Positions 1 to 64,000 of a DNA stretch of 64,000 nt are shown here, piece by piece. Origin of the DNA: Rhynchopus sp. YZ270_cl-10 (taxonomy: Eukaryota; Euglenozoa; Diplonemea; Diplonemida; Diplonemidae); the NCBI GenBank assembly GCA_964035575.1, contig OZ037870.1, forward strand, positions 1,218,014 through 1,282,013, in the 5' to 3' direction. Under the pieces are notes generated by a model that saw only the letters and a list, made by a program, of their open reading frames with translations, was not told where the DNA came from and ran no database searches. How positions within the stretch are numbered: the first letter of the stretch is position 1; every line of letters begins with the position of its first letter. The position numbers and the translations under genes were made by a program.

Positions 1-60
1 CCACGCACAGCATCTATCTCTCCTTCATAGGAAAGCACGCACCCCTGCACGGGCAATTCT

Positions 61-160
61 TCTGACTACTCTGTGAGCGGGAAAGTGTCACGTAGTTCAG
101 TCACCCAGCCGTGCTCCGGAACTCTGCCCGGCAGGTGTGGAGATAGTGTGTGGAAGCGAA
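61..160 (+). other. Structured ~100-nt module upstream of LRR gene (array version)
   Basis: Lies about 95 nt before the ATG. The same module is at 3375-3474, 6659-6758, 9973-10072 and 13287-13386 in the other units. It matches modules at 21586 and 25140 over stretches such as GTGAGCGG, AAGTGTCACGT, CCGTGCTCC and TAGTGTGTGGAAGCG. A CTGCC/GGCAG hairpin stands where the other copies have CACC/GGTG, so pairing is kept with different bases; the outer stem is reduced to ACTA/TAGT. It may be a 5' UTR or promoter element, or a relic of the free-standing module. Confidence 0.6.
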
Positions 161-255
161 GAGGGGAAAATTGGTTGTTGGGTAAGGGTTTGGGTACGTA
201 TATTACAATAACAACCCACACACGACAGGGTCTTTTCATTTTTTCCATAACAACT

Positions 256-1959
256 ATGTTGCGTCTCGCTCAAGTTGCGTTGCTGCTTGCGACGTTTGCA
301 GTGGGGTCTGATGCCAAGGTGTTCTACTGGTTCAAGGCGACGAGGAACTGGCAGAAGAGCCGTGGCAAGGAGCTCGGGAAGGAGGAGTACACCATGAAGG
401 GATGGGTGAAGGTGGACACTGGAGTGTCGAGGGACCTTGGCTGTCTGACGTGCAACTCGCACAACCACTGCTCGATGACAGGGAACTGGGCTGTGTCCGG
501 AACACAGAGCACGTCCGGTGCTCTGCAGCTGAGAACGCACATGGATGCGTGGGAGGACGACAACGGCGGGAGGTGCTCGTTCAAGAAGGGGTTCTGGATC
601 AACGATGACGACAGCCGCTGTCGCAAGGAGTGCAGTGTCAACATGAAGTCCTATGCAATGGGAACAACGCACACACACAGGTGCAGCGGTGGCAACGCCT
701 GGCTTGAGGTGCAGTTCCGTTGGTGGCCAGACACCACGTCTGCGCCGGACACACTTGCACCCCCAACGTCTGCACCGCCAACATCGGCACCCCCGACAAA
801 CGCACCACCGACGCCTGCTCCCCCGACAAGCGCACCGCCAACATCGGCACCCCCGACGTCTGCACCGCCAACAAACGCACCACCGACGTCCGCTCCCCCG
901 ACATCTGCTCCCCCGACAAGCGCACCACCGACATCGGCACCGCCAACATCCGCTCCCGCGACTTCTGCACCACCCACTTCCGCACCACCAACACCTGCCC
1001 CGACTCCGTTGTGCACTGACGGAACAGGATGGACGGACAGCCACGGCCACATGTGTGCGTTCTACATCCTGAGTGCTGTGCGCGACGCTCTGTACAACGA
1101 GACTCTTGGAGGCATCTTCTCCACCTGGACTGGCGACGACCCGTGCGTGTGGGGTGGTGTTGAGTGCTACGACGGAGAGTTTGTGTTCCGCCTCAAGCTT
1201 GGAAACACGGAAACTCTGGCAGCAGTGGTTCCGGACCTGTCCCGCCTGACGCGCATGGTTGAGTTGAACGTGCGTGGCACCCAGATCACTGGCTTTGCTG
1301 GACTGCCCGCATCTCTGCTGGACCTTGACTTCTCGTTCACACAGATCAACGGCCCGATGCCTGCCGCTGCCACTGCCGCAAAGAGGGCCATCAGTGCACG
1401 CAGTGCTGGACTGACAGGTGAGCTCCCAGACTTCCTGGACGGCATGCGCGAGATCGACGTGAGCTTCAACAGCATGGAGGGTCCGTTCCCTTCCCTGCCT
1501 GCCGACCTGATCAACTTCATTGCACAGAGCAACAAGTTCACTGGCCCACTCCCTGAGTGCGAGAGCTGCATGCGTGTCATTGTGAACACCAACGAGCTGA
1601 CAGGGTCTCTGCGTGCCTACCCGAACCTGTGGACGGGACACTTCCAATACAACTTCCTGAGCGGTGGACTGGACCTGACGCTCATGCCCACAGCCACATA
1701 CATTGACGTGACACGCAACATGCTGACCGGCACTGTGACTGACCTTCAGGACGCAGGGCTGAAGATCCAGACACTGAAGCTCGGACACAACGAGTTTTCG
1801 GGCAGTTTCCCATTTGCACCTGTGTCCCCTGCACGTGTGCTGCACCGCCTTGAGCTGAACCACAACCAGCTGACGGGTGCTGAGCCCACTGCAGCAGAGA
1901 CTGCTCTGGTTGCAGCTCAGGTGACGCACAACGACAACACCTTCGGTATGCGGAACTAG
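256..1959 (+). CDS. Secreted LRR protein with TSAPP-repeat linker (array copy 1)
   Basis: A 567-residue protein. I start at the ATG at 256 because it opens a clear signal peptide (MLRLAQVALLLATFAVGSDA); the frame is open further upstream but that stretch lacks protein character and overlaps a structured repeat. Order of parts: signal peptide 1-20; a cysteine- and tryptophan-containing domain of about 135 residues that I do not recognise; a Thr/Ser/Ala/Pro linker of pentapeptides (TSAPP, TNAPP, TPAPP) at about 159-250; then an LRR domain at about 265-567, opened by an N-cap with DPCVWGGVEC and followed by roughly ten irregular repeats with LxxNxLTG-type cores. The layout recalls kinetoplastid PSA-type surface antigens. 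There is no hydrophobic C-terminal tail, so no GPI signal is visible and the product may be released. A role in adhesion or prey recognition is inference. Confidence 0.88.
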   Translation: MLRLAQVALLLATFAVGSDAKVFYWFKATRNWQKSRGKELGKEEYTMKGWVKVDTGVSRDLGCLTCNSHNHCSMTGNWAVSGTQSTSGALQLRTHMDAWEDDNGGRCSFKKGFWINDDDSRCRKECSVNMKSYAMGTTHTHRCSGGNAWLEVQFRWWPDTTSAPDTLAPPTSAPPTSAPPTNAPPTPAPPTSAPPTSAPPTSAPPTNAPPTSAPPTSAPPTSAPPTSAPPTSAPATSAPPTSAPPTPAPTPLCTDGTGWTDSHGHMCAFYILSAVRDALYNETLGGIFSTWTGDDPCVWGGVECYDGEFVFRLKLGNTETLAAVVPDLSRLTRMVELNVRGTQITGFAGLPASLLDLDFSFTQINGPMPAAATAAKRAISARSAGLTGELPDFLDGMREIDVSFNSMEGPFPSLPADLINFIAQSNKFTGPLPECESCMRVIVNTNELTGSLRAYPNLWTGHFQYNFLSGGLDLTLMPTATYIDVTRNMLTGTVTDLQDAGLKIQTLKLGHNEFSGSFPFAPVSPARVLHRLELNHNQLTGAEPTAAETALVAAQVTHNDNTFGMRN

Positions 1960-3569
1960 TCTTTAGCTTTCTCAACACACACACATCTACCCCACAGATC
2001 AGCTGTGATCGACTGACACCATTTTTACGCTGTCTGATCATTGACTTGAACATCAGACATTTCCACATTGCTCTCCCTCTCGCCCTCCCTGTCAAGGGTT
2101 CATTGTTTGTACCGCACCTGGATGGCAGCTGGGCACACCTGTTAATCGTTCCGAACGATGCAGATCAGGGCGCCTGTGCTTTTCCACGGTTGTACTTTCT
2201 CTCTCTCTCTCTGAAATGTGTCGCGACGCTTGTCTGTGCTGTAGTTCTGACCCCTCGGAGGGGCTCTCAGAATGACGGTGCAAAGTGTGTCAAGACAAAA
2301 TGAGAGATACTTTTATCATTTAGCTTTATTTTCCCCACCCTCAAGCAGTCTAATCGTGGACAGCTCCAGTGCCGTTGGCTTCTGAGCGTCCTTCCGTGTA
2401 CTGCTGGTGCTCTTCCCTTACCTACCCATCCCCGTAATTTCCACTGTGTCTCTGGTGTTCGAAAATAGTTGAGGGCGTTGGCACACACTGCACGTGGCTG
2501 TGTTGATGTGGCCACCAAGGCTTCAACATGCGGCGGCTATTGAGCTGTCTTATTTCTACCAGTGGCGTACCCCTTCCCTTCCCCTTACAACAAAGTTTAT
2601 CTTTATCCGACAAAATAATGCGACGCCCGCGCTTTGCAGGTGTTGTATTATTTGTTGTTTTTCTCTGCTCGTTCTGCTTTGAGCATCATGTGAGAACGTT
2701 TGAACCAGACACAGGCTCTTGTATTTCCTTGCCACGCAAAGGTCAGGTTCTTGCAATGTCTGTGCCTAGTGAAGACCTCCTTCGCAGTTGCTCAGCGAAC
2801 ACCCGTTTTCTCTCTTTTTCCACAGATCGAAAGCCCGCATTGTACTCCTGGGTTAATTTGGTCGATGCTGTCTTTCTCTCGACAGCATATTGTTTCAGTT
2901 TTTATTTTCTCTCTCGCTCTTTTTATAATAAGGTGACCAAGCACGTGAGGCTTAGGGTCATCTTATAAACTTTTCTCTTTCAATCCTGCCCACCCTGTCT
3001 CCCATGTCAAGGTGTGTAGTTAGGATATTTTACATACATCACACATATTTCAAAACATTCGTGTAAGCGTATTCCGAGTCTCGTGTAGTTCGTGCACAGG
3101 AGACGGCAAGTAACACTGCCACATTCCTGAGCTTGGACAATCAGACTATACATCACCACGTTAACACAACAACTACAAAAAATAGAGGGCGACACTTTTT
3201 TGTAAACTCCCCCACACTGCATATGACTTCTCTTCTGTGAGATGTAACGCGCTCCCACCAAAAGGCCTCTCGTATCTGTAGCGACACACATGCACAGAAG
3301 GCGGCGTCGTCTTACCACGCACAGCATCTATCTCTCCTTCATAGGAAAGCACGCACCCCTGCACGGGCAATTCTTCTGACTACTCTGTGAGCGGGAAAGT
3401 GTCACGTAGTTCAGTCACCCAGCCGTGCTCCGGAACTCTGCCCGGCAGGTGTGGAGATAGTGTGTGGAAGCGAAGAGGGGAAAATTGGTTGTTGGGTAAG
3501 GGTTTGGGTACGTATATTACAATAACAACCCACACACGACAGGGTCTTTTCATTTTTTCCATAACAACT
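1960..3569 (+). other. Array intergenic region (3' flank and next 5' flank)
   Basis: About 1.6 kb between LRR genes, repeated four times (5244-6853, 8558-10167, 11872-13481), with the part up to about 16535 after the last gene. It holds a CT microsatellite near 2200, a GC-rich stem-loop at 2245-2272 (arms TTCTGA/TCAGAA enclosing CCCCT/AGGGG), a same-strand hairpin at 2930-2964, and the structured module before the next gene. A 146-residue frame at 2528-2968 is open but runs through the hairpin and resembles no protein. I see no second gene. Confidence 0.7.
2930..2964 (+). repeat. Class-1 dispersed hairpin (array, one per unit)
   Basis: Left arm AAGGTGAC then CAAGC, loop with GAGG, right arm GCTTAGGGTCATCTT. 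The outer 8 bp pair fully with one G-U, the inner part forms AAGC/GCTT, and a GG bulge lies between. It is followed by ATAAACTTTTCTCTTTC. Exact copies are at 6214-6248, 9528-9562, 12842-12876 and 16156-16190. This is the type example of a dispersed family. Confidence 0.8.
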
Positions 3570-5243
3570 ATGTTGCGTCTCGCTCAAGTTGCGTTGCTGC
3601 TTGCGACGTTTGCAGTGGGGTCTGATGCCAAGGTGTTCTACTGGTTCAAGGCGACGAGGAACTGGCAGAAGAGCCGTGGCAAGGAGCTCGGGAAGGAGGA
3701 GTACACCATGAAGGGATGGGTGAAGGTGGACACTGGAGTGTCGAGGGACCTTGGCTGTCTGACGTGCAACTCGCACAACCACTGCTCGATGACAGGGAAC
3801 TGGGCTGTGTCCGGAACACAGAGCACGTCCGGTGCTCTGCAGCTGAGAACGCACATGGATGCGTGGGAGGACGACAACGGCGGGAGGTGCTCGTTCAAGA
3901 AGGGGTTCTGGATCAACGATGACGACAGCCGCTGTCGCAAGGAGTGCAGTGTCAACATGAAGTCCTATGCAATGGGAACAACGCACACACACAGGTGCAG
4001 CGGTGGCAACGCCTGGCTTGAGGTGCAGTTCCGTTGGTGGCCAGACACCACGTCTGCGCCGGACACACTTGCACCCCCAACGTCTGCACCGCCAACATCG
4101 GCACCCCCGACAAGCGCACCGCCAACATCGGCACCCCCGACGTCTGCACCGCCAACAAACGCACCACCGACGTCCGCTCCCCCGACATCTGCTCCCCCGA
4201 CAAGCGCACCACCGACATCGGCACCGCCAACATCCGCTCCCGCGACTTCTGCACCACCCACTTCCGCACCACCAACACCTGCCCCGACTCCGTTGTGCAC
4301 TGACGGAACAGGATGGACGGACAGCCACGGCCACATGTGTGCGTTCTACATCCTGAGTGCTGTGCGCGACGCTCTGTACAACGAGACTCTTGGAGGCATC
4401 TTCTCCACCTGGACTGGCGACGACCCGTGCGTGTGGGGTGGTGTTGAGTGCTACGACGGAGAGTTTGTGTTCCGCCTCAAGCTTGGAAACACGGAAACTC
4501 TGGCAGCAGTGGTTCCGGACCTGTCCCGCCTGACGCGCATGGTTGAGTTGAACGTGCGTGGCACCCAGATCACTGGCTTTGCTGGACTGCCCGCATCTCT
4601 GCTGGACCTTGACTTCTCGTTCACACAGATCAACGGCCCGATGCCTGCCGCTGCCACTGCCGCAAAGAGGGCCATCAGTGCACGCAGTGCTGGACTGACA
4701 GGTGAGCTCCCAGACTTCCTGGACGGCATGCGCGAGATCGACGTGAGCTTCAACAGCATGGAGGGTCCGTTCCCTTCCCTGCCTGCCGACCTGATCAACT
4801 TCATTGCACAGAGCAACAAGTTCACTGGCCCACTCCCTGAGTGCGAGAGCTGCATGCGTGTCATTGTGAACACCAACGAGCTGACAGGGTCTCTGCGTGC
4901 CTACCCGAACCTGTGGACGGGACACTTCCAATACAACTTCCTGAGCGGTGGACTGGACCTGACGCTCATGCCCACAGCCACATACATTGACGTGACACGC
5001 AACATGCTGACCGGCACTGTGACTGACCTTCAGGACGCAGGGCTGAAGATCCAGACACTGAAGCTCGGACACAACGAGTTTTCGGGCAGTTTCCCATTTG
5101 CACCTGTGTCCCCTGCACGTGTGCTGCACCGCCTTGAGCTGAACCACAACCAGCTGACGGGTGCTGAGCCCACTGCAGCAGAGACTGCTCTGGTTGCAGC
5201 TCAGGTGACGCACAACGACAACACCTTCGGTATGCGGAACTAG
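3570..5243 (+). CDS. Secreted LRR protein (array copy 2, short linker)
   Basis: Same protein as copy 1 but 557 residues. It lacks ten residues (two pentapeptides, including the TNAPP and TPAPP variants) early in the proline-rich linker, a clean 30-bp loss in frame. Signal peptide, N-terminal domain and LRR domain are unchanged. This is the only coding difference I found among the five copies and it behaves like a minisatellite step. Confidence 0.88.
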   Translation: MLRLAQVALLLATFAVGSDAKVFYWFKATRNWQKSRGKELGKEEYTMKGWVKVDTGVSRDLGCLTCNSHNHCSMTGNWAVSGTQSTSGALQLRTHMDAWEDDNGGRCSFKKGFWINDDDSRCRKECSVNMKSYAMGTTHTHRCSGGNAWLEVQFRWWPDTTSAPDTLAPPTSAPPTSAPPTSAPPTSAPPTSAPPTNAPPTSAPPTSAPPTSAPPTSAPPTSAPATSAPPTSAPPTPAPTPLCTDGTGWTDSHGHMCAFYILSAVRDALYNETLGGIFSTWTGDDPCVWGGVECYDGEFVFRLKLGNTETLAAVVPDLSRLTRMVELNVRGTQITGFAGLPASLLDLDFSFTQINGPMPAAATAAKRAISARSAGLTGELPDFLDGMREIDVSFNSMEGPFPSLPADLINFIAQSNKFTGPLPECESCMRVIVNTNELTGSLRAYPNLWTGHFQYNFLSGGLDLTLMPTATYIDVTRNMLTGTVTDLQDAGLKIQTLKLGHNEFSGSFPFAPVSPARVLHRLELNHNQLTGAEPTAAETALVAAQVTHNDNTFGMRN

Positions 5244-6853
5244 TCTTTAGCTTTCTCAACACACACACATCTACCCCACAGATCAGCTGTGATCGACTGA
5301 CACCATTTTTACGCTGTCTGATCATTGACTTGAACATCAGACATTTCCACATTGCTCTCCCTCTCGCCCTCCCTGTCAAGGGTTCATTGTTTGTACCGCA
5401 CCTGGATGGCAGCTGGGCACACCTGTTAATCGTTCCGAACGATGCAGATCAGGGCGCCTGTGCTTTTCCACGGTTGTACTTTCTCTCTCTCTCTCTGAAA
5501 TGTGTCGCGACGCTTGTCTGTGCTGTAGTTCTGACCCCTCGGAGGGGCTCTCAGAATGACGGTGCAAAGTGTGTCAAGACAAAATGAGAGATACTTTTAT
5601 CATTTAGCTTTATTTTCCCCACCCTCAAGCAGTCTAATCGTGGACAGCTCCAGTGCCGTTGGCTTCTGAGCGTCCTTCCGTGTACTGCTGGTGCTCTTCC
5701 CTTACCTACCCATCCCCGTAATTTCCACTGTGTCTCTGGTGTTCGAAAATAGTTGAGGGCGTTGGCACACACTGCACGTGGCTGTGTTGATGTGGCCACC
5801 AAGGCTTCAACATGCGGCGGCTATTGAGCTGTCTTATTTCTACCAGTGGCGTACCCCTTCCCTTCCCCTTACAACAAAGTTTATCTTTATCCGACAAAAT
5901 AATGCGACGCCCGCGCTTTGCAGGTGTTGTATTATTTGTTGTTTTTCTCTGCTCGTTCTGCTTTGAGCATCATGTGAGAACGTTTGAACCAGACACAGGC
6001 TCTTGTATTTCCTTGCCACGCAAAGGTCAGGTTCTTGCAATGTCTGTGCCTAGTGAAGACCTCCTTCGCAGTTGCTCAGCGAACACCCGTTTTCTCTCTT
6101 TTTCCACAGATCGAAAGCCCGCATTGTACTCCTGGGTTAATTTGGTCGATGCTGTCTTTCTCTCGACAGCATATTGTTTCAGTTTTTATTTTCTCTCTCG
6201 CTCTTTTTATAATAAGGTGACCAAGCACGTGAGGCTTAGGGTCATCTTATAAACTTTTCTCTTTCAATCCTGCCCACCCTGTCTCCCATGTCAAGGTGTG
6301 TAGTTAGGATATTTTACATACATCACACATATTTCAAAACATTCGTGTAAGCGTATTCCGAGTCTCGTGTAGTTCGTGCACAGGAGACGGCAAGTAACAC
6401 TGCCACATTCCTGAGCTTGGACAATCAGACTATACATCACCACGTTAACACAACAACTACAAAAAATAGAGGGCGACACTTTTTTGTAAACTCCCCCACA
6501 CTGCATATGACTTCTCTTCTGTGAGATGTAACGCGCTCCCACCAAAAGGCCTCTCGTATCTGTAGCGACACACATGCACAGAAGGCGGCGTCGTCTTACC
6601 ACGCACAGCATCTATCTCTCCTTCATAGGAAAGCACGCACCCCTGCACGGGCAATTCTTCTGACTACTCTGTGAGCGGGAAAGTGTCACGTAGTTCAGTC
6701 ACCCAGCCGTGCTCCGGAACTCTGCCCGGCAGGTGTGGAGATAGTGTGTGGAAGCGAAGAGGGGAAAATTGGTTGTTGGGTAAGGGTTTGGGTACGTATA
6801 TTACAATAACAACCCACACACGACAGGGTCTTTTCATTTTTTCCATAACAACT

Positions 6854-8557
6854 ATGTTGCGTCTCGCTCAAGTTGCGTTGCTGCTTGCGACGTTTGCAGT
6901 GGGGTCTGATGCCAAGGTGTTCTACTGGTTCAAGGCGACGAGGAACTGGCAGAAGAGCCGTGGCAAGGAGCTCGGGAAGGAGGAGTACACCATGAAGGGA
7001 TGGGTGAAGGTGGACACTGGAGTGTCGAGGGACCTTGGCTGTCTGACGTGCAACTCGCACAACCACTGCTCGATGACAGGGAACTGGGCTGTGTCCGGAA
7101 CACAGAGCACGTCCGGTGCTCTGCAGCTGAGAACGCACATGGATGCGTGGGAGGACGACAACGGCGGGAGGTGCTCGTTCAAGAAGGGGTTCTGGATCAA
7201 CGATGACGACAGCCGCTGTCGCAAGGAGTGCAGTGTCAACATGAAGTCCTATGCAATGGGAACAACGCACACACACAGGTGCAGCGGTGGCAACGCCTGG
7301 CTTGAGGTGCAGTTCCGTTGGTGGCCAGACACCACGTCTGCGCCGGACACACTTGCACCCCCAACGTCTGCACCGCCAACATCGGCACCCCCGACAAACG
7401 CACCACCGACGCCTGCTCCCCCGACAAGCGCACCGCCAACATCGGCACCCCCGACGTCTGCACCGCCAACAAACGCACCACCGACGTCCGCTCCCCCGAC
7501 ATCTGCTCCCCCGACAAGCGCACCACCGACATCGGCACCGCCAACATCCGCTCCCGCGACTTCTGCACCACCCACTTCCGCACCACCAACACCTGCCCCG
7601 ACTCCGTTGTGCACTGACGGAACAGGATGGACGGACAGCCACGGCCACATGTGTGCGTTCTACATCCTGAGTGCTGTGCGCGACGCTCTGTACAACGAGA
7701 CTCTTGGAGGCATCTTCTCCACCTGGACTGGCGACGACCCGTGCGTGTGGGGTGGTGTTGAGTGCTACGACGGAGAGTTTGTGTTCCGCCTCAAGCTTGG
7801 AAACACGGAAACTCTGGCAGCAGTGGTTCCGGACCTGTCCCGCCTGACGCGCATGGTTGAGTTGAACGTGCGTGGCACCCAGATCACTGGCTTTGCTGGA
7901 CTGCCCGCATCTCTGCTGGACCTTGACTTCTCGTTCACACAGATCAACGGCCCGATGCCTGCCGCTGCCACTGCCGCAAAGAGGGCCATCAGTGCACGCA
8001 GTGCTGGACTGACAGGTGAGCTCCCAGACTTCCTGGACGGCATGCGCGAGATCGACGTGAGCTTCAACAGCATGGAGGGTCCGTTCCCTTCCCTGCCTGC
8101 CGACCTGATCAACTTCATTGCACAGAGCAACAAGTTCACTGGCCCACTCCCTGAGTGCGAGAGCTGCATGCGTGTCATTGTGAACACCAACGAGCTGACA
8201 GGGTCTCTGCGTGCCTACCCGAACCTGTGGACGGGACACTTCCAATACAACTTCCTGAGCGGTGGACTGGACCTGACGCTCATGCCCACAGCCACATACA
8301 TTGACGTGACACGCAACATGCTGACCGGCACTGTGACTGACCTTCAGGACGCAGGGCTGAAGATCCAGACACTGAAGCTCGGACACAACGAGTTTTCGGG
8401 CAGTTTCCCATTTGCACCTGTGTCCCCTGCACGTGTGCTGCACCGCCTTGAGCTGAACCACAACCAGCTGACGGGTGCTGAGCCCACTGCAGCAGAGACT
8501 GCTCTGGTTGCAGCTCAGGTGACGCACAACGACAACACCTTCGGTATGCGGAACTAG
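6854..8557 (+). CDS. Secreted LRR protein (array copy 3)
   Basis: A 567-residue protein identical to copy 1, starting at the ATG that opens the signal peptide. Its full-length linker next to the shortened one of copy 2 shows that the length variant has not spread through the array. Confidence 0.88.
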   Translation: MLRLAQVALLLATFAVGSDAKVFYWFKATRNWQKSRGKELGKEEYTMKGWVKVDTGVSRDLGCLTCNSHNHCSMTGNWAVSGTQSTSGALQLRTHMDAWEDDNGGRCSFKKGFWINDDDSRCRKECSVNMKSYAMGTTHTHRCSGGNAWLEVQFRWWPDTTSAPDTLAPPTSAPPTSAPPTNAPPTPAPPTSAPPTSAPPTSAPPTNAPPTSAPPTSAPPTSAPPTSAPPTSAPATSAPPTSAPPTPAPTPLCTDGTGWTDSHGHMCAFYILSAVRDALYNETLGGIFSTWTGDDPCVWGGVECYDGEFVFRLKLGNTETLAAVVPDLSRLTRMVELNVRGTQITGFAGLPASLLDLDFSFTQINGPMPAAATAAKRAISARSAGLTGELPDFLDGMREIDVSFNSMEGPFPSLPADLINFIAQSNKFTGPLPECESCMRVIVNTNELTGSLRAYPNLWTGHFQYNFLSGGLDLTLMPTATYIDVTRNMLTGTVTDLQDAGLKIQTLKLGHNEFSGSFPFAPVSPARVLHRLELNHNQLTGAEPTAAETALVAAQVTHNDNTFGMRN

Positions 8558-10167
8558 TCTTTAGCTTTCTCAACACACACACATCTACCCCACAGATCAG
8601 CTGTGATCGACTGACACCATTTTTACGCTGTCTGATCATTGACTTGAACATCAGACATTTCCACATTGCTCTCCCTCTCGCCCTCCCTGTCAAGGGTTCA
8701 TTGTTTGTACCGCACCTGGATGGCAGCTGGGCACACCTGTTAATCGTTCCGAACGATGCAGATCAGGGCGCCTGTGCTTTTCCACGGTTGTACTTTCTCT
8801 CTCTCTCTCTGAAATGTGTCGCGACGCTTGTCTGTGCTGTAGTTCTGACCCCTCGGAGGGGCTCTCAGAATGACGGTGCAAAGTGTGTCAAGACAAAATG
8901 AGAGATACTTTTATCATTTAGCTTTATTTTCCCCACCCTCAAGCAGTCTAATCGTGGACAGCTCCAGTGCCGTTGGCTTCTGAGCGTCCTTCCGTGTACT
9001 GCTGGTGCTCTTCCCTTACCTACCCATCCCCGTAATTTCCACTGTGTCTCTGGTGTTCGAAAATAGTTGAGGGCGTTGGCACACACTGCACGTGGCTGTG
9101 TTGATGTGGCCACCAAGGCTTCAACATGCGGCGGCTATTGAGCTGTCTTATTTCTACCAGTGGCGTACCCCTTCCCTTCCCCTTACAACAAAGTTTATCT
9201 TTATCCGACAAAATAATGCGACGCCCGCGCTTTGCAGGTGTTGTATTATTTGTTGTTTTTCTCTGCTCGTTCTGCTTTGAGCATCATGTGAGAACGTTTG
9301 AACCAGACACAGGCTCTTGTATTTCCTTGCCACGCAAAGGTCAGGTTCTTGCAATGTCTGTGCCTAGTGAAGACCTCCTTCGCAGTTGCTCAGCGAACAC
9401 CCGTTTTCTCTCTTTTTCCACAGATCGAAAGCCCGCATTGTACTCCTGGGTTAATTTGGTCGATGCTGTCTTTCTCTCGACAGCATATTGTTTCAGTTTT
9501 TATTTTCTCTCTCGCTCTTTTTATAATAAGGTGACCAAGCACGTGAGGCTTAGGGTCATCTTATAAACTTTTCTCTTTCAATCCTGCCCACCCTGTCTCC
9601 CATGTCAAGGTGTGTAGTTAGGATATTTTACATACATCACACATATTTCAAAACATTCGTGTAAGCGTATTCCGAGTCTCGTGTAGTTCGTGCACAGGAG
9701 ACGGCAAGTAACACTGCCACATTCCTGAGCTTGGACAATCAGACTATACATCACCACGTTAACACAACAACTACAAAAAATAGAGGGCGACACTTTTTTG
9801 TAAACTCCCCCACACTGCATATGACTTCTCTTCTGTGAGATGTAACGCGCTCCCACCAAAAGGCCTCTCGTATCTGTAGCGACACACATGCACAGAAGGC
9901 GGCGTCGTCTTACCACGCACAGCATCTATCTCTCCTTCATAGGAAAGCACGCACCCCTGCACGGGCAATTCTTCTGACTACTCTGTGAGCGGGAAAGTGT
10001 CACGTAGTTCAGTCACCCAGCCGTGCTCCGGAACTCTGCCCGGCAGGTGTGGAGATAGTGTGTGGAAGCGAAGAGGGGAAAATTGGTTGTTGGGTAAGGG
10101 TTTGGGTACGTATATTACAATAACAACCCACACACGACAGGGTCTTTTCATTTTTTCCATAACAACT

Positions 10168-11871
10168 ATGTTGCGTCTCGCTCAAGTTGCGTTGCTGCTT
10201 GCGACGTTTGCAGTGGGGTCTGATGCCAAGGTGTTCTACTGGTTCAAGGCGACGAGGAACTGGCAGAAGAGCCGTGGCAAGGAGCTCGGGAAGGAGGAGT
10301 ACACCATGAAGGGATGGGTGAAGGTGGACACTGGAGTGTCGAGGGACCTTGGCTGTCTGACGTGCAACTCGCACAACCACTGCTCGATGACAGGGAACTG
10401 GGCTGTGTCCGGAACACAGAGCACGTCCGGTGCTCTGCAGCTGAGAACGCACATGGATGCGTGGGAGGACGACAACGGCGGGAGGTGCTCGTTCAAGAAG
10501 GGGTTCTGGATCAACGATGACGACAGCCGCTGTCGCAAGGAGTGCAGTGTCAACATGAAGTCCTATGCAATGGGAACAACGCACACACACAGGTGCAGCG
10601 GTGGCAACGCCTGGCTTGAGGTGCAGTTCCGTTGGTGGCCAGACACCACGTCTGCGCCGGACACACTTGCACCCCCAACGTCTGCACCGCCAACATCGGC
10701 ACCCCCGACAAACGCACCACCGACGCCTGCTCCCCCGACAAGCGCACCGCCAACATCGGCACCCCCGACGTCTGCACCGCCAACAAACGCACCACCGACG
10801 TCCGCTCCCCCGACATCTGCTCCCCCGACAAGCGCACCACCGACATCGGCACCGCCAACATCCGCTCCCGCGACTTCTGCACCACCCACTTCCGCACCAC
10901 CAACACCTGCCCCGACTCCGTTGTGCACTGACGGAACAGGATGGACGGACAGCCACGGCCACATGTGTGCGTTCTACATCCTGAGTGCTGTGCGCGACGC
11001 TCTGTACAACGAGACTCTTGGAGGCATCTTCTCCACCTGGACTGGCGACGACCCGTGCGTGTGGGGTGGTGTTGAGTGCTACGACGGAGAGTTTGTGTTC
11101 CGCCTCAAGCTTGGAAACACGGAAACTCTGGCAGCAGTGGTTCCGGACCTGTCCCGCCTGACGCGCATGGTTGAGTTGAACGTGCGTGGCACCCAGATCA
11201 CTGGCTTTGCTGGACTGCCCGCATCTCTGCTGGACCTTGACTTCTCGTTCACACAGATCAACGGCCCGATGCCTGCCGCTGCCACTGCCGCAAAGAGGGC
11301 CATCAGTGCACGCAGTGCTGGACTGACAGGTGAGCTCCCAGACTTCCTGGACGGCATGCGCGAGATCGACGTGAGCTTCAACAGCATGGAGGGTCCGTTC
11401 CCTTCCCTGCCTGCCGACCTGATCAACTTCATTGCACAGAGCAACAAGTTCACTGGCCCACTCCCTGAGTGCGAGAGCTGCATGCGTGTCATTGTGAACA
11501 CCAACGAGCTGACAGGGTCTCTGCGTGCCTACCCGAACCTGTGGACGGGACACTTCCAATACAACTTCCTGAGCGGTGGACTGGACCTGACGCTCATGCC
11601 CACAGCCACATACATTGACGTGACACGCAACATGCTGACCGGCACTGTGACTGACCTTCAGGACGCAGGGCTGAAGATCCAGACACTGAAGCTCGGACAC
11701 AACGAGTTTTCGGGCAGTTTCCCATTTGCACCTGTGTCCCCTGCACGTGTGCTGCACCGCCTTGAGCTGAACCACAACCAGCTGACGGGTGCTGAGCCCA
11801 CTGCAGCAGAGACTGCTCTGGTTGCAGCTCAGGTGACGCACAACGACAACACCTTCGGTATGCGGAACTAG
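10168..11871 (+). CDS. Secreted LRR protein (array copy 4)
   Basis: A 567-residue protein identical to copies 1, 3 and 5. Flanking DNA on both sides is also the same as in the other units, so this copy presumably shares their control. Confidence 0.88.
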   Translation: MLRLAQVALLLATFAVGSDAKVFYWFKATRNWQKSRGKELGKEEYTMKGWVKVDTGVSRDLGCLTCNSHNHCSMTGNWAVSGTQSTSGALQLRTHMDAWEDDNGGRCSFKKGFWINDDDSRCRKECSVNMKSYAMGTTHTHRCSGGNAWLEVQFRWWPDTTSAPDTLAPPTSAPPTSAPPTNAPPTPAPPTSAPPTSAPPTSAPPTNAPPTSAPPTSAPPTSAPPTSAPPTSAPATSAPPTSAPPTPAPTPLCTDGTGWTDSHGHMCAFYILSAVRDALYNETLGGIFSTWTGDDPCVWGGVECYDGEFVFRLKLGNTETLAAVVPDLSRLTRMVELNVRGTQITGFAGLPASLLDLDFSFTQINGPMPAAATAAKRAISARSAGLTGELPDFLDGMREIDVSFNSMEGPFPSLPADLINFIAQSNKFTGPLPECESCMRVIVNTNELTGSLRAYPNLWTGHFQYNFLSGGLDLTLMPTATYIDVTRNMLTGTVTDLQDAGLKIQTLKLGHNEFSGSFPFAPVSPARVLHRLELNHNQLTGAEPTAAETALVAAQVTHNDNTFGMRN

Positions 11872-13481
11872 TCTTTAGCTTTCTCAACACACACACATCT
11901 ACCCCACAGATCAGCTGTGATCGACTGACACCATTTTTACGCTGTCTGATCATTGACTTGAACATCAGACATTTCCACATTGCTCTCCCTCTCGCCCTCC
12001 CTGTCAAGGGTTCATTGTTTGTACCGCACCTGGATGGCAGCTGGGCACACCTGTTAATCGTTCCGAACGATGCAGATCAGGGCGCCTGTGCTTTTCCACG
12101 GTTGTACTTTCTCTCTCTCTCTCTGAAATGTGTCGCGACGCTTGTCTGTGCTGTAGTTCTGACCCCTCGGAGGGGCTCTCAGAATGACGGTGCAAAGTGT
12201 GTCAAGACAAAATGAGAGATACTTTTATCATTTAGCTTTATTTTCCCCACCCTCAAGCAGTCTAATCGTGGACAGCTCCAGTGCCGTTGGCTTCTGAGCG
12301 TCCTTCCGTGTACTGCTGGTGCTCTTCCCTTACCTACCCATCCCCGTAATTTCCACTGTGTCTCTGGTGTTCGAAAATAGTTGAGGGCGTTGGCACACAC
12401 TGCACGTGGCTGTGTTGATGTGGCCACCAAGGCTTCAACATGCGGCGGCTATTGAGCTGTCTTATTTCTACCAGTGGCGTACCCCTTCCCTTCCCCTTAC
12501 AACAAAGTTTATCTTTATCCGACAAAATAATGCGACGCCCGCGCTTTGCAGGTGTTGTATTATTTGTTGTTTTTCTCTGCTCGTTCTGCTTTGAGCATCA
12601 TGTGAGAACGTTTGAACCAGACACAGGCTCTTGTATTTCCTTGCCACGCAAAGGTCAGGTTCTTGCAATGTCTGTGCCTAGTGAAGACCTCCTTCGCAGT
12701 TGCTCAGCGAACACCCGTTTTCTCTCTTTTTCCACAGATCGAAAGCCCGCATTGTACTCCTGGGTTAATTTGGTCGATGCTGTCTTTCTCTCGACAGCAT
12801 ATTGTTTCAGTTTTTATTTTCTCTCTCGCTCTTTTTATAATAAGGTGACCAAGCACGTGAGGCTTAGGGTCATCTTATAAACTTTTCTCTTTCAATCCTG
12901 CCCACCCTGTCTCCCATGTCAAGGTGTGTAGTTAGGATATTTTACATACATCACACATATTTCAAAACATTCGTGTAAGCGTATTCCGAGTCTCGTGTAG
13001 TTCGTGCACAGGAGACGGCAAGTAACACTGCCACATTCCTGAGCTTGGACAATCAGACTATACATCACCACGTTAACACAACAACTACAAAAAATAGAGG
13101 GCGACACTTTTTTGTAAACTCCCCCACACTGCATATGACTTCTCTTCTGTGAGATGTAACGCGCTCCCACCAAAAGGCCTCTCGTATCTGTAGCGACACA
13201 CATGCACAGAAGGCGGCGTCGTCTTACCACGCACAGCATCTATCTCTCCTTCATAGGAAAGCACGCACCCCTGCACGGGCAATTCTTCTGACTACTCTGT
13301 GAGCGGGAAAGTGTCACGTAGTTCAGTCACCCAGCCGTGCTCCGGAACTCTGCCCGGCAGGTGTGGAGATAGTGTGTGGAAGCGAAGAGGGGAAAATTGG
13401 TTGTTGGGTAAGGGTTTGGGTACGTATATTACAATAACAACCCACACACGACAGGGTCTTTTCATTTTTTCCATAACAACT

Positions 13482-15185
13482 ATGTTGCGTCTCGCTCAAG
13501 TTGCGTTGCTGCTTGCGACGTTTGCAGTGGGGTCTGATGCCAAGGTGTTCTACTGGTTCAAGGCGACGAGGAACTGGCAGAAGAGCCGTGGCAAGGAGCT
13601 CGGGAAGGAGGAGTACACCATGAAGGGATGGGTGAAGGTGGACACTGGAGTGTCGAGGGACCTTGGCTGTCTGACGTGCAACTCGCACAACCACTGCTCG
13701 ATGACAGGGAACTGGGCTGTGTCCGGAACACAGAGCACGTCCGGTGCTCTGCAGCTGAGAACGCACATGGATGCGTGGGAGGACGACAACGGCGGGAGGT
13801 GCTCGTTCAAGAAGGGGTTCTGGATCAACGATGACGACAGCCGCTGTCGCAAGGAGTGCAGTGTCAACATGAAGTCCTATGCAATGGGAACAACGCACAC
13901 ACACAGGTGCAGCGGTGGCAACGCCTGGCTTGAGGTGCAGTTCCGTTGGTGGCCAGACACCACGTCTGCGCCGGACACACTTGCACCCCCAACGTCTGCA
14001 CCGCCAACATCGGCACCCCCGACAAACGCACCACCGACGCCTGCTCCCCCGACAAGCGCACCGCCAACATCGGCACCCCCGACGTCTGCACCGCCAACAA
14101 ACGCACCACCGACGTCCGCTCCCCCGACATCTGCTCCCCCGACAAGCGCACCACCGACATCGGCACCGCCAACATCCGCTCCCGCGACTTCTGCACCACC
14201 CACTTCCGCACCACCAACACCTGCCCCGACTCCGTTGTGCACTGACGGAACAGGATGGACGGACAGCCACGGCCACATGTGTGCGTTCTACATCCTGAGT
14301 GCTGTGCGCGACGCTCTGTACAACGAGACTCTTGGAGGCATCTTCTCCACCTGGACTGGCGACGACCCGTGCGTGTGGGGTGGTGTTGAGTGCTACGACG
14401 GAGAGTTTGTGTTCCGCCTCAAGCTTGGAAACACGGAAACTCTGGCAGCAGTGGTTCCGGACCTGTCCCGCCTGACGCGCATGGTTGAGTTGAACGTGCG
14501 TGGCACCCAGATCACTGGCTTTGCTGGACTGCCCGCATCTCTGCTGGACCTTGACTTCTCGTTCACACAGATCAACGGCCCGATGCCTGCCGCTGCCACT
14601 GCCGCAAAGAGGGCCATCAGTGCACGCAGTGCTGGACTGACAGGTGAGCTCCCAGACTTCCTGGACGGCATGCGCGAGATCGACGTGAGCTTCAACAGCA
14701 TGGAGGGTCCGTTCCCTTCCCTGCCTGCCGACCTGATCAACTTCATTGCACAGAGCAACAAGTTCACTGGCCCACTCCCTGAGTGCGAGAGCTGCATGCG
14801 TGTCATTGTGAACACCAACGAGCTGACAGGGTCTCTGCGTGCCTACCCGAACCTGTGGACGGGACACTTCCAATACAACTTCCTGAGCGGTGGACTGGAC
14901 CTGACGCTCATGCCCACAGCCACATACATTGACGTGACACGCAACATGCTGACCGGCACTGTGACTGACCTTCAGGACGCAGGGCTGAAGATCCAGACAC
15001 TGAAGCTCGGACACAACGAGTTTTCGGGCAGTTTCCCATTTGCACCTGTGTCCCCTGCACGTGTGCTGCACCGCCTTGAGCTGAACCACAACCAGCTGAC
15101 GGGTGCTGAGCCCACTGCAGCAGAGACTGCTCTGGTTGCAGCTCAGGTGACGCACAACGACAACACCTTCGGTATGCGGAACTAG
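13482..15185 (+). CDS. Secreted LRR protein (array copy 5, last in array)
   Basis: A 567-residue protein identical to copy 1. Its 3' flank keeps the array sequence for a further 1.35 kb before diverging at about 16535, so this copy retains the full downstream region. Confidence 0.88.
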   Translation: MLRLAQVALLLATFAVGSDAKVFYWFKATRNWQKSRGKELGKEEYTMKGWVKVDTGVSRDLGCLTCNSHNHCSMTGNWAVSGTQSTSGALQLRTHMDAWEDDNGGRCSFKKGFWINDDDSRCRKECSVNMKSYAMGTTHTHRCSGGNAWLEVQFRWWPDTTSAPDTLAPPTSAPPTSAPPTNAPPTPAPPTSAPPTSAPPTSAPPTNAPPTSAPPTSAPPTSAPPTSAPPTSAPATSAPPTSAPPTPAPTPLCTDGTGWTDSHGHMCAFYILSAVRDALYNETLGGIFSTWTGDDPCVWGGVECYDGEFVFRLKLGNTETLAAVVPDLSRLTRMVELNVRGTQITGFAGLPASLLDLDFSFTQINGPMPAAATAAKRAISARSAGLTGELPDFLDGMREIDVSFNSMEGPFPSLPADLINFIAQSNKFTGPLPECESCMRVIVNTNELTGSLRAYPNLWTGHFQYNFLSGGLDLTLMPTATYIDVTRNMLTGTVTDLQDAGLKIQTLKLGHNEFSGSFPFAPVSPARVLHRLELNHNQLTGAEPTAAETALVAAQVTHNDNTFGMRN

Positions 15186-16759
15186 TCTTTAGCTTTCTCA
15201 ACACACACACATCTACCCCACAGATCAGCTGTGATCGACTGACACCATTTTTACGCTGTCTGATCATTGACTTGAACATCAGACATTTCCACATTGCTCT
15301 CCCTCTCGCCCTCCCTGTCAAGGGTTCATTGTTTGTACCGCACCTGGATGGCAGCTGGGCACACCTGTTAATCGTTCCGAACGATGCAGATCAGGGCGCC
15401 TGTGCTTTTCCACGGTTGTACTTTCTCTCTCTCTCTCTGAAATGTGTCGCGACGCTTGTCTGTGCTGTAGTTCTGACCCCTCGGAGGGGCTCTCAGAATG
15501 ACGGTGCAAAGTGTGTCAAGACAAAATGAGAGATACTTTTATCATTTAGCTTTATTTTCCCCACCCTCAAGCAGTCTAATCGTGGACAGCTCCAGTGCCG
15601 TTGGCTTCTGAGCGTCCTTCCGTGTACTGCTGGTGCTCTTCCCTTACCTACCCATCCCCGTAATTTCCACTGTGTCTCTGGTGTTCGAAAATAGTTGAGG
15701 GCGTTGGCACACACTGCACGTGGCTGTGTTGATGTGGCCACCAAGGCTTCAACATGCGGCGGCTATTGAGCTGTCTTATTTCTACCAGTGGCGTACCCCT
15801 TCCCTTCCCCTTACAACAAAGTTTATCTTTATCCGACAAAATAATGCGACGCCCGCGCTTTGCAGGTGTTGTATTATTTGTTGTTTTTCTCTGCTCGTTC
15901 TGCTTTGAGCATCATGTGAGAACGTTTGAACCAGACACAGGCTCTTGTATTTCCTTGCCACGCAAAGGTCAGGTTCTTGCAATGTCTGTGCCTAGTGAAG
16001 ACCTCCTTCGCAGTTGCTCAGCGAACACCCGTTTTCTCTCTTTTTCCACAGATCGAAAGCCCGCATTGTACTCCTGGGTTAATTTGGTCGATGCTGTCTT
16101 TCTCTCGACAGCATATTGTTTCAGTTTTTATTTTCTCTCTCGCTCTTTTTATAATAAGGTGACCAAGCACGTGAGGCTTAGGGTCATCTTATAAACTTTT
16201 CTCTTTCAATCCTGCCCACCCTGTCTCCCATGTCAAGGTGTGTAGTTAGGATATTTTACATACATCACACATATTTCAAAACATTCGTGTAAGCGTATTC
16301 CGAGTCTCGTGTAGTTCGTGCACAGGAGACGGCAAGTAACACTGCCACATTCCTGAGCTTGGACAATCAGACTATACATCACCACGTTAACACAACAACT
16401 ACAAAAAATAGAGGGCGACACTTTTTTGTAAACTCCCCCACACTGCATATGACTTCTCTTCTGTGAGATGTAACGCGCTCCCACCAAAAGGCCTCTCGTA
16501 TCTGTAGCGACACACATGCACAGAAGGCGGCGTCGTCCTCCCACGCACAGCATCTATCTCTCCTTCATAGGAAAGCACACACCTCCCCTGCCCTGGCAGG
16601 TTCTTGAACGCTAAGACGAGCTGGTATCACTCGTACCAATCCTGAGAAACTGCGCCCCGTTCTCATGCTCGAAGCCCTCATCGAGTGAGAAATCAGCGAT
16701 TTTTTCCCCCAGATTTTTTCATATTTTCACCTCCAAAACAGACAACTAAACAACAACAT

Positions 16760-17914
16760 ATGGAACGCCAAGACTCTGGGTCCTCTGTAGGAGGCTTCCC
16801 CTTTGATACACAGACTGCCGTCTCTGCTGTGGTCCTTGCAGTTGGTCTGGCTGCAGCGAGCAACGTTGTCTGCAAGCGTCGGCGACGTGCCGCGAAGCCC
16901 CCTAAGGGCGCGACCCCTGCGCAGAGCAACCCCACTCCTGCGGCAGGACATCCACAACACAAGCCCGGAAGGGAGGACAGACAAGACCTGCTGGCTTCAG
17001 TCCGCCCTCTTAGCTCGCCTGACAAAGGCTTTACTATTGGGTCGTACAACCTCCTGAACAAGCACTTCCACACTAGATGGTACAGCGACTACTGCACGAC
17101 CCGCAACAAATCATGGGAGCACCGTATGAAGCTCTTCAAGCAGACCATCCCGCAGATGAACTTCGATGTGCTGGCAGTGCAGGAGGCGAATGTTGGGTCC
17201 TTTGGCGAAGACTTTGCCTTTGTAGGTGACCATGGGTACAGCATCGTCGCCCCTTACGACAAACTATTGGATAAAGACCCGGCAAAGGCGAATCGACTCG
17301 CAAAGACCGCTTTGCTATACAAAAGCAACGAATTTGAGTTGAAATGGAGTGATAACCGGAGTCGAACGCTTCTCTGCGGTCTTAAGCATCGTTCCACAGG
17401 GCAGCTTCTGTACATCATTAACTGCCATCTTGAAGGCAACCCTGTGAAGGTCCAGGACCGCTTTACGCAACTGAAATCCGCGTTCAAAATCATGCAGCGC
17501 AACCAAAAGAAGGACGGCATCGACCCTGTCGAGGCGAATCTGGTTGTCTGCGGCGATTTTAACTGCGCAAGGGAGTGTTCTCCGTACGCACTTCTCTCGA
17601 CGGGAAGCCTTGCCGCAGGGTTCGTAGACCCATGGAACGCTGACGAGGTGGTGACCACACAAGACTACTCTGTGCCCTATAGTCTGCAAGATACCTACCG
17701 TGCCCTGCGACAGCCTGACCGGCCGACCTTCTGTGCGAACAAACGCTCTAGTCTTATTGACTTCGTATTTGCAAGTAGCAGCATGCAGGTCCACGCCAAC
17801 CGAGAGGTGCACACCGCAGAACAGTGGGACCACGCGAAAGAAATGGGGGTACCATGTGATTGGCATCCCAGCGACCACTTTGCCATTGGATCGGCGCTGA
17901 CGTTTGGTTCATAA
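16760..17914 (+). CDS. Membrane-anchored EEP-family nuclease/phosphatase, CCR4-like
   Basis: A 384-residue endonuclease/exonuclease/phosphatase-fold protein. Family motifs are all present: SYNLLN (about 94-99), QEAN with the metal-binding Glu (about 141), NCHLEG, GDFN (about 265-268) and a terminal SDH (about 370-372). The metal-binding and catalytic residues look intact, so it should hydrolyse phosphodiester or phosphate ester bonds. The large insert and the YNLL motif place it nearer CCR4/Angel/nocturnin-type mRNA deadenylases than AP endonucleases. Residues 18-36 are hydrophobic and followed by KRRRR, which predicts a single N-terminal membrane anchor with the catalytic domain in the cytoplasm. 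I start at the ATG at 16760; the longer open frame begins with GTG and reads through noncoding DNA. Substrate is not determinable from sequence. Confidence 0.88.
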   Translation: MERQDSGSSVGGFPFDTQTAVSAVVLAVGLAAASNVVCKRRRRAAKPPKGATPAQSNPTPAAGHPQHKPGREDRQDLLASVRPLSSPDKGFTIGSYNLLNKHFHTRWYSDYCTTRNKSWEHRMKLFKQTIPQMNFDVLAVQEANVGSFGEDFAFVGDHGYSIVAPYDKLLDKDPAKANRLAKTALLYKSNEFELKWSDNRSRTLLCGLKHRSTGQLLYIINCHLEGNPVKVQDRFTQLKSAFKIMQRNQKKDGIDPVEANLVVCGDFNCARECSPYALLSTGSLAAGFVDPWNADEVVTTQDYSVPYSLQDTYRALRQPDRPTFCANKRSSLIDFVFASSSMQVHANREVHTAEQWDHAKEMGVPCDWHPSDHFAIGSALTFGS

Positions 17915-18499
17915 AGGAAAAAAGAAGATGAGGAGTGAGGAGTGAGGGTGTGTGGATGACGTTCTGATGATTGATACTTTTTTTGTAAAAAAAAAAATTG
18001 TCTTTGCATTTCAACAAAAGAAAGGGAGACATCCCCTAGTCATGCTTTCTGATCTGTTGACAAAAAAAGGAATCTATTCTTTAGCCAAACCGCTTTTGGT
18101 TTCCTGGAGTGGGGGGGGAAAAAAGCAATGTCTTTCTTCGCAATCTACCGTGTTCTAACCTAAAAATCGGTGGGTTTTTTGATGTTATTTTTTGTTCAGA
18201 TGTTTTCGTGTACAAAACAGGCACAAAATTCATCTTTTTTTTTTTTTTTTGTTTTTTGTCTTTATTTCGCTTTTTTTTTAAAGGACCCTCTCATCTCCCC
18301 TCACATCCCACATCTTTTTTTTTCTCCATTTCCTCCAATGTCCTCAACTCCCCCACTCTCCCCCCCACAGTTCTACCTCCTTTTACCCCCCAACAAAAAC
18401 CTTTTTTATCACTTTTTTTCCTCACTTACTCTCTCCTCACTCTCTTCCCTCCTTCTCCCCTCCTTCACCCCTCTTTTACTCCCCCCCACCCTTCTAAAT
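17915..18499 (+). other. Intergenic, ends in long pyrimidine tract
   Basis: AT-rich with T runs, then about 200 nt of nearly pure pyrimidine (18300-18495) directly before the next ATG. Consistent with a trans-splice acceptor region or core promoter. No RNA gene recognised. Confidence 0.5.
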
Positions 18500-19198
18500 A
18501 TGCTGCGTATGAGCACCCGCAGGCTTGTTGCCCTCGCGGCAGTCGCGCCAAAGCCGATTGTTCCAGTGCTTCCTTCGCACGGAAGGGTGATGGTGCCTGT
18601 GGAGGATTCGTTCCTGGCAGAGCAGTTCAGAGGATGCGCGCAGGTGGTGGATGTGGATGTGTTGGGCGCGGAGAGGGCTTCCGTGCAGAAGGAGATTCTT
18701 GACGACTTCTTCGTGGTCTCGCAGGACGCCACGGAGGCGCGTCTCCTTGACGCCCCCGTTGCGGCAGACCACACTACCATGCAGGCTGCACTCCTCGAAG
18801 ACTTCTTCCCCACCGAGTCTGCGGCGCCCCTCGAGGCGCTCCTTCAGGACAGCCCTGTCGAGAGAAGACACCTCTCCACAGCGTCGGCCATTATGGATGA
18901 CTTCTTCCTCCCAGAATCAGAGGATATTCTTGAGGCAGTGATCTGCGACAGTGACATTGTGGCCTCCACAACACAGCAGGTGAACATGCTCTTTGACCCG
19001 ATCCTGGCAGAGCAGGACTGTACAGAGGCGTTGCTTGGAGACTGTATGGTTGTGGCGGGGCAGAGTGAGGGTGTTCCCGTATTGGCAGACTGCTTTGTGC
19101 CAGTGTCTGAGGCGTGCTTCGAAGACGAGGAAGAGGAGAAGGTTGGGGGTGCGAGAATCTCCCTCCCCAACGCAATGCTGGCTGACGCATTTTGGTGA
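18500..19198 (+). CDS. Acidic protein built from a ~32-residue DDFF repeat, function unknown
   Basis: 232 residues, not recognised. After an N-terminus with Arg and small residues (MLRMSTRRLVALAAVAPKP), which could be an organelle-targeting peptide, the rest resolves into a degenerate repeat of 31-35 residues. Each begins with a hydrophobic pair, an acidic pair and an aromatic patch (ILDDFFVVSQD, LLEDFFPTES, IMDDFFLPESED, MLFDPILAEQD, VLADCFVPVSE, MLADAFW) and continues with E-A-x-L-x-D-x-x-V. About six and a half repeats are visible, and the last stops right after its aromatic patch at the C-terminus. The spacing suggests repeated short binding motifs displayed on an acidic chain, but that is inference. 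The frame is open upstream through pyrimidine-rich DNA; the ATG at 18500 is the first that gives protein-like sequence. Confidence 0.75.
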   Translation: MLRMSTRRLVALAAVAPKPIVPVLPSHGRVMVPVEDSFLAEQFRGCAQVVDVDVLGAERASVQKEILDDFFVVSQDATEARLLDAPVAADHTTMQAALLEDFFPTESAAPLEALLQDSPVERRHLSTASAIMDDFFLPESEDILEAVICDSDIVASTTQQVNMLFDPILAEQDCTEALLGDCMVVAGQSEGVPVLADCFVPVSEACFEDEEEEKVGGARISLPNAMLADAFW

Positions 19199-19617
19199 GA
19201 TTTTTTTTGAATTTTTGAGCGAACTTTTGATCAGTTTTTTTTTATTTTTTTTTGAAAAAAAAATTATCGCGCCGGTTGTGGTTTTACATTATTGCTGAAT
19301 CCTAAAAAAATCCCCTTTTTTTTGTTCATAATTTTCCCCCAGTTGAGGTTGTGTTAAAAGTGCCTTCTGCACGGTATTGCTTTAAAAAAAATCTGTGTGT
19401 TTTATTTTTTGTAGTGTAGTAATGGGTGGTGGAACTGTCAAAAAAGGGGAGAGTTCTTCTCTCCTCATTTTTTTCCCCCTTTCCCATCTTTCGCTATGTG
19501 GAAGCACAGCTTATGATGAGATTTTTTTTATTTTGAATATTTTTGAATATTTTTTCTTGAGATGCACTTTTGCGTCACCTGACGCGCGCATCTGACCAAT
19601 TCTCTAATGAGAACACT

Positions 19618-19646
19618 GCCTAAGCAACAGAAGCTTAGACCCATCT
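19618..19646 (+). repeat. Class-1 hairpin, partial
   Basis: CTAAGC, loop AACAGA, then AGCTTAG followed by CCCATCTTT and a T run. The inner stem is intact; the outer stem is degraded on the left. Confidence 0.55.
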
Positions 19647-19797
19647 TTCACAATCTTTTTTTTTTTTGAGTATCCAAACCATGTTATCACCCCCTTCCCA
19701 GTCAAGGATGGGGTAATGACTATGTGCCTGCTTACAGTTTCCCTGTTAGCAACTCCCAAGCGCAACACTCCGGGGTTCGATGACCCCGCAGAGTGTC

Positions 19798-19828
19798 AGT
19801 GCCTGCGTTCCCAGAGGTGTTTTGCACT
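19798..19828 (+). repeat. Class-3 hairpin
   Basis: AGTGC paired with GCACT around CTGCGTTCCCAGAGGTG; followed by a pyrimidine-rich tail with TTTCACTTTTT. Same design as hairpins at 21174 and 55377. Confidence 0.6.
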
Positions 19829-20069
19829 ATAAATTTCACTTTTTTTTTTCTAAGATGTCTCTGTGTGCACAGTGTGTGGCACATTGACTCTTTCAAGTTT
19901 TTTCTCTTTTTGTCCTTGCTTTTTTTAGGAGCGCTGTCTTTCCTGATCCTGCGCAAAAAGGGTGCGTGAACAAAAAAAAAATCCTACTTTGAAGTGCCTT
20001 GGATTCTTCTTCAGTGCCGCTTCCATTTAGTTCAAATACTGACATTTTTTTTAAAAAAATAATCTTTAC

Positions 20070-20110
20070 AAGGTGGCCAAGCAGGCCAAGAGCGGCTTAG
20101 GTCCGTATTA
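20070..20110 (+). repeat. Class-1 hairpin, diverged
   Basis: Left arm AAGGTGGCCAAGC, longer loop, right arm GCGGCTTAGGTCC, then a pyrimidine tail with TTTTCTCTTTTTT. The AAGC/GCTT inner stem is kept; GGCCAAGC can also pair within the loop. Confidence 0.55.
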
Positions 20111-21119
20111 CCAATTTTCTCTTTTTTAACGTCCATTTTTTTTTTTTTTTGGATGCACAACTGAGTGTTTTTTCTTAACAGATCCTCTAAGTGTGTGTGA
20201 AAGGCCATACTGTATCACCTTTCGATCCTCTCAGGGTAGCACGGTGTATCATCTGGAAAAGACTTCCCCCCCAAGGTGATTTTTTTTTGTCAAAACAGTA
20301 CAATAATTAGGGTGGCTCGCTAAAATGAAAATGAAAAAATAAATTTCATTCTGGTTTCGTGCACTGCACGGCCACGATTTTTTTTTGCGTTATTTGTTTC
20401 TTCTTTTTTCTTCTTTTTGAAAGAGAAATAAAGCGCCAAATCTTAAAACGTTTTATTAGGGTTTGGAATACCCACGAAGTGTTCGTGCTTTGCTGTTTCA
20501 GAGTCGGTTTGCACATATTAACTTCACTATATTTTCCATTATTAGTATAACCAAGCAGGTATGTTGTATTTTCTGGGTCCGCTCTGAAGTTATTGAAAAA
20601 AAGAAGGACTGATTGGAACTTCGTTCAAAAAGTGGTTCTTTTTTGTCTAAATTTGTTTCCTTTTCAAATGACTGCTGAAGGGACGGAAGCGACATAATAT
20701 TATTGAGAAAAAAATAATCTTTTTGGACCGAAAAAAAAAAAAACAGCTTCCCGCCACCTTTCTTGTATTTTGTTCTACGATCGGGACTCATATGAGTTTC
20801 CCGCATCGCTCAATAACAACTAAATGACAGGAAACGGCGGGAGCCGCGAAGAATTAAGAAAAAACAAAACAAAACAAAACAAAAATAAATTTGAGAAAAC
20901 GCAATGTTTAAAAAGAGAAAGAAAAAAAAGAGATTTTCACAACTGTGGCAACACAACCGAGGCAACTACACTAATCCAACAATTTTTCAAATAATTCAAA
21001 AAACATGAAATGTGCCACCGGTAATACCAGTCTTATCACAGCCAGTCTTTTTTTTCAAACCCTGAATGCTGTGTTGTGTCTGTGAGACCCATACAAAAAA
21101 AATTTCAAGATTTATTTCT

Positions 21120-21152
21120 AAGATGTGTGCGCGCGCGAGGCAGCTTCATCTT
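21120..21152 (+). repeat. Class-2 hairpin
   Basis: AAGATG pairs with CATCTT; the loop has alternating GC and GAGGC. Followed by ACAAATTTTCTTT, the usual tail. It lies only 22 nt before a class-3 hairpin. Confidence 0.6.
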
Positions 21153-21173
21153 ACAAATTTTCTTTGGAGTGTC

Positions 21174-21202
21174 AGTGCCTGCGTCTCAGAGGCGTTTGCA
21201 CT
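21174..21202 (+). repeat. Class-3 hairpin, best example
   Basis: AGTGC/GCACT outer stem, CGTCT/AGGCG inner stem (one G-U) and CAG loop, with three unpaired bases on each side between stems. Tail ATCAACTTCACTTCC. Confidence 0.7.
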
Positions 21203-21585
21203 ATCAACTTCACTTCCTTTTCTTTTCTTTTCATTTAGGTGGCTAAACAAGAATTTTAACTTTATTTTTTCATTATTTTTTCCCCCTTCAAAACTTCATT
21301 TTTTTGTTCTTGGTTCATTTACTCTTGTCTTGTTTTTTTAAAAAAACCAAAATCTCGCGAAAACTGAGGAGGCCTTTTGTGGGTATAACAAGGCTTTACC
21401 CGCCTACATCCACAAGGCTTACTCTTACAGAAGCACACACAACAAAACATAAGCAATTTTTCTCAGAAATTCTGTCAACACAAGATCCATCATCCCGAGC
21501 AAATCTTTTGCTATTATCATTGTTCCCTATTTACGCACTATGTAAAAGGGAAATGACTGATAATTTCTACCTTTTTTTTTATACG

Positions 21586-21692
21586 CACACTACTTTGTGA
21601 GCGGAAAGTGTCACGTCGTTCACTCACCCAACCGTGCTCCGCAACACCACCACCCAGCAGGTGATTTTTAGTGTGTGTGGAAGCGTCAACGC
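21586..21692 (+). other. Structured ~100-nt module, free-standing copy 1
   Basis: Outer stem CACACTA/TAGTGTG, then GCGGA/TCCGC enclosing AGTG/CACT, and a CACC/GGTG hairpin: a multi-branched fold. It is nearly identical to the copy at 25140 and related to the array versions. It may be a noncoding RNA gene or a small inverted-repeat element; no ORF fits. Confidence 0.6.
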
Positions 21693-22499
21693 ATCAAACA
21701 ACTACAAGAAGGGGGGTGAGGGAACGACAAGTGACACTTTCTGACTGTTGTATGGGTTATTAAGACAGAAAACAGGGTTAAAATAGTAGCCAATTTGACC
21801 GTTTCCTTTCAATTCATGGAAACATTTGGTTTTGCTCTTTTTCTTTTCTTTTTTTGCAAAAACTGCTTTAAAATTGACTTTTTTTTTCTTCTTATCCACA
21901 CGTACATTATCTTTTCTGGTCAAAAAGCGTTTAAAAGACATCGCCGGACATCCTCAGAAGGAAGAACGATGACTTCCTTCTCCTTCATATTATTAGTGAC
22001 TCAACATGAGAGGCTAAGATTCATCTTTTGCCATTTCTTATTGTTTGTGTCAGTGTATACCTGGTTTGGCCAGAGGGCTGGTTATTTCATAATATTATGG
22101 TAGGCATTGAGGACAGTGAGAGGTCATGTGTGTTCCAACTTTCCAGAGATGAAGAAGTAAGTAGTATTTTCTTCTGCTGAAAGTGGGCCCGCATCTCTCC
22201 CGTTTTGAAACCAGGAAAGAATTGTACCAATTTTTTTTCTGTACCGCTTTTGTATTTTCTTGTATCCATCTTTTCAATGTTTTTTTTCCCTTTTTCTTTC
22301 TTTTCCCAAATCGGCTCGCTTCCTTTAGTGGGGAGAGCTGAGTGTTTTCTAACCCAAAAAAAAGAAAAACTGTTAACAGAAAACGAACGGAACGAAAATA
22401 ACGAAAAATAACAAAAAGAAAACCATTTTTTTTTGTCTCGATACAAAAAAAATAATGCGCAAAAAAAAGAGCTGAATCGCCTTCGGTGAAACGGCTCTT

Positions 22500-22533
22500 A
22501 AGGTGATTAAGCATGGCGTCTTAGTTTTCAACC
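22500..22533 (+). repeat. Class-1 hairpin abutting a MITE
   Basis: AAGGTGATTAAGC left arm and GTCTTAG right arm, then TTTTCAACC, which is already the left end of the inverted-repeat element at 22526. The element may have inserted into the hairpin tail. Confidence 0.5.
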
Positions 22534-22880
22534 TACCTTCCTTCACCCCCCCTGTAAGGGTAACCGTAGGTGAAGTAAGGTATAGTATTGAAATCGATGT
22601 GGGGGGGGAGTAAAGGGTCAATTTTACAAAACCAGATTTTGAGGAAAATTTTAGCCGAAAATGGGCCCCACGTATAAGCAACCGGGCTCATATTTCTCAA
22701 AAATTAAGTGGTCAAAAAATTGTCCAATTTTCGAGATTGACCCCACCACTGCACGGGCGGAGTCCAAAAATGCAAATAAGGACCCTTTTTAATTTGTTCT
22801 CTTGAAATGTATAATTTCATGTTTTCGCGAAAAAAATTACAACTGATCCCTACAAGGGTTGAAGGAAGGTGGTTGAAAAC
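22526..22880. mobile_element. MITE-like element with CAACCTTCCTTCA-type ends
   Basis: About 355 bp bounded by inverted repeats: TTTTCAACCTACCTTCCTTC on the left, and on the right the complement of the same sequence with one mismatch (GAAGGAAGGTGGTTGAAAA). A second, partial copy at 59013-59152 matches its left half, including AATCGATGTGGGGGG and a GGGCCC-like stretch. No coding capacity. Target duplication not resolved. Confidence 0.75.
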
Positions 22881-23066
22881 AACAGTAACAACAAGGACAA
22901 GTAATTGCTAAGGAAAAACGGGTGTGATGTGGAAAACTCCGCGCGATTTTCGAAACCACCGTAGTATCCTGGCGATTTGCTGGAGGTGCTGATGTGCCTG
23001 GTGTGATCGATGTGTTGTAGTCTGTGCATTCTGTGTTCCCTCCGCACTGCTCCAACGACGACGACA

Positions 23067-23360
23067 ATGTGGGGAGCCTGTGGACAAAACGAGCTGGAAC
23101 ACGCCGAGCCTGCCGAGCTGACGTCAAACAACGCTATCGAGCAGATGGTGCTGGACGAAGAGGACAGCCCCCCTTCTTTAACGTTTCAGATGCTGGCGTC
23201 CCAGTGGGTCTGGCAGCTTACGAAGAGCGTTAGCATACCTGCAGAAGAGCAGAATGCTGGGCGTGTTGTAGATTATTTCTACAGGATGGAGTTCCACATC
23301 ACACCCCGTTTTTTTTCCGATAGCAATTACTTGTTTTTTCTCATTTTATTCCACAGTTAA
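23067..23360 (+). CDS. Doubtful small ORF, 97 aa
   Basis: Unrecognised. It opens MWGACGQNELEHAEP, is moderately acidic for its first 60 residues, in DNA richer in GC than the surroundings, then runs into the left end of a mobile element where it becomes Phe/Leu-rich. It could be the 5' part of a host gene cut by the insertion, a piece of the element, or chance. Confidence 0.25.
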   Translation: MWGACGQNELEHAEPAELTSNNAIEQMVLDEEDSPPSLTFQMLASQWVWQLTKSVSIPAEEQNAGRVVDYFYRMEFHITPRFFSDSNYLFFLILFHS

Positions 23361-25113
23361 ATAAAGTATACGAAGGATTTGGCACTTTTAGCGTGATTCT
23401 TTTTAATGATAATTTCACGCCGTGTTTTTTTCGCAAATAAAAACCACGCTAATTGAACTTTATTTCACGCGTTTTCACTTTTTTTCACTGCAATTCCTTA
23501 GGAGCGGGATTTTATTTTTGTTTTTTTCACGCTAAAACAGGGGTTTTTTTTGGCGATAACTTCACGCTAAATTTTGGCACATCCTGCACCACCACCCGCC
23601 TAAAAATTGAAAATTTCGAATTTTTTTTGCCCTTTTCCCATTTTTTTTTTTTGACACATGCAACATGCTGAAGGATGTAAGACGCAAACGGTCCTCCGAC
23701 AGGAGATGTACAAGCACCACAGTGGTTTTGCTGAAGGACTGGCATTGTCGACACCGTACGTCCGTGAATGGGACCGCTGTTTAAGGAATTCATTGGCAAG
23801 CCTGACGGTATGCCCACGGAAGCCGACTTCGTTTCGTACATAGTGTATCTCCGTGACGATCTCACGTGCAAATTGTCGTCGTAATGGACAGCGTTCAGTA
23901 AGCTGAACAGCATATTGGCGAGCAAGTATGGGGTGCAACCAGACCAGTTTCCGAGGCTCGTGTGTCTCTTGAAGCAACATCAGACGGCTACCGACACGAC
24001 AGTCCAACGCACTCTGCACTCACGAAACAAGAAATCGACTCCTTCATTACCTATGAAGGCGAAGGACACACCACCCCCTTTACTTCATTGTGAGGAAGGT
24101 GGTGGCTGGCATGATATTCTGTGGTGGGCGGGGATCTTCTGAATGTCTCGCTCTTGCACGACAGCCATTTCCCGACCTCCCGCTAGAACCCGAGGTGTCG
24201 GGACACTGAGGGTGGCAAGAGGTCGGGATGTAGCTTTGTGTACCGTTGAGGCAGCTTTTCGAACCCGACCACACGCTACGCGCTATGCGTACACGCGGTG
24301 TAGGCTACGTACGATTCCCGGTAGCGTTGGCAGGAGGGTAATGAGGGCTACCCGGAGGGACACATACTCGTTAGTTATTGCACAATAAATGAGTCACGCT
24401 AAAAGTGCCAAATCCTTTCGTATACTTTATTTACTGGGGGGGGCCGAATAGTAGACCCCGGGTCCACTATTAGGCGAACCGACGGGTATAAATCGGGGGT
24501 CTCAGAAAAAAAATTTTTTTTTTCCAAGTTGAATAGTAGACCCCCCCTAAATAGTAGACCCCCCCAAAATTTTTTTTCTGTATTTTTACTAAAACCCTCC
24601 TGTCGATGAGGCTGATAGGGTGTGTCAAAATATACTGATTTTTGCTTCTTTGGAAAGATTTGTCACAAAATCTATCCAAAGAAAGAAAAATCAATTTGAA
24701 ATTTGTAGTTGATCCCCTCTAAAATTTTTCCGCGACTTCCGCAAAAAGTCAAAAAAAACGAAAACCTGGGGGGGGTCCACTATTCAGCGGAAAAAAAAAT
24801 TTTCCCCCAGAATTTCTCAGGGGGGGTCCACTATTCAAAGGAAAAAAAATTTAAAAAAACCCAGAATTCCCAGGGGGGGTCTACTATTCAGGGGGGGTCC
24901 ACTATTCGGCCCCCCCCAGTAACGTGAAATAAAATTACGTATTCAACGCCTTTTAGCGAATTTTTTTGCGATACTTCACTTATTTTTTTCCCAGGCTCGT
25001 GGATTCAATTTGCCTCGCTTCGCTCGGCAAATTAACTACCACTCGCCTGGGAAAAAAATGCGTGAAGTTATCGCAAAAAAAAAACCACGCTAAAAGGCGT
25101 TGAATAAATAGTT
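23346..25113. mobile_element. Decayed tyrosine-recombinase-type element (Crypton- or DIRS-like), with nested MITE
   Basis: About 1.77 kb. The left end (ATTCCACAGTT, then a conserved AAATAAAGTATACG) is shared with a shorter copy at 48075-48638, as is the right end, a near-palindrome of about 165 bp at 24940-25104 whose arms start ATTCAACGCC and finish GGCGTTGAAT. An inverted copy of the left-end sequence lies inside at 24390-24431. Fragments in the body (about 23650-24330, + strand) resemble a tyrosine recombinase: a helical core-binding part followed by a stretch with the GGRGSSE-type box around the first catalytic Arg. The element is clearly broken and looks old. Family is uncertain between Crypton and DIRS-like. 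A separate MITE lies inside it at 24434-24919. Confidence 0.6.
24434..24919. mobile_element. Nested MITE with poly-G inverted ends and TA target duplication
   Basis: 486 bp. Ends are exact inverted repeats, CTGGGGGGGGCCGAATAGTA on the left and its complement on the right, flanked by TA on both sides (24432-24433 and 24920-24921). Further inside, units of the type GAATAGTAGACCCCC recur on the left and their complements on the right. TA duplication fits Tc1/mariner-like non-autonomous elements. No ORF. Confidence 0.75.
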
Positions 25114-25139
25114 ATTTTTTTTTTTTTTTTTTTTTTACG

Positions 25140-25241
25140 CACACTACTTTGTGAGCGGAAAGTGTCACGTCGTTCACTCACCCAACCGTGCTCCGCAACA
25201 CCACCCAACAGGTGAGAGATAGTGTGTGGAAGCGTCAACGC
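25140..25241 (+). other. Structured ~100-nt module, free-standing copy 2
   Basis: Outer stem CACACTA (25140-25146) with TAGTGTG (25220-25226); inner stems GCGGA/TCCGC, AGTG/CACT and CACC/GGTG. Followed by GGAAGCGTCAACGC and then T runs. It differs from the 21586 copy by only a few bases, mainly in the hairpin next to the outer stem. Confidence 0.6.
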
Positions 25242-25796
25242 AAAATTTTTTAAAACAAAAATTTAGGCTACCCAAAAAATCTGCCACTTTCAACCTTATT
25301 ATACAATACATACTGTGAATATTTTGTTGTATTTTTTTTTTCTCTCAAGCGACCAGAGGGGGGTTTTTTTTTGAGTTGTCTGACTCAAAAACGTTTATTT
25401 CTTACCCCTAGTTTTCTTAGTTACCTTATAAGACGTTTGTGCACGAGAGTCGCATTCGTCATATAAGCCTTCTTTGTTGTTTCTAAACACAAAAGCCATT
25501 ATATTATTTGTGAGCGAAAAGTAGTATCTATTCAGCAGTGCCCATTCACCCCCCCCAGGATTTTCCTTTTCAACTCTCTAACACACCTTGTAGCTTTGTT
25601 ATTTATTTTATTTCTGGTCACCTCAGTTCTTACAAGAACACGGTTGAACAGACTTAGCCCCTATCGGAAAACCTTTCAAAATCCCTGCTTGTGAATGATA
25701 CTTTTTTGTTTTTCGCTCCCTTTTTTCTCTTGTGCAATTCTGCAAAATTTGCACAGCTGTGCGCTGTGCGATAACGATTGTGATCAAAAAAAAAAT

Positions 25797-25831
25797 AAGG
25801 TGACTAAACACAGAGGCTTAGGGTTCATCTT
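25797..25831 (+). repeat. Class-1 hairpin
   Basis: AAGGTGACTAA left arm, loop with GAGG, right arm TTAGGGTTCATCTT; tail ATGACCGCTTTCTTTTG. Outer stem nearly complete. Confidence 0.7.
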
Positions 25832-26160
25832 ATGACCGCTTTCTTTTGTTGATAGTCATTTTTTTTTCTCAGCTTGCCTCCACCATTTCAGAAAAAAAAA
25901 TGATATTTTTATTTCTGTTTTGCGTCGAAAAAAAAAAACTCCATCTATCTTAGCAAATACTTACTCTTTTGTGTCGGTGTGTGATTGGATGTGTGCATCT
26001 CGTACAAAAAATTTTTCAAGGCGACTTAGTAAAGTATATGAAATTGACATTTTGGTTCGTCTGTTGACGATATCAACACACGAACAAAAGACTTTTTTTT
26101 AAAAAGGGGGCAACAGTGTCGGGGAACTACCCCTTCACAAACACAGCACTGCCCTTTTTA

Positions 26161-26290
26161 TAATTACCGTAATTGTAAAAATGTTGGGCCGTAAAAATGT
26201 TGGGACAGCCCAAAAAAGGCTCGCTCGTCCCAACATTTTTACGGCCCAACATTTTTTGGGCTACTTTGGCTTGAGCCTATTTGTCTTAGC

Positions 26291-26323
<33 letters not shown>

Positions 26324-26570
26324 TTGTTGAAAACTTTGACACGTGCCAGTACGTTCAACCGCCTACTCGCTAGGTAATCGTAAAAAAAAAAAAAAGCTAA
26401 GACAAATCTTCCCTAACAAAATCTACGTAAAAATTCCCTAACGTAAATATGTTGGGCCGTAAAAATGTTGGGACGGGAATTTTTCGCCCAGCTGTCCCAA
26501 CATTTTTACGGCCCAACATTTTTACGTTTCAACTTTTTTACGTCCCAATATTTTTACAATTACGGTATTA
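26161..26570. mobile_element. Nested-palindrome MITE with GTAAAAATGTTGGG repeats
   Basis: About 410 bp. Outer inverted ends are TAATTACCGTAATTGTAAAA and TTTTTACAATTACGGTATTA. Each side contains its own inverted pair of GTAAAAATGTTGGG units joined by CC (about 26176-26255 and 26436-26525). Between them lies a third pair, TTTGTCTTAGC before a T run and GCTAAGACAAA after an A run. No ORF. Confidence 0.7.
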
Positions 26571-27489
26571 CCTTTTTTTCCCCTCTTTTTTCTCCCCCCA
26601 AACAACTCCCCCCAAAAAAATAATAGGACCGCAATAATGTAAAACTCTAATCCCACACAACGAAGGCTGCGTTTTGCTTTTCACACAAAGACCTCCATTT
26701 CAATGTTTTTTTTTTTTTTAAATCCCCCCAAATCGCTATCCTCACTTTTTATTATCACGAAACATCCATTTCATTTGTTTCAATTTTAGTTTTTTTTTTC
26801 TTTGACGTGGCTCTTTATCCCGAAGCGCTTGAAAGGCTTATGATTATCGTACAAAACCTTTTTTTTTTTTAGAAAACACAACAAAACCAGAGAACCGAGC
26901 ACCTTGAGTTGCGTTAGTTTTATTTTTTTTATATTTTTCTTTGCCAAATCATGCAGGGAAAAAAAAATAAAATCAAAATTAAACAGAACACCAACAAAAT
27001 GCACACAAAGCCTTGGTTTGGCCCGTGCATGTTGGTAACCGCACAACCCTGCCAGAGCCCTTTCTTTTTTCAAGCTTGATATAATTTCTTTTTTTTTTTT
27101 TTGCGAATTCTGAGGATTTTTGTGAAGCTGTCTGAAACAACAATCCTCTTCAATCTCTTCAGTATATTTTTTTTTTAAAAATTTTTCTTTCTTCATTCAA
27201 ACTCGCAACAGTCTTGGTTTGGCTATGACGAGCAGGATTTGGAAGGAAAATATCTGATTGTGTTTGAGCGCATTGCTTTTTCCATTGTTCGATAATCTCT
27301 ACGAGCTGGCATTCGAGAGAAGTAGAGGGTGTCTGTGCACATTACCAAACCCCCCGCTTTTCTATTCGGAAAAAAGAATGGATTTTGTGTCTAGGACAGT
27401 CATTTATCGTTCAAAATATGGATTTTTTTTTTCTTTTCTTTTTTTGTCCCAATTTTGACACTCCACAGGGAGATTCAAGGACTCTTTTT

Positions 27490-27524
27490 TAGATGCGTAT
27501 TGCACAGTGGCGTATTCATCTTTT
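27490..27524 (+). repeat. Class-2 hairpin, diverged
   Basis: TAGATGCGTA on the left and CGTATTCATCTTT on the right; tail TTAACTTTTTCTTGC. The right half is very like a degenerate copy at about 45240-45300. Confidence 0.45.
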
Positions 27525-27537
27525 TAACTTTTTCTTG

Positions 27538-27572
<35 letters not shown>

Positions 27573-29537
27573 TCCTCTTTCAACTCCTACCCCTAGTAGT
27601 AGAGTAGAAGAGGTATGCACCAACCTATACCCCACCTTTCCTTTTGTGACAGCCCCCTTTTTTGAGATCCTCTTCTTTGGCACAAAAAAAAAAAGTAAAT
27701 TGGAAAGACCCATATTCCTTATCTCCGCAAAAAAACTCCGTTCACAACCCACTCAGAAGACAGCACTGTAGAGGGAGGTGTGATGTGTGTGTGTACGAGA
27801 GGCCACATTCTGATTTTTCTTGTTTGCTGTGTACCCGCTCATCACATCAGATCTTAAAAAGTTGCTTTTCTTTTGAGAGGGTCGATACGAAGGGTCATTG
27901 TTCCCAACATATTTGATGGACGGAGGGGCTGAGGTTCATCTTATATCCAAAATTTTCTACGTTTTTTTGTTTTTTTTTTTTTTTTTTTTTTTTGTTTTTT
28001 TGGTTCTTTCTTCCAAAGATGGTGTCCGTGAGGATATCTGTTTCATCTTTTCAAGAATTTTTTGTTTATTGCTTTTATCATGAAGAAAAAAAAAATCTTC
28101 CCTGCAGGTTTTCGTTTGATTAGCGCGGGGAGTCTTGGATAGGAAACACAAATTTATTTTCTTTACTATTTTCTGTTTTGCTTCACTGCTGCTTTTCAAA
28201 ATACTCAGGGATGGATCTTTTTTTCTTCTTTTGAATTTTCTTTTTTGAACCAAACATTGAAGAAAAAACAGGGGCGTTATTTTTCACTTTGGAATTACCT
28301 TAGCCTTTAGAACTCGCTCAATTTCGACCGATTTCGATCCGATTATCATAATCTGGCCCTAAAAAGGTCGTTTTTTTTTCTCTTTGGAGTTCTAGAGGTT
28401 ATTATAAGGTTGTCCTGATCACTACAACCACGTTTTTTTCAAAAAAAAGCCCACATTTTAAAATCATTGCCTTTTCTTTTTTAGTCAAAAACCCCCCTTT
28501 TTTTTATGCTCCCATATGCATCTAGGTGCATGTTGCATTGAAAATAGTTGCGTTTGCAGTATCAAAAAAACCCCCCCCCCCCCTTTTTTTTTTTGTCTTT
28601 GGATGGATTGCCTCAGTGTGGGCACATCTTTCCTTTTCACCTTTTTTGATTTTTTTCTCTTTTTTTTTCCTTAGAGACCAGTTGTCTTTAATTACCCCAT
28701 TTTTTTTTTCCTATCACAACCTCTTGATTTTTCTACGACACACCTTCTTATTAAACAATCAAGCATCTGCACGAAACAGCGCACTGGTCCTTTTTAAATA
28801 CTGGCACGACGCGGGAATCCCCCCTCGATCGTACCCCAACGTCTGACCATCCTTTTCTGCAGGCCTGCTACATTAGATCAAAGCAAAAAAAACCCCCCCC
28901 CCCCACACACACACACACCCCCCCCCCAAAAAAAAGTCAAGTACATTAAATAATTCATTGTAGCAAAACCAATTAGAAGGAGAAAAAAAAAAGGGAAAAA
29001 GACAGCCAACCCATTTTTCTACCCCAACGTGCACACTATTTTGTGAATGAAAATAGGTAGAAAAGGGCGCTAATTTTGAGGTCAGGGAGGAAGCATTTTT
29101 TTTTCTTGTTTTTTTTTTGGGGGGGGTTTGAAAAAAACAAAATCCCCCCATGGATAGAGAGCGAGAAATCTTAATCAAAAAAAAGGTCGTACCTCCTTCC
29201 CTCTTTTGATTTCACTCTCAGCGTCGAGCTCTCAACCCAGCTTTGAGCAAAGCGCTAAACTGCATCAAGCAATTCAAAACTCAGCAAGGTGCACACCAGT
29301 GTCCACCGCTCGGCATGATCGATGGTGTCCTTCGCCATCGCCCTGACACTTTTTTCCCCGTTAACTACTGACCCGCATGCTCATCGTCGTCATCGTCGCT
29401 CTCGGGCGAGGTTTGGTTCCTCGATGGCCCACTCATCCCTCGCACCGCGGTTTTTTTTTTGGTTTTGAGAACAAAACAACCACACATACCAGACATCTAT
29501 CACTACACCACCCCCAAAGAACCCCCCTTTTAACACA

Positions 29538-32043
29538 ATGGCAAGGCAAAAGAAGGACAAGAAGACGGACAAGAAGGCAGACAAGAAGGCGGACGAGCCC
29601 CACGCCAAGGGAGGTGCGCAGACCAAGACTGGTGCTGTCACCAACTTCGCTCCCCCGAAGTACGACCCCCAGGAGCGTAACGTCAAGGTTGGCTCCGTCG
29701 ACATCAACTACTTCGGCGCGAACGTGCTTGTGGATGCCGACATCAACCTCGTCCAGGGACGCAGATACGGTATGCATTGCTCTTCTCGGCATTTCCCTTT
29801 TTATTTTAATTTTTGAAGGCGACTCAGCGAAGTTGTGTTCTTTAGATATGCACATTAAATCTTTCACCTTTTTGGGGGAGTACAAACCCGGCATTTTCTG
29901 ATGTTCATCTTGCGATTTAGGGCTTAGTTATTTTTTTTTTTTGGTACGCGTCCGCGCGCGCTCAAATTTTTGGAAATCCAAAAATAAAAAATAAAAAATA
30001 AAAAAAAATATGCCGGTGTGGTGTGCATAGAAAAGTATAAAAAAAAAAGTTGGAAAATTTCAACAATTTTTTTTTCCGAATATTTTTTTCCCGAATTTTT
30101 TTTTTTTTGGGCACAACATTGATTTTGCAGCCAAAACAAGTTATTTTTTTTTGGTATTCGCGCGCTCAAAATTTGAGGGGGGTCCCGGACGCGTACCAAA
30201 AAAAAAAAATAACTAAGCCCTTATAGAAAAAAAAATATAAAAAATGTACTTCTTGGTCGATACAACACGAAACACATAGGGTTGATCGGACCTAACGGAT
30301 GTGGAAAGTCGACTCTCCTGAACGTGATGGGTGCCGGCGAGATTGACCTTCCCCCGAAGGTGGACGTCTTCCACCTGAGCGAGGAGGTGTCCGCGACTGA
30401 CGTGAGTGTGATCCAGACTGTCATCTCTGCGTCTACCGAGCAGGCACGTCTTGAGGCCGAGCTTGAGCGTCTGGAGGAGAACCCTGAGGACGACGAAAAC
30501 CAGCTGCGTATGGAGCAGATCTACGAGCGTCTTGACGAGCTTGAGGCTGAGCCCGCAGAGTTCCGTGCCGCACGTATCCTTGCGGGTCTTGGTTTCGACC
30601 AGAAGATGCAGGAGCGTCCCACGAAGTCCTACTCCGGAGGGTGGAGAATGCGTGTCGCGCTTGCCCAGGCGCTGTTCCTGAACCCCTCCCTGCTCCTCCT
30701 CGACGAGCCCACCAACCATCTCGACATCGAGGCTGTTGTCTGGTTGGAGCGCTACCTCGCCAACTTCAAGGGAATCCTCCTCATGACGTCGCACTCCCAG
30801 GATTTCATGAACGCCATCTGCACTAACATCCTCCGTCAGTTCAAGGGATCCCTCACCTACTACACCGGAAACTACGACCAGTACGTCCAGCAGCGTAAGG
30901 CCGACGAGGAGAACCAGCAGAAGAAGCGTGACTGGGAGCAGGCCCAGATCAAGGACATGAAGGATTACATCGCGCGTTTCGGTCACGGAAGTGCCAAGCT
31001 CGCGAAGCAGGCGCAGTCGAAGGAGAAGGTGCTGGAGAAGATGACCCGCAGTGGACTGACCGAGGCCATCGAAAGAGAGGCCCAGGTGAACTTCGCCTTC
31101 CCCGACGGAGGAAGCCTCCCGCCCCCGGTTATTGCGTTCCAGGACGTCGGCTTCAAGTACCCCTCCCAGGAGGCCCTGATGTACAAGGGTGTTGAGTTCG
31201 GTATCGACCTGGACTCGAAGATCTGCCTTGTTGGACCCAACGGAGCAGGAAAGACGACTCTCATGCAGCTCATCACCGGCGAGCTTGAGCCCACTCAGGG
31301 ATTCGTCCAGCGCAACCCTAAGTGCTGCATTGCACGTTTCGCGCAGCACGCTGTGGACCAGCTGCCCCTCGACCTTACCCCCCTGGAGGTATGTTATGTT
31401 GCTTTTGTTGGGATTGATGCTATTTTTTAATGGAAACCAAAAACCCTCTGCACAGTACAACTGCCGGGAGTACCCCGAATGCAAGGCCATTGAGGACCAC
31501 CGTTCCCAGCTCGGCCGCTTCGGTATCACCGGCAAGACCCAGACCCAGGTCATGCGTGAGCTTAGCGACGGACAGAAGAGCAGAGTCACCCTCTGCTGGA
31601 TGGCGCGCAAGAACCCCCACATCCTTCTTCTTGACGAGCCGACGAACCATTTGGACATGGTATGTGCATTGTTTGCCCCTCACTTCATCACCTCATCACC
31701 TCATCACAGGACTCCATCGACGCCCTGGCGACCGCCCTGAACGAGTTTTCGGGTGGAGTCGTGCTGATTTCTCACGACATGCGTCTGATTGCACAGGTAT
31801 GCGCTTTTTTGTTCATAACACGCGAATAAAAGGTGTCATTGAAACGACGAAGCACCGAGATTCATCTTTCCTTCGAAACTTCCATTTTTCTTTTCTTCAC
31901 AGGCATGCGCTGAGATCTGGATCTCCGAGGACGGAAAGGTGACTAAGTTCAAGGGAGACATTGCGGAGTACAAGAAGACTGTCGAGAAGAGAATCGCCAC
32001 TGCCCTTAAGCAGTACGAGAAGAAGACCGGCAGCAAGAACTAG
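29538..32043 (+). CDS. ABCF2: ABC-F ATPase, ABCF2/GCN20-like
   Basis: Exons 29538-29769, 30280-31388, 31456-31659, 31710-31796 and 31903-32043 give 590 residues, the usual ABCF2 length. The joins restore conserved sequence, for example RRYG|LIGPNGCGKS at the first. After a Lys/Asp-rich start come two ATPase domains: Walker A GPNGCGKST (about 81-89), signature SYSGGWRMR (about 193-201), Walker B LLLLDEPTNHLD (about 215-226); then a linker with ARFGHGSAKLA, Walker A GPNGAGKTT (about 394-402), signature LSDGQKSRV (about 482-490) and a second LLLDEPTNHLD. There are no membrane segments; the family works on ribosomes in translation. Donors are GTATGC or GTATGT. Introns 2-4 are 67, 50 and 106 nt; intron 1 is 510 nt because of a MITE. 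Intron 4 contains a dispersed hairpin. Confidence 0.96.
29920..30220. mobile_element. MITE in ABCF2 intron 1, PIF/Harbinger-like TTA duplication
   Basis: 301 bp with long inverted ends (GGGCTTAGTTA, a T run, then GGTACGCGTCCG). TTA lies at 29917-29919 and again at 30221-30223. A three-base TTA duplication and G-rich ends fit PIF/Harbinger MITEs. It accounts for more than half of an intron otherwise about 200 nt long and leaves both splice sites untouched. Confidence 0.85.
31828..31869 (+). repeat. Hairpin inside ABCF2 intron 4
   Basis: AAAGGTG pairs with CATCTTT (one G-U) around a loop containing AAGCACCGAGA. The tail after it is the pyrimidine tract that ends at the intron's CAG acceptor. 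The inner stem of class 1 is not kept. Confidence 0.5.
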
Positions 32044-34345
32044 ACCTTGTATCTCCCCAAATTGCCTCTTTTTTTTCTTTTCCTTCTCTTTATTTTCTTT
32101 TCCTCTAGATAACTCCGATTCTTTTCCGAAAAAAAATAAACATAAAATAAGATGCCATTCAACACATGTTAGGAGGGGGACAAAAAAAAACATCATCAAA
32201 TGGAGGACAAAAAAAAAAGGTAAAAAATGCCTCCAAAAAAAAAAAAATAAAAAATACCCCCAATCATTTTTGTGGAAGCTTGAGAGGTTGATTGCGCCCC
32301 TGAGAGGCCTATCGGTCTTTCCCAAGTTTTCTTTTATTTTTCCTCTTCCCCCCCCATCACCGTTCTATGTGGTTGCCGTTTTTTTTAATTACCCACTGTG
32401 CAAAAAAAAAGAAAAAGAAGAAAAAAGGACTAATCCCGTGAATATACCATTTTTACGGTGCGAATGCAGTAGCCTTCTCCATTTTCCGGCTGTAGTAGAT
32501 GAAGGCTTGAAAAAAAAAAAAGGAAGAGGGCACTTTTTTGTTCGGCGAATTTTTTTTTTTTCAAACAGAAATCGTTGATACCACAGCTCTTTTTGTTAAA
32601 ACTTTTTTTTTTCTTCAAAAAAAAAAACAAACAAAATACCACCTAGCCTTGGGTTATTGTATTTTTTTTGTTGTTAATTTCCCCCCCCCCATTCCTCCTC
32701 TTGAGGAGGGTCAGGAAAGGAAAATAACATTCAAGTATAGTACTTTGCACCCCCATTTTTAAAAAAAAAGAAGAGGGTCGAATGATAGTTGAAGCCCCCC
32801 CCCCTTTTTTTTTTTGACAAGATTACAGTGGCATTTATTTTTACCAACCCTCCCCCATCCCTTTCTTTTCCGCATCAGGGAAAAAAAAAAACACCCACGT
32901 TTATTTTGCTTTTTTCTTGTTTTTTTCGGGTTTGGTTTGAGTCCGTCAAGATGAGAAAAAGGAAAATAATATAAAGTATAGTGGAGTGCATCCTAGGAAG
33001 TCTACACTAATACAACCACGTCAATTTAAAAAAAAATGCCCCCACTTTGTTCATTTAGTTATGCCATTCTATTCGTGACTGTGTATAATAAATAACGAAA
33101 AAAAAAATATGAAAAATAAAAAAAAAAAACCTCCGTAATACATCATGCAAAAAAGCCTTTGCAACGGGGGGGAAAGAGGGGGGATAAGAAGGAGAAAAAA
33201 AAAAAGCAAAATAATCATAAACTAAAGTTTTTAGTGTCTTCGGGTTTGCGAGAAAGGGGAATGGGTGTTGGTTTTATTTTTCTTGATGGATGTGAGTGCA
33301 CGAGAGGTATTCAATTCATCTGATCATCACCCCCCCAACCCAACCCAACCAACAATTCCACCCCATCTCTTTTCTTGTACTGAAGACCATCTACCTAGCT
33401 ACTTTTTTTTATCACACTTTGATATTTGTGTTATTTTTTTTTTGCGACCAACACCTAATTTTAGCCCCCCCCTTTATAAAAAAACACGGGTCAGGAAAGA
33501 TCTTTTGTATTTTTTTGTCTTTTTTCGAGAATCTCGGGAGAAAAAAAAAAAAAAATCAAGATTTTCAGGATTTTTGTCTTTTTTTTTCAGGATCTCTCGA
33601 GATCTTTGAGATCTTTGAAAAATCCTGGAAAAAAAAGGAAAAAAAAGGAAAAAAAGAGAAAAAAAGATGAAAAAGATCTTGAAAATCTTTTTTTTCTCAA
33701 AAAAAAGATAAAAAAGATTTTTGGGATTTTGAAAAATCTTTTTGGGGGAAAAAAAAAAAAAGATTTTGAAAATCTTTTTTTTTTTTTTCAAAGATTTCTC
33801 AAGATCTCGAGATTTTTCATGAAATTTCATGGATTTTTCCAGGATTTTTCAGGATTTTTTCAGGATTTTCCCAGGATTTTCAAATCTTTTCTCTTTTTTT
33901 TTTTCTCCCAAAAATCTTTTTTTTTTTTTTTTTTTTCGGGAGAAGAGGATTTTTTTTCTCGAAAAAAAAAAAAAAAAAAAAGATCTTTCCCGACCCGTGA
34001 AAAAAAAAAAAATATCAGTTGCGTTATTTCCCCCACCCCAATCACACTTTGTCTTGTCTCTTTTTGTCTGTTCCTTTTTTTTGTTTTTCAGTTTTTTCCC
34101 TCCTTGAATAAACCAGAAGACAAAAAAAAAAAAATGGACACTTTTTTTATAGGATTTCCCCCATAAAATGACTCCTTTTCATTTGATGAGGTTAATGTCT
34201 CCCTGCCTCTGACGCGAATAGTTCTTCGACTGTTTTCTTCCTCGATTTTTTTTAATAAAAATTCTGCGCCGAGGAAAGTATACCATTCATGTATTTTCCA
34301 TTGTCTATACAACAAGCACACATCCCACAGAATCCTCCCCTAAAA
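32044..34345 (+). other. Intergenic, low-complexity
   Basis: 2.3 kb of A/T and C homopolymers after ABCF2. A degenerate class-2 hairpin lies near 33286-33320 (GTGCACGAGAGG). A pyrimidine-poor but AG-containing segment (CATCCCACAG at 34321-34330) precedes the next ATG and may be a splice acceptor. No gene seen. Confidence 0.6.
33485..33999. mobile_element. Inverted-repeat element of AAGATTTT-type repeats
   Basis: Ends CACGGGTCAGGAAAGATCTT and AAGATCTTTCCCGACCCGTG are inverted copies with one mismatch. The 515-bp interior is almost wholly built of short units such as GATTTTTCAGGATTTT and AAAAATCTTTTT on both strands. Non-coding; non-autonomous DNA element or expanded palindrome. Confidence 0.6.
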
Positions 34346-35767
34346 ATGACTACCTTCCCTGACCACCCAAGCTATGAAGTGAAGGTGCGCACTGCATTTG
34401 AGGACTTTGATTTAAAGAAGACACGCGCATTGACGTATGACTCCTTCACACAAAGCTTTGCACGACTGGGGATGAGCCTGCCGGTGTCTTCTGTACAGCA
34501 CCTCTTCACCTCATCCGATACGAATAAGGATGAGCACATCACGTACCCTGAGTGGCAGGCCTTTGCGGAGCGCTACCCTACTCTCCTTGACTGTTTGTAT
34601 TACCGTGCGAAGGATTATTGGGGGAATGTTTTGCAGAAGGAGAATATCGAGAAGGCGTCGGGCGCTGTAGCGCTTCTGCGTGAGGCGGAGGCGGGGAGTG
34701 TTGCGGAGCATGCTACGGCACAGCGGAATGCGGACTCTGCCGCGCAGGCTGTGCAATCCCAAGCACAACGTCTCGCCGAGGCTGGCAGCCGCGAGGCGCA
34801 CGCAAAAAACAACGCAGAAATGGCCCGCAGAGACACCGAAGCTGCCAGAGCAGAGCTTCTCCAACGCCAACACGAGCTTGCCACCGCAAAGGACCATGAA
34901 CGTCTCGCTAACACCGCCCTCTCCGAAGCGCAACACGCAGTCGAAGCCTGCAGCCGCCGTCTCCAATCGCACGAAGCGCAACTCTCCCAATCCGAGGCAC
35001 GTCTCAGAGAAATTGAACGTCTTCTCTCTGAACAACGCGCCGCCGTAGAAGAACACCGTGCAGACGTCGACCACTGCAAAGACGAACTCAACCAATGCGA
35101 AGGGCGTGCCCGCGAGGCGGGCTTCATCCAAGCGGAGGCTCTCCGGGTTCTCCACTCCGCAGGGGAAAACGTAGCCCGCGCAGAAGAAGACGTTGTCTCC
35201 AGACAACACTCCGAAAAGGACGCACAATCGGCACTTCGCCAGGCACAGCTCTCTGTCATGAGTGAAGAGGCGGCGCATGCGGACACCCTAAAGAGGCTGG
35301 CCTTGGCGAAGGAGGAGGAAGAGCAGAAGGCCATTCAGGTTGAGGCTTCCAGGCGTGCAGTGGAGGCGGCGGAGAGGGATTTATTGCAGCTCGAGCAGGA
35401 TGAGCGGGAGTTTGTGAAGCAACGTCTTCGTGTCAACGACCAAGAAGCGCCTCTCATCGAAAGAGAGGTCAACCTCCGGGCAGAACGCTCCCGTTTGGAA
35501 AACTCCGAGGCGAGGTTGGTGGCAGACTTTGTGACCTACACCGGAAGGTCGGGTGGTGGTGCTGTGGTGGGTGGTGGTGGTGGTGGAGGTGGAGGTGGTG
35601 GTGCACCTGGTGCTGCCGGAGGTGTCGTGCACCCCCCCGCACTCCCTTCTGCAGCCATTCAGCGTATCAGCTCTGCCTCGCCAAGAGTGTCTCGGATGCC
35701 GCCGTCGCCAGGAAGGGGGCAGATCACTCCAAGGCTGGCAAGTGTTAGAGCCTCGCCTGCTCGTTGA
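34346..35767 (+). CDS. EF-hand plus long coiled-coil protein
   Basis: 473 residues. Residues 8-75 form an EF-hand pair: the first loop is degenerate (DFDLKKTRALTY), the second is canonical (DTNKDEHITYPE), so at least one Ca2+ site is likely. Residues about 95-390 are an uninterrupted Ala/Glu/Gln/Arg-rich coiled coil. Then come a Gly tract of about 11 residues, a Pro/Ala stretch and a basic Ser/Pro/Arg tail (SASPRVSRMPPSPGR) of the kind often phosphorylated or bound to microtubules. No membrane segment. A Ca2+-responsive cytoskeletal or flagellar role is inference from architecture. The ATG at 34346 follows a CACAG at 34330; an in-frame ATG upstream (34289) would add 19 residues without domain character. 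Confidence 0.85.
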   Translation: MTTFPDHPSYEVKVRTAFEDFDLKKTRALTYDSFTQSFARLGMSLPVSSVQHLFTSSDTNKDEHITYPEWQAFAERYPTLLDCLYYRAKDYWGNVLQKENIEKASGAVALLREAEAGSVAEHATAQRNADSAAQAVQSQAQRLAEAGSREAHAKNNAEMARRDTEAARAELLQRQHELATAKDHERLANTALSEAQHAVEACSRRLQSHEAQLSQSEARLREIERLLSEQRAAVEEHRADVDHCKDELNQCEGRAREAGFIQAEALRVLHSAGENVARAEEDVVSRQHSEKDAQSALRQAQLSVMSEEAAHADTLKRLALAKEEEEQKAIQVEASRRAVEAAERDLLQLEQDEREFVKQRLRVNDQEAPLIEREVNLRAERSRLENSEARLVADFVTYTGRSGGGAVVGGGGGGGGGGGAPGAAGGVVHPPALPSAAIQRISSASPRVSRMPPSPGRGQITPRLASVRASPAR

Positions 35768-35914
35768 GAGGGGGGGAAATATTCCAGAGTTTTGTTAGAT
35801 AGTGCGAGTTTTGCACTTTCATTTTGTAAAATTGTTGAGTTTTTGGTGTTTTTGGGTTCATTTTTTTTTTCCCTTTCGAGTGCAGAGATGGAGATAGATT
35901 TGGGATTTTCAAAA

Positions 35915-36506
35915 AAGACCCGGTTTGACCCGGTCTGAGCTTTTTGGGGTCAAAAAAAATTTTTCGCGCTGCGCGCGAAATGACACTGGCACGTGCGACC
36001 TGGTTGTTACACTTCTTTGGCGGGGAACTTGCGCAACAGCGTTTGTGCCTTGATGAAGGGGATTAGGGTCCATGCTCCCCCTTTGTGCAGCACACCGAAC
36101 TTCGCGCACTCGGCAAAAATGGATTTCTCGGCGGTCATGCCCCAAAGGTTCCTGGCGAAGCCACGGTACGCAACATTTCAAAAAAAATTGCGCTTAAAAT
36201 TGTACATTTTGGGGTGGGTTGTAAGCTTGCGCCGCAGGCGCACGGTACGCTACTTTTATTATTTCGCCATGCTGCATGCTTCCTTTTGCTTCGGCGTTTG
36301 ACTAATTGAATCGCGTTCTGGCTGTGACGGGGTCACTTTGTTCATGAGGCCATTTCTGGTCACTCTCAGAGGCTCGTGCGAGGTACCAAAAAAAATCGAT
36401 TTTCTCCCAAAATTGGCAAATCCCATTTTTTTTTTTTTTTTCAAACCGGGTTTTTCGCCAAAATCCCATTTTTTTTTTTTTTGACCCGGTTTTGAAACCG
36501 GGTCAG
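35915..36506. mobile_element. Inverted-repeat element with GACCCGGTTT ends and a minus-strand coding relic
   Basis: Left end has GACCCGGTTTGACCCGGTC; right end has the inverted sequence GACCCGGTTTTGAAACCGGG. Between them, on the minus strand (about 36170-36010), an open stretch of about 55 residues reads like protein (RNLWGMTAEKSIFAEC... then HKGGAWTLIPFIKAQ) but matches no family I know. It may be a fragment of a transposition gene. Confidence 0.5.
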
Positions 36507-37024
36507 TAGACGCACCTCCACCCCTGTTCGAGTGGAGATTGTTGCATGTAATTACAAGGTAGCAATTATTGAAAAAATGTACCCGTTTTTTTGTATTTTT
36601 CTTGTTTGTAGAATTTTGCTGTATTTTTCTTGTTTTGGTGTGGCGTCCCATTATTAGAGGATGTGTTTCACATTTCCAGTTTTTGTTTCTTTTTGTTCCC
36701 ATTGTTCCGCTTTCCCCCCCATCTCACATTCCATTACCTAGTTGTTTTGTATAACCCTACGAAAAGAAACAAGCTGCCTTCCCCCCACAGCCTTCCTCTT
36801 CTTTTAGCCCATCTCTCTCTCAGCTCTCAAAGCCCTGAAGGTGTGTAGCTGGCCTTTCTGTAAAATGCTTTCGTTACCTCTTTGCACAGAACCCGTTCTC
36901 GGACACGGTGATTTGTCGAAACTACAAATCATAAAACACCACAGAAAATACCCCCCGCTCTCTCTCTCTCTTCCTGCACAAAAAATAAAATCCATTTCAC
37001 TGAGGGTGGATTTCATTGAATAGG
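36507..37024 (+). other. Intergenic before the MDR gene
   Basis: About 520 bp. It has several pyrimidine tracts followed by AG (36780-36840, 36960-36980) and could hold a 5' UTR or a short 5' intron. No hairpin of the dispersed family found. Confidence 0.5.
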
Positions 37025-39037
37025 ATGGGCCAGCAAGGCAGCACCGAATCGCATGCGACTAAGGATGTCCCCGACACAGGCACCATGAAAGCATGGGTGA
37101 TGGAGGCACGAGGTGGGGTCGACGCACTTAGTCCGAAGGACAACATCAGCATTCCTGAGCCTGGGGTGGGTCAGGTCAGGATCAAGGTCATGGCAGCGTC
37201 AGTTTCGATGGAAGACGTTCGCCGGCTTAGTGCAGAACGCATGCCATACCCTGCGGCCATGGGGCTAGATGGTGCAGGGGTCATCGAGCTTCTCGGGCCC
37301 AACACCCCGTCGCCTCTCCCGGTCGGTGCTAGGGTGTATTTCACGCATGATACTGCAAAGGCGAACGGCAGTCTCGCTGAATTTACTGTTCTAAATGTGA
37401 GCGACCTCCACATCATGCAGCCGTCGGTGTCGTTCACGACTGCCGCCTCTCTTCCGAGCAGTGCATGGGGCGCCTATGTAGCAGTCTTCGAGAAGTTGAA
37501 TGTGAAAAAGGGGAAGACCATTTTTATTACGGGAGGTGCGGGGGGGTTGGCAGGATTTGCGGCAGATATGTGCAAAGCGAGTGGACTGACAGTGGTGACC
37601 ACATGCAGTTCTTACAATGTTGAGTACGTTAAGACACGTGGAGCGGATCACGTCTTTGACTATACTGATGACGACGTAGGCCAGTCAATCAACAAAGTGA
37701 CAGATGGGCGTGGTGTTGACTATGTGCTTGACACGGTCTCTTCTGAAAGCGCTGCGCAGTGTTTGGGATACCTTGCACAGAATGGGCAGATCTGCGTTGC
37801 GAACGGGCACATCGAGCACTCACCTGACATCAGCCAGAAGGGGCTTTCCGTGCATTGCCTGAACCTGGGCGGTATGATCGCTTCTGAGCATCTGAGGGCA
37901 GAGGTGGGGAGCATTGCGGACAGTGTCATGCATATGGCATCGGAGGGGCGTCTGCAGACGCATGTTGGGGAGGTGGGGAAGTGGGAGTTTGTGCGTGAGG
38001 CGTTGAAGACGGTTGCGTCGCGGCATGTGCAAGGGAAGCTTGTCATCAATGTCGAGCCATTGCACATCAGGCGGCAAAGGCTTGCAGCGCAAAGGGAGGA
38101 GCAAGCAGCAGAGTACCGTGTGCTCGACGACCCCACTCAGCTTGCAGAGCTCCTCAAAGGCAGCGATAAGCTTGAGGGCAGCGAGAACGTGCTTGCCACT
38201 GCAGGCCAAGTGGTCAAGGCGGTTGAGAGGGAAGGCGACGTTGTCCGTGTGGCGCACAAAGACATCCACTGCTGGCTTCCTGCCGCTGCGCTGACCAAGG
38301 TACATCATACTACAAATTATTGTGACTACACATCAAAAATTTCCACAAAAACACAGATTGAGAAGGTGCAAGAGGCAGAAGTGCAGCCCACTGCCGATAG
38401 CCCCACAGAGGCAGCACAGCCCCCTGATGCTATCCCTGCTGCTGTCCCGCAGGAACAGCAGGCAGCAACACCCGCTCCGCAGACAGCGCCGGCAGTAAGG
38501 CAGGAAGAAACTGCTGTTGCAGCTAACCCTGTTGCTGCTGCTGCCCCTGCCCCGCCCCTGTCAGTGGCAACAACGCAAGCAGTGCTGCACACAGACCTTG
38601 CGCTGACGACCCCCGAGGCACAGCAACAGCAGAGAGGCCTGCCCAGCATCAGCCAGTACTCCTTCCCCCCACCTCCGTCCGCACAGCCAGTCGTAGAAGA
38701 CGCCATGCGCCGAAGCCACCAGACACCCAGCCCCGTCGTCGGTGCAGGTGTCGCAGCACCAGCGGGCGGGAGGTACCAACTCTATGGAGCACAGAACCAG
38801 CAGCCGCAAGCAGCCCCACAACAGCCACAGCAGCCTGCCGCACCCAGGCCAGTTAAGGTATCCCCCCCGCACCCCCCTTGATTTTTTCTGCCACTAAAGC
38901 AGGAGGTTCAGTTTATCTGACGTTTTTTTTTTTGTAGCAGACAATTGTCACAACACAAATCCACACAGGGGAGTTATTACGTTCCGCCGCAATACCTTCA
39001 ACACCTAGAGCAGCAGAAGAACGCAGCGCAAAAATGA
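37025..39037 (+). CDS. MDR-superfamily (quinone oxidoreductase-like) enzyme with SH3-like and Gln/Pro-rich tail
   Basis: Exons 37025-38299, 38357-38857 and 38969-39037 give 614 residues. Residues 20-350 are an MDR oxidoreductase: an N-terminal GroES-like fold (MGLDGAGVIELLG, VGARVYF) and a nucleotide-binding fold with ITGGAGGLAGFAA (about 169-181), then GADHVFDY and GVDYVLDTVSS, typical of zinc-free NADPH:quinone reductases. Residues about 370-425 look like a small SH3-type beta domain ending in AHKDIHCWLPAAAL. The remaining 190 residues are Gln/Pro/Ala-rich and disordered. Intron 1 is 57 nt and in frame, so its removal is likely but not certain. Intron 2 has two usable acceptors (TTTTTGTAG and CCACACAG); I chose the second because it continues the Gln-rich character (YYVPPQYLQHLEQQ). 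The upstream TTG is not a credible start. Confidence 0.82.
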
Positions 39038-39048
39038 ACGTATTAGTC

Positions 39049-39081
39049 TACTAAGCAATGAGAGGCTTAAGATCACCCTGA
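39049..39081 (+). repeat. Class-1 hairpin just after MDR stop codon
   Basis: CTAAGC, loop AATGAGAG, GCTTAAG: inner stem intact, followed by ATCACC. It starts only 12 nt after the chosen stop, so it would lie in the 3' UTR. Confidence 0.55.
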
Positions 39082-39319
39082 TATGCTTTTTTCTTTGCCA
39101 TTGAATCTCATAAGTGAGGTAATCTGTATTAACAAAGGGGGGATGGGGAGGGAGGTTAAGGGAATATATGTCAAGGGGTGGGGGTGTGAAAGCCTATTTT
39201 TGTGTGTTTTTTTCTTCTTCTTTTTTTTTTCTTCGTAACTTCGTTTGGAAAAAGCTGGGTTCGCCACGATTTATTTCTAGTCAACTTCTTCGAAATATTT
39301 CAAAAAAAATCTTTTTCTC

Positions 39320-39355
39320 AAGGTGACTAAAAAAACACTGAGACTTGGGTCATCT
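39320..39355 (+). repeat. Class-1 hairpin
   Basis: AAGGTGACTAA left arm and TTGGGTCATCT right arm around an A-rich loop; tail CAACCTTTTTG. The inner stem has shrunk to AA/TT. Confidence 0.6.
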
Positions 39356-39621
39356 CAACCTTTTTGTTTTCAAAGATGTATGCGCACAAATGCATTTCAT
39401 CTGTTATATCTTTCTTTTTTTTCCTTTTCATTATTTTTTGGTACACTGTCACGAGAGGGCTTTGTATTCCAATTCAATTTCTTTTTTCTATCTCTAACAC
39501 ACACACACACACATGTAAAAAACCCGCCTTTTTTTGCACCCCCCCCACACACTACCCTAACGCAAAAGAAAAAATATAACTAACCTTTCTTAACCAACAC
39601 CTTTTCTTCTTCTCTCCCTTT

Positions 39622-39656
39622 GATGACTAAGCACCGCAAGGCTTAGGTTAAATCTT
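39622..39656 (+). repeat. Class-1 hairpin
   Basis: GATGACTAAGC left arm, loop ACCGCAAG, right arm GCTTAGGTTAAATC. The inner stem is perfect. The tail leads into pyrimidine tracts and an AG shortly before the next gene. Confidence 0.65.
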
Positions 39657-39827
39657 ACAAAAAACACCTTTTCTTTTTTGTTTTTTTCTGGAGAACAAAA
39701 GGGCATACATCGCAAAAACAGCGTTTTTTTTTTTTTTTCGAACAAAAAATATCTCATTTTTCCTTCATTTCCCCCTGATCTCATAACATTTTTTTTATTC
39801 AGTTTTGAAAAAGAGATACACGATACT

Positions 39828-40253
39828 ATGCCTGCACGAATGAGCAAGAAGAAGGGCTCCAAAAGTGAAGAGGGTGTGAACAGATGGGAGGGGTGGGGTG
39901 CGAGGTGGAGTGAGGGGACGACGGTGCAGATTTTGCAGCTGCTGGCGTTGTTGGGGCTGGCGTATTTTGGGATGTCGTTTTATCTGGAGCAACGTGCATT
40001 GTACCCTGTACTATACGTAGGTGACGACGTGCGTCTTATAACAGAGCTAACCACAGATGGAGCCGAACCAACGACATTCATTGTCGGCACACCAGGGAAG
40101 GTGTCCAGCCTTGCGCACGACTTCATCCCGACATTCGCAAACGTCATTCTCGATGGAGCAGAATATTCCATCCCGCTATCACATCTGGAGCGTGCAGATT
40201 CGCGGAAACCCGATCCCCAAAAGGATTTGGATAAAAAAGCAGGTGAGCTCTAA
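39828..40253 (+). CDS. Single-pass membrane protein, 3' end unresolved
   Basis: Unrecognised. The first exon encodes a Lys/Ser-rich start (MPARMSKKKGSKSEEG), a transmembrane helix at about residues 31-50 (VQILQLLALLGLAYFGMSFY), then about 80 residues of mixed polar/hydrophobic sequence with VGTPGKVSSLAHDFIPT. The open frame ends at 40253, but a donor (AGCAG|GTGAGC) at 40243 suggests an intron. A strong acceptor (CTGCCCTCCCCAG, 40864) would add about ten residues; other acceptors near 40945 could fuse it to the next coiled-coil exons. The start at 39828 is preceded by T-rich DNA and a CAG at 39802. Confidence 0.6.
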   Translation: MPARMSKKKGSKSEEGVNRWEGWGARWSEGTTVQILQLLALLGLAYFGMSFYLEQRALYPVLYVGDDVRLITELTTDGAEPTTFIVGTPGKVSSLAHDFIPTFANVILDGAEYSIPLSHLERADSRKPDPQKDLDKKAGEL

Positions 40254-40923
40254 TCTCTGAACACTCTCTCTCCTTAGAGAATTTATTGTCCTTACAGACA
40301 GGTTTCATTCTAATCAGTGCTAATCCCTTTTGTTGTATTGCATATTCTCTTCGTTATGATTTGCCTCTGGTTTTGTATTTCTGAGAATGGTGCAATCTTC
40401 AGAGCAAAGGGGTGGGCGGGTACGGGGGTGGGAAAGTGATGAGTGGAGAGGAATCCATACCGGCCCGATGGTGCAACGAGTCTGCAGGACCCCGTATGGG
40501 AGCTTGGACCATGGTCGTGTTTTTTTCGTCTCTCTGGTGGGTGGAGGCATGTGTCTTTCGTCGCCCAATCTTTTAGAATATTGTACTTAGTCAAAAGGGG
40601 GGAAGGAGGGAGGCATCATTTTTCTCAAAAACCCCTCCGTTTTTTTTGGTCCAATTTGGAACAAAAAGAGCTCTGTTTTAGTTAAAAAAAAGTTGTCTAC
40701 TTTTTTCAGCACCACCCTTCCTTTGAAGTTTCAGAAAAATAACCCCCCCGATTGTCTGATCACACACACGTTTTTGGGGCCATATTCTGCGCAAGAATTA
40801 CCCCAATTAGTTATGTCACATTTCCTTCACAAACACCACCCCACCCCTCTACCTGCCCTCCCCAGTTTGCGGACGAAACCCGCGACCAAGATTGTAAACG
40901 ACTAGCTGTGCCACCTGCCCGAG

Positions 40924-41386
40924 ATGCCATCACCCATGCCGTCAGTCGTGAAGGGGTCGATAGGGACGATAGCTGCGACCTCGTCTGCGGTGATTCCAAA
41001 GAGGGCGACGTTCAGTGGGCCGCGGGCACTGCCTGCCACATCATCCGCAAATCGACATGAAGAGTGGCGCAAGGAGCAGGTGGCCCTCAGGCATGGCAGG
41101 GACACTGCGTTAACGGAGATCGCCTTCACCTTTTGAGGAAGTGGTCCTGGACGACAGCAGCAGGCAGTGCGAAGAGTCGAGGGGGCATTTGGGTCGTGTA
41201 CGAGTGGAGTGGCGTAGGCTAGAGGACGAGCTTGCGAATGTGCGCGCGCAAATGACGAAGGCGCAGCTCTCGTTCAAACAGCTTTCCGCAAAGCAGGAGG
41301 CGATGGGCGCTGATGCACGCTCGGTGCCGCCTGCCCCAGAAGCTCACAACATGACTGCAGTACTACATTTCCAGGAACTAGGTTAG
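40924..41386 (+). CDS. Coiled-coil protein, probable two-exon gene or 3' exons of its neighbour
   Basis: Two overlapping-style frames fit together. The first (40924-41079) encodes a Ser/Ala/Pro-rich stretch ending HEEWRKEQ. The second (41138-41386) continues as EVVLDDSSRQCEES and a helical region with VEWRRLEDELANVRAQ. A 58-nt GTGG...TTTTGAG intron (41080-41137) would join them in frame; otherwise the change of frame would be a frameshift. Whether the gene starts at 40924 or is spliced to the membrane-protein exon upstream cannot be settled here. No family recognised. Confidence 0.5.
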
Positions 41387-41485
41387 TGGTCAAGACATTA
41401 CACACCACCTTTTCACCCACCCCTCTTGTTCCTTCCCTCCCCACACACCTGTCCCCACAGAACCAAGTTACACCCCCAACAGAAC

Positions 41486-42577
41486 ATGGACATCACAGGA
41501 CACTTCGAGTCTGCAAGCTGTGTGATAGAAGTGGACGGGAGCGCCACCCTTGCACAGGTGAAGGGGAAGCTTGTTGCGGAGCTTGGCGTGCCACGTGCTC
41601 GGCATGTTGGTGTGCGGATGAGAGGCGGTGGTGACCTCGGCAACGACGACTTGTGCATCTGCGACACGGAGATGGATGAGGGATGTACCGTTGAGCTGTA
41701 CTGCACTGGTGCCAACATCACTCCTGGGGTGACACAAACGTTGGAGAGGCCATTCGCGCTCATGCTCTCCCCGTGTGACAGGTACCTTGCAGTGATGGAT
41801 CACGAGGAGGCTGTGTCCATCTTCGACACAGAAACACATGAGCGTCTGTGCAGCTTCCCTTGCGACTATTCTGTGAGACCCGCATTCTCACCTTGCAGTG
41901 AGTGGATCTCATTCATACACGAGAACGAGGCCTGTGTTGAAATTCATGACGTGAAGACAGGTGCATTGAAGCACTCCTTTGGAGATGAAGGTGATGTGAG
42001 GTGGGCCCCGGCATGGTCGCCCTGTGGAACAAAGCTGTTGTCGAACTGCACGAGCAAGGGTTTGCAGGTGTGGGACATTGCAACAGGCGCTGTTGTGCAT
42101 GAATGGAGCCACATTGTGTATTGCATGTCCATGATGGTTGTGTCAGGCGACAGGGTGGCGATGTTTGACGACAACAGCAGAGATGTCATCATCTGGGACT
42201 ACACGACAGGGGTGGAGGTGCTTGTTCTTACATGCCCTTCTGATGTTGGTAGTGTAGGACTGTCACCAAACCAGCGTTTCATTGCAGCGTGTTGCAGCAA
42301 TTGTGTGCGTGTATGGAACATCGAAACAGGTGAATGCGTATTTGAAGACGTCTCAGAAAAGGACTGGAATGATGTTGCTGTGTCAAATGACGTTGTTGCT
42401 GCCTACTCTTTTGGGTTCTTGGGCGTGTGGTCCATCTCAACAGGGGAACAACTCTTGCACCGTGAACTTGGAAGGGCGGGCAATTCTCGCGGTCTTGTAA
42501 TCAGCAGCTGTGGTGGTGTGGTGATGTACAGCAGATATACGTGTGTTGAGATTGTTGACATCTCACACCTGTCTTGA
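41486..42577 (+). CDS. Ubiquitin-like domain plus WD40-like beta-propeller
   Basis: 363 residues. Residues 8-72 look like a ubiquitin-like fold (CVIEVDGSATLAQVKGKLV, then LCICDTEMDEGCTVELYC). The rest is a seven-bladed propeller of divergent WD40 repeats: recurring FSPC/WSPC/LSPN strands and blade ends such as LQVWDIATG, VIIWDYTTG, VRVWNIETG and LGVWSISTG. Scaffold or ubiquitin-linked adaptor function is inference. The ATG at 41486 lies 25 nt after an exemplary pyrimidine-AG site (CCTGTCCCCACAG), which I take as the splice acceptor. No introns. Confidence 0.82.
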   Translation: MDITGHFESASCVIEVDGSATLAQVKGKLVAELGVPRARHVGVRMRGGGDLGNDDLCICDTEMDEGCTVELYCTGANITPGVTQTLERPFALMLSPCDRYLAVMDHEEAVSIFDTETHERLCSFPCDYSVRPAFSPCSEWISFIHENEACVEIHDVKTGALKHSFGDEGDVRWAPAWSPCGTKLLSNCTSKGLQVWDIATGAVVHEWSHIVYCMSMMVVSGDRVAMFDDNSRDVIIWDYTTGVEVLVLTCPSDVGSVGLSPNQRFIAACCSNCVRVWNIETGECVFEDVSEKDWNDVAVSNDVVAAYSFGFLGVWSISTGEQLLHRELGRAGNSRGLVISSCGGVVMYSRYTCVEIVDISHLS

Positions 42578-42843
42578 ACCCATTTCAACAAATGAAAGGT
42601 GCCATCTAACTTTGCTTCCCTTTCCTGCACCTTGCCTGGGTAACTCCACGAAGGAAGACACGTAAAGATAGATGCATATGACACGTTTCCGTCACAAACT
42701 CACACACACACACACTTTCTCCACTTTGTATGCGTAGCAGCAAAAAATACCCAACAAAAAAACAGATTATTCTTTTCATTGTACATTGTCTTTTTTTTCT
42801 TCAAATTTCAAACAGTTGTTGTATTTGCCCTTCTTTTTATCGA

Positions 42844-43938
42844 ATGGAAGATGTCTCATGGCTTGACGACCTGCAGTTTGAAGACACCGAAGAATACTCA
42901 GCTGTCGAACTGTTCATAGCCCCCGAGGAGGCGCTGCACCGTGTGGAGTGCTTCTGCGTTTCGTTCCTGGAGACACAGCTTCTTACGGACTGCAAGGAAA
43001 GCCTCCATCTAAGCATACCGGCACGCTCACAGCGCAACACACACCATGGACACACCGGGCTTATCCGTCTTGGTAAAGACACCCAGAAGGTGGGACTCCG
43101 CAACCCTGAGAAGGTGGCGCAGATCTTCTCGCTTCTCAGCTTTGTCCACAGACTGCTCAGAGAAGGCAAGCATGCGACGCAGAGAGACATCTTCTACTGT
43201 CTCATTGACTCCTTCACCACGCAGGGAGTGCTCAATGCATGCATTCAGGATGTCGTAGGGCTGCTTGGGTGCGGGAGACACTCCTTGAACATCAGTACCA
43301 CCAGTCGTGGGTTTATTGCAGGGAATGTGGTCTGGCATGATGCAGGCACCTCCTTTGACCTCCGGAAGGTAGGAAAACATGGCATGGCGATTCCAGGCCA
43401 CCTCACCAATGTGTTTTCCCTGCAGTCCTCGGCAGCGTATGTGCTCATTGTAGAGAAGGACTGTGTGTTTCAGCAGCTCTGTGAGGCAAGGGTGTGGGAG
43501 AAGCTTGACTGTGCGGTGCTCACGGGGTGCGGCTTTCCTGACTTCAATACGCGGATTGTTGCGTGGAAGCTGCAGGATCGGACACACCCTCCCACCGTTG
43601 TAGGGGTGGTGGACTACAACCCTAGCGGCGTCGCGATTCTCTTGACGTATAAGTTGGGTTCACAAGGCATGGGGCTGGAGACCTTCAGACACGTGGTCCC
43701 CGTGTATTGGTTAGGTTTGCACGCGAAGGATGTGATCGGCAAGCCAAGTGTGGCATTGACCCCAAGGGATGTCAGCGTGCTAAAGAAGCTGCACGCCGCC
43801 CCTCTTCCAAAAGAGTGGAAAGAAGAGCTCAATAAAATGGACAAGACAGTGGAGATCCAGGCAGTCTACAACGCGTTCCGCTCCGCAGAGAATGTGAGAG
43901 CCCTGCAGGACAAAATTGTCACAGGGCACTATTTTTGA
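42844..43938 (+). CDS. SPO11: SPO11 / topoisomerase VI A-type meiotic DNA transesterase
   Basis: 364 residues, normal for the family. The winged-helix part carries TQRDIFYCL, where Tyr118 stands at the catalytic position (second residue of the usual YY pair; the first is Phe). The Toprim part has VLIVEKD with the metal-binding Glu204 and VVDYNPSG with Asp257, matching the DxDPxG-type motif except that the middle Asp is Asn (D-Y-N-P). Together these identify a Spo11-like protein that makes meiotic double-strand breaks by covalent attachment to DNA. I start at the ATG at 42844; the open frame begins 38 residues earlier with hydrophobic, UTR-like sequence and includes a possible CAAACAG acceptor. 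No introns. Confidence 0.92.
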   Translation: MEDVSWLDDLQFEDTEEYSAVELFIAPEEALHRVECFCVSFLETQLLTDCKESLHLSIPARSQRNTHHGHTGLIRLGKDTQKVGLRNPEKVAQIFSLLSFVHRLLREGKHATQRDIFYCLIDSFTTQGVLNACIQDVVGLLGCGRHSLNISTTSRGFIAGNVVWHDAGTSFDLRKVGKHGMAIPGHLTNVFSLQSSAAYVLIVEKDCVFQQLCEARVWEKLDCAVLTGCGFPDFNTRIVAWKLQDRTHPPTVVGVVDYNPSGVAILLTYKLGSQGMGLETFRHVVPVYWLGLHAKDVIGKPSVALTPRDVSVLKKLHAAPLPKEWKEELNKMDKTVEIQAVYNAFRSAENVRALQDKIVTGHYF

Positions 43939-44481
43939 TAAAATGGGTTTTGGGATAGCAAGTTAGACCCAATGTTACCTTTTTCTCTTTTTTTTGACCT
44001 TTATATAATCTCGAAGTGCGACAACTCATTTGGTTGAGTCTGCATTTACAACTTCTCGTTTTTTTTATTGGTGACTCAGCTATGAGGCTTCATCTGATAA
44101 ACTGACTTCTCTTTTGTCTCCGGGTTTAGAAACAAAATTACAAAATCAACAAAATAGCCATTTTTTTTAGCACTACATACCCCCCACCTTTTTCATGGAA
44201 AACTCCATCTTCCACTGCGTTATCTTCTGTTGCAGGCCGCAGGGTACTTTCATCCGGATGGCTAACATCGCACGTGGGTCAGTCGGAGGTGCCTGCATCA
44301 ACAACCACAGTTTTATCTCTCTGGGGTTTTGATAACCCTCGGAGAACCCCTGCGTCTGGTGTACGGTGAGGCGGCACTTTCAACCTCTCTTTTTATCTCA
44401 AATCATTTTCATCAATTCCTGCAAATCGCTACTCCAGATTCATCCCTCCCTCCCCTCCCTCTCTCCTAACAAAAAAAAAAA
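43939..44481 (+). other. Intergenic with hairpin and a GC-rich structured stretch
   Basis: A class-1 hairpin relic lies at 44070. A GC-richer segment at 44233-44370 can fold into two stem-loops (GCAGGC/GCCTGC and GGGGTT/AACCCC) and stands out from the AT-rich surroundings; it might be a small noncoding RNA. Pyrimidine-rich DNA precedes the next ATG. Confidence 0.5.
44070..44096 (+). repeat. Class-1 hairpin, shortened
   Basis: GGTGACTCAGC left arm, TATGAGGC loop, TTCATC right arm: GGTGA pairs with TCATC. Tail TGATAAACTGACTTCTCTTTT. Confidence 0.5.
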
Positions 44482-45126
44482 ATGGCCCTCAGAAAGGACA
44501 CCCCGTCCACAGCACCCACCAGCGGTGACAGGAAGAAGGTGTTTCTGGGAATGAAGGTGAAGCCCCCGAAGTTCCTCCCTGTGGTGGCGGTCGGCGCTGC
44601 TCGCGTCGTGGGCGGGGCGCTTGCTTGGTATGCTTCAGGCTATGAGACCATGAAGAACGAGGCACTTCTCACAACGGTGCCGTGGCATATGTTTATTGGT
44701 CTTGGCCTGGCTCGTATGCTCTATGATATCAGCACACAGACAAGCATCAGAATGCGGTCTCACGCAGAGTGCAGATGGCCCGACCAGGCTGTGTACACAA
44801 CAGAGAACGGAGAGCTTGTTCTGATGGACACTGAAGGCACGAAAGGAGACTTCAACCGTGCGATGCGGGTCTGCGGAAACTACTCGGAGTACATCAGCTA
44901 CCAGATCGCCTTTTATGTAGTGGCGTCGCTCTACTATCCGATGCTTGGTGCATTGGGGATGGCGGGGTGGCTGCTTGGGCGTTCGGCGTACCTTGTGCAA
45001 TACACCAATGACAGAACAACAAAGAGCCGCCTGCATGGCTTCATGTTCAGCAACGTCTTTGGGCTGTCCTTCCTTGAGGGCGTCCTCTACGTGATCGCAG
45101 CTGCGCACTACAAGGCGCAGGCTTAA
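44482..45126 (+). CDS. MAPEG-family membrane protein (microsomal GST-like), paralogue 1
   Basis: 214 residues with about four hydrophobic segments (near 34-50, 65-80, 137-160 and 185-210). The MAPEG signature is recognisable as FNRAMRVCGNYSEY, matching the R-x-x-x-N-x-x-E pattern, preceded by DQAVYTTENGELVLMD. The family are trimeric membrane enzymes of glutathione conjugation, peroxide reduction or leukotriene synthesis; which activity applies is unknown. The Lys/Pro-rich N-terminus of 30 residues is longer than in short MGSTs. Intronless, after pyrimidine-rich DNA and an A run. It is the most divergent of three neighbouring paralogues. Confidence 0.85.
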   Translation: MALRKDTPSTAPTSGDRKKVFLGMKVKPPKFLPVVAVGAARVVGGALAWYASGYETMKNEALLTTVPWHMFIGLGLARMLYDISTQTSIRMRSHAECRWPDQAVYTTENGELVLMDTEGTKGDFNRAMRVCGNYSEYISYQIAFYVVASLYYPMLGALGMAGWLLGRSAYLVQYTNDRTTKSRLHGFMFSNVFGLSFLEGVLYVIAAAHYKAQA

Positions 45127-45988
45127 AGAGGTGGAGGGATACAAAAAAGGGGTTGAAAATATGTGTTTTTTATGAGGCATAATGTTATGGCATAGTGTAA
45201 ACCCCTGCAATTTAACATTAGTCCCAAAGAACACTAAATGTTACGAGCGGAGGAGGGGGTTAACGGACAATGCCGTATTCATCTTTCAACTTTTCTTTCT
45301 TCGTTTTTTGACTGGATTGGAAGAGAAAAAAAAAATCCAAAAGAAGCATGTCTAATCGTCGAGAACCCTCGGCGAATCTTTACGTTTATTGGGTCACACT
45401 CCATCAAGGGATTTTCCTTGAAATGGTTGGGGTTTCTTTTTTGGCTACGCGACACATCGTCGTGGGCAAACCCAATGGATTAGCACACCCAAAAACGTTT
45501 TATTTTTTTTCCACTTTTTTTTCCCTATTATTGTCGCGAAAATACGGCGACGAAACGCATCCACCTATAAGAGATACATGTGCACATGATGTGCATTTAT
45601 CTTTCAAAAAGAAAAAAAATCTTGTAGATGGTTGTGCCTGTGAGGCCAGACCTATCTGCTGTAGAACTTCCACTCCCTTTTTCTCTTTTTTTATGCACAA
45701 TTTTTCAAAAAAAAATAAAATGCTAAATAATGCAAAAATACCCATCCCCGAGGGATTCAATGCCCCTCTTGACCTTTGTTCTGTACACAGCTACACAGAG
45801 CATAAAAAGGCATCGCAACCTTCTTCGGTTGGCATTGAGTACAGAACCCACCTTTGGGTGGGCGATTGTCGATACAACAAAAAAAGGCATGATTTCCCCT
45901 CTTTTAGTAATCGTACTCACACCCTGCGTTTGGGCAAAACCACATACACATGAAACAGAAAACCAATAAGGACACAACTCAAAACAAA
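45127..45988 (+). other. Intergenic between MAPEG 1 and 2
   Basis: About 860 bp. A degenerate hairpin-family relic at 45240-45300 keeps the right half and tail (CGTATTCATCTTTCAACTTT). A short palindromic relic (GTGCACATGATGTGCA) lies at 45580. The last 80 nt belong to the duplicated 5' flank shared with MAPEG 3. No gene. Confidence 0.55.
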
Positions 45989-46639
45989 ATGTCGCTGAGA
46001 CCCGGCAAAGACGCTCCCGCCAAGACCGAGGCCACCAACAAGAAGGCGGCCTCTCTTGGTATGGGTGCCTCGAAGCCCCCTGGTATCCTCCCGTTGATTG
46101 TTGTGGGAGGGGGACGCCTGCTGGGTGCTGCCCTTGCGTACTACGGGTCTGGTGCTGAGGTGATGAGGAATGAGTCTTTTTTGAAGATCGTGCCGTGGCA
46201 CATGTTCGCTGGGCTTGCGTTGACCAGGTTCGTTTACGACGTCAGCACACAGGCAAGCATCAGGATGCGGGCTCACGCGGAGGTTAGATGGCCCGACCAG
46301 GCTGTGTACACAACAGAGAATGGAGAGCTTGTTCTCATGAACTCTGAGGGTGCTGCAGGACGGTTCAACCGTGCCATGCGTGCCTGCAGCAACTACACGG
46401 AGTACATCGCACACCTGCTTGTCTTCTACGTGGTGGCATCGCTGTACTACCCAAACACCGCCCTCGCCTGTCTGGGTTGCTGGCTTGTTGGCAGAGTGCT
46501 GTACCTGCTCCAGTACACAGCGGACCATACCACAAAGCTCAGACTCCCTGGATTTTTCCTGAGCAACTTCATTGGGATGAACACCCTCGAATGTGTCATG
46601 TGGACGCTTGCGGTCGTTCACTACAAGGCACAGCTTTGA
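45989..46639 (+). CDS. MAPEG-family membrane protein, paralogue 2
   Basis: 216 residues, with FNRAMRACSNYTEY as the signature and four hydrophobic segments. The start is MSLRPGKDAP: an in-frame ATG 39 nt upstream (45950) is ATA in the duplicate at 47157, so the downstream ATG is the conserved one. Close to paralogue 3 over its whole length; differences cluster in the N-terminal 25 residues and just after the first membrane segment. Confidence 0.86.
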   Translation: MSLRPGKDAPAKTEATNKKAASLGMGASKPPGILPLIVVGGGRLLGAALAYYGSGAEVMRNESFLKIVPWHMFAGLALTRFVYDVSTQASIRMRAHAEVRWPDQAVYTTENGELVLMNSEGAAGRFNRAMRACSNYTEYIAHLLVFYVVASLYYPNTALACLGCWLVGRVLYLLQYTADHTTKLRLPGFFLSNFIGMNTLECVMWTLAVVHYKAQL

Positions 46640-46962
46640 GACTTCGAAAGTGTGCAAAAAAAGGTTTCCCTGCTCTTTTTTTCACCTTCGTATACTTGAA
46701 AAGCGCGTTCCCACTTTTGCAAAATTGGCTGTGTTAGTGCACCCGAGGATGTGTTCCCACTTATGTTATTGCCGTGTCCCTGCGTTTCATTCCGCATGAC
46801 AGGGAAAATTCTGTGCTTGAATTTGCGAGACGTTCCCTGCGCTGGAATTCTTTTTGACGACTACATCCAGGGTTGTTGTTTTTCTTTTTCTTTTCTTTTT
46901 CTTTTTTTTGCGTCTCCAACGTGTCCCTGTGCACTAAATATGGGGCGGGCCTGCCTCATTTC

Positions 46963-46996
46963 GCATGACTAAGCACGCGAGGCTTAGGGCCATCTT
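46963..46996 (+). repeat. Class-1 hairpin present in only one duplicate
   Basis: CATGACTAAGC, loop ACGCGAG, GCTTAGGGCCATC, then TTTTCTTTTCTTTTTG. The duplicate region at about 48756-48776 reads from TCTCGCA straight into TTTTTTTTCTG, without the hairpin. Confidence 0.8.
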
Positions 46997-47156
46997 TTCT
47001 TTTCTTTTTGAACAAAAATGAGGTGTCGCTGTCTGTTGAAAACAAACACAATTTCGAACCCCTCTTTTAATTTGTAATCGTACTCACACCCTGCGTTTGG
47101 TCAAAACCACATACACATAAAACAGAAAACCAAAAAGCACAACACCTCGAAACAAA

Positions 47157-47810
47157 ATGTCGTTGAGACCCGGCAAAGACGTCCCCGCCAACCAGACCAA
47201 TGGAGTCACCAAGAAGGCGGCCTCACTTGGTATGGGTGCCTCGAAGCCCCCTGGTATCCTCCCATTGATTTCCATTGGAGGGGGACGCCTGCTGGGTGCT
47301 GCCCTTGCGTACTACGGGTCTGGTGCTGAGGTGATGAGGAATGAGTCTTTTTTGAAGATCGTGCCGTGGCATATGTTCGCTGGGCTTGCGTTGACCAGGT
47401 TAGTACACGACATCAGCACACAGGCAAGCATCATGCTTCGGGGACAGGCGGAGGTCAGATGGCCCGACCAGGCTGTGTACACAACAGAGAATGGAGAGCT
47501 TGTTCTGATGAACTCTGAGGGTGCTGCAGGACGGTTCAACCGTGCCATGCGGGTCTGCGGTAACTACACGGAGTACATCGCACACCTGCTTGTCTTCTAC
47601 GTGGTGGCATCGCTGTACTACCCAAACACCGCCCTCGCCTGTCTGGGTTGCTGGCTTGTTGGCAGATTGCTGTACCTGCTCCAGTACACAGCGGACCGCA
47701 CCACACAGCTCAGACTCCCTGGCTTCTTGCTGAGCAACTTCATTGGGATGAACACCCTCGAATGTGTCATGTGGACGCTTGCGGTCGTGCACTACAAGGC
47801 ACAGCTTTGA
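47157..47810 (+). CDS. MAPEG-family membrane protein, paralogue 3
   Basis: 217 residues, nearly the same as paralogue 2 with signature FNRAMRVCGNYTEY. Starts MSLRPGKDVPANQ. Its Cys-Gly form of the signature is shared with paralogue 1, so paralogue 2 (Cys-Ser) is the odd one at that point. Confidence 0.86.
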   Translation: MSLRPGKDVPANQTNGVTKKAASLGMGASKPPGILPLISIGGGRLLGAALAYYGSGAEVMRNESFLKIVPWHMFAGLALTRLVHDISTQASIMLRGQAEVRWPDQAVYTTENGELVLMNSEGAAGRFNRAMRVCGNYTEYIAHLLVFYVVASLYYPNTALACLGCWLVGRLLYLLQYTADRTTQLRLPGFLLSNFIGMNTLECVMWTLAVVHYKAQL

Positions 47811-48074
47811 GACGTTGAAAAGTGTGTGAAATATAGCATGGTTTATCTTCTTTTCCTTCATCTTCGCGCACTTGAAAAGTGCGCTCTCCCGTTTCTCTCC
47901 CCCCTTTTTTTTTTGGTTTTTTGTTTTGAAAAACTTGTGTAGATAGTCAGTGACACCCGAGGATGTGCTCCCACCAATGGTATTACCGTTCCCACGGGTC
48001 CATTCCACGTAACACAGGGCAAACCCTGCTTGAGCTTGAGGCGTTCCCTCAAAGGGAATTCCCTATCCCCCTTT

Positions 48075-48638
48075 TTTATTCCACAGTTTAATAAAGTATA
48101 AGGATTTGACACTTTTTAAGCGTGATTCTTTTAATGGCAGCGCATCCGAAGCATTTTTTGTGAGTGATATAGCCTTGCTCAAACAGCCAACGTCAGTATT
48201 TTGCTGGGTGTCTGAGCACGTGCTCAGTGCACTTTATTAACTTTAGTTTTTAGTTATTTTTTGAGACCAGTATGAACTGCAGTGCTGCAGACTGCGACAG
48301 CATACTCGCTTGTTTCTTGTTCTGCCCACATACTTGCCCTGACCTTTTATACCTTTACCTGTTTACCATTCAACTTTACTTTATTATCCATCTTCGACCT
48401 TGCGTTGTCTTGTTGTTTGTTTCTTACTTGCAAGAAAAAGACACCGCTACCACCACCTTTAACTCTCGGGCACTCACTTAGCACTGCTAATATTCACTCG
48501 TTAGTATTCGCCAACAGTGCCATTTAGATACTTCACTTATTTTTTCCTAATGCTCGTGGGCTCACACTCGCCTGGGGGAAAAATACGTGAAGTTATCGCA
48601 AAAAACCCCCCTCGGTAAAAGGCGTTGAATAACTAGTT
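48075..48638. mobile_element. Short copy of the recombinase-type element, inserted in the MAPEG duplication
   Basis: About 0.56 kb. It shares the left end (TTTATTCCACAGTTTAATAA) and the right near-palindrome (ACTTCACTTATTTTTTCC ... GTGAAGTTATCGC ... AAAAGGCGTTGAAT) with the element at 23346-25113 but not the body. The duplicate near 46850 reads GGAATTC straight into TTTTTGACGACTACA, which is the empty site. Looks like an internally deleted, non-autonomous copy; younger than the duplication. Confidence 0.65.
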
Positions 48639-49149
48639 CTTCTTGTTTCGACGACTACACCCAGGGGGTTTGTTCCCTTCTTTTTTGTGTCTCCAACATG
48701 TCCCTATGCACTAAATATAGGTAGGCTCCTCGGGTATCCACTGACCCCGTCTCATCTCGCATTTTTTTTCTGAACCAAAATTAGGTATTTCTGTTTGTTG
48801 AAGACAAACACGAATTCAAACCACAAAAGAAAACTTTTATTAACCCCCCATTTCCCTCTTTCTAGGTAACCACGAGAGGCTTAGTCTCATGTTGCAAAAT
48901 TACGAAGCAATAAATGGAAAAAAGAGCCTCCCCTTTAGTGTTTTTTTACGTACACTACTTTGTAGCGCAAAGTGTTATGTCGTTCACTCATCCAACGCAA
49001 CTTCGTACTGCACCCTCAAATACCCCCATCAGGAACGAAAAGCAAAAACAAAAAAAAATTAGAGCAAAAGGGTCGGACAGAGAGCAACAATACACACACC
49101 TACTGCAAAGAAACAAAGAAGCAAAACACGAAACACAAGAACAGCTACA
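48639..49149 (+). other. Intergenic before 49150 gene
   Basis: Ends the segmental duplication, then holds a degenerate class-1 hairpin at 48864-48895 (GAGAGGCTTAG) and a decayed copy of the structured module at 48948-49030 (TACACTACTTTGTAGCGCAAAG, then GTCGTTCACTCA). The module lies about 150 nt before the ATG, comparable with its place before the LRR genes. Confidence 0.55.
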
Positions 49150-50406
49150 ATGCGGATGGTGCGAGAGGACGCGTCGTCGCCAGGCCTGCCCACACCGCCC
49201 ACCTCCTCAGCTACACTGGACACATGGCGGTGCACAGGGGACATGGAGCTCTCAGAAGGACCACAGATGAACATGCAGATCGATGACCTACTACCATCAC
49301 CACCACGCGAAGCAACGTATCACAGACCACAGGTACCTTCCCCTTTTTTTGGCTATTTTAAACACTTCAAAAATCATCTTTTATGGTTTTTATGCGAAAA
49401 TGGTTTACCCCCTTCAAACTTTATGTTTAAAAACAGTTTAAACAAACCTTTTCTAAAAATCTTTTTTTTTTCTCAGACCCCAATGGACAACTGCTCTTCA
49501 GTCAGCTCTTTTAAGAGCGCTGTGCTGACACCACCTGCACACCCCGATCATGCACGCGGGCTTTTGGAGAGACAGCAAAGTGCCTTTGCGTTGCCACCGT
49601 CAGCACGGCAGGAGGTGGTGGAGGTGGATGCTGCGTCACCTCCGCAGTTGAGTGTCGGGGCGGGCATGTTTAGGTCAAGACGGCGTAGGCGCAATATGGA
49701 CAGCCCTCAGGCAAGCCCCACGGAGAAGGTGGAGCAGGAGGAAGACCCAGAAGAGCAGCAGAAGGAAGAGGAAGAGGAAAAGGAAAAGGAAAAGGCGAAG
49801 GAAGAGCAGAAGGTGAAGGATGCTCCCACAGAGCCGACCCAGCTCGGTGCTTTCTTCGGCGGCGGCAAGTGGCGCTCCCTCGGCTTCACCGACGACGAAA
49901 GCCGCATCGTCGAAAAAGCCATGGAGAAGATGGCAGCCCTCTCCGCTCCGGTGCCCACGCAGCCAGCGGTATTTGCTGAGGAAGAGGAGAAGGTGGAGGA
50001 AAAGGAGAAGCCCAAAAAGCAGTCCGGAACCAAGCGCAGGCGGAACGGTGATGCGGTGGAGGCATGCAAGCGGGTGCCCTTGGGGGATGTGAAGCAGAGC
50101 AACAACAAAAGCAACGACCCTGCAACGCAGGTTGCAAAGAAACGGAAAAAGGGGTATGTATTGCACACCCTTTATTGCTCCTATTCTCCACACACAAACC
50201 TCCCTTTCAGGCAAATCCCCGGGTCCAGAGATCCGTCCCGTGTCAACGCTACTCCTCTGCAGACGAAGCTTACCTCAGGGTCGCTTGTTATGCACACCAA
50301 GACCGAGTTCGCGCACGGCGGACGCTACTGGAACCCTTCCTCGCTTCTAGAGTGGTCGTCGGTATCAAGTCGCAACGCACCAATGGAAGTAGAGATGTCT
50401 GGATAG
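49150..50406 (+). CDS. Highly charged low-complexity protein, function unknown
   Basis: Exons 49150-49332, 49477-50153 and 50211-50406 give 351 residues. No family recognised. It has a Pro/Ser-rich start, an RRRRR patch, a Glu/Lys tract of about 45 residues, GAFFGGGKWRSLGFTDDES, a second Glu/Lys tract with KKQSGTKRRRNG (nuclear-signal-like) and KKRKKG before the last exon. Intron 1 is 144 nt (GTACCT...TTTCTCAG). For intron 2 (57 nt) I use the GTATGT donor, which keeps the frame ending MEVEMSG. A rival donor at 50131 would switch the last exon to another frame open to 50465 and ending DLEKRD; both read like protein. A nuclear role is inference. Confidence 0.65.
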   Translation: MRMVREDASSPGLPTPPTSSATLDTWRCTGDMELSEGPQMNMQIDDLLPSPPREATYHRPQVPSPFFGYFKHFKNHLLWFLCENGLPPSNFMFKNSLNKPFLKIFFFSQTPMDNCSSVSSFKSAVLTPPAHPDHARGLLERQQSAFALPPSARQEVVEVDAASPPQLSVGAGMFRSRRRRRNMDSPQASPTEKVEQEEDPEEQQKEEEEEKEKEKAKEEQKVKDAPTEPTQLGAFFGGGKWRSLGFTDDESRIVEKAMEKMAALSAPVPTQPAVFAEEEEKVEEKEKPKKQSGTKRRRNGDAVEACKRVPLGDVKQSNNKSNDPATQVAKKRKKGYVLHTLYCSYSPHTNLPFRQIPGSRDPSRVNATPLQTKLTSGSLVMHTKTEFAHGGRYWNPSSLLEWSSVSSRNAPMEVEMSG

Positions 50407-51220
50407 AGGAGAGAAAAAGATGCGGGCGTTCCTCGACCCCTTTTGGTGATCTTGAGAAAAGAGATTAAGAGATTGCTTCGTTGATGCAGCAAAAAAAAAA
50501 GAAAACATCACGGCGGGTTTTCCTGCTTTTTATCTGTGTGTGCATTTAAAAAAAACGCCTTTTTTTGTTTCGTTCTTCCTTATCGAGAGAAAAAAAAATA
50601 GTCAATTAACAACCCAACGTTGGTCATTAGACCAGCAATAGATGCTCCCCACCCCCTTTTTCTTGTAGAAACCCTCACATTTTTTTTTCCCCCACCTTTT
50701 TTAAAAGGGTCTTTTTTTTTTTCCCTTTGAAAAACAGAGAAATTTCTGCAGAGATTTTCCCTTTTTTTATATCGTGCTTGGTTTTGTGGTATTGTGGTAT
50801 TGTGGGTTGTGCAGGAAATCGAGAGGTTGTTTGAAAGCACTTGGATGTTTACTGCCTGTACCCATCGATGTAGCACACGGTGAAGCATTTTCCCTTTCAT
50901 CGTCTCTCTTACTGTTAGCACATGACCTGCAATACACCAAGCAAAACCCACACAAGGAAAAGTAAAGACAAAGGGAACATAGATTTTTTAACCCCCCCCT
51001 TCTTCCCCCTCTCCAATGATGCTTTTTTTTTTTGTCCTCCTGTGATGTGCACATTCAGCGTTTTCAAAAACACAGCATTGGAAGGGGGGTGGATCAGTAT
51101 TTTTGTTGGTACGTAAAAGTATAATATGCTATTGGTTTGGCGGCCCGACATTCTAAGCAAAACTGCGCTTGATCTTTTACCAAACCATTTTTTTCTCTTC
51201 CCTTTTACCCCCGATCTTTA

Positions 51221-51252
51221 AAGGTGGCTAGGCAGAAGCTTAGTTTCATCTT
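51221..51252 (+). repeat. Class-1 hairpin, compact
   Basis: AAGGTGG then CTAGGC, loop AGAA, GCTTAG, then TTTCATCTT. Inner stem CTAGGC/GCTTAG pairs fully with a G-U where other copies have A-T. Tail ATAAATTTTTC plus T run. Confidence 0.7.
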
Positions 51253-51337
51253 ATAAATTTTTCTTTTTTTTTTTTTGAAAACTTGGTTGTATTAGTGTAG
51301 CCACCCTAGAGTGTGCTCCACTATTTTTTTAATTTTC

Positions 51338-51373
51338 AAGATGATTTAGCACAGAGAGGCTTATGTTCATCTT
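51338..51373 (+). repeat. Class-1 hairpin
   Basis: AAGATGATTTAGC left arm and TTATGTTCATCTT right arm with GAGAGGC in between. The outer stem is AAGATG/CATCTT, so G-U of the type copy is A-U here. Tail AAAACCAACTTTTC. Confidence 0.65.
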
Positions 51374-51399
51374 AAAACCAACTTTTCTTTTACTCTACC

Positions 51400-51432
51400 G
51401 ATGTGTGTGTGCACGAGAGGCACACTCATTTT
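51400..51432 (+). repeat. Class-2 hairpin
   Basis: GATGTGTGTG, loop TGCACGAGAGG, then CACACTCATTT: GTGTG/CACAC and GATG/CATT. Tail TACGAGTTTTCTTTAG. Confidence 0.55.
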
Positions 51433-51677
51433 ACGAGTTTTCTTTAGTTTTTTCCCCCCATTTTTTTAAGATGTATGTATGCCCCCGCTCACATTCAACT
51501 TAACTGTTTTTTCCCCCCTCCCTTTCCTCACCCCTTTTTAGATAAAAAAAAAAACTGTCTCTCTCTGTATTCCCTTTTCAATCTAAACCCCTCTCTCTCT
51601 CTCCCTCTCTCTCTCTCAACCTCTCAACCCTCTCAACCCTCTCAACACCCTACCCCATCTAAGGGCAATACCAAACA

Positions 51678-54600
51678 ATGCCGTATGACACCGACCCGGC
51701 ACCTGCGTTTGATAACATGACAAGCAGTCATGCCCTGAGCGACACTGCACCGCAGGGTCGTGAGACTGCCACATCCCCGCAGGTGTACGCCATGTTTGAG
51801 GCCTTGAACGGCGAGCTGACGCGGCAGAAGGTGATGTTCGACTCACAGATGCGACGTCAGCGTGAGGAGACCGCACTGAAAATATCGAAGCTGGAGATGG
51901 AGCTGCAGCAGCGTGATGCGGACTGCAAATCGCTGCAGCACTCTGTCACGATTTTGGGGCGGTCCTTGGACACCATCACCGAGGCCTTGGAGCGTGTGGC
52001 GCCCAACCTCGGTGCGGGAGGTGCAGGCGGCAACATCTCAACAGCATCCGCCAAGTCGCGAGGGCGATCGCCAGCCCCACGCTCAGGCTCCTCACAGCGG
52101 CAGTCCTCCCCACGCCCCCCATCGTCAGCAACACGCGCACCGTCGCCAAGAGGGAGTAGGGCAGGTTCGCGGCCACCCTCCCCAGATGCACGCAGGTCGA
52201 ATACACCGAGACGAGGTATGCAAACTCTAGAAGGTAAAATTTTTCAAAAAATTGTGAAAAAACAGATGCCTCCGGGTCCACCTCTCCCGCCACCCTCGAC
52301 CACCACTCCGCCCTCAAAATAAAAATCGCGCGCGCGAACGGCCCCGTCCCTGTGATACAGGGCAAGAAGCGCTTCACCTCTCATAAGGGCGCCACCCCTG
52401 CCGACACTTCAGTGATTGACTACCAGGCAGGTATGGGTTTCATTCCTTTCCTCTTTTCCCCCCTTCCCTTTCCCCCAACACCACCACCACCACCACCACC
52501 ACACCAGGCATCCGCTACCCACGCTTCCTGCAGTCCTCCATCTACCCCCCTGAGGGTGTCACAGACGACCCCTCACGCAGCTCGCAGCTCCCGCAGGCGA
52601 AACTCGAGCTGAAGCACATCTACGGCTGCAACGTGGAGGGCTACAACGACAATCTCTTCTACGGCGCCTCCCACAAGGTCGTCACGTACAGCGCTGCTGT
52701 CGGAATCACCGTCGACTGCGACACGAAGGAGCAGGGCTTCTGCTTCCACCACACCTCCGAGGTTTGCTCCCTAGCAATGCACCCCCAGGGGAGTCTTGTT
52801 GCAACCGGGCAGAAGGGGAGCAGATCTGCCTCTGGTACCGCGTCTACCAAGGTCTGTGTCTGGGATATCCACAATATGTCGTGCAAAGCTGCGTTAAATG
52901 ACTTTCATGATGCCGGGGTAACCTGTATGGCATTTTCCCCTGATGGGGCTCTCCTCGCGGTGGTGGCAGGGGACGCCTATCATACCCTAACTATCTACCG
53001 CTGGGCAACAAAGGAGGTCGTCGCCGACGTGCGCCTCTCAGGGGAAAGCATCTACAACGTGACCTTCAACCCATTCCAAAAGGGTGTGCTCATGGCAGTG
53101 GGGAGGCGGACGGTGAAGTTCGTTGAAATCAGCCCCGGGACAAAGACGGTCCTAAAAGTGCGTTCCGCGACAGTCAGCAAGGATGACAGCTTCCTCGCAA
53201 ATCAGAGGGTGGTGTGCTCGGTCTTCCTCGACAGCGATACGATTCTGACCGGAACCGATGCCGGGTCGCTTCTTATTTGGAAGTATGAGGATCTGACAGA
53301 GTGCTTTGAGAATGTGCACAAAGGGGGAGTTTCTTCGGTGCGTGTGGTGCGTTCTACTAGCGGTACGAAGGTGGAGGCGGTGGTGTCTGCAGGGCGGGAT
53401 GGCTTCGTGCGGGTGTGGCAGGGTGACTCGCTGAACTTCCATCTGAACAAGGCGCAAAGCTACGATGTTGCCGAGCTTGTTAACCAGTCTGCGAAAGGGT
53501 CGCTTGGTATGAAAAACAAAGTATTCCAATCAAAAATCTCATTTTCATTCAGAAAAATGCATGGCAGACGCACTCCGTGTCGTTGCCACTGGAAAGGCCC
53601 CGGTACGCTCTATGGACGTCCGCAACGCTGGCCGGGACGGACATCTACAGAGCCTGCGCGTTGCCTGTGTGCTCTTTTCGAACCAGATCGTGGTATGCAA
53701 TGTTTTCTCTGCCTCTCGCACATTCATACCCAACAGGAACTCGACCTGCACACCGACGGGGACGACGCGCCGTCAGTCAGCATCCTTGCGCAAGGACACT
53801 CTGCTCTCCCAAACGCCTCTCTGCAGGCCAACGAGGTGGGTGCAGATGTCGGCTTCTCCAACATCGTCGGCGGCATTGCCGCACACCCGAAGAACCCTTT
53901 CGCCGTCACCGTGGGCTCGGACTGCACCATGCGTTTCTGGAACACGATCACACACCGCTTGGCACACATCGTGCAGATGCCTGGCCGTGGGCTCTGCATC
54001 GACATCTCTCGCGACGGAAGCTACATTGCTGTGGGCCTTGAGTCTGGCGTTGTGCCGAACGGGAAGTACTCGAATGGGGGTGGGCTTGTCTTCAAGGTGC
54101 AGTGTTCGAGCGATGGGGAGGTGGGGACGTGCAAGCTGATCCGCAGGCTTGAGGAGAGTGAGGGCGAGAGTGCGTACTGTGTGCGCTTCGACCCTGCGAG
54201 CAAACGGCTTGCCCTGGGCGGTGCGCTTGGCCGCATCGACCTGTACGACGTGTCCAAGGGGTGCACCCACGTCGGAGCCACATCCGGGCACAACTCAGAA
54301 GTCCTCAGGGTCGACTGGGCGGCAGATGGCCAGACCCTCCAAACAGATGACAAAACACCAGAACATATGTACTTCGACAGAGACGGATCTCGCATCACCC
54401 GCCCCGTCCTCGTGCGTGCACAGCCCTGGGGCCGTTGGACCTGTGCATACGGCTGGCATGTCCAAGGCATCTGGGAGGAACGGATGGACTCATCCTCCAT
54501 CACAGCGGTGGACCGGATCGCAGATTCCGATCTTGTGGTGGTTGGCGATGTGTATGTTATTTTGTTTTATTCTCCCCCGAGAGGTTTTCCTAACCCCCCA

Positions 54601-54829
54601 ACGCAAACACGATACAATAAAATGAATCTAAACACACAGGTCTGCTGATGTCCGCCTGTTCAGCTTCCCTTCATCGGTGCAACAGTCTTCCCACAAGAAG
54701 TACCGTGGGCACAGCGACGAGATCACTGGTGTCGCCTTCAACCAAGCGAGCACTGCGTTGTACACCTGCGCCTCGGATGGCTGCGTATTCCAATGGAACG
54801 TAACCAGGTCGTACGTTGGTACTGTCTAG
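51678..54829 (+). CDS. EML: EML-family microtubule-associated protein
   Basis: Six exons (51678-52215, 52266-52430, 52508-53506, 53553-53692, 53737-54551, 54640-54829) encode 948 residues. A coiled coil at about 35-95 would allow the oligomerisation known for EMLs. A basic Ser/Pro/Arg region (about 120-180, SRGRSPAPRSGSS) is a likely microtubule-binding tail. The HELP motif follows (about 195-240, LKIKIARANGPVPV and IRYPRFLQ), then the tandem propeller: LKHIYGCNVEG, ATGQKG, FSPDGALLAVV, VRVWQGDSL, MRFWNTITH, LYDVSKG and a final HSDEITGVAFNQ...FQWNV. Every splice join restores frame and family sequence; introns are 44-88 nt with GTATG donors. The family binds and stabilises microtubules. Confidence 0.93.
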
Positions 54830-55376
54830 ACGCCATTGCGATGCGAGGTTATTTTCCCTTATTTCCAAAGTTTTCCTTCCCCGTGATTTCCCCCCCCTCC
54901 TCTTTAGATTTACAACTTCTATTTTAAACAATGGTATACACTTTCGACAAGGTTGTTTATAACAATGTTGCAGTGGGAAGCAAATGACAAAAAAAAAAGT
55001 GTGTTTTTTCTTCTCGAAAGGTGCGCGTGTGTCTTGGGATATGAAATTTATTCAGTATTTTCACTTTCTCTGTATGTCTTTTTTTTTTGTTTCAAACCCA
55101 GCATTTTTCCCTGCACGCGATAGAATCGTCCAAAGAAGAAAGAAAGAAAAAACAATTTCCTCTCGTTTTTCAAACTTGGCTCATTTGTTTGTTTTTTTTT
55201 AATTGGATGTCATATTTATGCTTTCAACGCCTGTGTTCCTACACTGTCTCGGATACATTTCGCCATTTCACCATTGCCCATTCTATTTTTTATTTTTTTA
55301 GAACAGTTTTTTTTTACCCATCTTTTGCAGAAACACATGCAAAACACCTGATTTTTTCTTCTCTCTTTTTTCCCCC

Positions 55377-55407
55377 AGTGTCTGCGTCCCAGAGGCGTTT
55401 GTACACT
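55377..55407 (+). repeat. Class-3 hairpin with covarying outer stem
   Basis: AGTGT pairs with ACACT where other copies pair AGTGC with GCACT, so a C-G pair has become U-A. The core CTGCGTCCCAGAGGCG is kept. Tail GTCAACCTCACTTTTT. Confidence 0.7.
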
Positions 55408-55477
55408 GTCAACCTCACTTTTTATGTGTAAGTACACTGTCACCCTGCGACACCTTCATCTTCCATATGTTTTTGGT

Positions 55478-55510
55478 CGTGACTAAGCCAGAGGGGTTTA
55501 GTTGCATCTT
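55478..55510 (+). repeat. Class-1 hairpin, diverged
   Basis: CGTGACTAAGC left arm, loop CAGAGG, GGTTTAG then TTGCATCTT. Tail ACCCCTTTATA. About 650 nt after EML. Confidence 0.55.
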
Positions 55511-56520
55511 ACCCCTTTATACATCTCCTTTATGCCATGTTAGTGGATATTAGAAAAAAAGCAAAACAAAAAACAAAGAGTGCGAACACCCGCCCCATTG
55601 TAAGGAGAAAGGAACTATTGGGTGTTGGGTTGGGTTGGGGGATGAGGGGGGAGAATGTCCACCTTCCACCAAGGTGTGCATTTTCCATTTTTTTTTCTTT
55701 TTCGCTTTTTGATAAATGAGAAAAGAGTTTGCATACACACAGTGCAATCCTTCCAACAAACAGTCTTAACAACGTGCAGGACTTCAGGGCTAAGGGTGTC
55801 AAAAATCTACAAATGGACACGGGAAGGGAGAGATGCGTCGCAGTGAAAAAAAAATGGTCTGACAAATTCTCAGGCTTAGTTGCGTAGGTTCAAAGAAAAA
55901 AGATGGGTTTCTTGAAGACGCATACTTCGTGTATTCTCTCTTGTGCTCCCTGCCTCCAACCGTGGTTATTTAGTACGAACGAAACAGGGGTTTCTGAGGG
56001 TAAAAACGGGAGGGGAAAAAATGTAAAAAAAAAGTATAGTCCATTATTGTATGCTCTTTTGCTTCAAGGGGAAGTGGTCCCTCGGTAGGACTGAGGTGTA
56101 CCTTCTTTTCCAGTTAATTACAAGAAAAAATAAGAAATATTCAGTAAAAAAAAGGGGGGCAAACAACGGCAGCAAAAAAAGTAAAACACACACCCTACTA
56201 AAATCCAAAAAAAAAGGCCACTTTTTTCTATATTTTTCCCCATCCACTTTTTTCGCCCCTTTTTCACCTTTCAGCTTTTACTCTCTATTGCAGGTGTTCC
56301 CCCCAAAAAAGGGACATATTTACACAGGGTTTTTTTGACAGTCTCATTTTTTTGACCCATTTTGGAGCTATTACAGGGTTGTTTGTTGTCATTTTGCAGT
56401 CTGTTTCCGGTTCTTTTTTCAGCAGAAAACAGTTTTCCCTTTTTTTTTGCGCTTTGCTTCCAGTGCTCTTAGCTTTACAGTCTTCACCTTCCCCTCAGCT
56501 TTCTTTTTTACAAAAGAAAA

Positions 56521-56892
56521 ATGGGGCAGAAACTGTGTTGTATTGTTGGACCTGCAACACCGAAGGGTTCCCCTGTGGAGAAGGGTGGTGTGGGTGTGGA
56601 TAAGGCACAGAATAATACGGCTGGGTGGAACGGACCTGAAGCGAAGAAGCCGAAGACGAAGCTGGAGAAGTGGGAGGCACGTGAACAGCGGCGCATCGAA
56701 GAAGAGAACGTCGACGACTGCGGCAGCGTGCACTCCGGGTGGGGCAAGCCTGGCCTCGAACGCCAAATCTCCCTCGGCTTGATCTCCCTGGGCGACCTTG
56801 AAGAAAACACACCTGCATCACCAGAACGGGCCCCTTCAGGGCCGCCACTAACCCCACCACCTGCTCACCTCATTTCGCAGGTTGAAGGATAA
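56521..56892 (+). CDS. Small protein with myristoylation/palmitoylation start
   Basis: 123 residues, unrecognised. It begins MGQKLCC: Gly2 with a Lys at position 4 fits N-myristoylation, and Cys6-Cys7 could be palmitoylated, a common way to fix small proteins to plasma or flagellar membrane. The middle is basic and helical (KLEKWEAREQRRIEEENVDD), followed by Gly/Leu-rich and Pro-rich parts. The stop is 75 nt before the next ATG, with a pyrimidine-AG site between, a very tight spacing. A donor-like GTTGAA near the end could instead splice to that AG and change only the last few residues. Confidence 0.7.
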   Translation: MGQKLCCIVGPATPKGSPVEKGGVGVDKAQNNTAGWNGPEAKKPKTKLEKWEAREQRRIEEENVDDCGSVHSGWGKPGLERQISLGLISLGDLEENTPASPERAPSGPPLTPPPAHLISQVEG

Positions 56893-56967
56893 TAGGAACC
56901 ACCCCATTTTTAGCACATTCAACACTTTTCTCTAACCTCCAAATACAGGAAAAAAGCAAACATAAAA

Positions 56968-58691
56968 ATGCCGCAAAGTCCGTTCTCCGACATGCCAGAG
57001 CCTGTTGTGACGGTGCATGATGACGAGCGAGGTGGGGACAGCTTTTCCGTCTCTGGCAGTGAATACCGCGAGCTCCTGCGGATTGCGAGAGAGCACGTCA
57101 CCATGCTGAAGCAGATGTTCCAGATCAAACGCACCAATGGCAACCCCGACTGGACTGCTACGTATTGGGACTGCAGACAGGGGATGAGCCAGGAGGATGC
57201 GCGGGCTGTTTCGTGTATGCAGTTCAACGACGGCATCACGGTGTACGAACTGCTTGGCACGGGACACCGCACAGAAGAAGGCATCGAGGCACAGCTCAAC
57301 GTTGCCTACAGTGTTGCGGAGATTGTCCACAACGGCACCATCATTGCGTCCTTCGACGTCACCGACATCGTTGAGATGTACCACGACCCACAACGCCGTG
57401 CCCTTGCCGTCCAACTGCCCAACACCACATACGAGATCGAATGCTACGACCAATCCGTGCTCCGTGCGCTCTACTACTCTCTGCTCCTCCGCCACCAGGA
57501 CCAACGGGAGAGCATTGACCCCATAGGGCATACCAACCAAGCTGTCAACGACGCAGTGCCGCGTCTCTTAGTCAACGAAGAAGGTGCCGGGGCGTTCAGT
57601 CCCAGCGCATCCATGGTGCGTATGGTGCCCTCTGCGATGATGAGCACGCCAGTGAAGAGTCCTGCAGAAGAACGCCATATGTCGATGCCGTCGCATGTCT
57701 CAGAGGGGCCGCGGGCAGTGTCAAAGGGGGCGACGCACAGTGTTGCGCACACAGCGCAGACGCAGAACAGCAGGGTGTCCGGAGGGCAAGGGTTCAGACG
57801 TGCCTCGCAGTCGTTTGGGGCAGGGATAACAGCAGAGGAGAGGCAGAACACAATGCCGCAGTTCCCTTCGAGGGTGCAGAGCACACCACCGTCGCGGCCG
57901 CCGCAGTCGGTGCATCAGTCGCAGTCGCATCAGGTGCACCCGTCGCGGCATTCACAGTCGCAGTCACAGTCGCAGCAACAGCAGCAGCAACAGGAGTTCT
58001 TCTCAGGGCAGAAGACGTCGTTGGCGCAGGCAGCGTCACGTGCGTCGAACACAATACACGCAAAGTCGGCTACATCGGTGCCGTCGGGGTCGGGGTGGCG
58101 TGGTGCTAGTGGTGGTAGCGTGTCGCAAACACCAGTGTCGCAGGTGCAGTCCATCGCCACCTCCGAGCTCTCAAGCCCCCAACACACCCAAGGCCTCTCG
58201 CAAGGCAACACCATCTCACAGCTGCAGCAGCACGCCTCTGCACAGCAGGCCCCACAGCATGGGGGGCCGTCCACGCATCTGTCACCACCGGTATGGTTTA
58301 TTTTTATGAGGGCAATGGTTGCGATGGTGGTCTTGGAAACGCTCTTTCGATACATCATGCCACATACTCAGAGCTTCACTTCGTTTTTTCGGTCCCACAC
58401 AAACACAACCCCAACCGTTTTATAAGACTCTGTTTTTGACTCACCCCCTTTTTTTTTTCAAACTTTCTCTCTTGACAGGGTGCATCGCGAGGTGGTGGTG
58501 GGGAGTTTGAAACCTCTGGCGCGTCCTCCGGGTGGTGCGACACACCGCCAGTCACACCAAGCGTCGCGAAGTCTCCACAGGACAAGGCAGGCACAAGCCT
58601 GCAGTCCATTGTCCAGCACCTCTCCGTCGCCGCACAACAGTCACAGCTCGCACAGATCCAGCAGCAGTTGAGTGGGACGGGTACTGGGTGA
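56968..58691 (+). CDS. Protein with unknown N-terminal domain and Gln/Ser-rich tail
   Basis: Exons 56968-58290 and 58479-58691 give 511 residues. Residues about 25-180 form a globular domain I do not recognise (EYRELLRIAREHVTMLKQMF, then VYELLGTGH and YEIECYDQSVLRALYYSLLL). The rest is Ser/Gln/Pro-rich and disordered, with a Gln tract (QSQSQSQQQQQQQ) near 330-345. The second exon ends with a Gln-rich amphipathic stretch (LQSIVQHLSVAAQQSQLAQI). Intron of 188 nt, GTATGG...TTGACAG; without splicing the frame would add an implausible hydrophobic tail. A phase-separating or adaptor role is inference. Confidence 0.75.
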
Positions 58692-58948
58692 AGGTGTACG
58701 CTGTGATAATGCAGTTTTCCTTCCGTGCTCTGCCTAGCAAACGAACCTTTTCGTTTACCTGGATTGGCTTTTAAAAAATAGTGAGGGGCAACAAAAGGGA
58801 TTGCCTTCACATCCTGCAACAATTTTTTTTTTCAAGAAAAAAAATTTGAAAAATATTTTGTTGAATTTTTTGTATTGATATCTTCGTTGTTTTTGTGGCT
58901 CTTCTGTTTTATGATAATATTACTGTAAGAAATATACCTTTTTTTTTT

Positions 58949-58998
58949 AGTGCCTGCACCCCACCGGTTGTACTCAGATATGGCGAGGTGTTTGCACT
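58949..58998 (+). repeat. Class-3 hairpin, long loop
   Basis: AGTGC/GCACT outer stem and CACC/GGTG inner stem around a longer loop. Tail TTGAGCTTCTCTTTTCCC. Some 260 nt after the preceding gene. Confidence 0.5.
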
Positions 58999-59012
58999 TT
59001 GAGCTTCTCTTT

Positions 59013-59152
59013 TCCCACAACCTTCCTTCAACCCCTTATAGGGTTACAACCTAGGGAAGTATTGAAAATCGATGTGGGGGGTGAAGGATCGATTTTACAA
59101 CCCCGGGTTTTGAGGGAAATTTTTCCCGAAATGGGCCCAAAAAATGCAACCA
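59013..59152. mobile_element. Partial copy of the CAACCTTCCTTCA MITE
   Basis: Matches the left 150 bp of the element at 22526, including the terminal CAACCTTCCTTCAACCC, TATTGAAAATCGATGTGGGG and AAATGGGCCC. The right end is missing. Confidence 0.65.
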
Positions 59153-59467
59153 AACATCTATTGTACTCCTCCCCCTCCCCCTTTAGAAACACCCTATCTT
59201 TCCCTGTACTTCAAAAAAAACAACCAAAAAAAAAAAGTTTATTTTCTCCTTTCCCCCTTTTTTCTCTACCCTACCTAACTTCGCCCATGTATTGCATATT
59301 TAGGACATCTATGAACGGGGAGAGATTTTTTTCACATAGCTCTCAGGTAGCGTCTCTCAGGCTCTCACCGCCTGTTTGCGTGTCTCGCGGAGACGATCAT
59401 GGATGGCCCAATATCATATGTTGTCAGAATCTTAAAAAAAATACCTTATTTTTTTGGGGTAATTATC

Positions 59468-61318
59468 ATAACACCCACGTTACTAATACCCATTTACGAT
59501 AATACCCACTGGGTATTATCGTAAACTTTTTGGGTATTAGTTTTGGGTATTATCGTAAACTTTTTGGGTATTACCCAGGTTGGGTAGTACCCAGGCACCC
59601 AGGTACCCAGGTCCAGGTCCAGGAACAGGTACCCAGGAACAGGAAAAAAGTCGTGAAAGAGCAACCACAGCTCCACATGACAAACACAAAAGTGTCCAGT
59701 CACGTGGGGCATTCATGCACTGAGGAGATAATGATCCAACAATTTACAAGAAAGATTACTTAACCTACTGCTGGAAATTGCCAGGTCGTAGTAAGACACA
59801 AAGTGTGCCTCCGTTCGGGAAGACCGGATATTCTAGAGACCAAAAAGGCCTCAAGAATATCTTCCGGTAGTCAAGGTAGAACCGAGTGAACGGCCCAAGA
59901 CCCCCGTGGAGAAGTTAAATGTTGTAATGCTATCAGGTAGAAACTGCGAACACTGTCTTACCCTCCTCAATGCATGGTGGTTGATGTCTTCCACAACAAA
60001 TTTCCTGTACCCAGGTACCCAAATTCCCAGACCCACGCAGTACCACGTCGCAGTACTACGCAAAATTTACCACCAGACCCAGTCTTCGTGCACCTTAAGT
60101 ACAACGCCGCAGACAGGCCAAACATGCGTTGGACTCAGAGGAATGCCCGCTGTGCAGGTATCATGAGAACCAACTCCCAGCAACAAGGGGCGCCTTTTGG
60201 CGGGCGTTGTTGAGGGTGTTTGGGGTGCAAAGTTTTCCACAATTTTGATGCGCGGGTACAGAAGTGTTGTCTTGTTCTTTCATCTCTAGGAATGTAAATG
60301 TCAATCGCGTTTAACTACCACTAGGGCTTGTTCAGTGAACCCACAAGGGGTCGAAGGGGGTTGGTTATCCCATATCTATCAAAGGTTGTGTCGACCAGGC
60401 GAAACCACTATGTTACGCTGTACGTTGTTAAATCCGAAGAAATAACACTTTAGCAGCCGCAGGAAGTTTGCTAAAAAGAGTGCCTCACGCTACACAAACC
60501 ACCACCCGCGATTGACTTAGATGTTATAACAAAGAGAATTCAGAACAAAACAACACCCTGCCCCATACACACTAAATTGTCATGCTTCAAGAACATGCCT
60601 GGGCCAAAATTACTATGACGAAAAGGCAACAAGACCACCCACAAGGAGTGTGAAATGTGCACTGGTTTTCTGGGGGAACGCAATATTTTCTTGTGTCTAG
60701 TCCTCCGCGAGCAGAGGACAGACTTTCCGGAAGGTTGCCAAAGTCGAATTTCTTGCACTAGCTATGCTCCCTGGGTTAATGGCTATAGCAGTGACTGACT
60801 AAATGTTCCCACCCAGGTCTTCGTATGTTGAGGTGTAGAATGTCGGAGACGGAGAAGCGCAATCGCTGATGCAGTTCAGATTTCGCGATCCTGTGATGAG
60901 TGTAAATGTGGGTGTAATTAAGTTATGTCGCTTGGAGAAAGATTAATTGTTAATTGTCAAGAAAAATGGTTACCCTGAATTTGAGGATGTAAGACAGGGA
61001 TGCAAAAAGTTGTGTAAAAAAAAAAAACCCCCCCCCAAATATATAGTGAAAATTGTATTTTCTCTGGGGTCGATGAAACCATACCTTGTCTGCACATTCA
61101 CCAGCGTGCGAGCGCCTCTGATACCTTGCGCGAGTAGCCAGCTAAATCACATCGTACCTGGGTACCTGGGTAATACCCAAAAAGTTTACGATAATACCCA
61201 AAACTAATACCCAAATAGTTTACGATAATACCCAAAAACTTTACGATAATACCCAAAAAGTTTACGATAATACCCAGTGGGTATTATCGTAAATGGGTAT
61301 TAGTAACGTGGGTGTTAT
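59468..61318. mobile_element. 1.85-kb DNA-transposon-like element with long palindromic inverted ends
   Basis: Both ends read ATAACACCCACGTTACTAA inward and continue as inverted repeats of over 100 bp. Each contains a palindrome (arm TTTACGATAATACCCA, one-base centre, then its complement) and several more GATAATACCCA units, whose number differs between ends; GTACCCAGG repeats follow. The interior of about 1.5 kb has a more balanced base composition than the flanks and only short frames (up to 86 codons), so any transposase is decayed or absent. One frame near 60100 has a CPLCRYHE-like cysteine pair. Target duplication is unclear. Confidence 0.75.
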
Positions 61319-61702
61319 AGTCATTTTCCCTATTTTTTTGTGATATCAAGCATTGATGAATAGAAATGGAAAACGACGGATGCCCGCTTTAGCGTATTGG
61401 TTTTCCACTAACATACACATCACTCTCATTGATCAGTGAAAAAACACAAACCTTTCGCGGTGCGATAAACGAAAAAGTGTTTTCCTTATTTCATTTTAAC
61501 TGTCATATCCTGAAGTCGTTTTCTATTTTTTCCCCCTCTCCAAGCTCCCCTTCCCCCCTCCCAGACTCTTTCCATATTCCTTCTTTTTCCTTTTTCCTTT
61601 TTCCTTCTTCTTCCTTCTTCCTTCTTCTTCCTATCTCCTCCTTTCCATTTTGCATTTTTCAACTTTTTCTGATATTGTCCATTTGGTTTCCCATTCCACA
61701 CT

Positions 61703-62326
61703 ATGCGCGCCAGCTCCGCCTCTTCCAGGAGGAAGTACATTGAGGACGTCACAAAAAGCAAACGCCCTGCCACTGCAGAGCCCTCCCTACCCCCTCGTGT
61801 ACTGCGCTCTGTCGAGCAGGTTGAGGCGAATCTACAAAGGCTGTACTTCCGACCGGTGGAGTTGAAGCAACAGAGGATACGGCGTGATGAGGGTGAGCTT
61901 GCGGATATGCGCAGCAGACACCGTCCACGGCCTCGCAACAAGCTGTCAAAGCGCGAGGAGCATGCGACGCAGTTGCTCTACTATAGTGGGATAGAACGGC
62001 GTAAGATTCATAGAGAGACGCTGGCAAAAGCGCACGAAGAAAAGCTCTCCTGGCGTGCCGGCGCCATCAAACACACAACCATCAGTGAAGGCTGCATGCA
62101 AGAAATGTCGCACCGTCTCTCCTCCAAAGCATTAGAACAGCAGGAGACAACCCGACGCAACATAGAGCAGAAGCTCTATCCCACGGCAGAGCCGCATGTG
62201 ATCTCCCGCCAGCAAGAACTCGAATGTGCACGTCGTATGAGTGCCTCAATTCTAAAACACCAAGAAACCCTCGAAAAAGCGGAGGCACGCTACGCCTTTG
62301 TGCCAAATCCGGGGAAAAAGGTATAA
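61703..62326 (+). CDS. Basic, mostly helical protein, function unknown
   Basis: 207 residues, strongly Arg/Lys/Glu-rich with short helices (VEQVEANLQRLYFRPVELKQ, REEHATQLLYYSGIERRKIH, SRQQELECARRMSASILKHQ). No family recognised; composition resembles axonemal or basal-body structural proteins, which is inference only. It follows 150 nt of pyrimidine repeats (TTTTCC, CTTCTTC), a likely acceptor region. The last codons read AAAAAG|GTATAA, which could also be an intron donor, so the true C-terminus may lie further on. Confidence 0.7.
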   Translation: MRASSASSRRKYIEDVTKSKRPATAEPSLPPRVLRSVEQVEANLQRLYFRPVELKQQRIRRDEGELADMRSRHRPRPRNKLSKREEHATQLLYYSGIERRKIHRETLAKAHEEKLSWRAGAIKHTTISEGCMQEMSHRLSSKALEQQETTRRNIEQKLYPTAEPHVISRQQELECARRMSASILKHQETLEKAEARYAFVPNPGKKV

Positions 62327-63092
62327 AAAAAACCATATAGTGGAGTTCATCCTCGGGTGGCTACACTAATACAACCAAGTTTTCAAAAAAACCACATTTG
62401 CGGGTTTTGACAAGGTAGGCATAGCAACGCCTGCGAGGCCACATCTGGGAAAACCAGATTTGAAAAACTGGAAAAATATCCAGATCTGACAGTATCCGTG
62501 TGAACAGAATTACGGAACAAACCCTGTTTTCTGGAAAATTATTTTTAAACCATAACACAGATCCACCTTGACGATTCTATGGTGCAGGAATACATCTCGA
62601 GCATAGCGCGGCCTGTCACGCGAGTGGCACAAAGATAGCTGCGACGAGAAAGGGGGCACGGACAAATAAGAGGAGAGCGAGAAAGGGAGCGGGGCGCTTC
62701 TGCGTCCCCAAAGGGAAGCACTGAGGGAAGCAGTCCCCTCCCCCTGGCAGATCTCTTTCCAGAGAGGTGGCGGGGGGGCTGCTGTGGGGTGTTGTTGTTC
62801 TGTCCGAGGTGGCTAAGCAATGAGGCCTGGCTTCGGGTTGGTTGTCCATACACCTTTCTTCTGTTGAAAAGTGTACCAAATTTCCTTGAAGTAGATTTTG
62901 AGTTTTAAGTCATGTGTGCGTAGTCACACTCGAACAAGAGAGAGGGCTTTTGTATTTCAACTTTTTCCGCAAACCCGCAAATTTTTAATCCTCAACAATG
63001 ATTCCTCTCAGAACACACAAAACACAACACACAACACAACACATCCGTACCCATAAAACGTACGGTTCTGATTTTTTTAAAAGGGGTTTATA
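62327..63092 (+). other. Intergenic before SPX gene
   Basis: A diverged class-1 hairpin lies at 62806-62834 (GAGGTGGCTAAGC, then TGAGGCCTGGCTTC). A class-2 relic lies near 62911 (CATGTGTGCG...CACTCGAAC). GC-richer stretch 62620-62780 without a recognisable gene. Confidence 0.5.
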
Positions 63093-63650
63093 ATGGTGGG
63101 GTTTGGGAAGTTTCTTGGTGAGGTGAGCAGCCAGCATGGCGTGGCGAAGCATTCATTTGACTATCATAAGATGAAGGAGGAGTTGGCGCGGCTGGTGGGG
63201 AGTCGGAGTGAGAGTGAGAGCGAGCCTGGGTTGGTGGAGTCTGATGCAGAAAGCGTGAGCGTTGCGACAGACCCAGACGAACCGCAGCCCACTGCCGCGG
63301 AGTTTATTGAGAAGCTTGAGGACGAGATGTACCGTGTGAATACTATTGTAAAGCAGAAGCTTAAAGCCCTGCAGCGTGTGCGCAAGGTGCTTGATTCTGC
63401 GCGTCATGTGCGTGGCTTCCGTGCAGCACAACAAAACAGCATCGTCCTCATGCAACTCTCCAACGTATATGACGATGTGATCCTCGTGCTCTGGTTCATG
63501 TATCTCAACTCCATTGCGGTCTCAAAGCTTGTCAAGAAATACAACAAAAACATGCCGAATGACCGTTACACAATCGACCCGTCGAGGTGGCTGTTCCTCC
63601 ACGCAGGGTTGTCGCATGCGCAGAAGGCGAAGGTATTGTTTGATTTTTAG
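63093..63650 (+). CDS. SPX-domain protein, 5' part (phosphate/inositol polyphosphate sensing)
   Basis: The first exon encodes about 180 residues of an SPX domain: a start MVGFGKFLGEV (family: MKFGKxL), DYHKMKEELARL, an acidic insert with Ser/Glu, then FIEKLEDEMYRVNTIVKQKL and, near the end, LNSIAVSKLVKKYNKNM followed by HAGLSHAQKAK. The Lys cluster KLVKKYNK is the usual inositol-polyphosphate-binding helix. SPX domains gate transporters, polyphosphate polymerase (VTC) and XPR1-like exporters; which one follows is unknown. A donor AAG|GTATTG at 63633 probably ends the exon; the open frame stops five codons later. The next exon was not settled and may lie beyond the window. Confidence 0.85.
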   Translation: MVGFGKFLGEVSSQHGVAKHSFDYHKMKEELARLVGSRSESESEPGLVESDAESVSVATDPDEPQPTAAEFIEKLEDEMYRVNTIVKQKLKALQRVRKVLDSARHVRGFRAAQQNSIVLMQLSNVYDDVILVLWFMYLNSIAVSKLVKKYNKNMPNDRYTIDPSRWLFLHAGLSHAQKAKVLFDF

Positions 63651-64000
63651 TTTTTTTGTACAAGCGAATCAAACGGCCCCAGATCAGATCCCCAGAGAGT
63701 CGGACCCCAGCAGCGCCTCCCCCCGTGTTGCTGCAGACGGCGGTTGGCTGTTCAGTTTTGATTAGTTTGAGTGTTTAGGTACTTTAGTGACGGACTGCAC
63801 GCTCGATGATGATGACGATGATTTTTTTTTTTTGTTTTTTCTTCGACTTTCTTTTCGGGTTGTTTTGTGCGCGCGACCAAACTGGGAAGGCCTTTGTTGA
63901 CCTCATGTATTCCTGCGCAGTGACATCACTGCGCCATCCAAAACATTCCTTCAGTTGGACTACTGCAGCCCTTCGCCGCTGTGGCTGCGCTGTGGCGCCA
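63651..64000 (+). other. Probable intron/3' exons of the SPX gene, cut by window end
   Basis: A stretch at 63670-63770 is open in more than one frame (one ends ADGGWLFSFD), and 63880-64000 is GC-rich and could be coding after a CCTGCGCAG acceptor near 63921. The splice pattern cannot be fixed from this fragment. A GATGATGATGACGATG tract lies at 63805. Confidence 0.4.

Follow-up and report, generated by a model that had tools for sequence, protein, structure and literature searches.

A dispersed intergenic hairpin in a diplonemid genome as the probable 3' tail of a non-LTR retrotransposon clade

In the window (the whole stretch of DNA that was analysed, 64 kb long), a unit of a 35-nt hairpin followed by ATAAACTTTTCTTT is found repeatedly in intergenic DNA, almost always on the strand of the genes. 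A diplonemid source is indicated by the spliced leader. The question raised by this locus is whether such a unit serves the genes as an RNA element or was left there by a mobile element.

Hairpin copies in the window and in the genome

Copies were scored with a covariance model designated R1, which was built from a seed containing seven of the window copies and run on the window and on 20 arbitrary 10-kb stretches. All copies in the window are on the forward strand. Five identical ones lie in a 3.3-kb gene array, at 2930..2984 (70.8 bits, E 2e-10), 6214..6268, 9528..9582, 12842..12896, and 16156..16210 (70.8 bits each). Further strong copies are at 25797..25851 (E 2e-7), 39620..39676 (E 7e-6), 46961..47008 (E 1e-4), 51221..51272 (E 1e-8), 51338..51393 (E 3e-8), and 55476..55530 (E 3e-4). 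All of these, with E from 2e-10 to 3e-4, had been listed in the preliminary description of this DNA (there with 39622, 46963, and 55478 as positions of three of them). From its weaker entries, 19618 and 20070 were recovered as weak, degenerate copies at 19612..19667 (E 0.0075) and 20070..20129 (E 0.015), and 44070 as a marginal one at 44068..44116 (E 0.11), but 39049 is at noise level (E 2.6), and 22500, 39320, 48864, and 62806 were not reported by R1 at E<=10; a looser pattern caught 22500 and 39320. Two copies absent from that list were found at 21993..22047 (E 0.0012) and 48205..48255 (E 0.016). The latter has an inner stem CTGAGC/GCTCAG and occupies, after MAPEG-like paralogue C, the place matching that of the alignable copy 46961..47008 in the 3' flank of MAPEG-like paralogue B; both flanks retain the hairpin, with one pair compensated. 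One intergenic region is crowded with several hairpin copies, and other gaps are empty.

The family is real beyond the window, and its copies number in the thousands. The 13-nt left arm has 3,452 exact occurrences in the 152-Mb genome (1741 and 1711 by strand) against 0 and 1 for the reversed control, and the sequence of loop and tail has 731 and 698 by strand against 0 for its control. The bulge base varies, being A in about half, G in about a third, and mostly T in the rest of 100 listed copies tallied approximately by eye. An Rfam scan of the window gave no family at the gathering threshold, a scan of viral contigs with the exact 25-nt consensus gave 0 matches, and no published description of the hairpin was found in a literature search, which is not proof of its absence from print. 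An H/ACA-like two-hairpin RNA, an idea that came from extended copies, was dropped, as the extension is the end of an ORF.

The parent element and its tail-only copies

A 245-nt query ending in the hairpin and its tail gave 1,102 candidates, and the 40 scored matches (one being the source locus) all reach the tail and have the last ~232 bp of the element in common at 99-100% identity. When 20 of the 3' ends were fetched, the shared sequence stopped at about ATAAACTTTTCTTT, with diverging flanks beyond. The bulge base is A in 19 of these 20 young copies, and the idea of template modification as the source of its variability was dropped on this ground. The body variant ACTTATTGG is paired with the hairpin variant CTGAGC in both cases (L099 and L100) among the same 20. 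A 219-aa C-terminal query yielded 152 matches, at least 18 of which, among the matches listed, belong to open frames 1462 codons long; for relatives of 38-40% identity the frames extend to 1,508 codons. Eighteen frames of 1462 codons contain RVT_1 (E about 1e-23), and the C-terminal match is part of the same frame (for example, RVT_1 at C14:1128211-1128879 and the C-terminus at C14:1129897). Pfam searches with the 219-aa piece and with the C-terminal piece from locus L007 gave no matches.

The stem-loop forms the 3' end of a young family whose reverse transcriptase lies in open frames of up to 1,462 codons, hairpin variants occur together with body variants, and short copies share only the 3' end. 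The hairpin with ATAAACTTTTCTTT is probably the 3'-terminal stem-loop of a clade of non-LTR (LINE-type) retrotransposons, present mostly as tail-only copies, and not a gene-processing signal. From the roles proposed at first (3'-end formation, trans-splice acceptor, mRNA stability, and retroposed small RNA), the last came nearest, the hairpin being the 3' end of a retrotransposon and most copies being bodiless. A puzzling 'RNA family' would thus become a retrotransposon tail, and diplonemid genome annotation would be spared a false regulatory element. An origin from a MITE or DNA transposon was set aside because the unit has a G-U pair and a 3' bulge, its U-rich tail is on one side only, and its parent encodes a reverse transcriptase.

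Of the 3,452 exact left arms, just 233 are flanked by an exact match to the 16 nt adjacent in the element, so most copies look tail-only. Element sequence upstream of the hairpin exceeds 57 nt (the limit tested) in L008 and L044 and amounts to 44 nt in L047, 23 nt in L041, and 10 nt in L005; it is shorter than 6 nt in 20 of 28 copies, and L018 and L030 apparently start within the hairpin. In the window, the copy at 25797 aligns to the retrotransposon with 75% identity over 25763-25846, and GCTGTGCGATAACGATTGTGATC followed by an A-run, upstream of it, is likely a remnant of the retrotransposon body. Counting against the tail origin, most copies begin almost at the stem base, which is not predicted by random 5' truncation, and the bulge base varies across copies while it is A in the young element; the two-sided changes and the compensated paralogue flanks discussed below have to be added here. 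Target-site duplications stood clear of the shuffled-flank control in only one of 52 copies (L038, 57 bp); short ones are hidden by T-rich sites. The 15 nt upstream of 22 bodiless copies contain 71% pyrimidines, compared with 55% at 60-75 nt upstream.

By analogy with stringent-type LINEs, the encoded protein would bind the 3'-terminal stem-loop of the RNA and start target-primed reverse transcription at pyrimidine-rich sites. Synthesis would usually halt once the hairpin, or little more, has been copied, and intergenic copies consisting of the ~50-nt tail alone would result; something coupled to the direction of transcription or replication would set their orientation. Most copies would then decay without pairing constraint, and a minority may be kept as RNA elements.

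A second hairpin, designated F2, has similar habits. A single locus, L007, shows a related element that ends in an F2-type hairpin, different from the first, with a T-rich tail behind it. The F2 family is dispersed (20 sense copies and one weak antisense), with matched 21-mers in the window at 21191..21211 (one mismatch) and 58987..59007 (three mismatches), both on the forward strand. Its form F2b, which was counted genome-wide, was not seen joined to any retrotransposon. The first hairpins are in turn hosts of a nested, site-specific retroposon. This second retroposon, whose 3' end reads ...AACATTAAGTAATCTAATCA, is inserted at a single fixed position inside the hairpins; its 5' ends vary, and the target is duplicated. 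All 40 scored matches, of 489 candidates, extend at least 10 nt into the hairpin, with a query that held 17 nt of hairpin and so favours matches running into it; in 17 of 20 loci, themselves selected by the junction, the insert is preceded by the left part of a hairpin.

Placement, pairing, and orientation

With R1, 50 matches at E<0.5, four of them identical array repeats, were obtained from 16 sources in the window and the 20 arbitrary stretches, and they are on a single strand in each source. That the hairpins face the way of the genes was confirmed in 14 of the 16 sources; the other two have little coding signal, and it is larger on the strand opposite the hairpins (625 vs 35 bases in L025, 212 vs 0 in L028). 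None of 37 matches overlaps predicted coding sequence, which makes up 41% of the sample, in agreement with the preliminary description. The copies are thus unequal on the strands relative to genes and avoid coding sequence, and the equal distribution that had been named as evidence against the family was not seen. On our own reading, a near-consensus copy elsewhere (L041) forms the in-frame terminus of an ankyrin-type ORF. The median distance to upstream coding sequence is 941 nt for hairpins and 1134 for random noncoding positions, and that to downstream coding sequence is 1041 and 998, respectively (four identical array copies of 2930 omitted; upstream coding segment within the locus for 27 of the 37 matches). 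A fixed distance, suggested earlier as support for a processing role, is therefore missing relative to predicted coding sequence, as distinct from transcript ends.

Partial compensation of arm differences, also claimed earlier, is in line with an alignment of 27 copies (A1), where 7 of 13 pairs changed on both sides and two-sided changes occupy 9 cells compared with 2.5 in shuffles, but not with the two positions tested genome-wide in near-consensus copies. Position 10 is C or T in 31 of these, with pairing restored in 0 of 31, and G in 69, with C opposite in 5 (100 of 107 places listed). At the second position, 0 of 27 broken pairs are repaired, as read by eye (100 of 108 places listed, 73 being insertion junctions). 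Among 21 left-arm changes elsewhere in the inner stem, a single one (position 12) has a Watson-Crick change to match it, and three give G-U. Lack of significant covariation had also been named as evidence against the family, and at the two positions compensation is indeed absent, in contrast to the strand result. Distances like those of random noncoding sites, together with broken pairs left unrepaired, count against any fixed role in processing.

A cis-acting mRNA element (3'-end formation, trans-splice acceptor, or stability) kept at genes, from which the retrotransposon only borrowed its hairpin, would agree with the coding-strand and noncoding placement, the mostly bodiless copies, the hairpins in both MAPEG paralogue flanks with their compensated pair, and the excess of two-sided changes. 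It is nevertheless improbable, as distances to coding sequence on either side are not fixed, copies crowd one intergenic region and are absent from other gaps, pair breaks are uncompensated, some copies are apparently truncated within the hairpin, hairpin variants follow element subfamilies, and an unrelated second hairpin with the same habits stands after another element of the clade.

For insertions of the clade, orientation was related to the polycistronic unit, whose direction was deduced from a hand-entered subset of hairpin markers after removal of isolated opposite copies at C1:1212801 and C2:322457. All assignable copies are sense, 40:0 for family 1 (the young element) and 30:0 for its relatives, and the second hairpin family is 53:0 (100 of 125 copies listed), while other reverse-transcriptase families have 29 sense and 24 antisense copies when ten frame-length classes that differ among themselves are pooled. 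The sense:antisense numbers are 4:9 for class 1364, 3:6 for 132x, 4:4 for 1862, 5:1 for 1747, 4:0 for 1597, and 4:1 for 1619, and with the last three mostly sense, the clade may not be alone in its sense bias. Copies without like-oriented flanking markers were left unassigned (45 of 85 family-1 rows, 14 of 44 relatives, and 67 of 134 reverse-transcriptase rows, 13 of these 67 belonging to the 1462 family). The 134 rows were taken from 150, the other 16 being further classes. Assignment by the nearest marker only, in a set of 93 rows of family 1 and 54 of relatives (three or more of the rows listed are absent from it, two of them second pieces of the same copies), gave opposite orientation in 4 of 62 rows for family 1 and in 2 of 33 for the relatives, each >130 kb from the marker used. 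Eight family-1 and ten relative rows of this set were excluded from the final tally, 17 of the 18 being on marker-less contigs and one a second piece. Copies of LTR integrase were unusable as an orientation control: they number just 23, and many of them, judged by eye, lie between markers of opposite orientation.

General counter-selection against antisense insertions is disfavoured by the pooled 29:24. That the bias stems solely from how many T-rich targets the coding strand offers is hardly to be expected either: the pyrimidine enrichment upstream of bodiless copies is in its favour, but in 254 kb T-runs >=8 are 305 sense and 257 antisense (1.2:1) and pyrimidine tracts >=15 are 252 and 121, and neither can yield 98:2 to 100:0. 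The orientation rule, which target supply leaves unexplained, makes transcription- or replication-coupled retrotransposition directly testable, and the hairpins show which way transcription runs over whole contigs.

It is also possible, though rather unlikely, that a sizeable part of the retroposon-derived copies was domesticated as 3'-UTR regulatory hairpins, like Leishmania SIDER. Here, too, copies beside genes in polycistronic units are sense, with L025 and L028 as exceptions or uninformative, and the paralogue flanks retain the hairpin with a compensated pair. In PMC2689281, SIDERs are reported as sense-only in 3'UTRs and ~4-fold sense-biased in gene clusters. Against domestication, near-consensus copies decay uncompensated, and the young element itself is equally biased, so the bias needs no selection on hairpin function.

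For the retrotransposon clade, we tentatively propose that it inserts absolutely co-directionally with the polycistronic unit through integration coupled to transcription or the replication fork, while some other families insert both ways. About ten thousand tails would then form a genome-wide ledger of direction and home sites for the second retroposon, and some may act as mRNA hairpins.

Comparison with known systems

According to PMC4176376, ZfL2 elements require a 3' stem-loop that is bound by the encoded protein, and UnaL2 needs a bulged nucleotide in its stem-loop. The family resembles stringent-type LINEs (UnaL2, ZfL2-1, and ZfL2-2) in the 3'-end stem-loop with bulged stem, the short tail, and short copies that share only the 3' end. 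Unlike UnaL2 and ZfL2, with their short repeats, it has a U-rich tail, consists mainly of tail-only copies, and, wherever insertions could be assigned, follows the direction of transcription without exception.

SIDERs are described in PMC2689281 and PMC11520807 as truncated, degenerate euglenozoan retroposons flanking genes in polycistronic units with a sense bias. The hairpin copies are similar in truncation, degeneration, gene-flanking position, and sense bias. SIDERs are several hundred nt long, extinct, and partly antisense, whereas the unit here has ~50 nt and a young parent, with sense orientation in every assigned copy of the clade.

SLACS and CRE of trypanosomatids and R2 are site-specific non-LTR elements, and the second retroposon, as known from its 3' ends, likewise uses one fixed site in a repeated sequence; its home, however, is a dispersed hairpin repeat and not SL RNA or rRNA genes. 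Bacterial REP palindromes are short, intergenic, of high copy number, and used as targets by mobile elements. The hairpins are similar to them as short intergenic palindromes in many copies that are mobile-element targets, but they are eukaryotic, of RNA-mediated origin, and in one orientation per transcription unit.

Hairpin copies in the window and in the genome

The host genome is 152.4 Mb long in 126 contigs. The hairpin has the consensus AAGGTGA CTAAGC ACGAGAG GCTTAG GN TCATCTT ATAAACTTTTCTTT, with 13 pairs, a loop of 7 nt, and a 3'-side bulge of 2 nt, and is followed by a U-rich tail; the consensus folds at -13.3 kcal/mol (z -3.9). Using 27 copies as the basis of a covariance model, the best window copies of the preliminary description were recovered at E values of 2e-10 to 3e-4, but of the weak ones, 22500, 39320, 48864 and 62806 had no reported match and 39049 matched at noise level. 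Two further window hairpins were found at 21993 and 48205. In 20 arbitrary 10-kb stretches, 17 matches were obtained at E<0.001; extrapolated solely from these stretches, the genome total would be roughly 13,000. These hairpins are thus a genuine and abundant feature of the genome, with a striking strand rule. Each source carried its matches on a single strand (50 matches at E<0.5), in agreement with the same-strand arrangement first described. The further claim that hairpins face the same way as genes held in 14 of 16 sources, where they were on the predicted coding strand, but L025 and L028 had a small coding signal on the opposite strand. A location outside coding exons was also borne out, as none of 37 matches overlapped predicted coding sequence, though this makes up 41% of the sample. 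Exact left arms listed for contigs C1 and C2 (n=100) form long blocks, with eight strand switches in 98 neighbouring pairs and two lone copies of opposite orientation. Among the listed copies of loop plus tail, six out of seven contigs have minus at left and plus at right, that is, units running outward from one centre, and C2 has four orientation blocks. Given these strand blocks along contigs, the hairpins therefore mark transcription direction.

Spliced-leader (SL) RNA genes were found in the genome, with exon AACCAACGATTTCTAAAGCTACAGTTTCTGTACTTCATTG followed by GTATGG. The euglenozoan SL AACCAACGATTTAAAAGCTACAGTTTCTGTACTTTATTG is presumably that of Diplonema. The exon differs by a few bases from this SL as given in PMC3795323, and the source of the window was taken to be a diplonemid. 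The SL-end pattern with at most one mismatch has 740 matches in the genome. SL RNA genes occur in short scattered arrays on C1 and other contigs (e.g., loci L012-L016), and at L010 an SL-like end is joined to other sequence without GT, resembling a retrocopied mRNA. In Diplonema papillatum, gene clusters are polycistronic; untranslated regions measure about 70 bp at the 5' side of mRNAs, and at the 3' side their median is about 800 bp (PMC10161547). The SPO11-like protein of the window has two relatives, with 51% and 43% identity.

Other repeats are present in the window. Positions 1-16500 hold five near-identical tandem units of 3.3 kb, each with a gene for a leucine-rich, threonine/proline-repeat protein. 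Long inverted repeats of short units at 26165-26567 and 59456-61330 apparently have no relation to the hairpin family. An additional short palindromic repeat, ACGTACACTACTTTGTAGCGCAAAGTG, is located at 48948, with partial similarity at 21569 and 25123.

Hairpins and gene processing

Roles in RNA processing had been offered beside retroposed RNA. No fixed distance to genes was found: measured to the nearest predicted coding segment on each side, distances were 941 nt upstream versus 1134 nt at random noncoding positions, and 1041 versus 998 nt downstream. Partial compensation of arm differences had also been described, and two-sided changes do occur at 7 of 13 pairs in the 27-copy alignment, but the two positions counted genome-wide point the other way. 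Among 100 listed of the 107 copies in which position 10 is not A and the outer stem and loop are fixed, the matching base was opposite in 0 of the 31 with C or T; position 10 was G in the remaining 69, a base still able to pair with U, and C was opposite in 5 of them. Position 3 is changed by other than insertion junctions in 27 listed copies, with compensation in 0. By these distance and compensation checks, an RNA-processing signal is not supported as far as could be tested. MAPEG-like paralogues at 45950 and 47157 have retained hairpins in equivalent downstream positions (322 and 395 nt past their stops), one with stem CTAAGC/GCTTAG and the other with CTGAGC/GCTCAG; a variant similar to the latter was found at L022. 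Such paired stem changes fit source-lineage changes or domestication of some copies.

Retrotransposon 3' end, short copies and nested insert

Near-consensus hairpin copies have a varying length of shared upstream sequence. A 245-nt query from L008 gave 1,102 candidates, of which 40 were scored, all at 99-100% and ending in hairpin and tail. In two copies read through, an open frame reaches its stop immediately 5' of the hairpin. The 219-aa C-terminus matched 152 places, 18 of those listed being in 1462-codon frames, in which a reverse transcriptase domain is also present; its relatives, with 38-40% identity, have frames of up to 1,508 codons. Among 20 fetched 3' ends, hairpin and body co-vary, as body ACTTATTGG goes with stem CTGAGC in 2 and the other 18 are without CTGAGC. 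All but one of the 20 have A as bulge base, and their common sequence stops at about ATAAACTTTTCTTT. Together, the co-variation, the stop before the hairpin and the reverse transcriptase frames identify the hairpin as the 3' terminus of a LINE-type element (family 1, or the 1462 family). At L041, read by eye, the hairpin supplies the final 12 codons and stop of an ankyrin-repeat ORF (KVTKHERLRVIL, TAA), so that a retroposon tail seems to serve as coding end.

Of 3,452 exact left arms, only 233 are preceded by an exact match to the next 16 nt of the element, and fewer than 6 nt of the element lie upstream in 20 of 28 near-consensus copies (22 when counting L003 and L048, with the element extension shifted or diverged). 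The left arm was undetected in 6 of 23 copies, about four of which look truncated inside the hairpin on reading. Short copies would result from extreme 5' truncation or from copying of short 3' fragments, with the stem base as a probable favoured end point. At L038, a perfect 57-bp direct repeat surrounds the hairpin, the sole clear case resembling target duplication in 52 copies.

One locus, L007, contains a relative of the 38% class with a different hairpin, GTGCCTGCGTCCCAGAGGCGTTTGCAC, and a U-rich tail a short way past the stop of its frame. Hairpins sharing its 3' part were designated F2, with forms F2a (as at L007) and F2b (with GTCCGCCGATGAACGGTGA); the junction with a retrotransposon was seen for F2a alone, at L007. 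F2 is dispersed, with 20 sense and 1 weak antisense copies within 264 kb, and one F2b 34-mer has 125 exact copies. Several degenerate hairpins lie within about 450 nt behind the L007 element (read by eye), their crowding suggesting insertion hot spots.

In 73 of 100 listed places with the position-3 variant, the left arm is interrupted (start AATCAG or a near variant). The flanks of 20 such places revealed, in 17, the left hairpin part, an insert ending in AACCAATGTTCAAAACATTAAGTAATCTAATCA, then GACTAAGCACGAGAGGC and the remaining hairpin; L073 has seven bases of the left part, and L059 and L064 have none in view. All 40 scored matches to the insert 3' end extend into the hairpin, the query itself including 17 nt of hairpin, while 5' ends vary. 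The insert (loci L057-L080) looks like a site-specific, 5'-truncating retroposon housed in the hairpin, which would nick after AAGGT and duplicate about 15-22 nt of target.

Orientation rule and comparison with known systems

Unit direction was taken from flanking hairpin markers. Sense and antisense counts are 40:0 for family-1 C-termini (45 unassigned), 30:0 for the 38-40% relatives (14 unassigned) and 53:0 for F2b (47 unassigned; 100 listed of 125 copies); the markers are themselves hairpins, and these counts show agreement with hairpins, while agreement of both with genes rests on sampled loci. Reverse transcriptase domains beyond the 1462 family are 29:24 when pooled; among single classes, 1364 is 4:9, and 1747 (5:1), 1597 (4:0) and 1619 (4:1) lean to sense. 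Compared with 14:0 in the 1462 family, the pool differs at Fisher p 0.001 and class 1364 at 0.0002. The genome thus tolerates retroelements in antisense orientation, which makes general counter-selection an unlikely cause of the rule. T-runs of at least 8 number 305 sense versus 257 antisense and pyrimidine tracts of at least 15 number 252 versus 121, so target supply is not a likely cause either. Insertion tied to transcription or replication direction would be the simplest idea left. Many LTR integrase copies (genome matches to PF00665) lie between opposed hairpin blocks, near strand-switch regions. Copies of the 1505 reverse transcriptase family checked by eye are also between opposed blocks, with 14 of 14 copies having no direction assigned.

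LINE-1, SLACS, R2 and jockey-like genes are reported in D. papillatum, and hairpin tails are unmentioned in the available part of that genome description (PMC10161547). In zebrafish, the 3' stem-loops of stringent LINEs are essential and serve as binding sites for the element's own protein, and a bulged base is needed in UnaL2 (PMC4176376). The diplonemid hairpin would work like these and shows the sequence features tested. Leishmania SIDERs, reportedly sense-only inside 3'UTRs (PMC2689281), have a similar genomic habit, but the diplonemid hairpins have a stricter orientation rule and a young parent element. The hairpins are best read as tails of a retrotransposon, a known kind of sequence, here combined with a direction rule and a putative nested parasite specific to the hairpin.
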